Source: Malania oleifera (taxonomy: Eukaryota; Streptophyta; Magnoliopsida; Santalales; Ximeniaceae). From it: 64,000 nucleotides of DNA. The translations under genes and the position numbers were made by a program. Below are positions 1 to 64,000 of the stretch, in pieces. The notes below the pieces were generated by a model. It searched no databases. It was not told where the DNA came from and saw nothing but the letters and a program-made list of their open reading frames with translations. How positions within the stretch are numbered: the stretch's first letter is position 1; each line of letters starts with the position of its first letter. The DNA is taken from the NCBI RefSeq assembly GCF_029873635.1, contig NC_080421.1:41459120-41523119 (forward strand). The letters run 5' to 3'.

Positions 1-541
1 TAGTTACAAATTTTTTAGGGTTAGGGTTCGGTTAACCGACTTTATTTTCGAAACCAACCGATAAAATTCAAGTAAGATATTTTTCATCAGTTGGAAATAA
101 TTATTTTAAGCCATAAGCTTATTTAAAAAAAAAATTAACCAAAGACGGTAGAGTTGAGTTTCTCCATTTTTTCTGTATTTAGCTATATATCTATATTTAA
201 TAAAATAACAACTTGGAGATATTCATACCCTAATTCTAGCACCAAAATTACTTTATCAAGTAGATGATTTATTTATGAATTAACTAATGAAAATTGTGTG
301 GCATAAGTATAGTTTTTAATTGGCATTAAATGAGTAGGTTTTGTGAAATACTGAAATGTAACGACTATATGCTGAGATATGAGATATGATATATGAGAAA
401 TGATATGATATGATATGCCAGTTTTTACCGAATTATAATCCAGCAGATATGTAGCAGAGATATGCACATCTTATGTTACTTACGGTTTTATGAAATGAAT
501 TATGATTACAGTTTTATACGATGTAAATTGCCATATATGAT
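1..541 (+). repeat. Gypsy LTR remnant, left part
   Basis: Runs in from before the window. It continues, across the inserted Copia LTR, into 2666 onward, where the sequence resembles the middle of the Tekay LTRs. It contains a GGTTCGGTTAACCGAC palindrome at about 25-40. Confidence 0.45.
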
Positions 542-2659
542 TGTTAGCTTTACCGTGATCCCAAGAGGGGGGGGTGAATTGGTATTTTTAAAATCTATCC
601 CCTAGGTGTTCCTCCTAATAGCAGTATGTTCACAACACTATGGTCAATCTAGTGCAAATAATATAAAAGTTAAATAACGCAGTTTAATCAATTATACAAG
701 CACCAGAAAGCAGTAAAGAAAAGGGTGACACACAGATATGTTATCGAGGTTCGGCCAACTGCCTACGTCCTCGCCTTGGCTAACCAGCATAAGGATTATC
801 ACAATAACTTGCTCACTTAAACAGGTGGAGTGACACCTATGCAAACCAGGTCAAATTATCATAGGACTGACCTCAACCTTAACCAATCCTTACCGGGCTT
901 GATTACCGCCCCCTCAGGCCACGCCTGGAATCTCTCAGATATACAATCAAAAGGTACAATGTATGGGTGCTTTCACGTAAAGAAAATTTGTACCACAAAT
1001 GCGCACAATATCACATACACCATAGATGATTTAATAATATAAGCTCAGTGTGGTCTAAGTAGTTCAACTCTAAAATAGATTTTCTATCAATGTAGTGCGC
1101 ACGTGAGAGTGTCAATAATAATCTGTATATTTCAAAATATTCAATCAAACGTGTTCACACAGAATATCAAACAAGCCTTAAGAATGTCAATCAGTAGAAT
1201 ATCTCAATCACACAAATATGTATATGCTTGGACTTGCAAAATATATATGATCTTTGTTTTCAGCAAAAATATATGAGTGAATAAATCTTGCAACAAAGAT
1301 GTATCACCTCAAACACAAATATCTCCTCAAATGGTTTTCAAAATAAAGAACAATAGATATTTGTAAATGATTTTGAAAATATTTCGCAACCAAAAGCAAA
1401 TATGAGCTTCTCAAGATATTGCAACGAATATGCAATCTCAGAAAACCTAGTAAAGTCTTCTTAGGATGAACTTATTGGCTAAGTCCCCTAAGAATCCTTT
1501 TGGTTTAGTTCTCAATAAAAATAGATCAATCTCACAACCAAAAGAGAGTAAACCTTCCTATCTAAACACTCAAGAACACTTACAAATGATTTAATGAGTT
1601 TTGAATGTAAGCTAGAGTGTATTTGGAAGAGTATGAGCAAATGGGAATCAAAAGAGAGTATTTTTGCTTGAGAGAAATTTTCTTAATCTTTTTGCTAATC
1701 GATGCTTAATTCTCCCAAATGAAAGAGTATATATAGACATACCAAAATATTTGACCGTTGGGGACTTATTAGTAATTATTGGAAAATTTTAATGACATTA
1801 AAATCAATTTAACCCCGTTTAAAAAATATTTAACCGTGGCAAAAATCAAGGCAACCCGAGAGGTCCGGTCGACTAGAAATGTTTCGGTCGACCAGGACTC
1901 ATATGGTTCGGTCAACTAGGGGAATTCTGAACTAAGTGGTCGGTCGACCGAAAGGCCTTTTCCAAAGGCAATTTTTCATTTCTTCGAGGTTCGGTCGACC
2001 AAGCCTTTTTGAACTAGCTGGTTCAGTCAACCAGACGGCTGGGATTTCTCCCGAGGACCCTCTGGTCGGCTAGGTAGTTGGAGAACAAAAGTGCACGGTC
2101 GACTAGATGGTCAAAATGTTAACTAGGGAGGGTTTCGGTCGATCGGGGTCAAATGAACTGTAAGGGCTCGGTCGACCAGACAGTGGTCAACATGTTGACC
2201 CGGACCAGTTTCGGTCGACCAAGAGAAAATGACCCGTGTGAGTTAGTCGACCGAAAGTACAATACATGTTCAATTCTGTCCTTTTTCAAGCATGCAATTA
2301 ACCAAGTCAAATATTCAAACATATGTATGTATGAGTGAGTGTCCTAGGGTCACTTGGGGTCCAATTTCAAGACATCGAAACTCTAAGGTCATTTTGCATT
2401 ATGATTTGGTTTAAGCTTACAAGATAAACCATGCATATGTTGTGTGTGCTTATTACAAACCAAATTTCCTAATTACTATTACAGACCAAATAGACCACTA
2501 AATATATTACAACTGAAATTATGAACTGGTCTTCAAGTTTTAAGCTTTTCACAAGCCATTAATGTGTCTGCTAATATAAACCTGAACATGAGCTAGATAC
2601 TCATTAGATACAAGAGTATTTGTCATTATCAAAACCGAGCGTGACCTATAAGGTCAACA
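542..2659 (-). mobile_element. Solo LTR, Ty1/Copia SIRE/Maximus-type
   Basis: On the minus strand it opens TGTTGACCTTATAGG with GGTTTTGATAATGACAAA (2659 downward) and ends CCAATTCACCCCCCC...GCTAACA at 542. It carries a CGGTCGACC palindrome array (1862-2255), a TATATATA box (1735-1728) and the block AAGGCGAGGACGTAGGC..GCCGAACCTCG (about 785-741). Flanks ATGAT and TTGAT are near matches but not clean. The sequence on both sides belongs to one Gypsy LTR, so this inserted into it. A fossil with no internal part. Confidence 0.75.
1862..2255 (-). repeat. Array of CGGTCGACC palindromes in SIRE-type U3
   Basis: About a dozen words of the form TTCGGTCGACCA/G, many with C-to-T style variants (GGTCAACC, GGTCGACT). 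They lie upstream of the TATATATA box of the same LTR. Confidence 0.85.
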
Positions 2660-3785
2660 TTTGATAGTAGAGCCCTATTATTGATGATCTCATGGTAAGA
2701 GCATGGTACTGTAGCTATATGTATGTAGGGGTGCAACCACATGTCTCAGATAGAGTGTGGATGGGAAAGACGATTGGTGACCTGGCTAAAGTATTCCCTA
2801 AAGGTTTTCTGGGGCTTCATCCGATGTAGTAATTCTAATTGACTCAACCTTCGGACGGTTTTCGGGTATAGATTGAGTAGGCACCATCGTACTACTTTAT
2901 GTTTGACTTAGCATTAGTCGGCCGGCTACTTGCTAGGTCCAACCCTCGGGCCGCACAACCCGTCTTGGGAGGAAGCATATCGCATGTGTATGTGATGACA
3001 TGACGACGCTAGTTCTACAGACCAGGCTATATCTTGTAGGCATATATGGGCACATTTACTATAAAAAGGGCTATATTAGCCAACATTATGTTATTATGAA
3101 AGCATGTATTTTCATATATACATTTTAGTACAGTTTTAAATGTCAGTTAAATGATTAATGTTAGCAGTATTATGTATACACAAAATCTCATGTAAACCAC
3201 ACACTGATGATAATGTAATCCGTTTTACTGAGAGGTGTCTCACCCTAGCATACAAATGTATTTTCAGGTCCTCCGAGGGATCGAGCTTAGCATTCTTCTG
3301 GGCCGAGTTAGATAGCAGATAGTCCTGGTTAGAGCTGGTGAGATATTAGTTAGTGTCTATCTTTTGGGGATTGTAACAGCAGATTATGTTTTAATTATGT
3401 ATGGAAGTATATGGAAAATAATTAGAAACTCTGGTATGTATTAGATGATATTTGTATTTCCGCTAAGTATGTTTATAAAGATTAGTATGGAACACCTATT
3501 TTCCCTTGTTTGAGCGGGTTGTATATGTAAGGTATCAGAAGGTATGTATGTTTAGTAGCACTCCGGCACCACCTAGAGGGCCGGGGCATTACAGAAACTG
3601 TAAAATTCTGGTATTTTGTATAAGTTAGGTATATTATGATTTTTGCTGCTTGGTTGACATGTATGTATAAACAGGTGAATCCCCAGTACCTATGGGTTCG
3701 GGTTGATTTTGACTATGCTTTATGGTATCAAAGTATTATTAATATTATGTGGAAAAAAAATATAGCAGAAAATTTTGGGGTGTGA
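2660..3785 (+). repeat. Gypsy LTR remnants, right part
   Basis: Phrases such as GAGCATGGTACTGTAGC, GTGCAACCACATGTCTCAG, CGCACAACCC and TACTGAGAGGTGTCTCACCC match equivalent places in the Tekay-type LTRs at 55.3-55.8 and 62.2-62.7 kb. One LTR ends at GGGGCATTACA (3585-3595); the next 190 bases end GGGGTGTGACA and may be the end of a second LTR. Solo or truncated; fossil. Confidence 0.6.
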
Positions 3786-5939
3786 CATGCATAATACAAA
3801 GGCTTCCTGCCTTCAAACCTCAAAGACATGCAACGACATAACCTTTAAGATTTAAAATAAAATTCATTAAGATTTTAAATCGATGACACATTAGATATGC
3901 AAGAAAATGGAACAACTAAACATATGTACAACATGCAATTAAAATCAAAGTTTACGCAAAAGTACATGTACGGTGTGCACCATAATCCAAAGATTTTAAA
4001 AGAATCGTGATTCGTTTAGAATCTCCATCCATCATGAGATAATTTAGGATTAAAGAACCCGACTTTTTTTTTTCCCTCATAGGGGAAGTGCACACACGTA
4101 TACAAGCATGCAGACACATGCACACATGAAAGAAAGGGAAAAACATGCATTCATGCAACAAACGAGGCATACACCAACATACCAAACAAGAAAAATCATT
4201 GGAAAATGATCAAAATTAAGCAAAAATGGTCCCACAATTTTTCTTGTTTGGTATGTTGGTGTGAGAGCAAAAATGGCCCCAAAATTTTTCAAGAAATTTT
4301 CTCTATTTTTTAGAATTTTTTTTTTTTTGTAATTTTTCAAGATTTTTAAAGAATTTTCTCCATTTTCCCTTTTTTTTTTTGGATTTTCAATTTTTTAAAG
4401 GTCCCTGAGTCAAAAATAACTTGGGGAATTTTCTTCATTTTTTTTTTATTTTCCCTGATTTTTTTTTCTTTTTTAACAATTTTTTCTATTTTTTTTTGAA
4501 AAAAAAGAATTAAAAAATTATTAAATAAATAAAAAACCAAAGGTTTGGAATCAAACTTGTTCAACTGATTTGAATTGGGTCAATGGGTCAGCCTACAATG
4601 ACGCGAGTCAAATTGGGTTGACTTGATTTAGGGAGAAAAAGGTGAGAAAGGAGGTTGGGCTACTACAAGTCTTTTGTACACGTGTGACGTGGCAGAGCAG
4701 GGTGGTTCTAATTCAATTTAATTTTTTTTTTTTTGAAATCAAGGGAGTGACACGTATTGGGTGACATCAACATAACATCACATGTCATGTGGCAACAATA
4801 GACTAGTGCAGGTGTTGAGGCGAGGATCGCTGATGTGGCGCGACCCTGATTGTTTAGAGAACACACACTTCAAATGGGCTAAATTGGGACATTCCACCCC
4901 AACCCCCCCCCCCCCCCCTCCCCCCCCCAAATAAAAAAGGGCAAACTTAATTGAAGCCCAATTACAAAAGCATCATCTTTGGATTTTAGAAGGTATAATT
5001 TAGTATATTTGAAAAAAAAAAAAAGCATCTACCAAAGTAATACAAACAATATTTTTACCACCTCTCGTCATATTAACTTTGTTTCTCCATTAACAATTTT
5101 AGAGGTTTTCTTTTCAGCAAATATTACTTCCACACAAATTTCACATTGTTGGCTTGATTAGGGCATTGGCCACAAAGATATAGTTGTTCGGTCTTCTTGG
5201 CATACATTCATTCCTTAAGCAATCAAGCATTTGACAATTCTAGAAAAAGTACTTATACTATCAAGCCTAGCCAAGGATCCAATGATTTAATAACAAATAG
5301 CAACAATATATAACAGAACTTGTGTTTCAAGCTTTTTATAGACTCAACTCAAAAATAAGAATTTTTTTTAATTTAATTGGCTTGTGAAAAACGTATATCT
5401 TTTAAGAATATTGAGACTAAGAAAAGAAGAATAAAAGAATAAATAGAATGCTCTTAAACTCAATATTATAGTACGACCACAACAAGTAAGCGTTATAAAA
5501 TAATTGCTCATGAATGTGAGGAAGCCTTTTAAAGCGTATTCAGATTTTTTTCTCTTTTCTTGTGGGCAGGAATGCAATAATGATATTCATAATTGTGTAA
5601 TGTATTGTACTTTGCCTTTTCACAAGAGAATAACATATAGAGGGTTCTCCAACATTTCCTTCTTCGTTCCTACAGAAATTCAAGGAGAATATACGTGACA
5701 AAAGATTTTAGTTACGCATTAATCAAACACTTAAATAATTAATTTGACAATATGATCCATATATTAAATAGCGAATCAATGTATATAAAAGAAATTGAAA
5801 GACAACCACAAATTTAATTTGAGAGAATAATGGTTGATGTAGTTTCCTCATAGAATTCTAATTTGATACTTTGCCACTTTTCTAAGCAAAAGGAAAGATA
5901 AAGATTCCAAGTGGTCATCTTTATCCTAGCTCCCACTCC
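3786..5939. other. AT-rich intergenic DNA
   Basis: T/A-run-rich sequence (about 4180-4560), a near-continuous C run at 4896-4928, and no supported gene. Small frames here are low-complexity. Probably contains the distal GLTP promoter at its right end. Confidence 0.4.
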
Positions 5940-7194
5940 TGACCCATTGTAACGAAAAATGTCGTCGTCTTAACTTAATTAGTCCTTGGGCAGTCGTAAA
6001 CGACCAATAACGATTTTTCCTTCATTTTAGGTGCTTCCTAAAACAGAGGACTCGCTCTTGTCTACAACCAGGCGCATTCTCCTCCTGGTTTTGCTTACGC
6101 TCTTTCTACTTTCATCCCTTCTCAGATCTGTTTTATTTATTCATTCAATTGAAATCTTTCCTTTTCTCTTTTCAATCAATTTACAGTTTTTCTTCCTAAA
6201 TCTATTTTTTTCTTGAGAAAACTTCAATTCTTTCGATCAGGTTTTTAACCAATATTCGCATTACATAGCAACATTCATTGCAAGGATTAGCTTATTGATT
6301 GCATGGTGGCTTATTGTCATAAGGTATATATGTATATGTATATGATTAATTTTTGATTTTTTTTTTTATTGAGGTTTTGTTAGCAAGCGTTGTGCAATTA
6401 TATATGTGTGTTTTCTCGATGGATTTCTTCACAAATCACATATTGGGTTGCCATGAACTAAGTTCTTATTTATTTTCCACCTGTTTGGTTGCTGAGAAAT
6501 ATTGCGACTAGAAATTCCAGTTAAATTTATGAATCACATTTTGTTGGGCTTTAAAAGATATGAGGAAATTAAGACAATTGAAGCACCTAATCATCTGTGT
6601 AGTTTCGATAATGGAGAGGTCCTAATTCTCACTACGTTAAATACAGGCTTGGAATCAAACCTATACCATTAAAATTGGCAGCTTGTGCTTTATGGAGGAT
6701 AAATGGTGAACGGTGATACAATTACTGAAAATGTAAACATTCATTTATTAGCTAGCAATTATAAGGGTGTTTTGTGATTTTAATTTTTGTTGTTGTTAAG
6801 CATGGTAAAAAATTTCATCTGATCTTCTCAAAGAGATCGATTTTTTTAGGGGGTTTAATTCGCAGTCGACCTTCTAATTGTTTATGTTGTCATCAGATGA
6901 TTGTTAACTAAGAATAAACTGTCTGAATCACGTGTCATATGGTATTCATGCAACGTTCAATAATGAATGCATGGGAAATTGAAAATGCTGCACATATTGC
7001 CATTCGTTCTGCACTAATATCTAAATACAAGAATTTTGAAACTTGAAATGATTGAATGATGGTGCCGCGCGCACTCCGAAAACAAAACATGTAGAAAAGA
7101 AAATGTGGAAAGGAGTTTGCATCCTTTATGTTGTTTCGTTAGTGCAGACCAACTTCGCATGTAATAATTTCATGATGCGCAGAGTAGTGCAAGA
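5940..7194 (+). promoter_or_regulatory. GLTP promoter, leader exon and 5'UTR intron (inferred)
   Basis: A pyrimidine-rich, untranslated-looking stretch at about 6030-6240 ends in GATCAG followed by GTTTTT, a usable donor at 6241. A good acceptor, GCGCAG, ends at 7182, just upstream of the start codon at 7195. This suggests a leader exon and a 5'UTR intron of about 0.94 kb. A TATA-like TATATAAAA lies near 5781-5789, but I cannot place the transcription start. Inference only; transcript reads would decide. Confidence 0.45.
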
Positions 7195-8783
7195 ATGGAG
7201 GGAACTGTGTTCGCCGTGACCTTGGAAGAACTTAGACAAGTCAAGTCTGAAGGGGGAGAAATACTTACAAAGCCTTTCTTGGATGTTTTCAGACACATGT
7301 TACCCGTGGTAGGTATGGTTTTTCAACTTATAGGCTAAGCTTGGATCCAATATCTTTCTTCTACTCGATCCCCCCCACCTCTCTGAAAAGAAAAATGTCC
7401 TTTTTTAGTTTTCACTTTTTTTTTCTTCTAATTTTTCTCCTCTTCCCTTTCCGAATGTGCATTTATTCTCTCTCGTGACATTTATTCTTCATGGATTATG
7501 ATATATTTAGTCATTTGTGTTTCTTACTGCAATATTAAGAAAATAATTTTTTTCCCAGTTTTTGCTAAGTGTGGAAGTTGGAAGGTGGTGCTTATAATAT
7601 AAAAATAGTTTCAAAATAAATCTTCATTATTTATCTTCGATCTCCAACTTGGAGACTAGTAACCAGGACAATACTAGCCCTCTTGCCCTTATGCCTATAG
7701 GACCTTCTGTATGACCTGAAATGCTCGTAGCATATTAAGAGTCTAAGACAATAATTTTATTCGTCATGTTATAAATGGGTTGTATAAATCCAACATTGTC
7801 TTTACTCATTAAATCCTCATATTAATTTGACGTGCTTTACCTAAAGATTTTTTTTTTTTGGATCTACCAAAAATGCACAGCAGTAACAGATTATAACTAG
7901 AAAAGCAAATTTAACAGCAGTCTTCTTCACATCATCACAGCAAATAGAGATAACTCTTAAATATGGATCAACAATAACAAACTCCCTAACCCATTGGCAC
8001 AACAGCATCATCGGCCAATGCCTCTAAAAAGCAAATATTACAAATCAATAGCCTCATTGCTCCAAAAAGATAATCCGTGAAGGTTTTAGATCAAGAGCTT
8101 CTCAATGGCGTCCTTGAGTTGTAGTATTTGGGACTTTTATTGGCTTCCTTCATTGCTTGTCACAGAACAAGCAATGACAGGTCTTGTGACTCCACATCCT
8201 CCGCCAAGAGCTTGCTTAGAAGGGACAAATACGTACGGCACATTCTTATCTTCAGCAAGTAAGGAAAGATGGAGAAGTACTTCAAGAGGTTCAGTGTCAG
8301 CAGCCATCACATTAGCACCCTTTTTGAGCTGCTTGTAATTGGCAGCTTGCTGAACAAGATCCAGGATGGTTATCGTCATCTGGGCATCGGCCAGCGGGTA
8401 CGCTTTTGGACTCACTGCTTCGCCTGTCATTGTAGCTGATATGAGGAAACAGCGGCGGGGAGGCTAGGGTTTTTGGTGAGGGCGCGAGGGTTTAGAAGCA
8501 GCCGTGTGGAGGACGGCTTAGGGGTGACAAAACGGGTTCACGGGCGGGTCCGGCGGGTTGTAAACGCGGCGAGAAGATCTGCGGCGACAGCGTGCGGCGA
8601 CGGCGTGCTGGTGCTGCGGTGCTGGGTTGCCTGGGCTGCCGGAAGAGGAACTGACGAAGATCGAAGGTGAACTCTTGCCTGTTGCCCTGGGGTGCGGGCG
8701 GCATGCAGCAGCAGTGCTGGGCAGAGCCGCAGAGGGCAGTGGGTGACTGGCGTGGGTAAAGAAATTAGGGTTCCTTGGGTTAA

Positions 8784-8832
<49 letters not shown>

Positions 8833-11162
8833 TAAATAAAAGGATTAACCCTTTTATAAATGGGTTGGTTTCTATAAATCTGAATCTTAATTGGACGGGT
8901 CACTCGACCCATTTTGTTCTTTACCTAGATATGACCCACTTAAGTGCTTAATAACCAATACTAATGAATATCTTTCTTTTAACAAATGCTACTGGTTTTT
9001 ATAGCTTCCTAAACTAATTTGATATGCTCTCTAATATTTATATTTGTTCATTTGGATGGTTTTTTTTTTTTTTTCATATGAATGTTTCAATCTTATTACA
9101 AACCTCAAATCTTTTAAGCTTTTAGGCATATATAGACCATTCATAACACGTCAGCGTCTTGTTCCAATTATATATTCTCTATCATTTTTCAGTTATTAGA
9201 GTTTTATGTAAAGGATGGACAAGATAACATAGTTTCTTTATTTGTTTGTTTGTTCGATATATGATGCCAGATAAATTTGGACCTTCGATGGTACTCGTAA
9301 AATCTGATGTTTTGGGCAATATATCTGTAAGTTAATCTTTTCTCATATTAAGTAGTTTCTTTTGACTTAAGAGTCTTATCTCTTCTCATGCAAGAAATTT
9401 TTAAAATTTTAAAAGAAGCATGACTTAGTTGGTTTTTAGGTCAAAGCTGATAAATCCAAATTTTGAAGTGAAAAAGCATTGAGTAGTTCTAAAAAATATC
9501 AACCATTCTGGATTCTCTACCTTTAACTCTATAATTTTTCTTACATACCACTAAATTGGTACTAGTGGGAGGGTGGGGGCAATTGGCAAGAGTGGCTTGT
9601 TTCCATTACTTGATTCAAATTGTTATTATATCCTTGTATGCAACAGAGATCAATGGCATATTTTGGAATAGCCTACATGTGAGAGGTGTTTTGTTGATGA
9701 GCCAGCCCAATTCATCAGTATTGATATTGCATTCGAATCAATGTTGTTAACTGGTGTATATGTATTTTTTTTTCCCTCCTTGCAGACATTAGAGTCCAAG
9801 TATAAGTCCAATCCATCAGAATTCAATGACTTGTACAATATGGTAAGGTTAGAGCTTGAAGCTAAAAAACAGAAGTCTTCTTCCAGTTGCACCACTGCTC
9901 TTCTCTGGTTAACCAGGTAAGCAATATTTTCAGCATGTGTAGGTGTAACAATGCGTGATTTCCCTCCTATTTGGAGTAGTAGATTTTGTACTATTTTTGC
10001 GCAAGTCCACTACGAGGACCAATTTACATCTTATAGTTGTGCAAATGTATGAAAAACTAGTGGACCCTTCACACGCTTGAGATGTTTTGTGATACTTATT
10101 TAGGGGCATGGATTTCTTGTTGGAATTGTTCCGCAACTTACTGGAGCATGCTGATTGGACCATGTCACAAGCTTGCACCTCTGCCTACAAGAAAACACTG
10201 AAAAAATGGCACGGTTTTCTAGAAAGATCAAGCTTCAGTGTAAACACTTTTTCCTACAACTCTATTTTTGTGTCTTCTAAAGTTTACAACTATGTGAAGT
10301 GCATCCTATACATAACCACATGTTTGGGAGCTCAGAATTTAGACCTTAGATTTGGATTTGTGTTGATTCCGATAAAATGCAATACAAAATTATATTTCTC
10401 CAAGTCACACAGATTGATATCCCGTCTTGAAATTTCTTCTCCCAAACCCAAAAGTGCCATTTTTTACATGAGTAATTTGACATTCCTAGACATGAAGAAG
10501 CATGAACTCTTGAGCAGTATTCTTGGTCCTCAAGCATGCACTATTCTTGGGCAACACCCCCTCCCCCTTTCCTTTTTTTCTCCTTTTTTTGGTGCAAATC
10601 ATATGATCTACCCTGATTAGAAAACTTTAAGCAACAACATAAATCATGATGACTAGATGATTTTAGACAAATCTAATATTAAGAACTTCCGGGTGCTTAT
10701 CTAAGAAGGGTACTATCTATTGGATTTGGGCATAACATGGCAAAAGTTGACAGAGATAATTTTGTATAAACTTAAGTGATTTGAGTCCCAAACGTAGTGA
10801 TGTGCTTCATGATCTTCTCATTTATTTTACCTTAATTAAAAGCCTTGCATTTATCATAATTGAAATCACAGGTTGCCCTGAAGGTTATTCCAGACAGGAA
10901 GAAGTTCATGGACATAATTGGGGGCACTGGTGATATTAATTCTGATATAGAACAACTGTGCACAAACTTTGCTCCATTGCTTGAAGAGAACCACAGATTT
11001 TTGGTAATCTCTCATGTATTTGTCATGCTTTCATGAAGGAAATTTAAGTATTCATAGCTCTGCAGGGGCTATCCATTCTATAACATCTGAATTCAACTTC
11101 TCCCTCTTTTTTGGTTTGACTTGCCGCAGGCTAGTATCGGGATGGACGATTGGAAATTTTAA
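7195..11162 (+). CDS. GLTP1: Glycolipid transfer protein, GLTP1-type (six coding exons)
   Basis: Soluble cytosolic protein expected to carry glycosphingolipids between membranes. Exons are 7195-7312, 9271-9326, 9786-9916, 10104-10239, 10872-11003 and 11130-11162; every intron is GT-AG and all phases join, giving 201 residues, about the length I recall for plant GLTP1 (near 202). Seen in the translation: the start MEGTVF, KPFLDV (26-31), VKSDVLGNI (49-57), [14 protein letters not shown] (89-102), WTMSQAC (120-126), KKWHGF (135-140) and the C-terminus MDDWKF. By family knowledge D52, N56, W99 and H138 match the headgroup-binding Asp, Asn, Trp and His of human GLTP; the basic residue expected next in that pocket is T59 here. 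The ATG fits because the family starts with this motif and an acceptor lies 12 bases upstream. Coding intron 1 (about 2 kb) holds an antisense SNU13 retrocopy. ACD11-like proteins are the nearest alternative, but the motifs favour GLTP1. Confidence 0.93.
7848..8518 (-). pseudogene. SNU13: Processed pseudogene of SNU13/NHP2L1 (15.5K U4 snRNP protein)
   Basis: Intronless antisense copy of the small L7Ae-family RNA-binding protein of U4/U6.U5 snRNPs and box C/D snoRNPs. The frame starts at 8430 and reads [20 protein letters not shown], then continues through [33 protein letters not shown] and [19 protein letters not shown]. Against the roughly 128-residue family it lacks about 14 residues after KKGAN (the TLNRGISEF segment, which carries conserved RNA-contact residues). 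It has a stop where Leu is expected after SNEGSQ; beyond that stop the sequence still reads [16 protein letters not shown] to the natural stop at 8086-8088. Upstream is a typical AAACCCTAGCC-type 5'UTR. On the minus strand an A-run at 7858-7848 looks like the poly(A) tail. No introns plus a tail point to LINE-mediated retroposition into GLTP coding intron 1. Confidence 0.9.
8519..8925. other. GC-rich segment with (TA)n, origin unresolved
   Basis: From about 8450 to 8760 the DNA is far richer in G+C than the surrounding intron. A (TA)22 run occupies 8787-8830. The left edge reads TAGGGGTGACAAAACGGG and the right edge ends ACCCATTTTGTTCTTTACCTA-like, an imperfect inverted match of the kind seen at hAT-type MITE ends. 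No clean 8-bp target duplication is visible. Alternatively it is a 5' extension of the adjoining SNU13 retrocopy. Confidence 0.3.
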
Positions 11163-11592
11163 TGCTGGGCTGTTGATAATTAGTTTTACCTTAAAATTTT
11201 ACTTAATTGTTGTACAATGTGATATCTTTGTTGTGTTCAATATTACCAATTATTACTTCTTAGACATGGCAATGTATTGGGAATAGCTATTTGAGATTTT
11301 CTAATATAAAAGAACATCTCCCCTGCGTACGATGAATTGGTTTGTGGTTGGATTCCTAAACTATGTCACCAGTCGATGTTCTTGTCATAGGGTCCATGAA
11401 GGGAAGGCAGCATATTTACATTTGAATCTCTATTCTCTTGGAAATATCTTCTTTTGCCTTATTGGAATGTTCTCCTTTCATTGTTACTCGTGTAAATGGA
11501 GAACAAATTTATCAAAATTTTGAATTAAAATAGAAATCTTTAAAAATATATTCAAGAAAATTTGGAATTTTTTGCATCAAGTAATTGATGGC

Positions 11593-11631
<39 letters not shown>

Positions 11632-11953
11632 TTCATTTATTATATTTCTAAGAAAAGAAATTACAATGATCACAAGAATAATACAACATGAAAGAATACA
11701 AGAATAATACTTATTCTTCACTTCAGGTGAAGTTTATCAAGACAATGAAGCCATTCCAAGAATCTTGTCTTGAAGCCATTCCAAGAATCTTTATAGTTAT
11801 ACGACATCATCTTCCATGCATTGTTTGAGACCACAATTAGTATAATTGAATTCCTTCAATCTTGTGAAGCATTGAAATTCTTCAAGCAGTGTATCATGTT
11901 TAAAACTAATTCTTTTGAGGAAAAGAGTTTGAATTGACAAACATTAAATGTTA
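11163..11953. other. GLTP 3'UTR and downstream DNA
   Basis: The first 150 bases or so after the stop are T-rich and probably 3'UTR; no canonical AATAAA is obvious. A (TA)n run lies at 11597-11627. Nothing else coding is supported. Confidence 0.4.
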
Positions 11954-12276
11954 AGGCAAAAGACATTGATCTCCCTTAAGGTTTGGCCAAAAAATAAGAG
12001 GGATCTCTCTAGAGTTTTAAAAATCTCAAGGACCTCCCTTGAGGTTTCAAGAGTTCCAGAGACCTCCTTAGGGGTTTGTCAAAAAGACACAAATTTTCCT
12101 TAATATTTTGAAAAAAAACAAGTATTTTGAGGGGAGATTTGTATCTTTTGGCAAATCTTAGGGGAGGTCTATGACGTTTCTAAAACCTCAAGGGAGGTCA
12201 ATGGAATTTTTGAAACATTGGGAGAGGTTCCTGCATTTTTGCCAAAACTCAAGGGAGGTCAATGTCTTTTGCACTA
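11954..12276. mobile_element. Mutator-like foldback MITE
   Basis: The ends are an inverted repeat: the left end reads GGCAAAAGACATTGATCTCC and the right end, reversed, reads GTGCAAAAGACATTGACC followed by TCCCTTGAG. The interior also folds back, with several copies of a CCTCCCTTGAGGTTT-type phrase on the left and its complement on the right. It is flanked by AAATGTTA at 11946-11953 and at 12277-12284, an 8-bp match within the 8-9 bp target duplication expected of Mutator-like elements. No coding capacity. Confidence 0.75.
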
Positions 12277-12284
12277 AAATGTTA

Positions 12285-12811
12285 TCTTTCAAAACTCAGT
12301 TTGTTGATGGCATGCAAACACACATGCATACATATATGTACATATGATGCATACACATATGTACATATGATGTATGCAATTGATATCAACACATGTAAGC
12401 TAGATAAGGTCATGGACGACTGTCATCCTCCACTAATCTCCAAAAAAGGATTGAATTCCATCGATGAAACATAATCAATGGGAATGGCTATATCAAGATG
12501 AGGCCATTCTACAAGGATTGGGGCTCTTTCAGATATCGTGCAAACCTAATTGAAAGAAAGAACTTAAAGACTAGGTTGAGGATGAAAGACCTATGTTCTT
12601 TGGTAAGGAATTGTGATCCTATATTGCTTGGCTTTTCTCAATGAATGCAACCATTTCCTCAGGGGTATGGACTTCATCCCTACACCCATTCACATTGGAA
12701 GGGTTTTTCTTTCTTGGCCAGGACAAGCTCCTTAAACTTGGGGGGTTTTCCTTTCAATGCCATGAATATGAAGATGAAGGAAAAATCATCCTATAGTCGC
12801 AAGGCTAGAGG
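12285..12811. other. Intergenic flank of the Tekay insertion
   Basis: Unremarkable AT-rich sequence with a few tandem CATATGTACATATGATGC-like steps near 12330-12370. Its right end continues across the inserted retrotransposon into 22292. No gene is supported. Confidence 0.4.
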
Positions 12812-12816
12812 GGTTT

Positions 12817-14692
12817 TGTAATGCCCCGATCCTTTATACGAACCCAGAGTGCTACTATACATACGAAATACCTGTATCTGATAAGCATATATAAACAACC
12901 CGCCCTAAACAGGGACAAACGAGTATAACTCAGACATATTTGAAATCATGCAAAACAGAAAACATAAACATGCCCATTCGGGATTCTATTAGACATATAC
13001 TAGAGTTCTATCTGTATTTTTCAATACAATAGATTCATGTTTAAAACATAAACATATTACATCCTCCTACATTCTACCAGGCTAACAACCCTGTACTAAT
13101 ACAAATCCACTAACAAGACTATACGCGCCAAAGTCCTTCTAGAAGAACTAGGATCGACGTCCTGTAGGACCTGAAACAGAGGTTGTAAGATTGGGGTGAG
13201 ACACTTCTTAGTAAGATGGAAGATATTACAACAGCATGTGACTACATGAGTTTATTTCAGTTAAAAACAGTTGCACAGTATTACATACACAGTACAGTAC
13301 TATCAGAGATATACAAACATAATATGACATCATTACAAGCGAGAGTCCCCGAGGTAAGGGTAGGGTACATGCTCATACACTGTACGATTCCCTCAACACG
13401 ATACTCAATCTTGCGACTTTGCCCATTTCAGTTTGTAAATCATGTATATGAAAATTTAGGACAATGACGAGCTTTGGTACTTTCAGTAATATGCCTAATT
13501 ATCCCGTGGCACAAGTTGTGCACCGATAACTCTGACAAAGCTCTACTCCTGCAAGCACTGTCGAGCGTCACAGATATAGTTCGGCTGCCCCACCTGGTCT
13601 ATTATTTCACCAATGGCCCCATACACTCCTGTAAGCCGACTATCTCAATACCCACACTGACTTAGATGTGTGGTTGCACTGTACCTCAGTAAGCAATGGA
13701 ATCATGTCTCTAGCTATATAAAGCCTCAGATAACCTAGTGTATCTTTCAACTCCTTTGGAGTGTCTTTCAACTCCTTTAGTAACAAGGTGTGGTCCCAAT
13801 CAATCATATATATAATTTACAATAAAACATAACAACCTGTGCAGTTTTAGTATTTTCACAACTGTAATCATACAATCTTTCATGCATTTTTCTTTTTTGT
13901 CAGTCAGTGGTGTTAGCTGGCACAAACGCTCTCGGTTCAACCCTTTTTACATTTTTAAGCTCGGTGATTAACCGGCACCTGTTTTCCACATTTTCAGATA
14001 GTAGAATGGAATTTCAGTTTTTACAGTTCATTCAGAAATATAACAGTTCAATATGTTCGAGTTCATATCACATGTCACGTTCGTTTCGTCAAAAATCCAC
14101 TATAAACAATGTATAACTTGAAAAATAACATTTGGACCGTAAATATGGGTATCAAGCAGTTCCTACTTTAGTTTTAAAACAGTTAACGTAGTTTTGAAAA
14201 ATTTGGAGTTCATATGCCAAAACCTTTATTTTTTCCGAAAACCGTAAAATCAAACAATTGTAAGAAACCACATTTATACTTGGTAAAATTTTGTAGATAA
14301 GCAGTCAAAATGTGCAGTAAGACATAAGCAATCTTTCTAGCGGTTCAGTTTTCTAAAAATACTGATGTAACAAATCCCTTTACCTTAATCCCGAAAATAG
14401 AAATACGAACGGATCGGTCCAAAACAACGACCCGGGGTCCCCGAAACCTAAAAAATGAAGAATATTACTTCATTATAATCACGACTACTACATATATACC
14501 GAATCAGAAACGGAATCAAATCCTTACCTCAATTTTAGGGAAAAACCCAAAAATCCTCAAATCGAAAATCTAATCCACTATAACTGTAGAGATTCTCCTC
14601 CTAATCCACGTAGTGATGTCGCATTGTTGATTCCAGTAATAGACGACATAGAATCCTAGAGAGAGAGAGGGGTTGTTCAAGTTCTAGAGAGA

Positions 14693-14729
<37 letters not shown>

Positions 14730-15053
14730 GGATAACTTAGCGTGGAAGTAATGAATATTCCATTTATAAGTAGGTTGACCCGGCCAGTCTTGTCAACGAG
14801 TCGGAGTTCTCGTCGACGAGCCAAAGAAGGTCACTCGTGGCCGAGTAAGTGACCTCGTTGATGAGCCTAAGATTTCAGAATCTCTGAAAATCCCTCGACA
14901 TCTCCTCGTCGACAGGTCTTTGCATCTCTCCACAGAGCAATAGAAGAGACTTCGTCAACGAGAAATGGAGCCTCGTCGACGAGCTCTGCTATTTTATACT
15001 TTTTAATTTCCCTTCTCTTTTGTATATTTATTTTCCAGATTCGGGTCCTTACA
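12817..15053 (-). repeat. 3' LTR of Tekay element 1
   Basis: Runs from TGTAAGGACC (minus strand, at 15053) to GGGGCATTACA at 12817, 2.24 kb, with the usual TG...CA ends. On the minus strand it opens with several CTCGTCGACGAG-type palindromes (about 14983-14786). A TATAAAT box follows at 14768-14762, then a CT-rich tract (GA repeat at 14684-14726 on plus). The purine tract adjoins it at about 15054-15066. Confidence 0.9.
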
Positions 15054-15323
15054 ATCTCCCCTCCTTATGAGAACTTCGCCCCCAAAATTCATGAACCGAT
15101 ACCAAACTCACTCTACCTTACGTTAGAGATTTATAGAAGAGTCAGTAGCTACCCATAAAGCAGCTCTGACCCAAATTTATTACCTACCCTCACTTATGGC
15201 GGAGGAATACCGTGGTTACAACATAAAGCTTCAGGAGCTAACAATATACATACAAAACTCTTCCGAAGATCATATCTACTTACTGAACACACTAACATAT
15301 ACACATTTACTTACCTGACTAGC

Positions 15324-18300
15324 TTAACCGTCTCTAAACAATTGAGGATATTTTTGATGTATCTCAGTTTCTAACTCCCATGAAGCTTCTTCCACTGCAT
15401 GGTTTCGCCACAATACCCTCACTAGCGGTATTTCCTTAGTTCGTAACTGCTGAACTTTCTGATCTAACACCTGCACCGACACCTCCTCATATGATAAAGC
15501 ATCGCTGATCTCTAAAGGTTCGTAACTCAGCACGTGTGATGGATCTAACACGTACTTCCTTAGCACTGACATGTGGAACACGTCATGGACTCTGGATAGT
15601 ACTGGGGGTAAAGCCACCTAATAAGCTATCAAACCTATCCTTTTCAGGATCTCAAAAGGCCCGATATACCAAGGCCTTAGCTTCCCCTTCTTTCCGAACC
15701 TCATCACCCCTTTCATCGGAGCGATCTTCAGAAACACCATATCTCCTACCTCAAATTCCAGCTCTCGTCGGTGAGTATCAGTATAACTCTTCTACTAACT
15801 CTGAGCTGCCTTGATTCTCTCCCTGATCAACTCGACCTTTGTAGAGGCCTGCCGAATCAGTTCGGGGCCTAGTATCTACCGCTCACCTACCTAATCTTAG
15901 TACAACGGAGATCAACACTGACGACCATACAATGCCTTGTAAGGTGTCATCTTTATGCTGGTTTGGTAATTTTTGTTATATGCAAACTCAATGAGCAGTA
16001 AATATCATATCCAACTGTCACCAAAGTCCAGTACACAAGCCCGCAACATATCCTCTAGTGTCTGTATAGTCCTCTTAAACTGCCCATTCTTCTGCAGGTG
16101 GAAAGACATACTGAATATGAGCTGCAATCCTAAGGCATCCTGTATACTCTTTAGAAATGAGATGTAAAACGTGGATCTCGATTCGAAACAACAGAAACAA
16201 GAACACCATGGAGTCGTACAATCTCCTGCACATATAGCTCTACTAGCCTATTCAAGGAATAGCTAACTCTAATAGGAATGAAATGTGTAGTCTTCGTCAG
16301 CCGATCAACTACAACCCATATAGCATTCTGCCCATGCACCACCGCAGGTATTCCATCACAAAATCCATCGAGATGTGCTCCCACTTACACTTGGGGATGT
16401 CAAGTGGCTGAAGTGGTCCCTGTAGTGCTCTGCCTTGACCTGCTGACATGCCAAGCATTGCTCTACGAATTGGGCGATCTCTTTTTTCATGTTCGACCAC
16501 CAGAAAGATTCCCTTATGTTCTGGTACATCTTCGTACTGCCAAGATGTATGGTGTAGAGCAAACAGTGTGCCTCCTCTAGAATGACTTGAATAATTTTGG
16601 CGTCATTCGATACACATACTCTATCATGGAATCTTAATATCTCATCATCAGAGATACTAAAATCCGACTTTAACCCAGTCTGAACTCTTTCCATAACCTC
16701 AACAAGCTCTGGATTCCCCTTCTACGCTGCTCGGATCCTCTCCTGTAAGGTTAGCTGTACCACCAAGCTAGCAAGAACAGTTTGATGATTTCCTTCCACT
16801 ACCTCCAAGCCCAACCTTTCTGGGTCCATATAGATCTGATGCTGAACTCCCAATGCTGAAACTGATGCATTAACTAACTTTCGACTCAGAGCATCAACTA
16901 CCACATTTGCCTTCCCTGGGTGATAGTTAATAGTATAGTCGTAGTCTTTTATCAACTTAAACCACCTATGTTGTCTCATGTTCAACTCCTTCTGAGTGAA
17001 AATGTACTTAAGACTTTTATTATCAGTAAAAATCTCGCACATTTCACCATATAGGTAGTGCCTCCAGATTTTTAATGTGAACACTATACCTGCTAATTCT
17101 ATATCACACGTCGAGTAATTCTTCTCGTACTCTTTGAGTTGATAAGAAGCGTAAGCAACTACTCTGACCTGTTGCATTACAACACAGGAAAGACCCTTCT
17201 TAGAGGCATCATTGTAAATAAAAAATCTGCCATCCCTAGATGGAATAGTTAGAACTGGAGCAATAACTAGTCACCATTTCAGCTCCTGGAAACTCAACTC
17301 GCATTCATCAATCTAATCATACCTCACGTTCTTCTTTGTGAGTCACTTCAAAGGACCTGCTAAACTGGAGAACCCTTCTACGAACCATTCGTAGTAACCC
17401 ACAAGACCCAGAAAACTTCCGATCTCCTGAACATTCTTCGGTTACACCTAGTCCATTACTGTCTTTATCTTACTTCAATCCACTGATACTCCTTACTTAG
17501 ACACTATGTGCCCTAGAAATGCAATATGTTCCAGCCAGAACTCGCACTTCTTTAGTTTAGCAAATAACTTCTTCTCCCTAAGCATTTGCAGTACCAGTAT
17601 TAGATGAACTTCATGCTCTACAACATTCCTAGAATACACTAGGGTGTCATCAATGAATACCACGACGAACTAGTCTAAGTATTCATGAAAGACCTAGTTC
17701 ATCAAATCCATAAATGTTGCAGGTGCATTAGTCAAGCCGAATGGCATAACCATAAATCCGTAATGGTCGTACCGAGTTCGAAAAGCTATTTTTGGAACAT
17801 CTTTCGTCTTCACTTTCATTTGATGATACCCAAATCATAGATTAATCTTAGAGAAGATCTACATGCCCTATAATTGGTCAAACATATCATCAATCCTGGG
17901 TAACGGGTATTTCTTCTTTATCGTTACCTTGTTAAGTTCTCTATTGTTGATGCACATCCTTATCGACCCGTCCTTCTTTTTCACAAATAGCACAGGTGCT
18001 CCCTAAGGAGAAACACTCGGTCGAATGTACCCCTTATCTAACAACTCCTAAAGTTTTCTTTCAACTCTCTCAATTCAATTGGAGTCATATGATACAGAGC
18101 TTTCGATATCAGCGACGTACCTAGAGCTAACTCTATAACGAATTCCACTTCATGGTCTGGAGGTAATCCTAGCAAGTCCTCTGGAAATACGTCTGGGAAC
18201 TCGCACACTACAGGAATTGTCTCCATTTTACGTTCTTCTGCCAGCGTGTCTTTCACAAATGCCAGATACCCTTGACATCCCTCCTGGGGCAATCTACCAA

Positions 18301-18690
18301 CCTACAAAGCTGAAAGGATCCATAGTGCAAAACACTCGCACGACCCTACAAACTTGAATTCCTGCTCCTCTGGAGGTCTAAACATCACTTCTTTCCTGTG
18401 GCAATCAATACTAGCATAACTGAAAGACAACTAGTCCATCCCTGGATCACTACTGGGAAATCACGGGCTACTTTGCTACATACAATTGCCGACCCCGATG
18501 GCATAGCCACTACTAGTTCATAACCCAACTGTTGCATCTCTAATCCACACAGTTTAACAAATCCCCAAGAGATAAAGGGATGTGTTGCTTCCGAGTCAAA
18601 TAATATAACATATTTATTAGAAAACATGTAAATATTACCTGTTAACACATCTCTATCGTTTTCTGCATCACCTGGGGTCAAAGAGTACAC
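15324..18690 (-). pseudogene. pol relic of Tekay element 1 (PR-RT-RH-INT-tail)
   Basis: Order on the minus strand: aspartic protease region (YVILFDSEATHPFIS, about 18600), reverse transcriptase (about 18290-17200), RNase H (17177-16880, with [11 protein letters not shown] and ALSRK), integrase zinc finger and core (16694-15900, with HLGSTKMYQNIRESFWW and VVVDRLTKTTHFIPI), and a C-terminal tail (about 15700-15324) with DVFHMSVLRKYV and RVLWRNHAVEEASWE, the GPY/chromodomain-type end of Tekay elements. Broken at many points. Confidence 0.88.
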
Positions 18691-18753
18691 CCTAGCTTGG
18701 GCAGTACCTCCCTGTTGTCCATCTCGTGGCGCCTGCGCACCACCTCTAAAAGG

Positions 18754-19600
18754 CTACTGTGGAGCTCTGCTGTACCTCGGAAGATTACAATCCCTCACTT
18801 GATGTCCCATCTTGCCACACCGTAAACAAGCCCCCATAGCCCTCCAACACTGCCCTGCGTGAGATTTCCCACACATAGAACAAATAGAAGCGAACGTGGT
18901 ACTTTGAGAAGCACCACTACGGTTCCTCTTCTTCCAGTTACCCTGTTTTGCCCCTCTATAAAAACTGGAAAGCGCAGGTCTCTTCTTCGAGATCTGAACC
19001 CCGACATCCTCTTGCAAACTCTCCTCTACCATGGTGGCTTTGTCAACCAGAGTAACAAAATCCTGCATCTGCTAGATCATAGTTTGCTTGCGAATCTCCT
19101 TCCTCAAGCTCCTCTAAAATTTTCAGGCCTTCATTGCCTCGTCCGGAACCATGAATGGAGCAAAATGGGATAGCTCCTAAAATCTAGCAGCGTACTGCTG
19201 AGCTGTTAGCCGCCTCCGCTCTAGGCTCATAAATTCCTCCATCTTGGCATTTCTGACCGTGGCCAAAAAATACCATTCAAAGAATAATTCCTTGAACCTA
19301 GCCTATGTTAGAACCATAGAAATAGGTTGACGCTCTTCAAGCATCTTTACAAATTTCCACCATCTCTTCACTTCGGCCAACAACTTGAACGTTGCAAAGG
19401 CTACTCTTTACTTCTCAGTACAGTTCAGGACGTCCAAAATCTTTTCAATCTCCTTGATCCAATTCTTAGCTCGAATCGGGTCAGTCACATGAACTGATCG
19501 ATAGAATAGCTCAACTCAGTCGCAGGATGATCCTGCCCCCTATTCATCTAAACCACCTTAACCATCAACTGCTAAGTGAAGTCTCGCAGAATATTTATGG
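18754..19600 (-). pseudogene. gag relic of Tekay element 1
   Basis: A CCHC zinc knuckle with the pattern CLRCGKMGHQVRDC is readable on the minus strand near 18785-18830, preceded by a basic linker. It sits between the 5' LTR and the protease, as expected for gag. Broken. Confidence 0.8.
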
Positions 19601-20071
19601 AATCATTGCCAGCATCAGGGCCAACTCCCTTACTGCTATTGCCTTCAACATTGGCAGTATTATCCCTATATTCCATCCTGAAAAGCAATTGAGGAAAGCA
19701 ATTAGAAGCTTAACCAACTAATACTGCAATTACTATAAACTTACTTCCCATAATCACAGTCCTAGTACTAACATACCCTAATGACCCACCATCCCATTCT
19801 GACTCGAGTTCTGCCCTTCCACTTAGAAACAAGACCGTCAATAGATTGTCGTGATTTTCTAAACCTTTCGAATGATCTAGAAAAGCACAGAAGTCTGTCA
19901 ATGGATTTTTGTCTCTAGGTATACAAAGCAGCACTCGCTAATCTTATTCACATCCTAAACTCTGGTCTATTCTAAACTACAGAATCTAGTAACTTAAGCT
20001 CTAAGTATACCCCTAACCAGGTAGTTTGAATCGCATCACACTTTTGACTAGTTAAGGGCTCTGATACCATA

Positions 20072-22286
20072 CTACACTGCCCCGGTCCTTTATACGAACC
20101 CAAAGTACTATTACACATACGGAATGCCTATATCTGATAAGCATATATGAACAACCTGCCCTAAATAGGGACAAACGAGTATAACTCAGACATATCTGAA
20201 ATCAAGCATAGCGGAAAACATAAACATTACCATTCGGGGTTCTATTAGACATATACCAAAGTTCTATCTATATTTTTCAGTACAAAAGATTCATGTTTAA
20301 AACATAAACATATTACATCCTTCTACATTCTGCCAGGCTAACAACCCAGTACTAATACAAAAACTTACTTCCACTAACAAGACAATACGTGCCAAAGTCC
20401 CTCTAGAAGAACTAGAACTGACATCTTGTAGGACCTGAAACAGAGGTTGTAAGATTGGGGTGAGATACTTCTCAGTAAGGTGGAAGATATTACAACAACA
20501 CGTGACTACATGAGTTTATTCCAGTTAAAAACAGTTGCACAGTATTACATACACAATACAGTACTATAAAAGATATATAAACATAATACGGCATCATTAC
20601 AAGCGAGAGTCCCTGAGGTTAGGGTAGGGTACAGGCTTATACACTATACGATTCCCTCGACACGGTACTCAATCCTATAACTTTGCCCATTTCAGTTTTT
20701 AAATCATGTATATGAAAATTTAGGACAATGACCAGCATTGGTACTTTCAGTAATATGCCTAATTACCCCGTGGCACGGGTTGTGCATTGATAACTCTGAT
20801 AGAGCCCTGTTCGTGCAGGCACTTTCGAGCGTCACAGATATAGTCTGATTGCCCCAACTGGTCCATTATTTACCAGTGGCCGCATACACTCCTACAAGTC
20901 GACTATCTTGATACCCACACTAATTCAGATGTGTGGTTGCACTATATGTCAGTAAGCAACGGAACCGCGCCTCTAGCTATTTAAAGCTTCAGATAACCTA
21001 TAGTATCTTTCAACTCCTTCGGAGTGTCTTTCAACTCCTTTAGTAACAAGTTTTGGTCCCAATCAATCATATATATAATTTACAATAAAACATAACAACC
21101 TATGCAGTTCCAGTATTTTCACAACCATAATCATGCAATCTTTCATGCATTTTTATTTTCTGTCAGTTAGTGGTGTTAGCCGGTACAAATGCTCTCGGTT
21201 CAACCATTTTTACATTTTTAAGCTTGGTGATTAACCAGCACCTGTTTTCCACATTTTCAGATAACAGAATGGAATTTCAGTTTTTACAGTTCATTCAGAA
21301 ATATAATAGTTCAGTATGTTTTAATTCATATCACTTGTCACGTTCGTTTCGTCAAAAATCCACTATAAATAGTGTATAACTCGAAAAATAACATTTGGAC
21401 CGTAAATATGAGTATCAAGTAGTTCCTACTTTAGTTTTAAAATAGTTAATGTAGTTTTGGAAAATTCGGAGTTCATATGCCAAAACCCCTATTTTTGCCA
21501 AAAATCATAAAATCATATAATTGTAAGAAACTGCATTTATACACGGTAAATTTTTGTAGATAAGCAGTCAAAATGTGCAGTAAGACATAAGCTATCTATC
21601 TAGCAGTTCGGTTTTCTAAAAATACTGATGTAAACAAATCCCCTTACCTTAATCCTGAAAATAGAAATACGAACGGATCGGTCCAAAACAATGACTCGGG
21701 ATCCCCGAAACCTAAAAACCGAAGAACATTACTTCACTATAATCATGACTACTACATATATACTTAATCAGAAACAGAATCAGATCCTTACCTCAATTTA
21801 GAGAAAACCTCGAAAATCCTTAGATTGAAAATCTGATCCGCTATAACTGTAGAGATTCTCCTCCTAATCCATGTAGTGATGTCGGATTGTTGATTCTAGC
21901 AACAGATGACATGAAATCCTAAAAAGATAGAGAATGTTGGTTCGAGTTCTAGAGAGAGAGAGAGAGAGAGAGAGAGAAATGGGATAACTTAGCATGGATG
22001 TAATGAATATTCCATTTATAATTAGGTTGACCTGGCCAGCCTCGTCGACGAGCCAGAGAAGGTCACTCATGGCCGAGTAAGTGACCTCGTCGACGAGCCT
22101 GAGATTTCAAAATTACTGAAAATCCCTAGGTATCTCCTCATCGACGGGTCTTTACGTCTCATCGCTGAGCAACAGAAGGGATTTTTTTCAATGAGAAATG
22201 GAGCCTCGTTGACGAGCTCTGCTATTTTATCATTTTTAATTTCCCTTCTCTTTTCTTTATTTATTTTCCGAATTCGTGTCCCTATA
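20072..22286 (-). repeat. 5' LTR of Tekay element 1
   Basis: Aligns base for base with 12817-15053 over its length, including the palindrome array (about 22030-22230), the TATAAAT box (22020-22014) and a shorter GA run (21951-21977). The primer site follows at 20069-20058. Confidence 0.9.
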
Positions 22287-22291
22287 GGTTG

Positions 22292-22888
22292 CCATTTAAT
22301 GAGGTAAACTCTATAAAAATATCAAACATGGCTATTGATTGCCCATATACTAAAGTTATAATACAAGGGTCTTCAAAGAAGGATTGGTCAAAGGGGATCT
22401 CATAAGATTCCCATCAAGGAAGCAATACAAATTAGGATCTTTGTTAAGAATTATTGCATCTAAAGGGACCAATTAGAGAAGTTGGCTACACAAGCCAGGA
22501 TAATCATCCATTTTCTTGTCTTTTTCTCTGCACACAACCAAATCAAAGTAACAACATGCAGGACACCAATGCCCATAGGGATACACCCCATTTATATAAA
22601 AATAGAAAAGATTAGCTCCAATATTCTTTTCTAGCTCACTCAAAAGTATTTTTGTTTAGAATTAGTGAGACTACATGTACTTAATTAAGTCTCAACTTAA
22701 TAAAAAGATTTTATAATAAGCTCACTTTGATCTGAAATACAATATTGAACAATTTTCTTCCAATACAGTAGTAAAATAAACTCCCTAAAAGTTTTCTCGC
22801 TCACCTTCTTTAAGCTAGACGAATGTATTTTATATATTACTCAAGAGGTATACTTGAACAACAGTTGTCATCAAAATCTTTGTTGACA
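22292..22888. other. Unassigned AT-rich DNA
   Basis: Right flank of the Tekay insertion. I see no gene, RNA or clear repeat in it. Confidence 0.3.
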
Positions 22889-25640
22889 TCCTATTTTGTT
22901 TGAGGGTCAATTAAGGAAAAAATTTGGTTAATTCTTAATTAATTAAGAAAATAAGGATCAAAAGGCAAATTAAAAGCAATTAATAAAAGGCATTCTATCA
23001 TTTCTAATGTTTTATCATGCATATTGTGGGTTTTGGGCATTTTCAAGTTTCAATTTCATGTTTTAGAGCTTTTTACATGCACTTTATTGGAATAGGAAAG
23101 TATCCCTAGCCCGTTTATCATTATTTTTTATTTTTTATTTTTTATTTTTTTTAATTTTTTTAGATTACGCACCGAGTATCCAGGCGTTCGTTTTACGGTC
23201 CACGTGACTAATCCTGCGCCTCTTGAAGTTGACCCCACAACTCCAAATGGAGGGTGAATTCAGGAGTCTAGGGGCAGAAACGAGTCCGAGAGGGTTTGAA
23301 CACCTGACCTCGTGAGAGGCACTCTCGCAGCCCGCACTACCACCTAAACCACACCCTGGGGGTTAGGGGGTTAGGGGACTGCCCAAACACCCTTTTGGGA
23401 TAAGGAAGGAAGTGTTTTAAATTAGGAAGAGGGTATATTAGGAAAAAACTCTAATCCTTGCTCTATTTAAAGAGATTTTAGAGCAATGACAAGGAGGGAA
23501 GGCACTTAAGAGGCATTCAAGGGAAACATACATCCAACACTTTTGGAGAGAGACATTGAATACTTGGAGGGAGATGGGTCAAGAGAAACGAAAAACAAAG
23601 GGGGGTGGGTTGAAAAAAAAAAAAGGCGCGAGGACACACATGCTGAAATACATTCATGTTAAAAAGAGAAGTGAGTACACCTTCAAGGAGCTCAAAAATG
23701 AAGCATATATTCAATCTAAAAGGCTTCAGAACTTCTTGGTCTTTTTTGTTGTATTCTTGATCTCATTGGGTATTCTTAAGGCAAAAAAATCAAGGTATGT
23801 GTTTTCATTCATGTTCTTATTTGTATGTTATTTCATGGTTTGTTTCTTTTACATGTAAACTCCAGCGTACTCTTAATTTCGGTTCACTCTAATGATATTT
23901 TCCTAAATATGAATTTTTTTTGTTAATTCATGAACATGGATAGCAATGTGGGTTCATGGGTTTTGTATCTAAAGAGTGAAAGAATGATAAAGAGAGAAGA
24001 GTGAAGGGAACCAGCCACGAGTATTTTTCTTCATGCCAACAAAATATGACTAGACTAGTGTCATCGATGACATTTATTGCACAAATAAACAAATGATGGC
24101 TAGGTTTGACGCCAAACCCATTAGAGAAGATGGCGAGCATAGCAACAGGATGGTTGTCAACTATAAACCATAGAATTTCTTCCATGCAAATGCTAAAATG
24201 CTCATTAGAGAAGATTTTTCGATGATTAGCAATGTTTATAGGCCACTGGCAGGGTCGCTGATGAGAATAAAGGTAGTTGAGGGTGGTTAAGGTCGAAGCA
24301 TGGACATCGCGATAATACAAGGTCGTTGTAACTAAGGTTTTAACCCTAGTGCACGACAAAGTTGAAGGCTAAAGAAGGGTAACGGGTATCTATGCCCCCT
24401 ATGTGAAGTTTTAAAATAAAATTGAACCAATTGACTAGGCCAATTGGACATCTCCGATTTTTTTTAATTCTTTTTATTTTTTTACTTAAAATAGTTTAAA
24501 ATGTATAAAAATTTTTAAAAAAAAAGTAAAAATCATTAATATAATCAAGTTTATTTTTGCCATTTATCATTATTGCTATTTTTGTTAAAAATTAAAAAAA
24601 AAATAGGGAAACATCTATCAGATAGAAAATAGAACGATTCTTTTTCTTTGGTCATTTAGACTTAGTTATCCTAATTAGAATGTTTTTTATCATCATTATT
24701 TTTCTTATTTGTATTTTCTTTCATTTGAATATGCTTTTAATAATTATATATATAAACAAATTTTTTTAAATTTTTCCTAGGGTTGTTATGATTATTAAGG
24801 TGTTTTTTAAGTGTGTTTCCATCATAAGGTAGAATTTTTAATTTATTAAGAAACCAAAAAAATAATTAAAAAAATAAAAAATTAAACTATGTACATGAAG
24901 TTTTCCATCTTACTTTCTAGTGCAGAGATTTCTTATTAAACTAAAATTGTTCATCTGGATCTATTGTTTGAGTATTGTTTGCCACTCAGATGTTTGTCTT
25001 TAGCATGTTCTTTAATTGGATGATGTGTGTTCATGCATTTGTGTCTATTATAATACAAGATAAGTCTTGTGGTTCTTTGAACTTATATTTGCACATATGA
25101 CTTTTTTGAACTTTTAAAGAAAACCCTAAATTAATTCAATAATAGAACTTGAAAGTGGTATGATAATGTCTTTTTGGAATTTTCAAGGTGAAAGAAGCCC
25201 TAAAAACTTAATTGGGATATAGGATGGTTATATGGTGAAATAATATTTAGAGGAAGGTAAGCTAATTTTTAAAAATGAAGAATCAAATTCCATGTTTAAT
25301 TTTTGTTTAAATATTTCAAAGTAATAATGGTACTATTCGAAAGGATAAGTGTGTAAGGGGTGCTAGTACCTTCCTCTCGCATAATCGTACTACTAAACTT
25401 GGCTCTAGTATCATCGACCACGACTACCAACTCCTTGGACATAATTTTAACTATAGATCAACTAGTTGGTAATAATTAGGTGAACTAACCACAATTAAGT
25501 AAATAAAATATTAGTGGTGACTCCATAGAACCTTAAAAGAGAAAATAAAGACATGATAAATTATTTTGGATCACTATGCCTGTTAAGACATTGGATCTTT
25601 GGTCTACACGTGATGACAACTTGGCAACTCTTCTAGGGAC
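22889..25640 (+). repeat. Probable LTR of an old Ogre/Tat-type Gypsy element
   Basis: Starts near a TGTTGACATCC phrase. At 25612-25640 it ends in ACAACTTGGCAACTCTTC then TAGGGACTTTAGAG, which resembles the TGGCGACTCC..GGGGACTTT primer-site region that follows LTRs of Ogre/Tat-type elements. The following DNA reads like the long leader of such elements. No second LTR is seen in the window, so this is tentative. A SINE lies inside it. Confidence 0.35.
23127..23362 (-). mobile_element. tRNA-derived SINE
   Basis: On the minus strand the unit opens near 23362 with GTGTGGTTTAGGTGGTAG, resembling an RNA polymerase III A box. About 45 bases on is GGTCAGGTGTTCAAACCC, resembling a B box. A unique body follows and ends in an A-rich tail of AAAAAAT steps (23162-23127 read in reverse). 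About 235 bp. No clear target duplication was found, and I cannot name the family. Confidence 0.7.
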
Positions 25641-26289
25641 TTTAGAGTGTCAAGCTAAAGGATAAATTTGAAATTGTTCAAACATCAAATCAAGCATATT
25701 CTTGATTTTTCCATATTTTTTATTGTTTTGATCCTTTTCATGATTGGATGCATATCTTAGGGTTTATAGGATAACATTTCATGCACACAACCAAAAGACC
25801 TATACCCAGGCTTATCCTTTTGAGAATATATAGGGATATAATAGTGTTTGCTCTCGTGAGACAAGAGTCTCTACATAGGCCCATGAAACATCCGACTCAA
25901 ATTATATCCTTTTCGCTTGAAGCCTATCATGGGTGAAAATTAAGGACCCTACAAGCAACAGTAGGGGTAATTAGGGAATATTTATATCTAAGGTGTAGAG
26001 TCGAGCTTACGTGAGCCTTAAGTTACATCCTCTAAGCTAGAGCCTCAGATATGATCCTAGAAATATAAACCTAGCAAGTAAAGGGGACAAAGGCCTCATC
26101 TTCCTCCGTGTGGACAAAACTTGTACAATTCTTAATGAGTTGTTTTTTTAGCATGCTTAATTATTTTGTTGTCTATAATTTGATTATTTCTAAAATGCAA
26201 CATGTTTCACCCATTTTTCATAGGACCAAGATTTAAGTAGATGATTCAATAAAAAGGATGCCCTATGCATCATATTCCATCCAGCCCTA
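25641..26289. other. Leader-like DNA upstream of the hairpin array
   Basis: Non-coding sequence with phrases such as TCTCGTGAGACAAGAGTC (about 25852-25870), itself partly self-complementary. Probably the internal leader of the old Ogre/Tat-type element. Confidence 0.3.
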
Positions 26290-27920
26290 CAGTCAAACCT
26301 ATTCTCATTTCAGGAGGAATCATTCATCCATGCTCTAGGGATGAGAATTTAGTCATCACCATATGCTCAATTTGAGAGCATTGATCCATCCATGCTTAAG
26401 GTATAAGAATTTAGTCATCATCAATGCTTAACATGTGAGTACCCACCTATGTTTTCCCTTCATTATCTTGCCTTGTGAAAGATTTTCAAGCATCCATCTA
26501 TCTAGCACACATGCTTAACCTAAGAGTATTCCTTGTCCATGCTTAATTAGTGACTACCAATTCGCTAAAGCTCAATTTGAGATCACCTCATCCTTGCTCA
26601 AGTTGTGAGTATTCAACCATCAATGCTTGATCTTTAAGCATCTACATGCATAATTTGGAGCACGCATCAACTTATGATCAACTTTTGAGCATATATCATT
26701 ATGCCCACTCTATGAAAATCTTTGACTACACTCAAACACTGCGCATCTTCCTATTCATGCTTAGTGCTAGTACATATATATCCATACTAAATGAGCATCC
26801 ATATACTCATGCTCAATATATGAGAATTTATTCAATCATTCTCCATTTGTGACTGCCTACTTGTTCCATCTCAATATGAGAGAAACACATCCTTTCTTAA
26901 TCTATGAGCATCCAACCATCCATGCTTGATCCTTAAGATTATATATCCATGATTGATTGGGAACACCAACCCATTTGTGATTAGCTTTTGAACACCATTA
27001 TCCATGCTTAATTCGTGAGCATCCATACTTTAATCCTAAAGGTGCTTCTGCCTAAGCTCAACCCGGAGCATCTAGATGTTCATGCTCAATCTAAGCATCT
27101 ATCATCCATCCTCAATGTGATACATGCTCTCATTCTTGCTCAATTTTTCGACCACCTACTATTCATCCTTAATATAAAGGCAACCTACAATTTATGCTCA
27201 ATCTGCAAACATTTACTAACCATCCTTAGTCTATGGAGCACCTTTACCTTCATACTCAATCTACAAGAATTTATCAATCCATAATCAATATAAAAGTTCC
27301 TATCCATGCTTTCATTCTTAATTTGTGAGCATCCAACCATTCATGCTCAATTTTAGAGTATTTTTTAATCCATCCTTCTATGCCCAACCTATTGGCACCC
27401 ATAACTCCATCTCGAGCATCCATATGTCTATCTACCATGCATACATGCTTTTTTAGCATCTATCAATTCATGCTCAATTTGAGATTACCCGCCAATCCAT
27501 GCTTTTATGCTCAATTTGTAAGCCTCCATCCATTCATACTTAATATATGAGCATCTATCAATCTATGCTCATTTTGAGAGTGCCCATCTATCTATGCTTT
27601 TATGCTCAATCTGTGAGCATCTAGTCATTTATGCTTAATTTAATAGAATCCATCCATCCGTGCTCAATCCATGAGTATCCATACCTTTATCTTGAGCATC
27701 CATATGTTTTTGTACCTATGTTGCATGCCCAATCTCTAAGTATACAGTAATTCCTAACCAATTTCAAAGCACCTGCAAATCCATTGTCAATTTGAGAGCA
27801 TCTATCAACCCATGATCAATTTGTGGGCATCTATACTTCCATTTAGGGCATCCATATGTCCATCTACTATGCATAATTTGCAAACATCTATTTATCTAGG
27901 GAGTATCAAATCACCCTTCA
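26290..27920. repeat. Degenerate tandem array of TGCTCA..TGAGCA hairpin words
   Basis: Dozens of loosely repeated units, roughly 30-50 bp apart, built on ATGCTCAATTTGTGAGCAT followed by CCATCCATCC-like spacers. The core is an inverted repeat (ATGCTC / GAGCAT around a 7-base loop). Units drift in length and sequence, so this is not a simple microsatellite. The array is interrupted by the Tat element at 27925 and resumes after 38309. Confidence 0.75.
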
Positions 27921-27924
27921 CCTT

Positions 27925-28327
27925 TGATATACCCTAAATATACCAAGGTCAAATAGTCAATCCGCAGCATTAAGGCATAGCAGCAATCAAGGCCATCATC
28001 GCTCAAGGACAGTTACTTTGAAGGGGTCAACTCCATATAGGCCAAAGCGATCCACTCCCGCGCCATAACTCATTAATCAATGGCCAGACATCCTCGGGTC
28101 AACTTCTGCCACTATAAATAGGGACTCGGGCGAGAGGCCAAGGTATCTCATTCTAACCCCATTTCACTGTTGCATACAACCTCTCTAAAGCATTCCCTTA
28201 CTTAGGCATCGGAGAGATCCCTCGGAGCACACCTCGAGTCCTCCAAGCCACCTTTGTTTTCACCCTTTTCAGGTGATCGGAGATCAGAAGGCTCATCGGA
28301 GGTCCTTGACATCTTTATTCCGCAACA
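27925..28327 (+). repeat. 5' LTR of Tat element
   Basis: Begins TGATATACCC and ends TTCCGCAACA. A TATA box TATAAATA at 28113-28120 fits a short U3. Most differences from the 3' LTR are C/T or G/A transitions, the pattern expected after long cytosine methylation. Confidence 0.92.
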
Positions 28328-28394
28328 GTTGGTTCCGTCTGTGGGAACACTTCTGAGAGGTGTTCATCTCGCTTCCGGCCCTGATCCCTAAATC

Positions 28395-29693
28395 ATGGCA
28401 GTGACCACCAACTCCATATCTGCCCCTGCCACAGGCGATCATTCGCGCCAGTTCGTGCATTCTACACCCATAGACCGCTCAGGAGTCACAAGGGAGGAGT
28501 TTCTTATCTTCCAAAGGAGAATGGAAGCCTCCCAGAAGAAGATGGAGGAAATGTTCAACATGCTCTTACAAAAAAAGAGTCATGGAGAACTTGTCCTCCA
28601 CCGGAATTCGATCGATCCTAACTCACTGGAGAAAGCAGAAGACCTAAAGGAGAGCAATGGAAAAATAAATCCCCCAAAAATAGTGGAGGGCGCAAATAGC
28701 GTGGGAACGAACGAGCAACGATTGACTGAGCTAGAAGAGAGGATAAAAAAGATAGATCAGATAGAAAAAATGATGAAAGAGGGACGAACCAAGCCATCCT
28801 ATGGAGAAACTTCACTAAAATCTTCAAATCCACCTTTCACCAAGGACGTGATGGAGATCCTGCTACCTAGCAAGTTCAAGATGCCAACTTTCCAAAAGTA
28901 TGAAGGATCAACTAATCTAGTCGATCACCTGGATACCTTCAAGGTACTGATGCAATTGCTAGGTGCACCTGATGCCATCATGTGTAGTGCATTTGTTGCC
29001 GCTCTTAAAGGAAATGTCAGGATCTGGTATCGAACCCTTAAGCCTAGATCGATAAGCTCTTTCGCTGAGATGGAGTAGCAGCTCACCACCCATTTCATTA
29101 GTAGTCGAAGGATCGCCCAGACCACGGCTCATCTGATGAGTTTGGTTCAAGGAGAATGGGAGACATTGAAGAAGTTTATAAACGGCTTCGTCACAACAAC
29201 CCTAGAGATCTGCAACCAGGATCACGGGGTGGCACTGGAAGCCTTAACCATGGCTTTCTAGCTCGGAGCCTTCCTATACTCGTTAGGGAAGAAGCCACCA
29301 GCCAACATAGGAGAGCTGATGGCTAAGCCACATAAATACATCAACTTGGAGGAAGTGATGAATACGAGAAGAGACCGGATTGAGCTGAAAAGAAAAGGCG
29401 CTACCAGAGAGGTCGGCAAATCTTCCAGAGCTGGGAAGATATAGGAGAATAGCAAGCCACAGAATAGCTCTAGGGGGATGGGACATACTAGTAAGTTTCA
29501 AAGTTATACTCCCCTAAGCATACCTCGAACTAATGTATTAATGCATATAAGAGAGAAGGGGTATGTGTCATGGCTTGAACCTATGCAAACGCCCTTGTAT
29601 AAACAAAATATGTCGAAATTCTGTCAGTTTCATAGGGATCACGGGCACGATACTAATGAGTGCATTCACCTAAAAAAAGAAATCGATGCCTAA
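28395..29693 (+). pseudogene. gag relic of Tat element
   Basis: Opens with MAVTTNSISAPATG. A coiled, charged N-terminal part is followed by the Tat gag core (KMPTFQKYEGSTNLVDHLDT, then DAIMCSAFVAALKG and WYRTLKP). A zinc-knuckle-like CQFHRDHGHDTNEC lies near 29620-29665. Broken. Confidence 0.88.
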
Positions 29694-29875
29694 TAAAAAG
29701 AGGTCATCTGTCTAAATTTGTGAAGAAAGGAGATCGTCGAGAAAAGTTTCGTGAACAGAAAAAACCTGATGTAGTTGAGAAGGAGGAATAGATCGTTGAA
29801 GAAATTGTTGTGATCTTTGGTGGCACTGCTAGTGGTGGGGATAGCAGAGGAGTTGGAAAGAGATATGCCAAATAG

Positions 29876-32800
29876 GTGCTCTTAATAGAGAGAAGGAAGC
29901 CAAACGGCAAAAAACAGAAGCAAAAAGATAGTATAATCTTTAGCAGTGAAGATGAAGAAGGATTACAACAGCCTCATGACGACGCCCTAGTAGTGTTGCT
30001 ACTTGTGGCCAACTACAAAGTAAGACGAGTGCTGATAGACAACGGGAGCTCGACCAACATAATATTTTGGTCGGTGCTTCAAGAAAAGAAGATTGGCAAG
30101 GAACGCTTAAAATCAATCTCCACCTCGCTAGTCAGGTTTGGAGGAGACGTAGTGCACATCCATTGGGTACAATAACGCTCCCAGTGACGATTTGGGCAGC
30201 CTTATAGAAAATCACCTCAATGACAGATTTCCTGGTGGTTAATAGACCTTCGGTATACAACATCATATTAGGCCGCCCGTTGCTCAACGCAGCCCGAACG
30301 ATAACATCCACATATCACCAGAAGGTAAAGTTCCCAACCCCTTACGAGACTGGGGTGATCAAGGGAGACCAAATGGCAACTCAGAATTGCTACGTGATGG
30401 CATTAAAGGGTAAGAATGAAGCATGGGAGGCCTTGACTGTCAAAGACCTAGAGTGAGGAGGGAATACCCACAAATTAGTCACACTTGATGAAGACCTTAT
30501 GGGTATCCCCTTAAACAGTAATCAGGAGAGATGTGTACGGATTGGGAGTCGTTTATCCGACTACTTGAAAACTGAGCTGAGCCGACCATTGAATGAGTTC
30601 GCGGATGCCTTTGCCTAGTCGACTAATGACATGCCAAGGATTGACCCTGCAATCATGGAGCACAAGTTATAGGTAGACCCAAACCATTGTGAAGTAGAAG
30701 AAGAGGTGTTTTGCATTGGAGCGGATCAAGGTGATAGATAAAGAAGTGACGAAACTAATACATGCCAAATTCGTTAGGGAAGTTAGCTATCCAAAATGGC
30801 TTAGCAATATAGTCTTGGTAAAAAAGCTAAACGGAAAGTGGTGGACTTGTATTGACTTCACGGACTTGAATAAGGCGTGCCCGAAAGACAGCTTTCCACT
30901 TCCCCGCATCGACCAGCTGGTGGACTCGGCATCTAGACACGAACTCTTGAGTTTCATGGATGCGTATTCGGGATACAACCAAATCCCAATGCACCCAGGA
31001 GACGAGGAGAAAACATTCTTCATCACGAAAAGGGGACTCTACTGTTACAACGTAATGTCTTTCAGGTTAAAGAATGTGGGGGCAACATACCAGCAGCTGG
31101 TAAATAGGATATTCAAAGACCTACTCAGAAAAACAATGGAGGCATACATGGATGACATGTTGGTGAAAAGCCTAAGAGCATAGGAGCACTGCAAAAATCT
31201 AAAGGAGGCATTCGAATTGTTGCGCAGGTATCAAATGAAATTAAACTCTTCCGAATGTGTATTTGGTGTCTCTGCAAGGAAATTTCTGGGCTTCATGGTG
31301 GCACATAGGGGAATAGAAGCTAACCTAGACAACATATGAGCACTATTGGAAATGAAAGCCCCTCGAACAAAGAAGGAGGTCCAGGTCTTAACAGAAAGGA
31401 TTGCCTCGCTCAGCAGGTTTGTCTCTTGCTCGGGAGATAAGAGCCTACCCTTCTTCAGGGTACTACGAAAGAAAGGAGGATTCGAATGGGGGGAGAAGCA
31501 AAATAAGGCCTTCGAACAACTCAAGCAATACCTTAGTCCCCTCCCCCCCCCCCCCCGCCCAACTACTAACCAAGGCGAAAGCAGAAGAGGACCTCTACCT
31601 ATACGTGGCCTCAACTCCACATGCGGTCAACTCGGTCCTAGTTAGAGAAGAAGGAAGGCAACATAAACCCATCTACTACACCAGCAAAGTATTGAGCGGA
31701 GTCGAGATAAATTACACCATAGCAGAGAAGGTAGCCTTTGCGGTTATCTATGCAGCACGAAAGTTAAAACCATACTTTCAGGTGCACAAGATAATTGTGT
31801 TGAACCACTTACCGCTAAAACAGATTCTCCATCGGCTGAAGACCTCGGGGAGAATGATGAGATGGTCAAATGAGCTAGGAGAATTTGACATACATTACAA
31901 GCCAAAGTCTGCCATCAAAGCTCAGGTGTTGGTCGACTTCATGGTGGAATAATCATACGAAACAAATGAAGAACCAAAGGTCTAGATACTACATGTGGAT
32001 GGGTTGTATAATGTAGCCGAAGGAGGAGCAGGGCTAATCCTTACGGCGCCATACGGTTCGAAAACACTCTATGTATTGAGGTTGGAGTTCACGACAACTA
32101 ATAATGACGCTAAATATGAAGCCTTGCTGGCAAGTCTACGCCTAGCAAAGTCCCTTGGAGTGGCTCAGATTCATGTGTAGAGCGATTCACAATTGGTGGT
32201 GGAGCAAGTGAAGGGAGAATTTGAAGCCAAGGAACAAAAAATGAAGAAATACCTAGCAAAAGTACAAGAGTACATCAAAACATTCGCTTGGTTCGATATA
32301 GAGCACGTGCCTTGATCGGAGAATGGAAAGGCTAATGCACTCGCAAGATTGGCCTCAACTACAAAGCCAGATTGGAAGAGCATCGTCTACTTGGAAAGAA
32401 TTGGGAAGCCTTCCTATGAGGAGGTCGGTGTAAACTTGGCGGTGGTTGAATCTATCAAAGGAGAATAGAGGACCCCCTTGATACAGTACCTTCGAGATGG
32501 GTCCTTACCGAACGAAAAGAAGGAGTCTATGAAAATAAGAAGGAGGGCAACCCGGTACACACTCATAAACCAAGAGTTGTATAGGCGGTCCCTAACATCA
32601 TTATACCTGCGGTGCTTAGGTACCGAAGAAAGAGAATATGTGCTAAAGGAAATTCACGAATGGATATGTAGAAATCAGCTGGCCAGTAGGGCCTTAGCCC
32701 ACAAGGCCTTGCGGCAAGGGTTCTACTGGCCCACCATGAAGAAAGATGTGTTTGAAATGGTTAAACGGTGCGACAGGTGCCAAAGGTGCGTTGGAATACC

Positions 32801-33435
32801 ACGCATGCCAGCCAATATTCTCTCCCCCCTTATGAGCCCTTGTCCCTTCGCCCAATGGGGACTAGATATCTTGGGATCATTGCCTCAAGCTACAAGGCAA
32901 AAAAAAATTTTGTTGGTGGCTATCGATTACTTCACCAAGTGTGTAGAAGTAGAAGCCTTGGTCCACATAATAGAGCGCAATATCACCATATTCATATGGG
33001 TTTCGGTGATTTCCAAGTTCGGTATCCCATAGGCTATAGTAACAGACAACAGAAGACAATTCGACAACGAGTGCTTCAAGAAATTTTGTACCGACCTGGG
33101 CATAAAACTTCTATTCGGATCTGTCATACATCTGCAAAGCAACAGCCAAGTAGAGAACATGAACCGGACAATACTGCACAATTTAAGAACACAACTCGAA
33201 ACTTCACAAGGCAGATGGGTGGAAGAGTTCCCATCAATAATTTGGGCATACCACATAACCCAGCTAGCAGCCACAGGTGAAACCCCTTTTATGCTGGCCT
33301 TTGGAGCAGAGGCAGTCATTCCTGTTGAGGTCGGAATACCCTCCTTGCGGAGACAACATTTCAACGAGGAGAACAACAATGAAGAGCTGAGAGCAGAATT
33401 AGATCTCCTGGAAGAAATACAAGACCAAGCATAGT
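29876..33435 (+). pseudogene. pol relic of Tat element (PR-RT-RH-aRH-INT)
   Basis: Protease region with VRRVLIDNGSSTNIIFW (about 30020-30070). RT with LVKKLNGKWWTCIDF, DAYSGYNQIPMHP and the active-site YMDDMLV (30716-31183). Gypsy RNase H (about 31346-31950). A second RNase H (about 31990-32380) with TTNNDAKYEALLASL, the archaeal-like copy that marks the Tat lineage. Integrase (32478-33435) with the finger CDRCQRC and the core LLVAIDYFTKCVEVEAL. Broken at several points. Confidence 0.9.
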
Positions 33436-34059
33436 TGAGAGTCGCGGCATACCAACAAAAAGTGGCTAGATATTACAATGCTTGAGTTAAGGCACGAACG
33501 TTCAACCCAGGAGATTTGGTCCTCAGGAAGGTGCGAAACAACCTAACAGAGTCAGGATCGAACAAGCTCAAGTCCAATTGGGAGGGACCAAACCAAGTCG
33601 CGTCAAAAATCAAGCTGGGGACACACACTTTAAAAGAATTAGGGGGAAGGGAAATAAAAAACACATGAAACTTTGATATGTTAAAGAATACTACTTTTAA
33701 AATTCCATTACTCAAAAACTTGTACAACTGAAATAAAATTCTACTACTCAAATGTTGCACAACAAAATTAAAAGGCTTCAGTAGCCAAAGTGTACTATCA
33801 AAGACATAATAAAACAACAAGCTGATCTCTCTAATCATCAGCTTTACTCCCTTCCCTGATCTCAATCTCCTCGATCTCGTCCATCTTCTCCCCCAATTAT
33901 GGGCCGTAACCATATGAGCACATACCAGCCAGAGAAAGGTCAAGATGCATCGTCTTGACCTGCTCTTGGCACCTCCAAAAGCCTTCGCGGTAAGTCTAGG
34001 CAGTATCGAAGATGAACTACTTTGAAGTTCAATACTCAGATACAGCGGTGCTAGTGGCA

Positions 34060-35456
34060 ATAGCAACAGCAGCAGTAGGGATTTCCTCGCTTCAGATCTT
34101 CTCTATCTCCTGTTGTAGCGCCTTCTTGTGGCGATTGCGTCTGCACGGGCCTCATACAACTCGTTCTGTGTGGCAACGTATTTATCCCTAGCCTCCAAGG
34201 TCTACCGATACATCTCAGCTACCTTCTCTTCTTGGGCTAGCATCATGGCCGCCATCTATAAACGATACAAGGTTGGCATGAATCAGAAGCAGTAAAAGAA
34301 AGATTATAGGTTCAAACAACGATATATGGTACGTAGTATGTCGTATTGTCATAGAAATATGGTCAGGGAGAGAACACTGGGCCGCCACAAGGTCTTCACA
34401 CGCACCGCACGATGCAAAGAAGGACCAGTAAGTGTGGGCTCATGAAAGATGGCCCCCCTAAAGTAGTAGACACCGGTGGATCCACTTGAGTTTTTGGCTT
34501 GCACTCTGCCACAAGAGTTTCCTCCATCTGGGAGGAATCGCCCTGAAAGTCCTTCATCTTCATCTTCTTCTTTTTGCTAGATCTCTATTTTTTCGCCTTA
34601 AGCATTAGGGCCTCAGACTTATTGAAGTCCATGTCTGCAAAAAGGAAAGAGTAGGAGGTAAGAAAACCGATCGCAACAAAGATATAAATGAAAATAAGGA
34701 AAGGAAGAGACTTGGGGAGACGAGACTAAGCCCACACTGCACAAGGACTCGTTCCTTTAGTAGCTCGTTGTGAGGAACAATACCATGCTGACAGCTATCT
34801 TGCAAGTCCTTAAGGATAACCTGCTCTGATTGAGACAGCGTGGGAGCCAGGTGACGTAGCCAAGCTGGAAAAAAAAAATTAAATAAAAAACATGTACTCA
34901 CACATAGCCCATCACACGCAGAATAAGTAAAGGTAGGAGGGAGGAAGGAACATCACCATCGAGAGGAGTATACCAAATGTGAGGCCCATGATAGTTAAAC
35001 TCCCTAGAGGCAAAGAAGAATCTAGACTTCCAATCATGAATAGAAGAGCTACCAGGAGTAACCAACTTGTAATCAGGAAGAGAATTAAAGTAGTACAGTT
35101 CCTTCTCCATAGAGTGCGTTCTCATCTGGAAGCAGCTCTGGAAAAGAGGCACTGTGGGCCAATGGCCTCATTTAAGGAGGAGGACAGCAAAAGACACCAA
35201 CGATAAATAAAAGTTGGGAACAAGTTGGGAAGGAGCTATGTTATAAAAATGCAACACATTAGAAAAAGAAAGGATTAAATGGCAACCTAAAACCTAAATC
35301 AAGGAAGTCAGTATACAAGCAGATCTCGCTGGGACCGGGGTCTAAAGCAGACTCAGAACTGGCAGGTAATCTTATATCAATATCAGAAGGAATAGCAAAA
35401 AAGTGACGGATATTGTTCATATCCGAAGGGGAAAGGGTACACCGAAGAGTCCTCAC
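34060..35456 (-). pseudogene. Antisense ORF region of Tat element (Retand-like), broken
   Basis: Between integrase and the tandem arrays, minus-strand segments read GFRLPFNPFF, LPDYKLVTPG, SIHDWKSRFFFASREFNYHG and LKDLQDSCQHGIVPHNELL. These look like the plant 'putative gypsy type transposon' domain, which is known as an antisense ORF in the 3' part of Retand/Tat elements. It is broken and may have been spliced. The opposite strand here has no gene-like frame. Confidence 0.6.
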
Positions 35457-36029
35457 CTAACTGGAAGCCTCGACTGAGCCTCTGAGGACTGCATGAGAAT
35501 TAAGCAAAAGGAAAACAAGACAAACAACTTACACTACTCTACAATTTGGATCTACAGTATCAATTTTTCAAAAAATTATCAAGAACACATTCAAAGGAAT
35601 TTAAGAACACGAAGAATATTCAAGCAAAATGGGAAGAACATCAAGAATATGCGAAGAACAAAACTAAAAACCAGCATGCAATACTAAATAAAAATAGCAA
35701 AAAGACGCAAGGTGAGAGGCGGAACGAGAGCATACCTAGAAGAGGAAAAGGGACCTCTTGGTTGGGACAAGGAGCAAATGGGCATACGAACACCCTTTAT
35801 AGAAAATCCAGTGCAAATCCCTAGAAAGTGCATATCTCGAGAAGGTGAGAAATCATTAATTGGTGTGCATCTTGAGGGAAAAAAGTACAAATTCTCATGT
35901 AGGGGCAGATGTGGCATGAATCTCAACGGATCTTAAATCTCCAAAGGTACGGCACCAATAACAACAAACTTTTAACATTTTGTAGGTGCAACCAACATAA
36001 GGAAAATATCCCCAATGCTTCATGAAAAT

Positions 36030-36370
36030 GGCCCAACTGACGAGCAACGCTCGTGAGGCTAGACGACTACCAAACAAGCGAGCACAACTCATTAGGCGAA
36101 AAGGGTCCAAATGACGAGCAACACTCGTGAGGCCAAACCACTACCCAACAAATGAGCACAGCTCATTAGGCGAAAAAGGGCCCAACTGACGAGCAACGCT
36201 CATGAGACCAAATGACTACCCAACAAATGAGCACAGCTCATTAGGAAAAAATGTCCAACTGACGAGCAACGCTTGTAAGGCCAGACGACTGCCCAATAAA
36301 TGAGCACAGCTCATTAAGCAAAAAAAGGCTCAAACTGACGAGCAATGCTTGCGAGGCCAGAGAGTAGCTT
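36030..36370 (+). repeat. 75-bp tandem repeat with two hairpins (Tat 3' region)
   Basis: About four and a half copies; the phrase GACGAGCAACGCTCGT starts at 36039, 36113, 36188, 36261 and 36337, so the period is 73-76 bp. Each unit holds two short palindromes: ACGAGC-AAC-GCTCGT and, about 40 bases on, ATGAGC-ACA-GCTCAT. Confidence 0.88.
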
Positions 36371-36389
36371 GGCGAAAATAACCCGGGAA

Positions 36390-37690
36390 GATTTGCCATC
36401 AAGGGCGGCTCAGCAAGAACAACTCGGCATAAATTGCCAAGGAAATCTCTTTGGCAAAAAAAAAACTCGGCAAGAATTACCATCGAGAGCAGCTCGATAA
36501 GAACAGCTCGGTAGAAATTACCCAAGAGAGCAGTTCGGCAAAAACTGCCAAAGAAGAGCAACTCGGCAAAAATAGCTTGGCAAGAATTGCCATCGAGAAT
36601 GGCTTGGCAAGAACAGTTCGGCATAAATTGCCAAGGAAAATTGTTCGGCAAAAACAACTCAGCAAGAATTGCCAAGGAAAGTTGTTCGACAAAAATAGCT
36701 CGGCAAGAATTTCCCAAGAGAGCGGCTCGACAGAAATAGCTCGGTGGAAACTGCCAAAGAAGAGCAACTCGACAGAACAGCTCAGCAAGATTTGTCATTG
36801 AGAGCGGCTCGGTAAAAACAGCTCGACATAAATTGCCAAGGAAAGTTGTTTTGCAAAAACAGCTCGGCAAGAATTGTCAAGGAAAGTTGCTCAACAAAAA
36901 TAGCTCGATAATAATTGCCCAAAAGAGCAACTTGACAAAAATAGCTTGGCAAAAATTGCCCAAGAGAGCTGTTCGGTAAAAACAGCTCGGCAGAAATTGC
37001 CAAAGAAGAGCAGCTCGGCAAAAACAGTTCGGTAAGAATTGTCATCGAGAGCAGTTTGGCAAGAACAGCTCAGCATAAATTGCCAAGGAAAGTTGTTCGG
37101 CAAAAACAGCTCGACAAGAATTGCCCAAGAGAGCGGCTCGACAAGAACAGTTCAACAGAAATTGCCCAAGAGAGCAGCTTGGCAGAAACTGCCAAAGAAG
37201 AGTAGCTCGACAGAAACAGTTCGGCAAGAATTGCCATCGAGTGCTGCTCGGCAAGAACAACTCAGCATAAATTGCCAAGGAAAGTTGTTCAGCAAAAACA
37301 GCCCGGCAAGAATTGCCCAAGAGAGCGACTCAACAAGAACAGCTCGACAGAAATTGCCAAAAAAAAATAGCTTGGCAAGAGCAGCTCAGCAAGAATAGCT
37401 TGGCAGGAATTGCTATCAAGAACGGCTCGGCAAGAACAGCTCAGCAGAAATTGCCAAGAAAGCAGCTCGGTAAGATTCGCTATTAAAAGCAGCTCGACAG
37501 AAAAAGTTCGACAAGAATGGTCCAAGAGAGCAGCTCAGCAAGAATAGCTTAGCCAAAATTCCCAAAAAGAGCAGCTCGGCCAGATCAGCTTAGCAAGAGC
37601 AACTCGGCAAGAACGGCTCAGTAAGAATTGCCAAAAAGAGCATATCGGCACACATGGCTCAGCAAGAAAATCCACAAAGAGAAGCTCGGC
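36390..37690 (+). repeat. ~41-bp tandem repeat array, GGCAAGAATTGCC core (Tat 3' region)
   Basis: About 30 units in 1.3 kb of the type AGCTCGGCAAGAATTGCC then AAGGAAAGTTGTTCGGCAAAAAC. The core GGCAA-GAA-TTGCC is self-complementary. Long minus-strand frames cross the array only because of its repeat structure. Tandem arrays in this position are a known habit of Tat elements and can seed satellites. Confidence 0.88.
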
Positions 37691-37910
37691 AAGAAAGTCC
37701 CTAGCCGACCTCCTTTGAGTTCGGATCAACAATTAATGTAGTTTGTCAGCCCGGAAAGGCTGTGCAGGCATATGTCAGTTCGGATCAGCCGAGCTCCCCC
37801 CTTATGCTCGGATAAGACAAGCACGCTTCAAAAAAATAAATAAATAAATAAACTTCTTCCGAATTTCAGAAGCGGTGCTCCATAAATTTGAAACTAAAAG
37901 GGAGGGCAAC

Positions 37911-38309
37911 TGATATTCCCTAAATATACCAAGGTCTAATAGTCAAATCGCAGCATTAAGGTATAGCAGCAATCAAGGCCATCATCGCTCAAGGACAGCT
38001 GCTCTGAAGGAGTCAACTCCATATAGGCCAGAGCGATCCACACCCGCGTCATAACTCGCCAATAAATGGCCAGACATATTTGAGTCAACTTCTGTCACTA
38101 TAAATAAGGACTCGGGCAAAAGGCCACGATATCTCATTCTAATCCCATTTCACTGTTGCATACAACCTCTCTAGAGCATTCCCTTAGGCATTGGAGAGAT
38201 CCCCCGAAGTACACCTCAAGTCCTCCAAGCCACCTTTGTTTTCATCCTTTTCAGGTGATTGGAGATCGGAAGGCTCATCGGAGGTCCTTGACATCTTTAT
38301 TCCGCAACA
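37911..38309 (+). repeat. 3' LTR of Tat element
   Basis: Begins TGATATTCCC, preceded by the purine tract AAAAGGGAGGG (about 37896-37907). It matches the 5' LTR over its whole length, with TATAAATA at 38099-38106. Confidence 0.92.
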
Positions 38310-38329
38310 ACCTCTTTATGCTTTCATTC

Positions 38330-38830
38330 AAGATCATGCTAAATCTATGAACATCCATCAATACTCAACCTCACTTAATTTGTGAGCATATGTCATCATT
38401 TATATTTCTATGCTCAACCAATGAGTATTAACTCATCAACATGCTTAATCTGCGAGCATGTGCATATACACTCTTCCAAGCCCAATCGATGAGAATTGAT
38501 TAATCATTGATCCATCTATACTCAAGATGCAAGCATCCACCAATCATTGATCCATCAATCCATCAGTTCATCTTTCTTTGTTCAACTTCTAAGATTATTT
38601 CATTATTTATCCTTCCATAATCAACCCAAGAGAATCCATCAATTTACACTTAATTTGTGAGCATATGTCATCATTTATATTTCTATGCTCAACCAAGGAG
38701 TATTAACTCATCAACATGCTTAATCTACAAGCATGTGCACATACACTCTTCCAAGCTCAACCAATGAGAATTGATTCATCATTGATCCATCTATACTCAA
38801 GATGCAAGCATCCACCAATCATTGTGATCA
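38330..38830. repeat. Continuation of the hairpin array beyond the Tat element
   Basis: Resumes the pattern of 26290-27920 (TATGCTCAACC, TGTGAGCATATG, AAGCATCCACCAATCATTG). Here a block of roughly 300 bp is itself duplicated: compare the stretch from 38375 with that from 38645, both carrying TTTGTGAGCATATGTCATC. Confidence 0.7.
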
Positions 38831-40797
38831 TGTTCCATACAGGTTGCTCATTCCTTCAGTTATTTTACCTTTCACTTAACGAACCAATGTTTCTTATTTC
38901 ATTTCATTCTTGAAATTGATTCACATAAGAACATTCGCCCATCCATGGTTTCATGCAATCATTCTTACATTTCTTTACCCGTAGGTGGGTCAATCCGTTC
39001 ATTTATAGATTCATCCACTCCATTCATTGGATTGGCCAAAACACTTATTCATTTATGAGCTTAAGTACGCATTAGTGAGAGTATAGAAAAATTTTGTTAA
39101 AACATGTATCATTAAAGCATAAAGCTTCCCAAGAAGTTCCTTTCCAATGACAATTCGATTATTATTATCTTTTCGTCATTGGTTTACACTCTTATCCTTG
39201 CATGTGCTCCAAATCTAGGTTATTCCTTTTCACCAAGCGTCCAAAATTTTATTAATGTCAGTAGCCTACATGACCTAAAATATCCCAAAGATAAAAAAAA
39301 AGGTCAAGCACCAATCTTCTAATGCCTAAGTCAATAATTTTCTTTAAGCTTTTCTACAACGTGAATAGTTTTTGATACCATGTACCTTTCTTGTCAAAGC
39401 CCTTTATTATATTAAGACATTACCTTTGTTTTGGATTTGTTGCCCTACAAGATCAGCATATGTTTTGCCCTTCTTATTGTCCTCGAGAGGGTAACCATTA
39501 ATATGTATCAACTGTAATAAAACACATTAAAATGCTTAGATCAACAAACTATAAACTCGTGACCTCTGAGCTAATCCTATGTCTAAACATGCTTCATTAA
39601 ATAACTAAAACATCAAAGCATTTAGTGACAACTCTTAATTCTTAAAAATTGTTCAATCACGGGAACAATTTGATTTGCCAAGTGGAGAGTTTAAGAACGA
39701 CTTTGTGTTTTTTTTTTTTTTTTTCACCCTTCATGAAAAACAAAAATTACACTAGAACACAAAATTCAAATGAAACATAGATTCACAATGTTAAAGTGGA
39801 AAACAACATATATTCAAACATTATATACTAAATAATTAAAATAATTTAATCTTAGGATTCAATGACTATTTCAAGTAAAAATATGAAATTGATTTGCAAA
39901 ATCATACTTGAATTCCATATATAACACTCGACTCCTTCACCAAATGTCTCCTATTTAATTTTAGAATATCGTTCACAAATCCTGGGCTTGTGGGCTCAAG
40001 ACCTCATTCAAGAGAAGTTCTCTAACCTCAAGAAGCTCATTTGTTTGCAATTTTCAAGTTATTATTACAGGCATGATAACATTTTGATAATCATATTGAA
40101 TTAGTACCCTCATGTTCTATCAAACACAATAACTTTATATTTTTAAAACCCTAATGAATGAAACAAACAAAATTATCTTCTTAAAACAATAACTCTTAGA
40201 TATAAGATTTTAAAAATAATTTCAGTTAAGACATTTTAAAATAGCCCAAACCAAGCGATCACTGTTCAAAAGGGAAGAACCGCCATTTCCAAGATATTAA
40301 GGACTAGAGATGGGTCTTATCCATGGCCAAGGATACCAAAAAAACTGACATTGAAAGAGATTTAGAGCCTGTTATTAGGTCTTCACAGTGATTAACTAAT
40401 TGACCATCGTCTGTGATTCATATGGTAGCCCATAAACTGCCTACAAATGCCAGACCCCGGGCTTCAGTTTCCGGCGTGCAACTTCCCTCAAGCATGTTCT
40501 TTGTATACATTCCGGCGTGCACGTTAACTTCCTAATATCATGGTTCCCTATTCAACAATTCAACATATCTCTGTACCACCAAAAGTAAGTTTAAAAACAA
40601 AGAAAATTGTAACATAGGATGTAAAATGGATTGCCATTAGAGCATTTTAATTACGAATAAAAGAGAGGATTCTCTCACCCACAAGGATGCAGAAAATTTC
40701 AGGCCGACGCCGTTAGCACGTGCATGCTAAAAGTGAGTTCAGGCAACCATGCCGGGACTACAGTCACAAACTCTGAACCTGTCCTCCAAACACAATT
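38831..40797. other. AT-rich intergenic DNA between old Gypsy leader and HEME1
   Basis: No gene supported. A T-run lies at 39710-39724. The last 200 bases or so should contain the HEME1 3'UTR (minus strand), but no clear poly(A) signal is visible. Confidence 0.35.
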
Positions 40798-42487
40798 TTA
40801 GGTTCCTCCATAATTTTCAAAAAGTTCATCTAATTTCAAGCTTCTAGCAACTTCGAAGAAGTGTCCAACAGCTGCTTCAGGCGTCCCAACAAGAACTCCA
40901 TGTCCTAGATTAAGAATGTGTCCAGTTCGGCCCGCACACCTCACAACCCTGCCAAATGAATTTTGTTAAAAGAAGCAATTGGTGCCTAAATATGCGAAAT
41001 AGATTTTGAGTTCCCACATTTTTAGTTCGCTTTAGCAACTAATATTCCCATGCTTGACACCCCACGACCAAATCCCATCACAGCAATATTACAAGGAAAC
41101 TCTTATTCTCATCTTTTCCATCAAGCCCAAATAACAACCCAAATAGCTAAAAATGAATAGTTATTTTTAAATTACTAATTTACCTAAAAGCTTAAGTACA
41201 ATAATTTTTTAAAGATGAATAATAAAAACATGACTAGAACACAGGCCCTCTTGGTAACCACCTTTAATACTATGATAGATACCACTTTACCTAAAAGCTC
41301 AAGCTGTTTAATTGTGAGCCAACAGTGTATATCAAGTTTTAACAGTTACAAGATCAATAGTTTATTGGATTCCTATGAATGTACAGTTTATGTTCTGTGA
41401 GCCCGCTTAGCTCAGAGGTTAAAGCATCGCATTTGTAAAGTGATGGTCATCAGTTCAATGCCGATAACTGGCTCTTTTTTTCCTATTTGTTCTCTTTACA
41501 TACATGATTGATAATGTCTCTTTGAAATCAAAGGAGGGTTTAATACCAGGCGCCATACATGCATGCAAGCCAATATCCACATCTACGACCATGTTATCTA
41601 TTATAACAATGGTAACAACTCAACTTATACTAATAGAGTTGGGAAATAGTGTTTTAAGAAAATTACAAAAGAATTAAAAACCATATTTATCTAGAATTCT
41701 TCCACAAGAACTAAGGCCTCTATTTGCCATGAATTTTGGATCTTGATTAGGTATTTCAGAAAGTTCAAAAAATATGATTTGTCGACTACAACCCCATGGT
41801 AAGCATGTAGCCACAAATCTATTTTTTATACAAAATATACATAGATTATATTTATAATATTTTTGTTGTATTACTCTTCATTTATTAAATAATTATTAGT
41901 TTGTATTAGATCAAAATTATACAATAGTACTCTATTATATTTTTGAATATCATATCAATAGCATGCAACTATTTATAGATAATAATATAACATAAGTACG
42001 ACAATATGGGCGTCCTTGACCACAAGGCTCCTTGCTTTGCAAAGGTAGAGAGAGGGTTATCACAGTGTACAATCTTAACCCTGTTTTTATGTAGAAAGAT
42101 TGTTAGTATGAAAATATATATCATTAAAAATACAAACAAAAAAAAAAAGGCATCCCAGGCCATAAGGCTCCCCACTTTGCAAGGGTAAGGCGAGAGTCGT
42201 CACAGTGTAAGCAGCATTACCCCCACTTTTATGCAGAGAAGCTGTTTCTTTGGACCCAAACTTGTGACCAACCGGTTGCAAAGGAGCAACCTTACCGTTA
42301 ATCCAAGGCATGCACTCATATCATTAAAAATAAGAATGCAATAATTTTACTATTACTACAATGCAGTGCAAAGTATTAACTACAACCACTACTATCATTA
42401 TACTTTATTTTATATTTTCATATTTAAGGATATTCTATTAAAATTATGTTTCATTTAGATGAATTTATATTATAAATGTATTATAAT

Positions 42488-42535
<48 letters not shown>

Positions 42536-45500
42536 GCATACTAGGTTGAATGTTATGTGTGTATGTGGATATGCGAGTCCATATGCAAGTGCAGATTATG
42601 GGTATATGTGTATGGGTATATACCATGCACATGTATGTGCTTGGGTCTATGCATGCACATGCATGTGTGGACAAATCATGAATATGTATGTACGGATACA
42701 TGAATGCTGCGCATTCATATAAATGATATATCCATGTTCACACACACATACATGGATTCATTGCATATATACAGATGGATGTTTGTTTTACGTATGGACT
42801 ATGGATATGGATATGTAGAAGCGTATGTATGCATACAATTGTACATATGTAAGTGCCTGTGAATATATGCATATTAAGGGGTGTGTGTGTGTGCACATGT
42901 GAGCGTGGGAAATATATCATGCATATGAACGTGCTCATATATGCATCGATGCATATTTGAGTTACACATAGATGCATACGTGTGTGTCTGTGTGCATGTG
43001 TAGTGAGGGACAGGATTGATTTATTAAAATTTAGTATGACTCCAGCCAGAATTGGATTTTGATTGCAGGCTACAAGGATGGAATCAAAACAGGGCTAAAG
43101 GCAGGAATTCAATTTCAATACAGAATGAGAATTGATAGTTAACAAAATGTTAGGATTCAGGATCAACAATTACCAAGCGCAACCTCAGTTCAATCAGCAA
43201 CCATACCAAGTGGTTAGCAAGTAGCAAGGAAGTACATCAAAAATTTTAATTCATATGACAAACCTTTGAATTTCATCAGTCAGGGCAGGAAGGGGAGAAA
43301 ATAAATAAGCAGGGTCCACATTTCCTTGTATACTGATTCCACTACCCAGTCGCCTTCTTCCATCTGCCATATCCACCGTCCAGTCAAGCCCAATCACATC
43401 AACTCCAGTTCCTTTCATCCGCTCAAGAAGACCACCATTTCCATTGATATAGAGAACAAGTGGTGTTCCAGGGCATTTCTTCCGTACAACAGTCACAATC
43501 TGCATTTTTAACAATCTCACTAGATGATCAAAACTGGATAGAGAAGGGGCAAATAACACAAAACTAAATACTTGCAACTCTGTAATAATGTATAAAAACA
43601 AGAAAGGCACTGCACATAAAGTTGTGCAGCAAAGGGCTTATGATGTTTTTCCAGTTTGTTATTTATTATAACCAGCAGAGATCTACGTTCAATACTTATC
43701 AGCTTCAGTTATATGTGGGCGCAATCTTCAAATTCTATTCTTCATTTTTTTTCTTTTTGTTGTGTATGTTGAAGGGGGGGGGGGGGAGGAGAAGAATATA
43801 GAATCTATTCTTCATTTTTCAAAAAAGTTGACAACAGCAATTTCAAATTATCAAAAAGAAACTAACTAAACATAATCAATCCATCACATTCATTACCTTT
43901 TCAGACTAGCAACTCAAGCAAATAGTTGAACTGTAAGATGAAAAAGAGCCCAGAAGGTTGTCACAAAATCAAGAAGGGAGTCGAGCAGAACACATGAGCT
44001 CACACGCACATACACACACAACCACACACACACAATGTTTAGGCGTGTACAAATTAACAAAAACAGCTCCGAGTTACCTCTTCAATAAAAGGCTTTGACC
44101 AGTGGTTCCACATATAAGGCGATAGTTGTCCACCCCATGAATCAAATATTTGTATACAATGAGCCCCAGACTTAACTTGGAAAATAATATATTCAGAAAT
44201 TGCCTCTGTCAGATGAGAGAGAAGGGATCTCAATATATGAGGTGCCGTATGAATCATGCTTTTTATGGTAGTGTACGTACGGGTTGTACCCCCTTCCACT
44301 ATATATGTAGCAATTGTCCAAGGTGCTCCCACAAAACCCAGAACTGCAGCTTGGTCCCCAACCTACATAAAGGGAATAATTTTGAATAATAGGTAAATCT
44401 GAAATGACACAAATTTTATCAATTAAAAATAAAACGGAACTAATACTACCAATCCAACCGTGCTCTTAACCACATGATAATATTAAACTTACCTCCTGAC
44501 GCAGAATTCTAAGGGAATCCCCCACAAAATGAAGTTTCTCCAAGTCAATGGGATGCAATTCTTTCAAAGCATCCTCAGAGCGAATTGGAGACTGAATAAC
44601 AGGACCACGAACTTCTTCTATGTCAAATGGAATGCCAAATGCAGGTAATGGGGTAAGTATATCAGAGAAGATAATGACCCCATCAGGATGGAAAGCTTCC
44701 CAAGGCTGCAAAGAAATTTGCACAATGAGATCAGTCGTCTCTGACCGCTCTCTGAAAGATGGATATTTCTCAGCAAGCTTTCTGTAAACAGCCATATACC
44801 TTCCTGCCTGCCGCATCATCCATGCTGGCGGCCGACTCACATGCTCTCCTCTTGCAGCCTTAACCAGAAGTGGATCTGACCATGTAAAATATGATTAAAT
44901 GAAAAGACAAAATGAAACGTCTCTATCTTCAATTGTAGCAAAGATATTTCACCCATAGAGCATCCACTGATCCAAAGTCGTTAAAACACCTGGGATGGCT
45001 GGGCAATGGCCTTGCCAGTAGCCCAGGTGCTCAACCAGGCAGCTAGGCAACCAACAAGCAAAAGGTGATGCATCAATATACACATTTTTGTACATATGCA
45101 TGCAAGAAAACAAACAGATATGCTTCCTTGCACATATAATCAAAGGATAGTTACCAGGAAAAAAAATATCCTCTTAAATAACTGGAGAACACAGAAGAAT
45201 GATGAATGCTTCAAAAGATATATAAGAAATTCATTTAAAAAAAAAAAAAAAACACATAAGAAGAAGAAACAGTATGGTTAACTTTGAGGCATACATGTCT
45301 GGATACCCATTAAAAATTAGGTATAGGGAAAAAATGCATACAAACTTGTCAAAATAAGACTTAACTACACATTTAGTAGATAGGAATGAAATGGAATCAA
45401 ATCTATCACTTGATTTCTTCATGCACTCCATTCAAATTTTCATTCCATTCCAATCCTACACCATTCCATTTCCACAAACCAAACATAAGTAAATACCAGG

Positions 45501-48500
45501 CCTACACATTGATTTGAGTAAATGCATTCCAATTCTTGATGCATGAGTAAAATCCTGAAAGTTTGAAGCTATTGCTCATGGCCTCGTAGCAATTACTGTA
45601 GCACGACACTGTTCACACCATTGTTATCCCCTACAATAAAATTATAGTTGGGGTATCTTTCCCAACATCAACTCTCCAACTTGAAAAAGAAATTATCTTT
45701 GAATGAGTTCTTAAGAATATTAATCACCTATATCCGTCTAGCGGAAGTGTAATGCTTGCGAATCGCTTGAAATTTGTGGCCAATCATGGAATCCAGTTCA
45801 CCTTGGGGTTGCATTGATCAAAGCTTGCTATTAGGCAAGAATTCTTTGAAGACTGATCATGATTGTATTGTTATGAGGCCAAATGTTTTTAGAAATGTAT
45901 AAAGGAGCTAAAATTGGAGATGGAGAAGTAGATAGCAAAGATTTCATTGCTGATTCTGAAAATTTAGAGGAGACTGTTGCAAGTAATGAAGGACCACTAC
46001 CTGGAGATATTCTGTTAAGATTTAAAATCATGGGCTTCCATTTGAAAAGGTCATTAGCATCAAGAAAATGAACTTGCCCTCAGGCAAGTCCATATGTGTA
46101 TCCTGGGTTTCAAACAGGTCAATTTGAGCAAGAATGAACTAGAACTTGGAGTTCAAAGTTGGGAAAACACATTACTAGGATGTGTAATGGGAATAAAAGC
46201 TAAGCACAAAGCTATGCTAGGTTTTGTTCGGGATTGATGGAAACATGTTGCTTGGGCGGATTTTTAGATGGTGAAATGTAGTTTATTTCTGTTAGATTTT
46301 GTAGAAAAACATTTTTTCTTAATCACTTCTACGCCCAGGGCCATAGTCATTTGATTAGAAGCCTCATATCCTGCAACCATGGGCTTCGATTAGAATTTTG
46401 AGAAATAGGTATTTCAAAATCCCTAATATGGATTTGATTACCAGAGCTACCTTTCCATTTCCCGGAAGGTTAAGTAAATTAGTGCGTTGGATTGGGGTTC
46501 CTCAGTTTACTTATCGTCACAGCTACAAACAGCATTCTCCATTTTGCATAGCTGATATTGAGAAGAGTGATGACTTGCAAGAAAATATTCCTATTCTTCT
46601 GATAGAAAAATGTCAATAGATCAGAGAATTCAAAACTAACAGAAGCCACAGTAGTACTCTAGATGTGAATATGCCGGGCTGCCTGGGCATACCAAAAACA
46701 ATTTGTCCTAAGGTGATTAAAATTTGGATCCCTCAATCTCATCGACGATCACCAACTGTTCATACCATAGATATGCATTTTAATTAGGGACAGTGCAAAG
46801 GCACCACATATCAAATAAGCAGCTGAAGGAGGCCATTTTGCAGGCCAATCCCTCAGCCACTGATGAGTACAAGGGAAGATAAAGGGTCAGGTATGGCATA
46901 GCACATGGCCTGGCCAATGACATTGATCTAGCAGAAGGTGGAGGAGCTTGAGAAAATCAGCCTGGAATTGCCATGACCTTTGAATTGGCCAAAAGCTTCA
47001 GAATAGTATAAGAACTAGATAGGGCCTTTATTAATAATATTGAAGGTGGAAAAACAAGGGATTTGAGCATATAGCCTAAATAAGATAAGATGGTGAAAGA
47101 TGAAGAACCAGTCAAAAAAATAAAGTTTGACCACTATATGAAACAGAAGTGCAAGAATAATAGAGATCCCACTTCCCAAAGGACGTTAAGGGACAAATCC
47201 TATAAGAAGCAATCTGTGCTTGAATGAATGTTTTGCTATATGGAATGCAAAAGGAGTACATGACCCTCTTAAACAATGAAAAATCCTGTTGGCCTAACAA
47301 GGTCTTTCAATCAATTTTGGTGATAACAAACAAAGGACAATTTAACTTGGAAAGGTTGAGTTTTTGTGTTTCAGGAAATATGGATCAAGTGAAGATTAAG
47401 TATGGATCAAGTGAAGATCAAGTATTGATCAAGTGTGGGTCATCAAGGAAGATAAACTAACCAATGATCCAAAGAGAAACTAAGGCATTTGCAGATAAAG
47501 CTAGCTCAAGCAAATATCTAAAGAATTTCAAGAGCAAAGAATGAGAATGATCTCAAGCATGGCATATAAAGTCTTAGGAAACATATTGTAAGTATTTCAA
47601 AGCTAAATATCGTTTGAAATATGTTTTGAAGTTTTTCCAAGAGATTATGAGGACCTAAAAACATATTTAGGATTATTGAAACAAGTCTTGTAAAAATCAG
47701 AATAAGAGAGCAAATCATTTTTAATGAAAAATATTTTTAAAACAGCTTTTTGCTTGTTCAGATGACTGAAGCAGTAACTTCAGATGGCTGAACTTCATGT
47801 TCAAATGTCTGAAGAATTACTTCAGATGTCTGAAGAATAAGTGCAGACGTCTGAAGATTTTTTGGGACAAAACTGAAACAGGCAGTAGCTGTTCAGACGT
47901 CTGAACTCGACACTTCAGACATCTGAACCCGACACCTCAGACGTCTGAACCCACTCTTCAGTTATCTGACCCTGTGTCCAGTTCATTTTTTAAGGGGTTT
48001 CAGGAACTTCAGATGACTGAACTCGACTCTTCAGTCATCTGAACACTGTTCAACAGGAAAATTTTTTAAAATCTAATATTTTAAATAATAGCCGTTTTGA
48101 GCTCCAAATTTTCTAACAACTTGGGAAACTCTCTAAGGAAACTTTTGCAACAAGGAAACTTGTTTGAAAGCCTATAAATACATGGTTTTTGTAAATCAAA
48201 ATTACACCAAGCATTGAAAATCTCTCATAAGCTCTCTTGCTCTCAAAGTCTCATCTTGATCATCTCTTGCAAACTGAAAGTGCTGTGATTCTGAGATTCT
48301 AGCTCATCAATTCCTGAAGTTAGATTATTGATTTCTCATCTGGAGAAAAGGAATTTGGTGAAATCCTTGTTAAGCTTCAAAGTGTATTTCTTTCTTGATA
48401 TTTATCTTTTGAAGTACATAATTTCAATTTGTACTAACCTGCTCTTTGTGTGAGCATCTCTTGTACATCAGCTTCTTGATATTTCTCTTGTAGATTTTTG

Positions 48501-49778
48501 GACGATTCCAGGCTATCGGATCGTTGACCAAACGAGGGTATATTGTTTGGATAAGGCAGGCTCCTCTAGCCTTAGCAAAGGAGTGATTGTAAATAGGTGT
48601 TGTTCCGCCCGGTAAAGGAACTGCTATAGTAGAACCCTTTGGTATTTTGTCAAGGGCGAGGACGTAGGCTGTGTTGAAGCCGAATCTCGTAAAAACCTTA
48701 TGTCTTTCTTTCTTCTTTACTTCCTATTTTCTGTACAAACTGTTATTGTGTGATTTAAAGTGCAGGTTGCAGGTTCTAATGTTAGAAATAAAGAAAGACT
48801 CTTGAATTTTAGAAAGTACGTTTTGATTGACCGTTTGCGAAAACCCAAAAGGGAGTACGTTGGTTAATCTGCGGAAATCTTGATCAAGAGAAGTGTATAC
48901 AAAGAGGTTATCTAAAGAAGGTTGTGAACATCTACAGGGAAATTGATAAAAGTACTAAGATTCTTGCTTGAGTGGTTGAATTGTTTTAGTTTAATTGATT
49001 GGCTTGTGAATTTAAATTTTAGTATTTTTAAGTGTGATTATCAATTATTAATTGTGTTTTTCTTGGTGTCATAAGCAAAGCTCAAAAATTATTAAATCAA
49101 AAAGAATCCAATTCACCCCCCCTCTTAGAAGTTATTCCTAATTTCAAACCCCTTAGCCTATGTTTGGAGATGCCTAAAATTGTATTGAAATTTGTCTAAA
49201 TCCATCCAAACCCAAATTCAACATCCGAAATCCATGCTGCCAATCGCAGTGTACTCTCTTGGGTGTTCTAAAGTCTAGTGTAAGGGAAGAAATTTCAGTT
49301 CTAAAAGAAAAAAAAAAAAAAAATCTATGACTGTTAACGGGCATGCTTTAACAAATGGAAATTACATTCAAAAAGAAAACACCATAAGCGTTAGAATTGG
49401 ATCAATTGGTGAAGATAGATCAGTTTAAATCATCATGATTCCCCTGGTTGTCCTAGTCCTCTGCTGTCTTATATTTGTTTCTCTTTAATAAAATTTCAAC
49501 TTTAAAAAAAAATAAAAATATAAGCGAAGGAAAAGCTGTTAGACTAAAATTAAGCTTTAAGGAAAACAAGTAAAAGAAATTAACATAACATTCCCTCTCA
49601 TACCAGAAGAAGATGACGATGAAGCTGAGCAAGCTGTAGGAGACCCTTTTTGGCGGAATTTGCCTCTAGAGGCAAGTGGAACTCGATGTCTAGGGTTTGG
49701 AAGAAACCCCAACTGCACAAACAAGCTCGAAGAGCCCCAGCACAGAGAGCAACATCCACTGCAACCATCAAAATGCAA
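40798..49778 (-). CDS. HEME1: Uroporphyrinogen decarboxylase, plastid (five coding exons)
   Basis: Converts uroporphyrinogen III to coproporphyrinogen III in plastid tetrapyrrole (heme and chlorophyll) synthesis. Minus-strand exons: 49778-49604, 44875-44493, 44362-44078, 43499-43264 and 40948-40798; all introns are GT-AG and phases join to 410 codons including stop. Numbering from the first codon used here: Ser-rich transit-like N-terminus (1-58), [14 protein letters not shown] (73-86; R80 and R84 match substrate-binding Arg), FSDILTPL (D130, the catalytic Asp), [14 protein letters not shown] (Y206), [42 protein letters not shown] and [13 protein letters not shown] (H376). Length is close to plant HEME1 as I recall it (about 418). 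Odd: exon 1 has no in-frame ATG. The frame is open from a TGA eight codons upstream, and the listed start is a TTG, so the true 5' end is unresolved. Intron 1 is 4.7 kb and intron 4 is 2.3 kb, both filled with repeats. Confidence 0.93.
41401..41545 (+). pseudogene. trnT-UGU: Nuclear plastid DNA fragment with trnT-UGU
   Basis: The 73 bases from 41401 (GCCCGCTTAGCTCAGAGG..., anticodon loop ATTTGTAA) match plastid trnT(UGU) in my memory, with several substitutions in the anticodon and T arms. The downstream bases (CTATTTGTTCTCTTTAC, then TTGATAATGTCTCTTTG) look like the plastid trnT-trnL spacer. It is therefore a plastid DNA insert in HEME1 intron 4, not a working tRNA gene. The insert ends are not sharp. 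Confidence 0.8.
42004..42105 (-). mobile_element. Truncated Au-type SINE
   Basis: Repeats the 3' half of the neighbouring SINE (GACCACAAGGCTCCTTGC and TTGCAAAGGTAGAG against CCATAAGGCTCCCCACTTTG). It lacks the A and B boxes. It is older or more diverged than the full copy 28 bases away. Confidence 0.7.
42133..42317 (-). mobile_element. Au-type SINE with target duplication
   Basis: On the minus strand: a start GAGTGCATGCCTTGGATTAA, a GGTAAGGTTGC A-box region, a GGTCACAAGTTTGGGTCC B-box region, then ACACTGTGACGACTCTCGCC and GGGATGCC followed by a T-rich tail. This is the layout of the Au SINE family, including its 3' T-run. A perfect 15-bp duplication, ATATCATTAAAAATA, flanks it at 42118-42132 and 42318-42332. 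It lies in HEME1 intron 4, same strand as the gene. Confidence 0.88.
42487..43010. repeat. (TG)n microsatellite and decayed TG/CA-rich tract
   Basis: A clean TG run at 42487-42532 is followed by nearly 500 bases of alternating purine-pyrimidine sequence with ATGTGTGTATG, GCATGCACATGCATG and similar steps, consistent with an old expanded microsatellite. Lies in HEME1 intron 4. Confidence 0.8.
44876..45879. other. HEME1 intron 1, proximal to exon 2
   Basis: No gene or clear repeat family recognised. It includes an A-run near 45236-45253. Confidence 0.3.
45880..46650 (+). pseudogene. Possible LINE ORF1 (DUF4283-like) relic
   Basis: Decayed coding-like sequence. One frame reads [19 protein letters not shown] then KAMLGFVRD and WKHVAWADF; a later frame reads [11 protein letters not shown] and [18 protein letters not shown]. 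The spacing and words resemble the DUF4283 domain of plant LINE ORF1 proteins. The sequence is interrupted by stops at the positions before WKHV and MVKCS and shifts frame further on, so it is a relic. Lies in HEME1 intron 1, opposite strand. Confidence 0.4.
46651..47286. other. HEME1 intron 1, between LINE relic and solo LTR
   Basis: May be the decayed continuation of the LINE-like relic. Nothing that I can support. Confidence 0.25.
47287..49146 (+). mobile_element. Solo LTR, Ty1/Copia SIRE/Maximus-type, in HEME1 intron 1
   Basis: Opens TGTTGGCCTAAC followed by TTTTGGTGATAACAAAC and closes shortly after CCAATTCACCCCCCC, both typical of these Copia LTRs. Inside: an array of TTCAGACGTCTGAA-type palindromes (47759-48053), a TATA box TATAAATA (48173-48180), and the block AAGGGCGAGGACGTAGGC..GCCGAATCTCG (about 48650-48692) seen in SIRE-type U5. 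Flanks AATCC (47282-47286) and AACCC (49147-49151) differ by one base. No internal region or second LTR is present, so it is a solo LTR and a fossil. Confidence 0.78.
47759..48053 (+). repeat. Array of TTCAGACGTCTGAA palindromes in SIRE-type U3
   Basis: About eleven copies of CTTCAGAYGTCTGAA-like words separated by short variable spacers such as CTCGACA and CCCGACAC. The array ends about 120 bases upstream of the TATA box. Confidence 0.85.
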
Positions 49779-49810
49779 TCTCAGAATTTTAGAGTTTCAG
49801 TGAGATAAAT

Positions 49811-49863
<53 letters not shown>

Positions 49864-51099
49864 TGCCTCATTAGGGAAGAGAAGCTCATTTTCTGCAGAG
49901 CGAGACAGAGACAGAGAGAGAGAGGCGGAATGGAGGGAGAGCGAGATGATGAGTGAAGAGGCTAAGAGATCAGGACGGGAGCAGTGAGCTTGGAAAGAAG
50001 CAGGGGCTCTCGACGCTGACGCCTCGGGCCTTGGGTGGCCAAGCTGGGATAGCAAATATAACACTACTGATAAGAAAATTTTAGTTTTTAGCGCTAAGCT
50101 CTCAATTAGAAAATTTTTACATACTTAAATTTTAAAATTTGAAGGACAATTGCGTCCAAATTTTTATAAATTTTCAAATTTTTAATTAATTATTTAAAAT
50201 ATAATGTAAATAAGTAGCATGGTCAAATAATTTTTCCCAATTCAAATGAGGGAGAAATGTAAAACTTGTAAGTGTTCGGAATAGAACCCAATTGCCGCCT
50301 CATGTGGGGACAAGTCAAGTATATCATGTTCTAATTACATAACTAAGGAGAGTCTCCCCAGGTGGGAGGTAGGTTAGACCTGTCACGTGCTAACCATGTG
50401 ACTAAAAAAACTATTCAAGGTAAGGGTAGGTGTTACGGGTCAAACTTGTTTAGGGCATTATACTTACGTATGGTTATGTTTCTTGTGTGCATGGGATTTG
50501 GAATGAGTTACCATCATATAAATAGTAGATATAAATAGTAGTACATGTTTTATGCTTTGGATATGTGTAAGACAATGTAAAAAAGGAGAGTATGACTCTT
50601 CAGGCAATTTGATATTTCCTATTGTTAGAACTAAAATAGCATATAAAGCTCTTTAAGGGAGGGTGAGTGTTCATATGTAAAACTTACTAGCATTTATTAG
50701 AAGTGTTTAGTCTACTTGCTTCCGTTGCTAAACACACATTACTTATGGAGGTCTTGTTAATGAATTACGGTACTTTAATCTTTACCACTTGCTTCTTATT
50801 TGCTTTCAAGAATTGCTTACGACTTGCACATACTTTTCATTCAACTGTTGTAAATATGTTTTTTTTGGGAAACAACTATGATCTTTGGCTAACTAGTTAG
50901 GCAAGAGTGTTTTAGCTAGTGCTACATAGATCTTCATAATGTAATAAATCCAAAAAGAGTTAAACAAGATTAGTGGAATGATCCTTAAAATAATAATAAT
51001 AATAATAATAATAATTAAAAAATTAAAATTTAAAAAATAAATTAAAATAATATTATATATATATATAACCTTCCAGGAAGGAATTTCAATTCCTGCAAT
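49779..51099. other. HEME1 leader/promoter and upstream DNA
   Basis: On the minus strand, CT-rich leader sequence extends to about 49990. A self-complementary GTCACGTGCTAACCATGTGAC lies at 50378-50398, containing a CACGTG G-box-type core. An (AAT)n run lies at 50990-51014. No gene seen. Confidence 0.35.
49813..49860. repeat. (GA)n microsatellite in the HEME1 5'UTR region
   Basis: A run of about 24 GA dinucleotides on plus (CT on the gene's strand) lies about 35 bases upstream of the HEME1 exon 1 frame. It is probably transcribed in the leader. CT-rich leaders and core promoters are common in plant plastid-protein genes. Confidence 0.8.
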
Positions 51100-54000
51100 C
51101 CAGAACAAAACGCCCCCCCTTTCGGTGTCGTCTCTCTCCTCCGTCTCTCTCTCCCACTCTCCTCAATTTTTCAGTTGATGTTCGGCCGATGAAAAATTAG
51201 AGAATACCACTGGACTCCATTCTTCGCTACCGACATTTCTACCGGAGCGGATTTGTCGTAGGAGCAACGTAGGCATATCCCTTGGGGTAAGGTAAATTCT
51301 CACTTTTACCTCATTTTTTCTTAAATTTAAAGCAAAATGGATGATCAGGTCGTTGTAGGCATAACCCCAAAATTAGGATAAAGGGGTTATTTAGAGATTA
51401 ATTGTTATTTAATTAATGTAAATTTGGAAATGCTAAAATATTGAGCATTCTGGGATTGACCTAAGGTTATTGAATTCAGGGCTCGGGTGAGTGCCGCGGG
51501 TATAATTTTGGGATCCTTGCAGGCGTAGTTCAGGAAATCAGGTAAGAGGAATAAATTATAGCAGTATTTGTTGAGAATTATTGATTGGAAATTATGTGAA
51601 AATGAATTATGATATTTTACTTGAAATTATTAAGATACAAATAATAGATGGAAAATTTTGCGACTTGTGAAGTATACTGGAAATTAAATATGGTGATGAA
51701 TATTTTCTGAGAAAATAATGAAAATGAGAAAGTATGAAATACTGATATGAGCATATTGAAAAACGTTAAAGCATGCAAAATGTGAATTGTTTATTGAGAA
51801 ATAATGAAAATGATATATGTGTGTATCCATATTGAAGAGTTTTCCGAGAAATAATGGAATGTGTGAAATGATATATATATATATATATATATATAAGTAT
51901 GTGAATGAAATGAGCATTGATATGAGAATATTGAAATGTAGGAATTGAAATATGAATATTGAAATGAAAATGAGTATACTGAAATGTGAATATGGTAAAA
52001 TAAATGCTAAGTTGAGAATAAGAAAAGGAGAATATTGTAATGTGAAAAATGCAATATAGAAATTGAAATGTGATGATTGAAATGAGAATACCGATTGTGA
52101 ATATTGGGGAAATGTGAACATTGCAAAGTGCGAAAGTTGCAATGGGATCATTGAAATGCAAATGATGAAATGTCAATACCGCATAATGATTGCAGGTATG
52201 TGGCGATGATAACCCTGATGGATAGAACTTATTTGCAACTGTCTTGAAAAAATTATTTCTTGGGTTAAACTTCTAGCAGGATAGATAAAACTTAATTGTG
52301 ATGAGAGTTGTAGGGGCAATCCAGGTACTTCATGAGGTGGAGGAATTATTTATGATTGTCATGGCATGGCAAAATTGGATTTTTCAAATTATTTTGGCAA
52401 TGGTACGAATAATAGTGCGGAATTAAAAGCTAAGCAATCAAGGAAGGAATTCATTTATGTAAATGTTTGCATTATTTTAATGTGATTATTGAAAGTGACT
52501 CGCGAATTGTAGTTGATTGGCTTTGGAAATGTAGATGTACTTTGTGGTATCTTTGAGATTTTTGGAAGGAGCACGTGGTGGAGTTAGAAGGAGTGAACGT
52601 CATGGTGATGCATCAATAAAGGGAAGGTAATAGTGTGACTGATTTTCTTGCTAAAGAGAGAGAAATGGAAAAAAAAATATAATCTATGAAGAATAATACC
52701 TTCTACCACGTTATCTAAAAGGTATTTTTCAGATGGATAGGTGGGGTCTCGTTTCCGTTCATCGTTAGTTCAACTCTAGAGTTTTGTTTGGTGAATTTTG
52801 ATTCATTTTTTGTTGTGTTTATGTTTTTATCTTCTTTGTTAGTTATGTTTAGTTTTGTTGTCCTAATTTGGTTAGTTGCTCGTGTTGTTTTTTGGAGGGT
52901 TTTATTTTATTTTTCTGTAATCTCCCTTTTGCTTATCTTGTAACCATGGTATTCCTCTACCAAAAGTGAGGGTATATTAATAAATAAATGGAGGTGCTGC
53001 CCTAAAAAAAAAAAATCCTTGATAGATGGATATGAAAACCCTAATGATGGGTTTTGATATTAAGCATAGTACCGTTGCTAGAGGTGTTAGTGCAATTACA
53101 CGGTCTTGCGGAGAGTGTGGTGTGGGCAATCGACTGAGATGTTTAGTAGAGTTATTGTGCCCCCCAAGTCCAGATTAGGGTTATAAACCGGCCAGTCGTA
53201 CTAGAGACGCATGAATGGATTTCCATTTTAATCTAATTGAGTAGGCCAACTGCAGTTAGATTCAGCCTTTGGGCCACACAACCCTATTCATGGGGGGAAG
53301 CATGATGTGGAAAAGAGATCCTCAGGGCAACCATGAGTTACAGACGCGAGGTTGGTACTAAATACCAAGGATACTCATGTGCTGGATAGTTAAATGGAAA
53401 CGAAAAATGAGAAATAAAGAATAATGGAATTGAAGAATGGATATGTGTGAGTTAATAACAGAAATAATTAAGCGAAGTAAAACTCTCCACCTGAGGGCTT
53501 ACTGAGTAAGGTAAGTGATCTGATAGGTATCATATGTAGTCATATTTGGTTGCATAACGTATTAAGGTATAGGGAAGCTACATGTATGGGCAGGTAGACT
53601 TCCCTATTCTTGAGAACTTTGCTGATAAACATGGATTGCATACGAATAAGATTTGAAATGGAAATAAAAGCTTATAAAAGCTTGTATTTTACATCTATAT
53701 GATTATGAGCATATATATATTAGTGTATTTTTCTCAGATGAATTGATGATTTAAAAATTAAAATGTGTTATAACTGAACTCATATTGTCACATACTGTAA
53801 ATAATTTATTCCATCTTACTGAGATGTGTCTCACCCGAATTATCTAAACGTTTTAGGAAATAGAGACAGACCAAAGGATAGAGCTTCAAGATAGTGTAGA
53901 ACGGATACCCTGATATACAAGGTAAGTTTTGGACTAGGGAGGTGTAATTCCCCTAAGATTGTGTTGTCTTTGGGTATGATAGAAATGTGTGTATATGTAT

Positions 54001-54217
54001 ATTGATACTCTGGGTATTGTGTTCTGGATGGTATGTACATTATGTCTTCCGTTGTTAGGTTAATATAAATAGAATGCATATTTACCCGATACCCAATGCG
54101 GGTCGGGTCATGTGAGTGGTATTAGAGTTGTTGACGTGAATGATGTGATGTTTGATGTGTATGATTTAATCATTATTGATGATTTTAAAAAATGGTAAGA
54201 AAAATTGGGGCATCACA
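51100..54217 (+). repeat. LTR of an outer Gypsy element (interrupted by a LINE)
   Basis: A CT-rich leader like that of Tekay LTRs starts near 51110. Later come TACTGAGATGTGTCTCACCC and CGCACAACCC-like phrases at the expected places. It ends GGGGCATCACA at about 54217, and TGGTATCAAAGC (54250-54261) resembles the initiator-Met primer site. The left edge is not resolved. Downstream gag of the same element resumes at 63060. Fossil. Confidence 0.6.
52218..53014 (+). mobile_element. 5'-truncated LINE with RNase H relic and poly(A)
   Basis: Only the 3' end is present. A decayed RNase H domain reads NCDESCRGNPGTS, GGIIYDCHGMAKLDFS and TNNSAELKAKQ, and ends near REGNSVTDFLAKERE (through about 52670), with stops and frame changes between motifs. 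A 3'UTR follows, then GTAACCATGGTATTCCTC, and GGTGCTGCCCT with an A-run (53001-53014). Flanking AACCCTGATGG and AACCCTAATGATGG may be a decayed target duplication. It lies inside the outer Gypsy LTR. Confidence 0.75.
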
Positions 54218-54280
54218 CACAAGGTGTGAAATATTGGACCCATGTTAGTTGGTATCAAAGCTTGGTAAATTGCTACATGA

Positions 54281-56156
54281 TGTAATAACCCAAGGAATTT
54301 AATCAGGGCCTTGTCGACGAACACAGGGAATTCATCGACGAGGGTTCATGAGGATCTCGTCGATGTGGACACTCTTCTTCGATGATAAGATACCGACAGG
54401 TTGTTTTTCGAAGTTCTGAATTTCATCGACGAGGAGAAGGCATTCTTCGACGAACCTCCTTCTTGACCTCGTCGACGAAGGCTAGAGTATAAATAGTAAA
54501 AATCTCATATTTTACGCAGAATTAACAGCAAAATATTTTCCCTCTCTCTCCTTTACAGTTTCTCCCTCTTCTCGCTTCGATTCTGGTCCGTTTCTCGCCG
54601 GATCTACAATCTGAGGCCACCACGATGCTCTTGGGAAAGTTCTCTCCAAGTTTGCTGGAGCGGATCATTGGTGGGACTGAGTTGAATTTCATCCCAGATT
54701 TAGGGTAGGTCTTTTATTCAAAATTAGGCTTTCCAGCAGTTGTAGGAAATGCAGTAGTCGAAGAAATAATAATATTTTATTTTGGGATATATTGTTTCAG
54801 GGTGTTGAGTGAGGAACCCTATGGGTGTAGGACCAGTCACAGTAAAGGATTTTAGCAGGAATCAGGTAAGGGAAATATGCTATGCTAGGAAAATTTAGTA
54901 TGATTTCAGTATAAAGTATATGTTTTTACTAGATTATTATTCAGCGCAGGAATTTATACAGTTTATAAATTATGCTTAATACATTTTAGTTATTGTGTGG
55001 CATGGGAATATGGATATAGTACAGAATCATGTTTCATAGTATTTTCAGGATCATGTTTTACAGAATATACAGACAGGGAAATGCTTTTACAGTTTTTTGG
55101 AATACCATGATTATACAGTTTTACAGTACCATGACATACAGATTTAAAGTTTATTTCAGAAATATTGTTGATATTGATACAGTTTATTACAGCGTCATGG
55201 TTAATACAGTTAATACAAAATCATGGTAAAACAGATAGATTATATATAGAAATGTATTATATAGTATCAAACCTTGATGGACCAGATTCAATCAGTAGAG
55301 CACGATACCGTAGCTATATTCAGTTCAAAGTGCAACCACATTACTCAGATAGTATGTGGCATTCAGAAGTCGATTGTGCCTATGTTGTGGACAAGCTCCC
55401 ATTCAGATAAGGGTTGAGGGGGCTGATCTGAGTGTTGGAGTTCAGTTAACTTACCCTGGTCGCCCATCCAGGATAAGTCCTGCCTATGAACTGCACAACC
55501 CTGTCATAAGGGGTTAAATCATGACTTTCAGTTATCCATCTAGGAAATTTTCTCAGTTATTATATATATGTATGATCATATTTACAGAAAATAAACATAC
55601 CTATAGATATTAGAAGTATTATGAATAAAATATCTAGAAAAATCAATTTATGCTAAGTAACATAGGTATGATTTATATTGTAACAAATATACAGGTTTTC
55701 TCAGTTTTCGTTATTTATGGTATTTTCTAAGTAAGATTTTACAAGCATGTAACTCACTTGCCACACACTAGTAATAGCATATTTCGTCTTACTGAGCATT
55801 GTCTCATCCTAGTGGTTTAATATTTTTCAAGTGATCCAACTAGGTGAGTAGATCAAGCTCGTAGGTAAAGGGGCTACAATGCTGCCCTGTCAATAGAGTG
55901 AGTATTTTGGGAGGTTATTTTATATAGCCCTAATTTCAGTGGAGGGTATTTTGGGAATAGTTGTATATGTATATTTTGGGAGTATTCTGGCACTTTGGTA
56001 TTGTATATATATATAGATGGTTATGGTTATATGATTTCAGCTTCTCGCTGCTTAGGTTGATCGTTTTATATTAATTAGAAGGTATCGAAGCAGTGGAATT
56101 TCATAGTATTTATTATTATTGTAAAAAAAAAAAAAAAAATTTAGCAGGTCGTTACA
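54281..56156 (+). repeat. 5' LTR of Tekay element 2
   Basis: TGTAATAACC...GTTACA, 1876 bp. A GTCGACGA-type palindrome array (54310-54482) runs straight into TATAAATA (54488-54495), followed by a CT-rich leader. Confidence 0.93.
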
Positions 56157-56477
56157 ATCTAGTATCAGAGCTTAGGTTGCTAGGTTTTGTAGACTTTAGA
56201 GTGCAGCGGAAGCAATACTAAAGTATAGGAAAGGATTTGAGGTTTGTTCTGTAGTCTGGGTACAGGATTTTCGTGATAGTTTCTGTGTTTTTCCTGGGGT
56301 GACGATTTCAGGAAAGCCATAGTAAACTATTTTCGGGTCGTGTGTCTAGGTTACAGGATCTGATTTTGAACTTAGAACAGGGGAGATAGTTAAGTATGAA
56401 TGTGGGATTCAAGTTGAATGAAATACATTAGGTTTGTAGAGGAGATAAGGTTCTTAAAGTGTGTTCCTTATTTTCAG

Positions 56478-57440
56478 GATGGGCCTAGGAAGTAGTGGCA
56501 CAAACGCTGGGGAAGACAGGTCAAGACCTTCCAATATAGGAGGTAAAGATATTGATGCAGTATTGCGCAGCGTCACCCAGCAGGTGATGGCTGAGATGGC
56601 CAGGAGCTCAAGGGAGCATAGCTGCACGATCGAGCAATTTACGCGGATGAAGCCCCCATCTTTTGTTGGAGCAGATGACCCAATTATAGCTGAAAATTGG
56701 GTCCAGGACATTGGAGAGACGTTGGTTATGCTTCCATGTACGGATGAATAGAAGGTGGTATTTGCGACATTTAAATTTACATGAGAGGAGAAGCAACGGC
56801 TAAGATCTGCACGACTAATTGAGGAGCAGAGATCGGTTCCAGTGCTAGTGACGTGGGACCGATTTAAGGAACTATTCTTCAAACGATATTTCCCTACTAT
56901 CGTTCGGAGCACGAAGGCAGCAGATTTTATGCACCTGATATAGGGGCAGATAACAGTATCTCAGTACGCAGCTCGATTTATTGAGTTGTCATATTTTGCC
57001 CCATATTTAGCACCAGATGAAGAGGGTCTGAGGCAAAACTTTTTTGAGCAGGTGATTGGCTTTAGGGCTCAGACATTTGCAAAGGTTGTAGATAGGGCTG
57101 CGATTATTGAGAGTGGTATATAGAGAGGTATAATAGCTTAGAGTCGAAGAAAGAGGCCCACACCTTAGGGTTTTCAGGCTGGTTCCAATTAGGGCCCATG
57201 GAGAGGAGGCTGTGATAGGGGAGATCAGAGGCAGACGACAGGACCTCGTGAGAATCAGGGTACACAGACCTGCCCAGTATGTTAGTATGCGGGAAACGTC
57301 ATTTAGGGGAGTGCTAGGCAGGGAGAGATGTTTGCTATTGTTGTGAGAGACCCGGTCACATGGCACGTGCATGCCCAAGACTGCCAGTCCAAGTCCCAGC
57401 TCCCAGACCCTATCGAGGAGGTTATTAAGCAGCTCGTAGA
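56478..57440 (+). pseudogene. gag relic of Tekay element 2
   Basis: Opens MGLGSSGTNAGED. The gag core has RMKPPSFVGADDPIIAENWV and a later zinc-knuckle region near 57330-57385 (CERPGHMARACPR-like). Broken. Confidence 0.85.
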
Positions 57441-57479
57441 GGCTAGTAGAGGAATGTAGCCCCGGCGACGATTTACGCT

Positions 57480-60400
57480 TTAACACCGGGTGATGTTGAG
57501 GCTGTCGCAGATGTGATGACATGTACTTTTACTGTTCTATCATATCCAGTTATTATTTTATTTGATTCAGGTGCTACTCATTCCTTTGTTTCAACATCCT
57601 ATGTCAAAGTATCTAGAAGTGATACCCAGTAATTAGATATAGAATTGTCAATAGCTACACCGTCAAGGTCAGTGATGAGGTGTCAAAGGGTACTCGGAGG
57701 CTTTCCAATAGAAATTTAGGGGAGAATGCTACTAGCTGACTTGATCGTGTTAGATATGTGTGGGTTTGATGTAATACTAGGTATGGATTGGTTGGTAGTT
57801 AATCACGCTAGCATTGATTGTCATCAGAAAGAAGTAATTTTCAGACCCCCTGGCGAACAGGAATTTAGATTCATTGGTTCACGTGTACGTGCTCCGTTGC
57901 AGCTAGTGTCAGCCATGCAGGCGAGTAAATTGCTTTTGGACGAAGGTCGGGGATTTGTGGCTTTTGTAAAGGAAGTGTCATAAAATGAATCGAAGCTTGA
58001 TAGTACACCAGTAATATGAGAATTTCCAGATATTTTTCCAGAGGAGCTACCAATTGCCTCCCGAATGTGAGGTGGATTTTTCTATAGATTTACCTCCAGG
58101 GACAGCACCGATCTCTAAGATTCCTTACCGTATGACTATAGATGAATTGGGAGAATTAAAGAATCAGTTGCAAGACTTGCTGGATAAGGGATTTAGATGA
58201 CCCAGTGTATCACCGTAGGGAGCTCCAATGTTGTTCGTAAAGAAGAAGGACGGGTCTATGAGGATGTGTATTGACTACAGGGAGATAAACAAGGTCACTA
58301 TTAAGAACAAAACTCCTCTACCCTATATAGATGATCTATTTGATCAGCTCCAAGGTACACGGGTGTATTCCAAGATCGACCTCAGATCAGGTTATCATCA
58401 AATGAGGGTAAAAGCTAGGGACATTGCGAAGACAGCCTTCAGGACCAAGTATGGGCACTATGAATTCCTCATTATGCCATTTAGTCTAACGAATGCCTCA
58501 ACTATGTTCATGGACTTGATGAATAGAGTTTTTCACCAGTATCTAGATCAGTTTGTAGTGATTCTTATTGATGATATACTGGTTTATTCGAAGAGTTTTT
58601 AGGATCATGAGACGCATTTGAGACAGGTACTGCAGACACTCTAGGAGAAAAAGCTTTATGCCAAGTTTAGCAAGTGTGAGTTCTAACTTGAGAAGGTTGC
58701 GTTTTTGGGCCATCTGATCTCAAGAGATGGTATTTCAGTGGATTCCAACAAGATTGATGCGGTGCTGAATTGGGCTAGGCCGAAGAACGTGTAGGAAGTC
58801 AGAAGTTTCTTGGGATTGGCAGGTTATTATCGTCGATTTGTTAAGAGGTTTTCAGCCTTATCAGGGCCTCTCACACGTTTGACCAGGAAAAATGCCAAAT
58901 TTGTGTGGGATGAAGAATGCAAGAAGAGTTTTTAGGATTTAAAGTAGCAACTAGTCACTACACTAGTACTGACGATCCCATCAGGAGGCGATGGTTATGT
59001 AATTTACAGTGATGCGTCTTTGAAAGAGCTTGGTTGTGTACTGATGCAGCATGGTAGGGTGGTAGCGTATGCTTCCAGGCAGTTGAATGAATATGAAAAG
59101 AACTACCCTACTCACGATATGGAATTGGCTACAGTGGTGCACGCACTAAAGATTTAGTGGCCTTACTTATATGGTGAGAAATGTGAGATATTTTCTGATC
59201 ATAAGAGTTTAAAGTATTTCTTTACACAAAAAATAGTTGAATATGCGACAAAGGAGATGGTTAGAACTCATCAAAGATTATGATTGCACCATAAGTTAAC
59301 ACCCAAGTAAAGCAAATGTGGTGGCTGATGCGCTGAGCCGTAAATTAAAGGATACAGAGCAATTAGTAGTAGCAATTTAGCACCTGATTCTGATGGATTA
59401 GGAAAGACTCGGAGTGGAATTAGTGGAAGATGATCCCCGGGCATTTATTGCCAGCCTAGTTGTACAACCTACACTATATAAAAAGATTAAAGTTGCTCAG
59501 GGGGATGATCCATAATTAGCGGAAGTAATGGCCATAATACAGGATTGTCAGGGAGAGGAATTCAGCATTTTAGATGACGGGGCTTTGAGATTTCACACTA
59601 GATTGTGTGTGCCTGCAGATGATAGCATTAGGAGAACAATTCTAGAAGAGGCTCACAGATCTCTATACACTATTCATCCTGGCAGTACGAAAATGTATAG
59701 GGACTTGCGAGAATATTTCTAGTGGAGTGGCATGAAAAGGGAGATTGCAAAATTTGTACAGCAGTGTTTGACATACCAGCAGGTTAAGACTGGGCACTAG
59801 AGGTCAGTTGCAGCCACTTTTCATCCTCGAGTGAAAGTGGGACAACATATTCATGGATTTTGTTATTGGGCTACCACCGGTGTTGCATGGTCAGAATGTC
59901 ATTTGGGTAATCGAGGATAGGATGACGAAAACAGCTTATTTTCTGCCCATTAAAGTTAGTTACCCTATGAACAGACTAGCAAAGATCTATATACAGGAGA
60001 TTGTTCAACCCTATGGAGTGTCGGTATCTATAGTCTCAGACTATGATCCACGTTTTATATCACGATTTTGGAAGAGCTTGCAGGAGGCTTTGGGGACCCA
60101 GTTGGCATTCAGCACCGCTTTCCATCCTCAAATAGATGGTGAGACAGAGAGAATGATCCAAGTACTTGGGGATATGCTACGATTGTGTCTGGGGGTAGCT
60201 GGACCCAGTATTTGTCACTGGTGGAATTTGCCTACAACAACAGCTATCAGGCTAGCATAGGCATGACTCCTTATGAAGCGCTCTATGGTAGGATGTGTCA
60301 TTCTCCTTTATACTGGAGTGAGCTACGTGAAAGGCGATTTTTAGGGCTAGAAATAGTACAGCGGGCGTACATTAAAGTCCAACTTATTTAAGATATAATC

Positions 60401-60881
60401 AGTGCAGCACAGAATCGGCAGAAAAGCTACGTGGATACTCGCTGCCGGAAATTGAAATTTGAAGTGGGTGACCATGTATTTTTTAAAATAGCACCACTGA
60501 AGGGAATCGTTAGGTTTGGGAAGAAGGGTAAGTTGAGCCCTAGGTTTATTGGCCCATTTGAGATACTCGAGAAGATTGGGTCAGTTCCCTATCGACTAGC
60601 TTTACCACCATCTCTATTCTGGATTCATGACGTATTTCATATTTTTATGTTAAGGAAATATATCCCGAATCCTCCCATATTATCAGCTACGCAGAATTGG
60701 AACTCAGTGATATTTTAGCATATGAGAAAACTCTAGGACAGATCTTAGATAGAAAAGAACAGGAATTGCGCAGTAAAAAGATACCACTAGTGAAAGTCCT
60801 GTGGAGGAATCACACGATAGAAGAAGCTTCTTGGGGGCTTGAAGATGAAATCATACAGAAATATCCATGCACGTTAAGATA
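57480..60881 (+). pseudogene. pol relic of Tekay element 2 (PR-RT-RH-INT-tail)
   Basis: Protease with LFDSGATHSFVS (about 57560-57597) and VILGMDWLVVNHASIDC. RT (58228-58602 and around) with [20 protein letters not shown] and the active-site [11 protein letters not shown]. RNase H (about 58980-59340). Integrase (about 59528-60391) with [33 protein letters not shown] and AFHPQIDGETERM. A tail (60431-60881) with DVFHIFMLRKYIP and KVLWRNHTIEEASWG. Broken at many points. Confidence 0.9.
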
Positions 60882-61118
60882 ACAATTTCATTTTGTTTAG
60901 TTCAATGTAATTGTAATGTAGAGTATAGGATAGGTAGTATTTTGGTTTTGAGGGAATTTTCTTTTATAATTGTAATCTCCCAGAACTACTTATGTAACCA
61001 TGGTATTCCTCCACCATAAATGAGGGCAAGTAATAAAATAAGTAGACTGTTTATCTTAAGGGATGATAGAACATAAGGATAACAATTTTGAGGACGAAAT
61101 TTTATAAGGAGGGGAGAA

Positions 61119-62443
61119 TGTAATAACCTAAGGAATTTAATCAAGGCCTTGTCAACAAACACAGGGAATTCGTCGACAAGGGTACATGAGGATCTCATCG
61201 ACGAGGACACACTTCGTCAAAGAGAAGATACCGAGAGGTTGTTTTTTCAAGTTCTAAATTTCATCAACGAGGAGACGACATTTGTGGACAAACCTCCTTC
61301 TTGACCTCGTCGAAGAGGTGACGTGGCTCATTGACGAAGGCCAAAGTATAAATAGTACAAATCTTGAATTTTACGCAGAATTAACAGCAAAATATTTTCC
61401 CTCTCTCCTCTACAGTTTCTCCTTCTTCTCTCTTTGATTCTAGTCCCGTTTCTCGCCAGATCGATGATCTGAGGCCACCACGAATCTTTTGGGAAAGTTC
61501 TCTCCAAGTTTGTCGGAGCAGATCGTTAGTGGGACTAAGTTGAATTTTATCCTAGATTCAGGGTAAGGTCTTTTATTCAAAATTAGGTTTTCCAGCAGTT
61601 ATAGGAAATGTAATAGTCGAAGAAATAATGATTTTTTATTCTGGGATATATTGTTTTTAGGGTGTTAAGTGGGGAACCCTGCAGGTGTAAGAGTAGTCAC
61701 AGTAGAGGATTTTAGTAGGAATCAGGTAAGGGAAATATGCTATACTAGGAAAACTTAGTATGATTTCAGTATAAAGTATATGTTTTTATTAGATTATTAT
61801 TTAGAGTAGGAATTTATGCAGTTTATAAATTATGCTTAATACATTTTAGTTACTGTGTGGCATGAGAATATGGATATAGTATAGAATCATGTTTGACAGT
61901 ATGTATACAGAAACATGTTTTACAGTATTTTCAGGATCATGTTTTACAAAATATACAGACAGGGAAATGCTTTTATAGTTTTTCAGAATACCATGATTAT
62001 ACAGTTTTACAGTACCATAACATACAGATTTACAGTTTATTTCAGAAATACAGTTGATATAGATACAATTTATTACTGCATCATGGTTAATACAGTTAAT
62101 ACAAAATCTTGGTAAAATAGATAGATTTTATATAGAAATGTATTATATAGTATCGAATCCTGATGGACCAGATTTAGTCAGCAGAGCATGGTATCATAGC
62201 TATATTCAATTCAGAGTGCAACCACATTACTCAGATAGTATGTGGTATTCAGAAGTCAATCGTGCCTATGTTGTGGACAAGCTCCCCTTCAGATAACGGT
62301 TGAGAGAGCCGATCTGACTGTCGGAGTTCAGTTGACTTACCCTGGTCGGTCAGTCAGGATAGGTCGCACCTACGGGTCGCACAACCCTGTCATGAGGGGT
62401 TAAATAATGACTTTTAGTTATCCATCTAGGGAATATTCTTAGT

Positions 62444-62486
<43 letters not shown>

Positions 62487-63054
62487 CATATTTACAAAAA
62501 ATAGACATACCTATAAATATTAGAAGTATTATGAATAATATATCTAGAAAAATCAATTTATGTTAAGTAACATAGGTATGATTTATATTGTAACAAATAT
62601 ACAGGTTTTCTCAGTTTTCGTTATTTATGGTATTTTCTAAGTCAGATTTTACAAGCATGTAACTCACTTGCCATACACTAGCAATAACATATTTCGTCTT
62701 ATTGAGCATTGTCTCATCCTAGTGGTTTAATATTTTTCAGGTGATCCAGCTAGGCGAGTAGATCAGGCTCGCAGGTAGAGGGGCTACAGTGTTGCCCTGT
62801 CAGTAGGGTGAGTATTTTGGGAGGTTATTTTGTATAGCCCTAGTTTCAGTGGAGGGTATTTTGGGAATAGTTGTATATGTATATTTTGGGAGTATTCTGG
62901 CACTCTAGTATTGTATATATATGATTATGGTTATATGATTTCAGCTTCTCGCTGCTTAGGTTGATGGTTTTATATTAATTAGAAGGTATCGGAGCAGTGG
63001 AATTTCATAGTATTTATTATTATTGTAAAAAAAAAAAATTTGCAGGTCATTACA
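61119..63054 (+). repeat. 3' LTR of Tekay element 2
   Basis: TGTAATAACC...CATTACA, 1936 bp. TATAAATA at 61347-61354 and a (TA)n run at 62448-62483 that is much shorter in the 5' LTR. Confidence 0.93.
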
Positions 63055-63059
63055 CATGA

Positions 63060-63618
63060 ATTCAGTTACCTTCGTTTGTGGAATTGTGTGAAGCATTAGT
63101 AAGAGATCATGCCAACTAATACCAAGAGAATTGAAGCACTAAAGGCACAGGTTGATACATCCAATAATATGACCATAAAGATGGTCAAACTTGCTAAATG
63201 AGTTGATGCTTTGAAGGGATCACAAAAACATCAATAGAGTCCTATGGTGGAGATTCTAAAGGACCTCCACGTGATAGTAGAAACTTTGCAGACTTAAATG
63301 GCAGAGCTGACTACCAAAATGAACCTAATGGTTCTTGCTACAGGAAACTCCAATGCTATAGAGTCTAGAGGAACCAAAGTTCCAAAACCCAAAATGCTTT
63401 AGGGATGCTTGTCATGCTAAGGAGTTAGATTAATTCTTATTTTATTTGATATAAAATCAATGCTTTCATATAATAAGAAACAACTGAGAACGCGTGGAAG
63501 TATCCATGACTACAATGTACTTGGTTGGTGATGTTAAGCCATGGTAGCATACCAAATATGATGAAATTGAGAATGGAAGGTGTGTAGTTGATTGTTGGAT
63601 AGACTTGAAGAGAGATCT
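63060..63618 (+). pseudogene. gag relic of the outer Gypsy element
   Basis: Follows the Tekay element 2 insertion. Readable pieces are RIEALKAQVDTSNNM and YLVGDVKPWWHTKYDEIENG, typical of Gypsy gag. Together with the LTR and primer site before 54261 this is one element split by Tekay 2. Broken. Confidence 0.65.
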
Positions 63619-64000
63619 TGTAATGACCCGAAGAATAATGGTATTTAAATAATAAAGAGGGAGGGAAATGGAAACAAAAAAAGAAGGAGACAGCAAGTTT
63701 CGTCGACGATGTTGCACTTTGGATGTAATAAACTAGAAGATTTACATAGGGCCTCGTCAAATAACACAAGGAGTTCATCGACGAGCACATAAGGAGACCT
63801 CATCAATGAAACCATGTCTCATCGACGAGAAGATACCAAGAGGGGTTTTGGGTAGTCTGAAATTTGACGTCGAGGAAGTAAGGTTCATCGACAAAATCAC
63901 TTAAGAACTCATCGATGAGATGACGTGTCTCGTCGACAAATCCGAGGCTATTAATAATGAAAACTCAGGTTAATTTGCAAAAGATGGCGTAAATCTTCCT
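63619..64000 (+). repeat. Third Tekay-type LTR, cut by the window end
   Basis: Begins TGTAATGACCCGAAG inside the outer gag. It has the same early array of TCGTCGACGA-type palindromes (about 63700-63940) as the other Tekay LTRs but a diverged sequence otherwise. GATCT at 63614-63618 would be its target site. Confidence 0.7.

Follow-up and report, generated by a model that had tools for sequence, protein, structure and literature searches.

Repeated regulatory boxes, such as those of the Tnt1 type, occur in the control regions of transposable elements. The closest described system is found in the Sireviruses, where Bousios 2010 (PMC2829016, in its passages on these motifs) describes palindromic "RM boxes" upstream of the TATA box, present in high copy in the upstream half of the LTR, CpG-rich and built on an element-specific word. 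The same passages of PMC2829016 report the boxes as Sirevirus-specific and missing from 30 other Copia elements, the described data set being without Gypsy elements. The palindrome-rich cis-region of maize Sireviruses is a hairpin-forming hotspot of siRNAs (Bousios 2016, as summarized in PMC5311732 and PMC10760457). Arrayed and sometimes palindromic cis-regulatory repeats are noted in various transposable-element families in the relevant part of PMC10760457, so that the general idea is in print, while PMC6911290, in its relevant passages, concerns palindromes as insertion targets.

Arrays of short palindromes are present in several LTRs of the window, the whole 64,000-nucleotide stretch of Malania oleifera DNA analyzed here. 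Two of the LTRs are Copia LTRs that we take to be of SIRE type and the others Gypsy LTRs that are presumably Tekay-like, the superfamily having been checked by Pfam in some of the elements. SIRE-1 (~542-2663, minus strand, 3′ end at 542) was assigned from a C-tract near the 3′ end of the LTR, compared with the corresponding part of PMC2829016. Its array of the word CGGTCGACCG spans 1866-2253 and contains 9 sites when up to 2 mismatches are allowed (0/40 shuffles), and its TATA box (1729-1735) lies 136 bp from the last unit centre. SIRE-2 (~47300-49140, plus strand, approximate ends; C-tract near 49108) carries the word TTCAG(ACGT)CTGAA at 47757-48043, its units spaced by 21-22 bp and interrupted by breaks of 50-51 bp, followed by a TATA box (48173-48179) 137 bp from the last unit centre. 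Self-BLAST of the window returned a partner for neither LTR. In an independent 200-kb tract, elements that share these words have Pfam matches to a copia-type gag (T65920/T71539) and to RVT_2 (T92744/T98653).

The Tekay-like LTRs at 12822-15048 and 20078-22281 (both minus strand) are partners by self-BLAST, with an RNase H match inside the element. The first bears an array of the word [CT]TCGTCGACGA[AG] at 14789-14983, supported by word matches and the shuffle test, and the second an array at 22041-22216; their TATA boxes, at 14762-14768 and 22014-22020, both lie 27 bp from the last unit centre. A second pair, on the plus strand, is formed by 54285-56150 and 61120-63055 (54280-56134 and 61118-63038 by self-BLAST) and encloses RVT_1. 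Its arrays occupy 54310-54479, with a box AAGATACCGACAGG within the central gap, and 61149-61338 (shuffle test), and each is followed by a TATA box (54488-54494 and 61347-61353) 15 bp from the last unit centre. A third Tekay-like U3 on the plus strand, from ~63.6 kb and cut by the window end, has word matches at 63699-63940 and no TATAWAW up to 64000. A box near GAAATACCGAGAGG recurs within the gap between the Tekay blocks, giving a composite layout. Elements bearing the Tekay-like array contain RVT_1, Gypsy-type RNase H and SH3_Tf2-1; the SH3_Tf2-1 and Chromo matches of the 12822/20078 element score under curated thresholds, and the Chromo matches found in 3/3 Gypsy pieces all lie under the gathering score (18.2, 14.5 and 19.7 vs 25.1).

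An earlier note on this DNA had proposed palindrome arrays in these LTRs, with a different word in each family, and a count of palindromic words against shuffled controls. That count gave a real excess in window LTRs, and the Tekay, SIRE-1 and SIRE-2 words proved distinct. With up to 2 mismatches, the Tekay word CTCGTCGACGAG is matched 26 times in the window against a shuffle mean of 0.32 (0/100 shuffles as high), the SIRE-1 word CGGTCGACC with up to 1 mismatch 17 times against 1.96, and the SIRE-2 word TTCAGACGTCTGAA with up to 3 mismatches 11 times against 2.79 (0/100 shuffles equal in both). Matches fall mainly at the places named by the earlier note, with a few strays elsewhere in the window. 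For every one of the six complete LTRs of the window, the palindromic 10-mer with the strongest enrichment is either the core of the noted word or closely related to it, and with up to 1 mismatch 0/40 shuffles were as extreme; when up to 2 mismatches are allowed, five of the six pass and the 20078 LTR fails with 15/40. This test was composition-weighted; raw palindrome counts were swamped by AT-rich words and abandoned. Palindrome arrays also occur in 9 of 26 LTR intervals of the 200-kb tract. Two further candidates, T14670 (TACATATGTA) and T86243 (TCTATATAGA), gave 0/40 at up to 2 mismatches, yet were excluded from the count because their partner LTRs failed 0/40 (3/40 and 7/40, respectively). 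The T14670/T21111 pair adjoins a Gypsy pol, but the paired stretch appears unlike a U3.

Spacing between units is quantized. The pattern TCGTCGACGAN{5,35}TCGTCGACGA occurs at 28,616 places in the genome and its reverse at 0. Among the first 100 matches listed in genome order (the first 2.6 Mb of C1), Tekay spacings are 19-21 bp (52), 24-26 bp (22) or 43-45 bp (26), and none is 22-23 or 27-42 bp. The 43-45 bp class leaves room for one further unit, and all 74 of the 74 direct neighbors are 19-21 or 24-26 bp apart. The matches listed contain 36 distinct spacers, 23 in the 19-21 bp class and 13 in the 24-26 bp class; one further genome-order listing covered the first 7.7 Mb of C1. Spacers had been described as not conserved, which is true of their sequence and untrue of their length, which hardly varies. 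Strict helical spacing between units was tested and rejected: SIRE-1 is only loosely periodic, with a best period of 9.8, and of the Tekay spacings, 20.5 and 24.5, at most one can be a whole number of helical turns.

The distance to the TATA box is likewise restricted. Several LTRs repeat TATAWAW (seven times in 12822-15048), and the TATA box was therefore taken to be the one whose position recurs; in defining the last unit, isolated sites that resemble the word but lie at a distance from the array were ignored, as was a site with 3 mismatches at 308 in T71539. The pattern TCGTCGACGAN{1,31}TATAAA occurs at 21,634 places against 27 when reversed. In the first 100 of these listed in genome order (the first 4.7 Mb of C1), the distance is 15 bp (37), 17-18 bp (10), 25-28 bp (18) or 36-37 bp (26), the last class among these matches being mostly the next unit up; of the remaining nine, one lies at 11 bp and eight at 30-35 bp, and none of the 100 falls at 19-24 bp. 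For the SIRE-2 pattern CAGACGTCTG, 88 of the first 100 listed, covering parts of C1-C3, lie 135-138 bp before TATA within a searched range of 116-146. The first 100 listed for SIRE-1, CGGTCGACC to TATA on C1, place 85 at 112-114 (7), 124-126 (31) or 134-136 bp (47) within a searched range of 111-141, at least 5 rows beginning at a non-last unit. Among these matches the steps of ~113, 125 and 135 are near one helical turn; across 20 clusters of sequences, 30 of 5000 uniform draws produced an equally strong period in the range of 10-11.3 bp. Because copies share descent, 100 listed rows amount to far fewer independent events: the Tekay classes at 15 and 26 bp may reflect one or two, and the three SIRE-1 peaks a handful. 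The two SIRE intervals from last unit to TATA, 136 and 137 bp, differ by 1 bp despite the different words, and in none of nine pairings between the families do they align (z 0.2-1.6; ungapped identity 26-34%). The claim that the array sits just upstream of TATA thus fits the Tekay-like LTRs, at 15-27 bp from the last unit centre, and not the SIRE-type LTRs, at 136-137 bp. The broader proposal of a common position with a differing word is supported, as place, unit spacing and TATA distance are held across families.

From copy to copy, units are retained more than spacers; overall, the two LTRs of single insertions show no such difference. Among five Tekay-like U3s, identity is 0.669 in units and 0.489 in spacers, with units higher in 20/20 ordered comparisons, although this keeps some bias towards units because the U3s, obtained without a word search, were grouped by carrying the word, and those of the window were noticed for it. 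Between the two LTRs of four single insertions the values are 0.832 and 0.855, the exception being 12822/20078, whose units are still better conserved. The earlier note had read the pattern as selection for symmetry itself. Arm covariation, sought as proof of this, was absent at the three variable inner positions of 226 Tekay units from 29 arrays (matched with up to 2 mismatches, a limit that somewhat disfavors detection of double changes), where symmetric pairs number 178, 164 and 188 against 179.3, 167.3 and 189.3 expected for independent arms. The outermost Tekay pair has a mild symmetric excess (120 vs 103.8), and none is seen in 21 SIRE-2 or 29 SIRE-1 units. Palindrome variants are mainly one-sided CpG decay. 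Selection for symmetry is not demonstrated, because the arms change independently.

Family-specific palindrome arrays, quantized unit spacing, quantized TATA distance and unit constraint between copies are the observed basis for the proposed function. The arrays are probably promoter-proximal enhancers in the U3 of the LTR, acting at the DNA level through putative dimeric-factor sites in register with the promoter. A promoter-linked role for such sites had been suggested before, and the place, spacing and TATA distance held despite the change of word argue for it. From sequence patterns we infer protein binding, binding as a dimer, an activating effect and action as DNA rather than RNA. Several sites in an array would bind a homodimeric host protein, and the fixed spacing and TATA register would allow cooperation among the dimers bound there and between them and the transcription machinery; different words may be recognized by different proteins within one factor family. 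More tentatively, Copia and Gypsy elements may have converged on one promoter grammar, in which dimer sites are grouped in blocks at intervals of about two helical turns, there is a break of 44-51 bp, and the final site stands in helical register with TATA. Each family would have changed its word and kept the grammar, perhaps because a new word evades silencing based on homology or attracts a different member of a single family of host factors.

The arrays could instead act in RNA, where the U3 of the transcribed 3′ LTR would pair self-complementary units into hairpins giving rise to small RNAs that guide silencing, as proposed for maize Sireviruses. Small RNAs are in excess on the palindrome clusters of those elements (passages of PMC10760457, citing Bousios 2016), and 13/13 arrays, trimmed to at most 230 nt, have lower folding energies than their dinucleotide shuffles (z -1.7 to -12; 15 shuffles per array, 8 per control window), a result that does not discriminate because palindromes fold by construction. 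A fixed TATA distance with steps near a helical turn is unexpected for an RNA signal, the arms do not covary, and a signal serving host silencing alone should be lost by the element, which makes this reading rather unlikely. Still less probable are CpG-dense methylation platforms, whose symmetric CpGs would either carry methylation or be protected from it, and would be acted on by methyl-DNA readers or CXXC-like factors. CpG observed/expected is 1.05-2.00 within eight Tekay arrays and 0.83-1.09 within three SIRE-1 arrays, and 0.40-0.78 outside the arrays in these LTRs, and CpG islands lie over RM boxes (the corresponding passages of PMC2829016); yet two SIRE-2-type arrays of similar layout have no enrichment (0.44 and 0.40), and CpG can be dense without palindromes or a fixed spacing.

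Neutral tandem duplication of a 45-bp unit with two palindromes, which would leave an inherited pattern without function, is disfavored and has the lowest standing of these explanations. Alternate spacers are alike in some copies, such as C1:1636328-1636511, and such duplication with few indels can also give a fixed spacer length. Neutral units should diverge at the spacer rate, as they do between the LTRs of single insertions but not between copies, and duplication leaves the TATA register and the similar layout with different words in Copia and Gypsy unexplained. If the arrays are enhancers of dimeric sites, a feature described as Sirevirus-specific extends to the other main LTR superfamily, and a descriptive motif becomes a testable rule of spacing and TATA register predicting which changes end promoter activity. 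It would also offer a route to the host factor driving many retrotransposon copies and help to tell an activator from a silencing reading of the palindromes.

The earlier interpretation is partly supported, for the pattern of position and word and for putative promoter-linked dimeric sites, but not for selection on symmetry itself; its Copia half is already in print in the RM box passages of PMC2829016. The Vitis word CGGTCGACCG in Table 3 of that paper is the SIRE-1 word, and the SIRE-1 array resembles RM boxes in its CGG-CCG core word, its 9 sites (at least 8 are required), its TATA box 136 bp downstream and its CpG richness (observed/expected 1.09 vs 0.47). SIRE-2 has neither the core nor a CpG island (0.44 vs 0.41), and the Tekay-like arrays lie in elements with Gypsy-type domains, whereas RM boxes are carried by Sireviruses (Copia). 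The core is CGG-CCG in all described boxes except Tnd-1 (PMC2829016, in the part on the motif) and is absent from the SIRE-2 and Tekay words. A search for literature on palindrome arrays in Gypsy or Tekay LTRs, judged by title or abstract opening, yielded no report, and among 20 of the 33 papers containing TCGTCGACGA none concerned LTRs by title. The RM box passages of PMC2829016 give no unit-spacing rule or helical register, unlike the arrays here, and place TATA at a mean of 37 bp beyond a CpG island whose end lies ~45 bp past a unit, against a fixed 136 bp here. The siRNA hotspot of maize Sireviruses, as described in the sources cited above, shares the place and the kind of repeat but is confined to Copia and read as silencing. 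What seems to be new is the second, Gypsy (Tekay-like) group together with the rule of spacing, and, unlike the arrayed cis-repeats treated in the relevant part of PMC10760457, layout and TATA register here recur across families with different words.

The palindromic arrays, rows of short palindromic words (units) in the LTR U3 ahead of the TATA box, are real and non-random, and half of the observation was previously known. In the window, which is plant DNA judging by the elements and genes it contains (C5:41459120-41523119 of the 1.494-Gb, 510-contig source assembly), the three words claimed by the earlier note occur far above shuffled expectation. Two Gypsy elements have paired LTRs (12822-15048 with 20078-22281, minus strand; 54285-56150 with 61120-63055, plus strand), a third Tekay-like U3 is truncated at the window end, and two SIRE-type Copia LTRs, SIRE-1 (542-2663, minus) and SIRE-2 (47300-49140, plus), have no partner there. 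For each LTR, the most enriched palindromic 10-mer given its own base composition was compared with 40 dinucleotide shuffles. All six complete window LTRs exceed their shuffled controls at up to one mismatch (0/40 shuffles), and five do so at up to two, the exception being 20078-22281 (15/40). The top words are TCGTCGACGA or TTGTCGACAA in Gypsy, CGGTCGACCG in SIRE-1 and CAGACGTCTG in SIRE-2.

An independent sample came from a tract of 200 kb on a different chromosome (C1:40.0-40.2 Mb), positioned without reference to the words. The array is a common feature, yet not a general one, because 15 of the 34 LTR intervals tested (six of 8 in the window, nine of 26 in the tract) carry it and 17 do not, including tract LTRs T74545/T83406 bordering a Copia-type integrase. 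Two AT-rich matches, absent from the partner LTR, were left out of the count. Within the tract, the SIRE-1 word is found in T92744/T98653, the Tekay word in T119325/T123486 and T153065/T156101/T162584, and a word related to that of SIRE-2, CAGTCGACTG, in T65920/T71539, which pass at two mismatches only (35/40 and 1/40 shuffles, respectively, at one). Dense self-complementary runs at window 8500-9200, 11400-12000 and 62200-62700, dominant in a naive palindrome scan, are probably AT-rich simple repeats.

Array-bearing Gypsy pieces match RVT_1, Gypsy-type RNase H and SH3_Tf2-1, with chromodomain matches in three, all under the curated score; the Copia pieces match copia-type gag and RVT_2. The T119325 element has a zinc knuckle as its sole domain match, and its grouping rests on its U3. 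The clade names Tekay and SIRE are presumed for the array-bearing LTRs. Another Gypsy-type element of the window, with 400-bp LTRs (27925-28327 and 37911-38309, 90% identical), contains a minisatellite of 41-bp period (36024-37565). A stretch resembling host uroporphyrinogen decarboxylase exons (43500-47300, minus; Pfam URO-D, E 4.7e-39) adjoins the SIRE-2 LTR.

Units are regularly spaced. Tekay-like steps run ~20, 25, 20, then 46-51, then 20, 25, 20 bp in LTR coordinates, and a 20-24-20-46/47-20-24-20 layout recurs in many of 24 further loci obtained by two word-based fetches (8 + 16), 19 of which could be oriented and entered later comparisons. SIRE-2 units are 21-22 bp apart with breaks of 50-51 bp; SIRE-1 steps are mostly 32-43 bp, the terminal ones 24 and 19. 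Genome-wide, the Tekay pair pattern occurs at 28,616 places against 0 for the reversed pattern, and distances among the first 100, which like all such matches below are non-independent draws in genome order, often from the first megabases of C1 only, are exclusively 19-21, 24-26 and 43-45 bp. The SIRE-1 pair yields 33,843 matches (some being one site on both strands) against 0 reversed, with distances of 19-24, 30-34 and 37-43 bp in the 84 non-duplicates among the first 100 listed. A non-palindromic box near GAAATACCGAGAGG is frequent in the break between Tekay blocks (e.g. window 54384-54397; further loci). A second palindrome, GGTCAAnnnTTGACC (e.g. C1:7167418-7167469), occurs within the spacers of several SIRE-1 arrays, and we take its TTGACC halves to be W-box-like; TTGACC would also arise from GGTCGACC by CpG decay.

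The array is also in register with the TATA box. Of the nine complete Tekay-like LTRs, six have TATA 26-27 bp past the centre of the last unit and two have it 15 bp past; the ninth, T153065, has no TATAWAW at the expected place. In the 24 further loci, TATAAA follows the last unit by 14-18 bp in ten and by 26 bp in two, and by 27 bp in L029 and 18 bp in L033 if one stray downstream site is disregarded; L008 (79), L032 (35) and L043 (114) do not fit, TATAAA is absent from the searched range in L003, L005, L030 and L034, and L002, L006 and L038 have no entry. The distance is 137 bp in SIRE-2 and 136 bp in SIRE-1, and 136-137 bp recurs in T65920, T92744 and T71539 (in the last when a site with three mismatches, 14 bp further along, is disregarded); T98653 has no TATAWAW at that place. 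Genome-wide, the Tekay word precedes TATA at 21,634 places (27 reversed), the first 100 falling at 15 (37), 17-18 (10), 25-28 (18) and 36-37 bp (26). Of the remainder, eight are spread over 30-35 bp and one lies at 11; the range 19-24 is empty. Corresponding counts are 1,126 against 4 for SIRE-1, where peaks at 112-114, 124-126 and 134-136 bp hold 85 of the first 100 listed, and 364 against 3 for SIRE-2, where 135-138 bp holds 88. Between array and TATA, listed genome-wide matches of both SIRE words show AACGG/CCGTT cores (e.g. CCCAACGGTCA, window 1752-1762, minus, in the 542-2663 LTR), which presumably resemble the M-phase-specific activator motif.

The interval separating the last unit from TATA agrees in length within 1 bp between the two SIRE families and is alignable within each, but is unalignable between them (nine cross-family pairs, six LTRs), at z of 0.2 to 1.6, which leaves room for remote homology. 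Among Tekay-like U3 copies, units are more alike than spacers (identity 0.806 vs 0.521; higher in 506/506 ordered pairs of 23 loci, six of 29 arrays being left out as LTR partners or partial), a comparison biased towards units in that 19 of the 23 loci were fetched via the word. Five U3s fetched without word search, though still recognised through the word, give 0.669 vs 0.489 (20 ordered pairs). Between the LTRs of four single insertions, units total 0.832 vs 0.855 for spacers. When each LTR is compared with its partner in both directions, units score above spacers in two of the eight cases (the 12822/20078 pair), tie with them in two and fall below them in four. Selection on units while the element is active, followed by free decay, would produce this contrast.

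Selection for the symmetry itself, as the earlier note suggested, would be expected to produce matched changes in both arms. Arm changes are instead unmatched across 29 arrays holding 226 Tekay units, where a limit of two mismatches per unit somewhat disfavours detecting double changes; variants are mostly one-sided C to T or G to A at CpGs. A mild excess of symmetry is confined to the outermost arm pair (120 vs 103.8 expected). The words differ across families, yet every one is palindromic, and Table 3 of PMC2829016 likewise has differing, palindromic words across elements. Binding of a homodimer would accommodate both the unmatched arm changes and the palindromy across families: a half-site would be retained if bound by protein, and the halves would be alike if one protein binds both. 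An RNA role draws on folding, which is below shuffles in 13/13 arrays tested and mostly not in control windows of these LTRs (several at -1.8 to -2.6); folding is common to the arrays but unavoidable for palindromes. CpG density is not common to all, because enrichment is present in Tekay and SIRE-1 arrays and absent from the two SIRE-2-type arrays tested. Judged from sequence, the register with TATA favours an array acting as DNA. The two roles are compatible, since a palindromic enhancer could at the same time contribute to silencing of the kind reported in maize.

Passages of PMC2829016 already describe the Copia half, including the word itself. The siRNA reading of the palindromes is that of Bousios 2016, according to citing passages in PMC5311732 and PMC10760457, and the latter also portrays control regions of various transposable element families as arrays of repeats, sometimes palindromic. 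Relative to the Copia description, the array in a second superfamily is a further variant and comes with a spacing rule, which renders the enhancer reading testable; both the Gypsy arrays and this rule appear to be new within the open-access literature searched.
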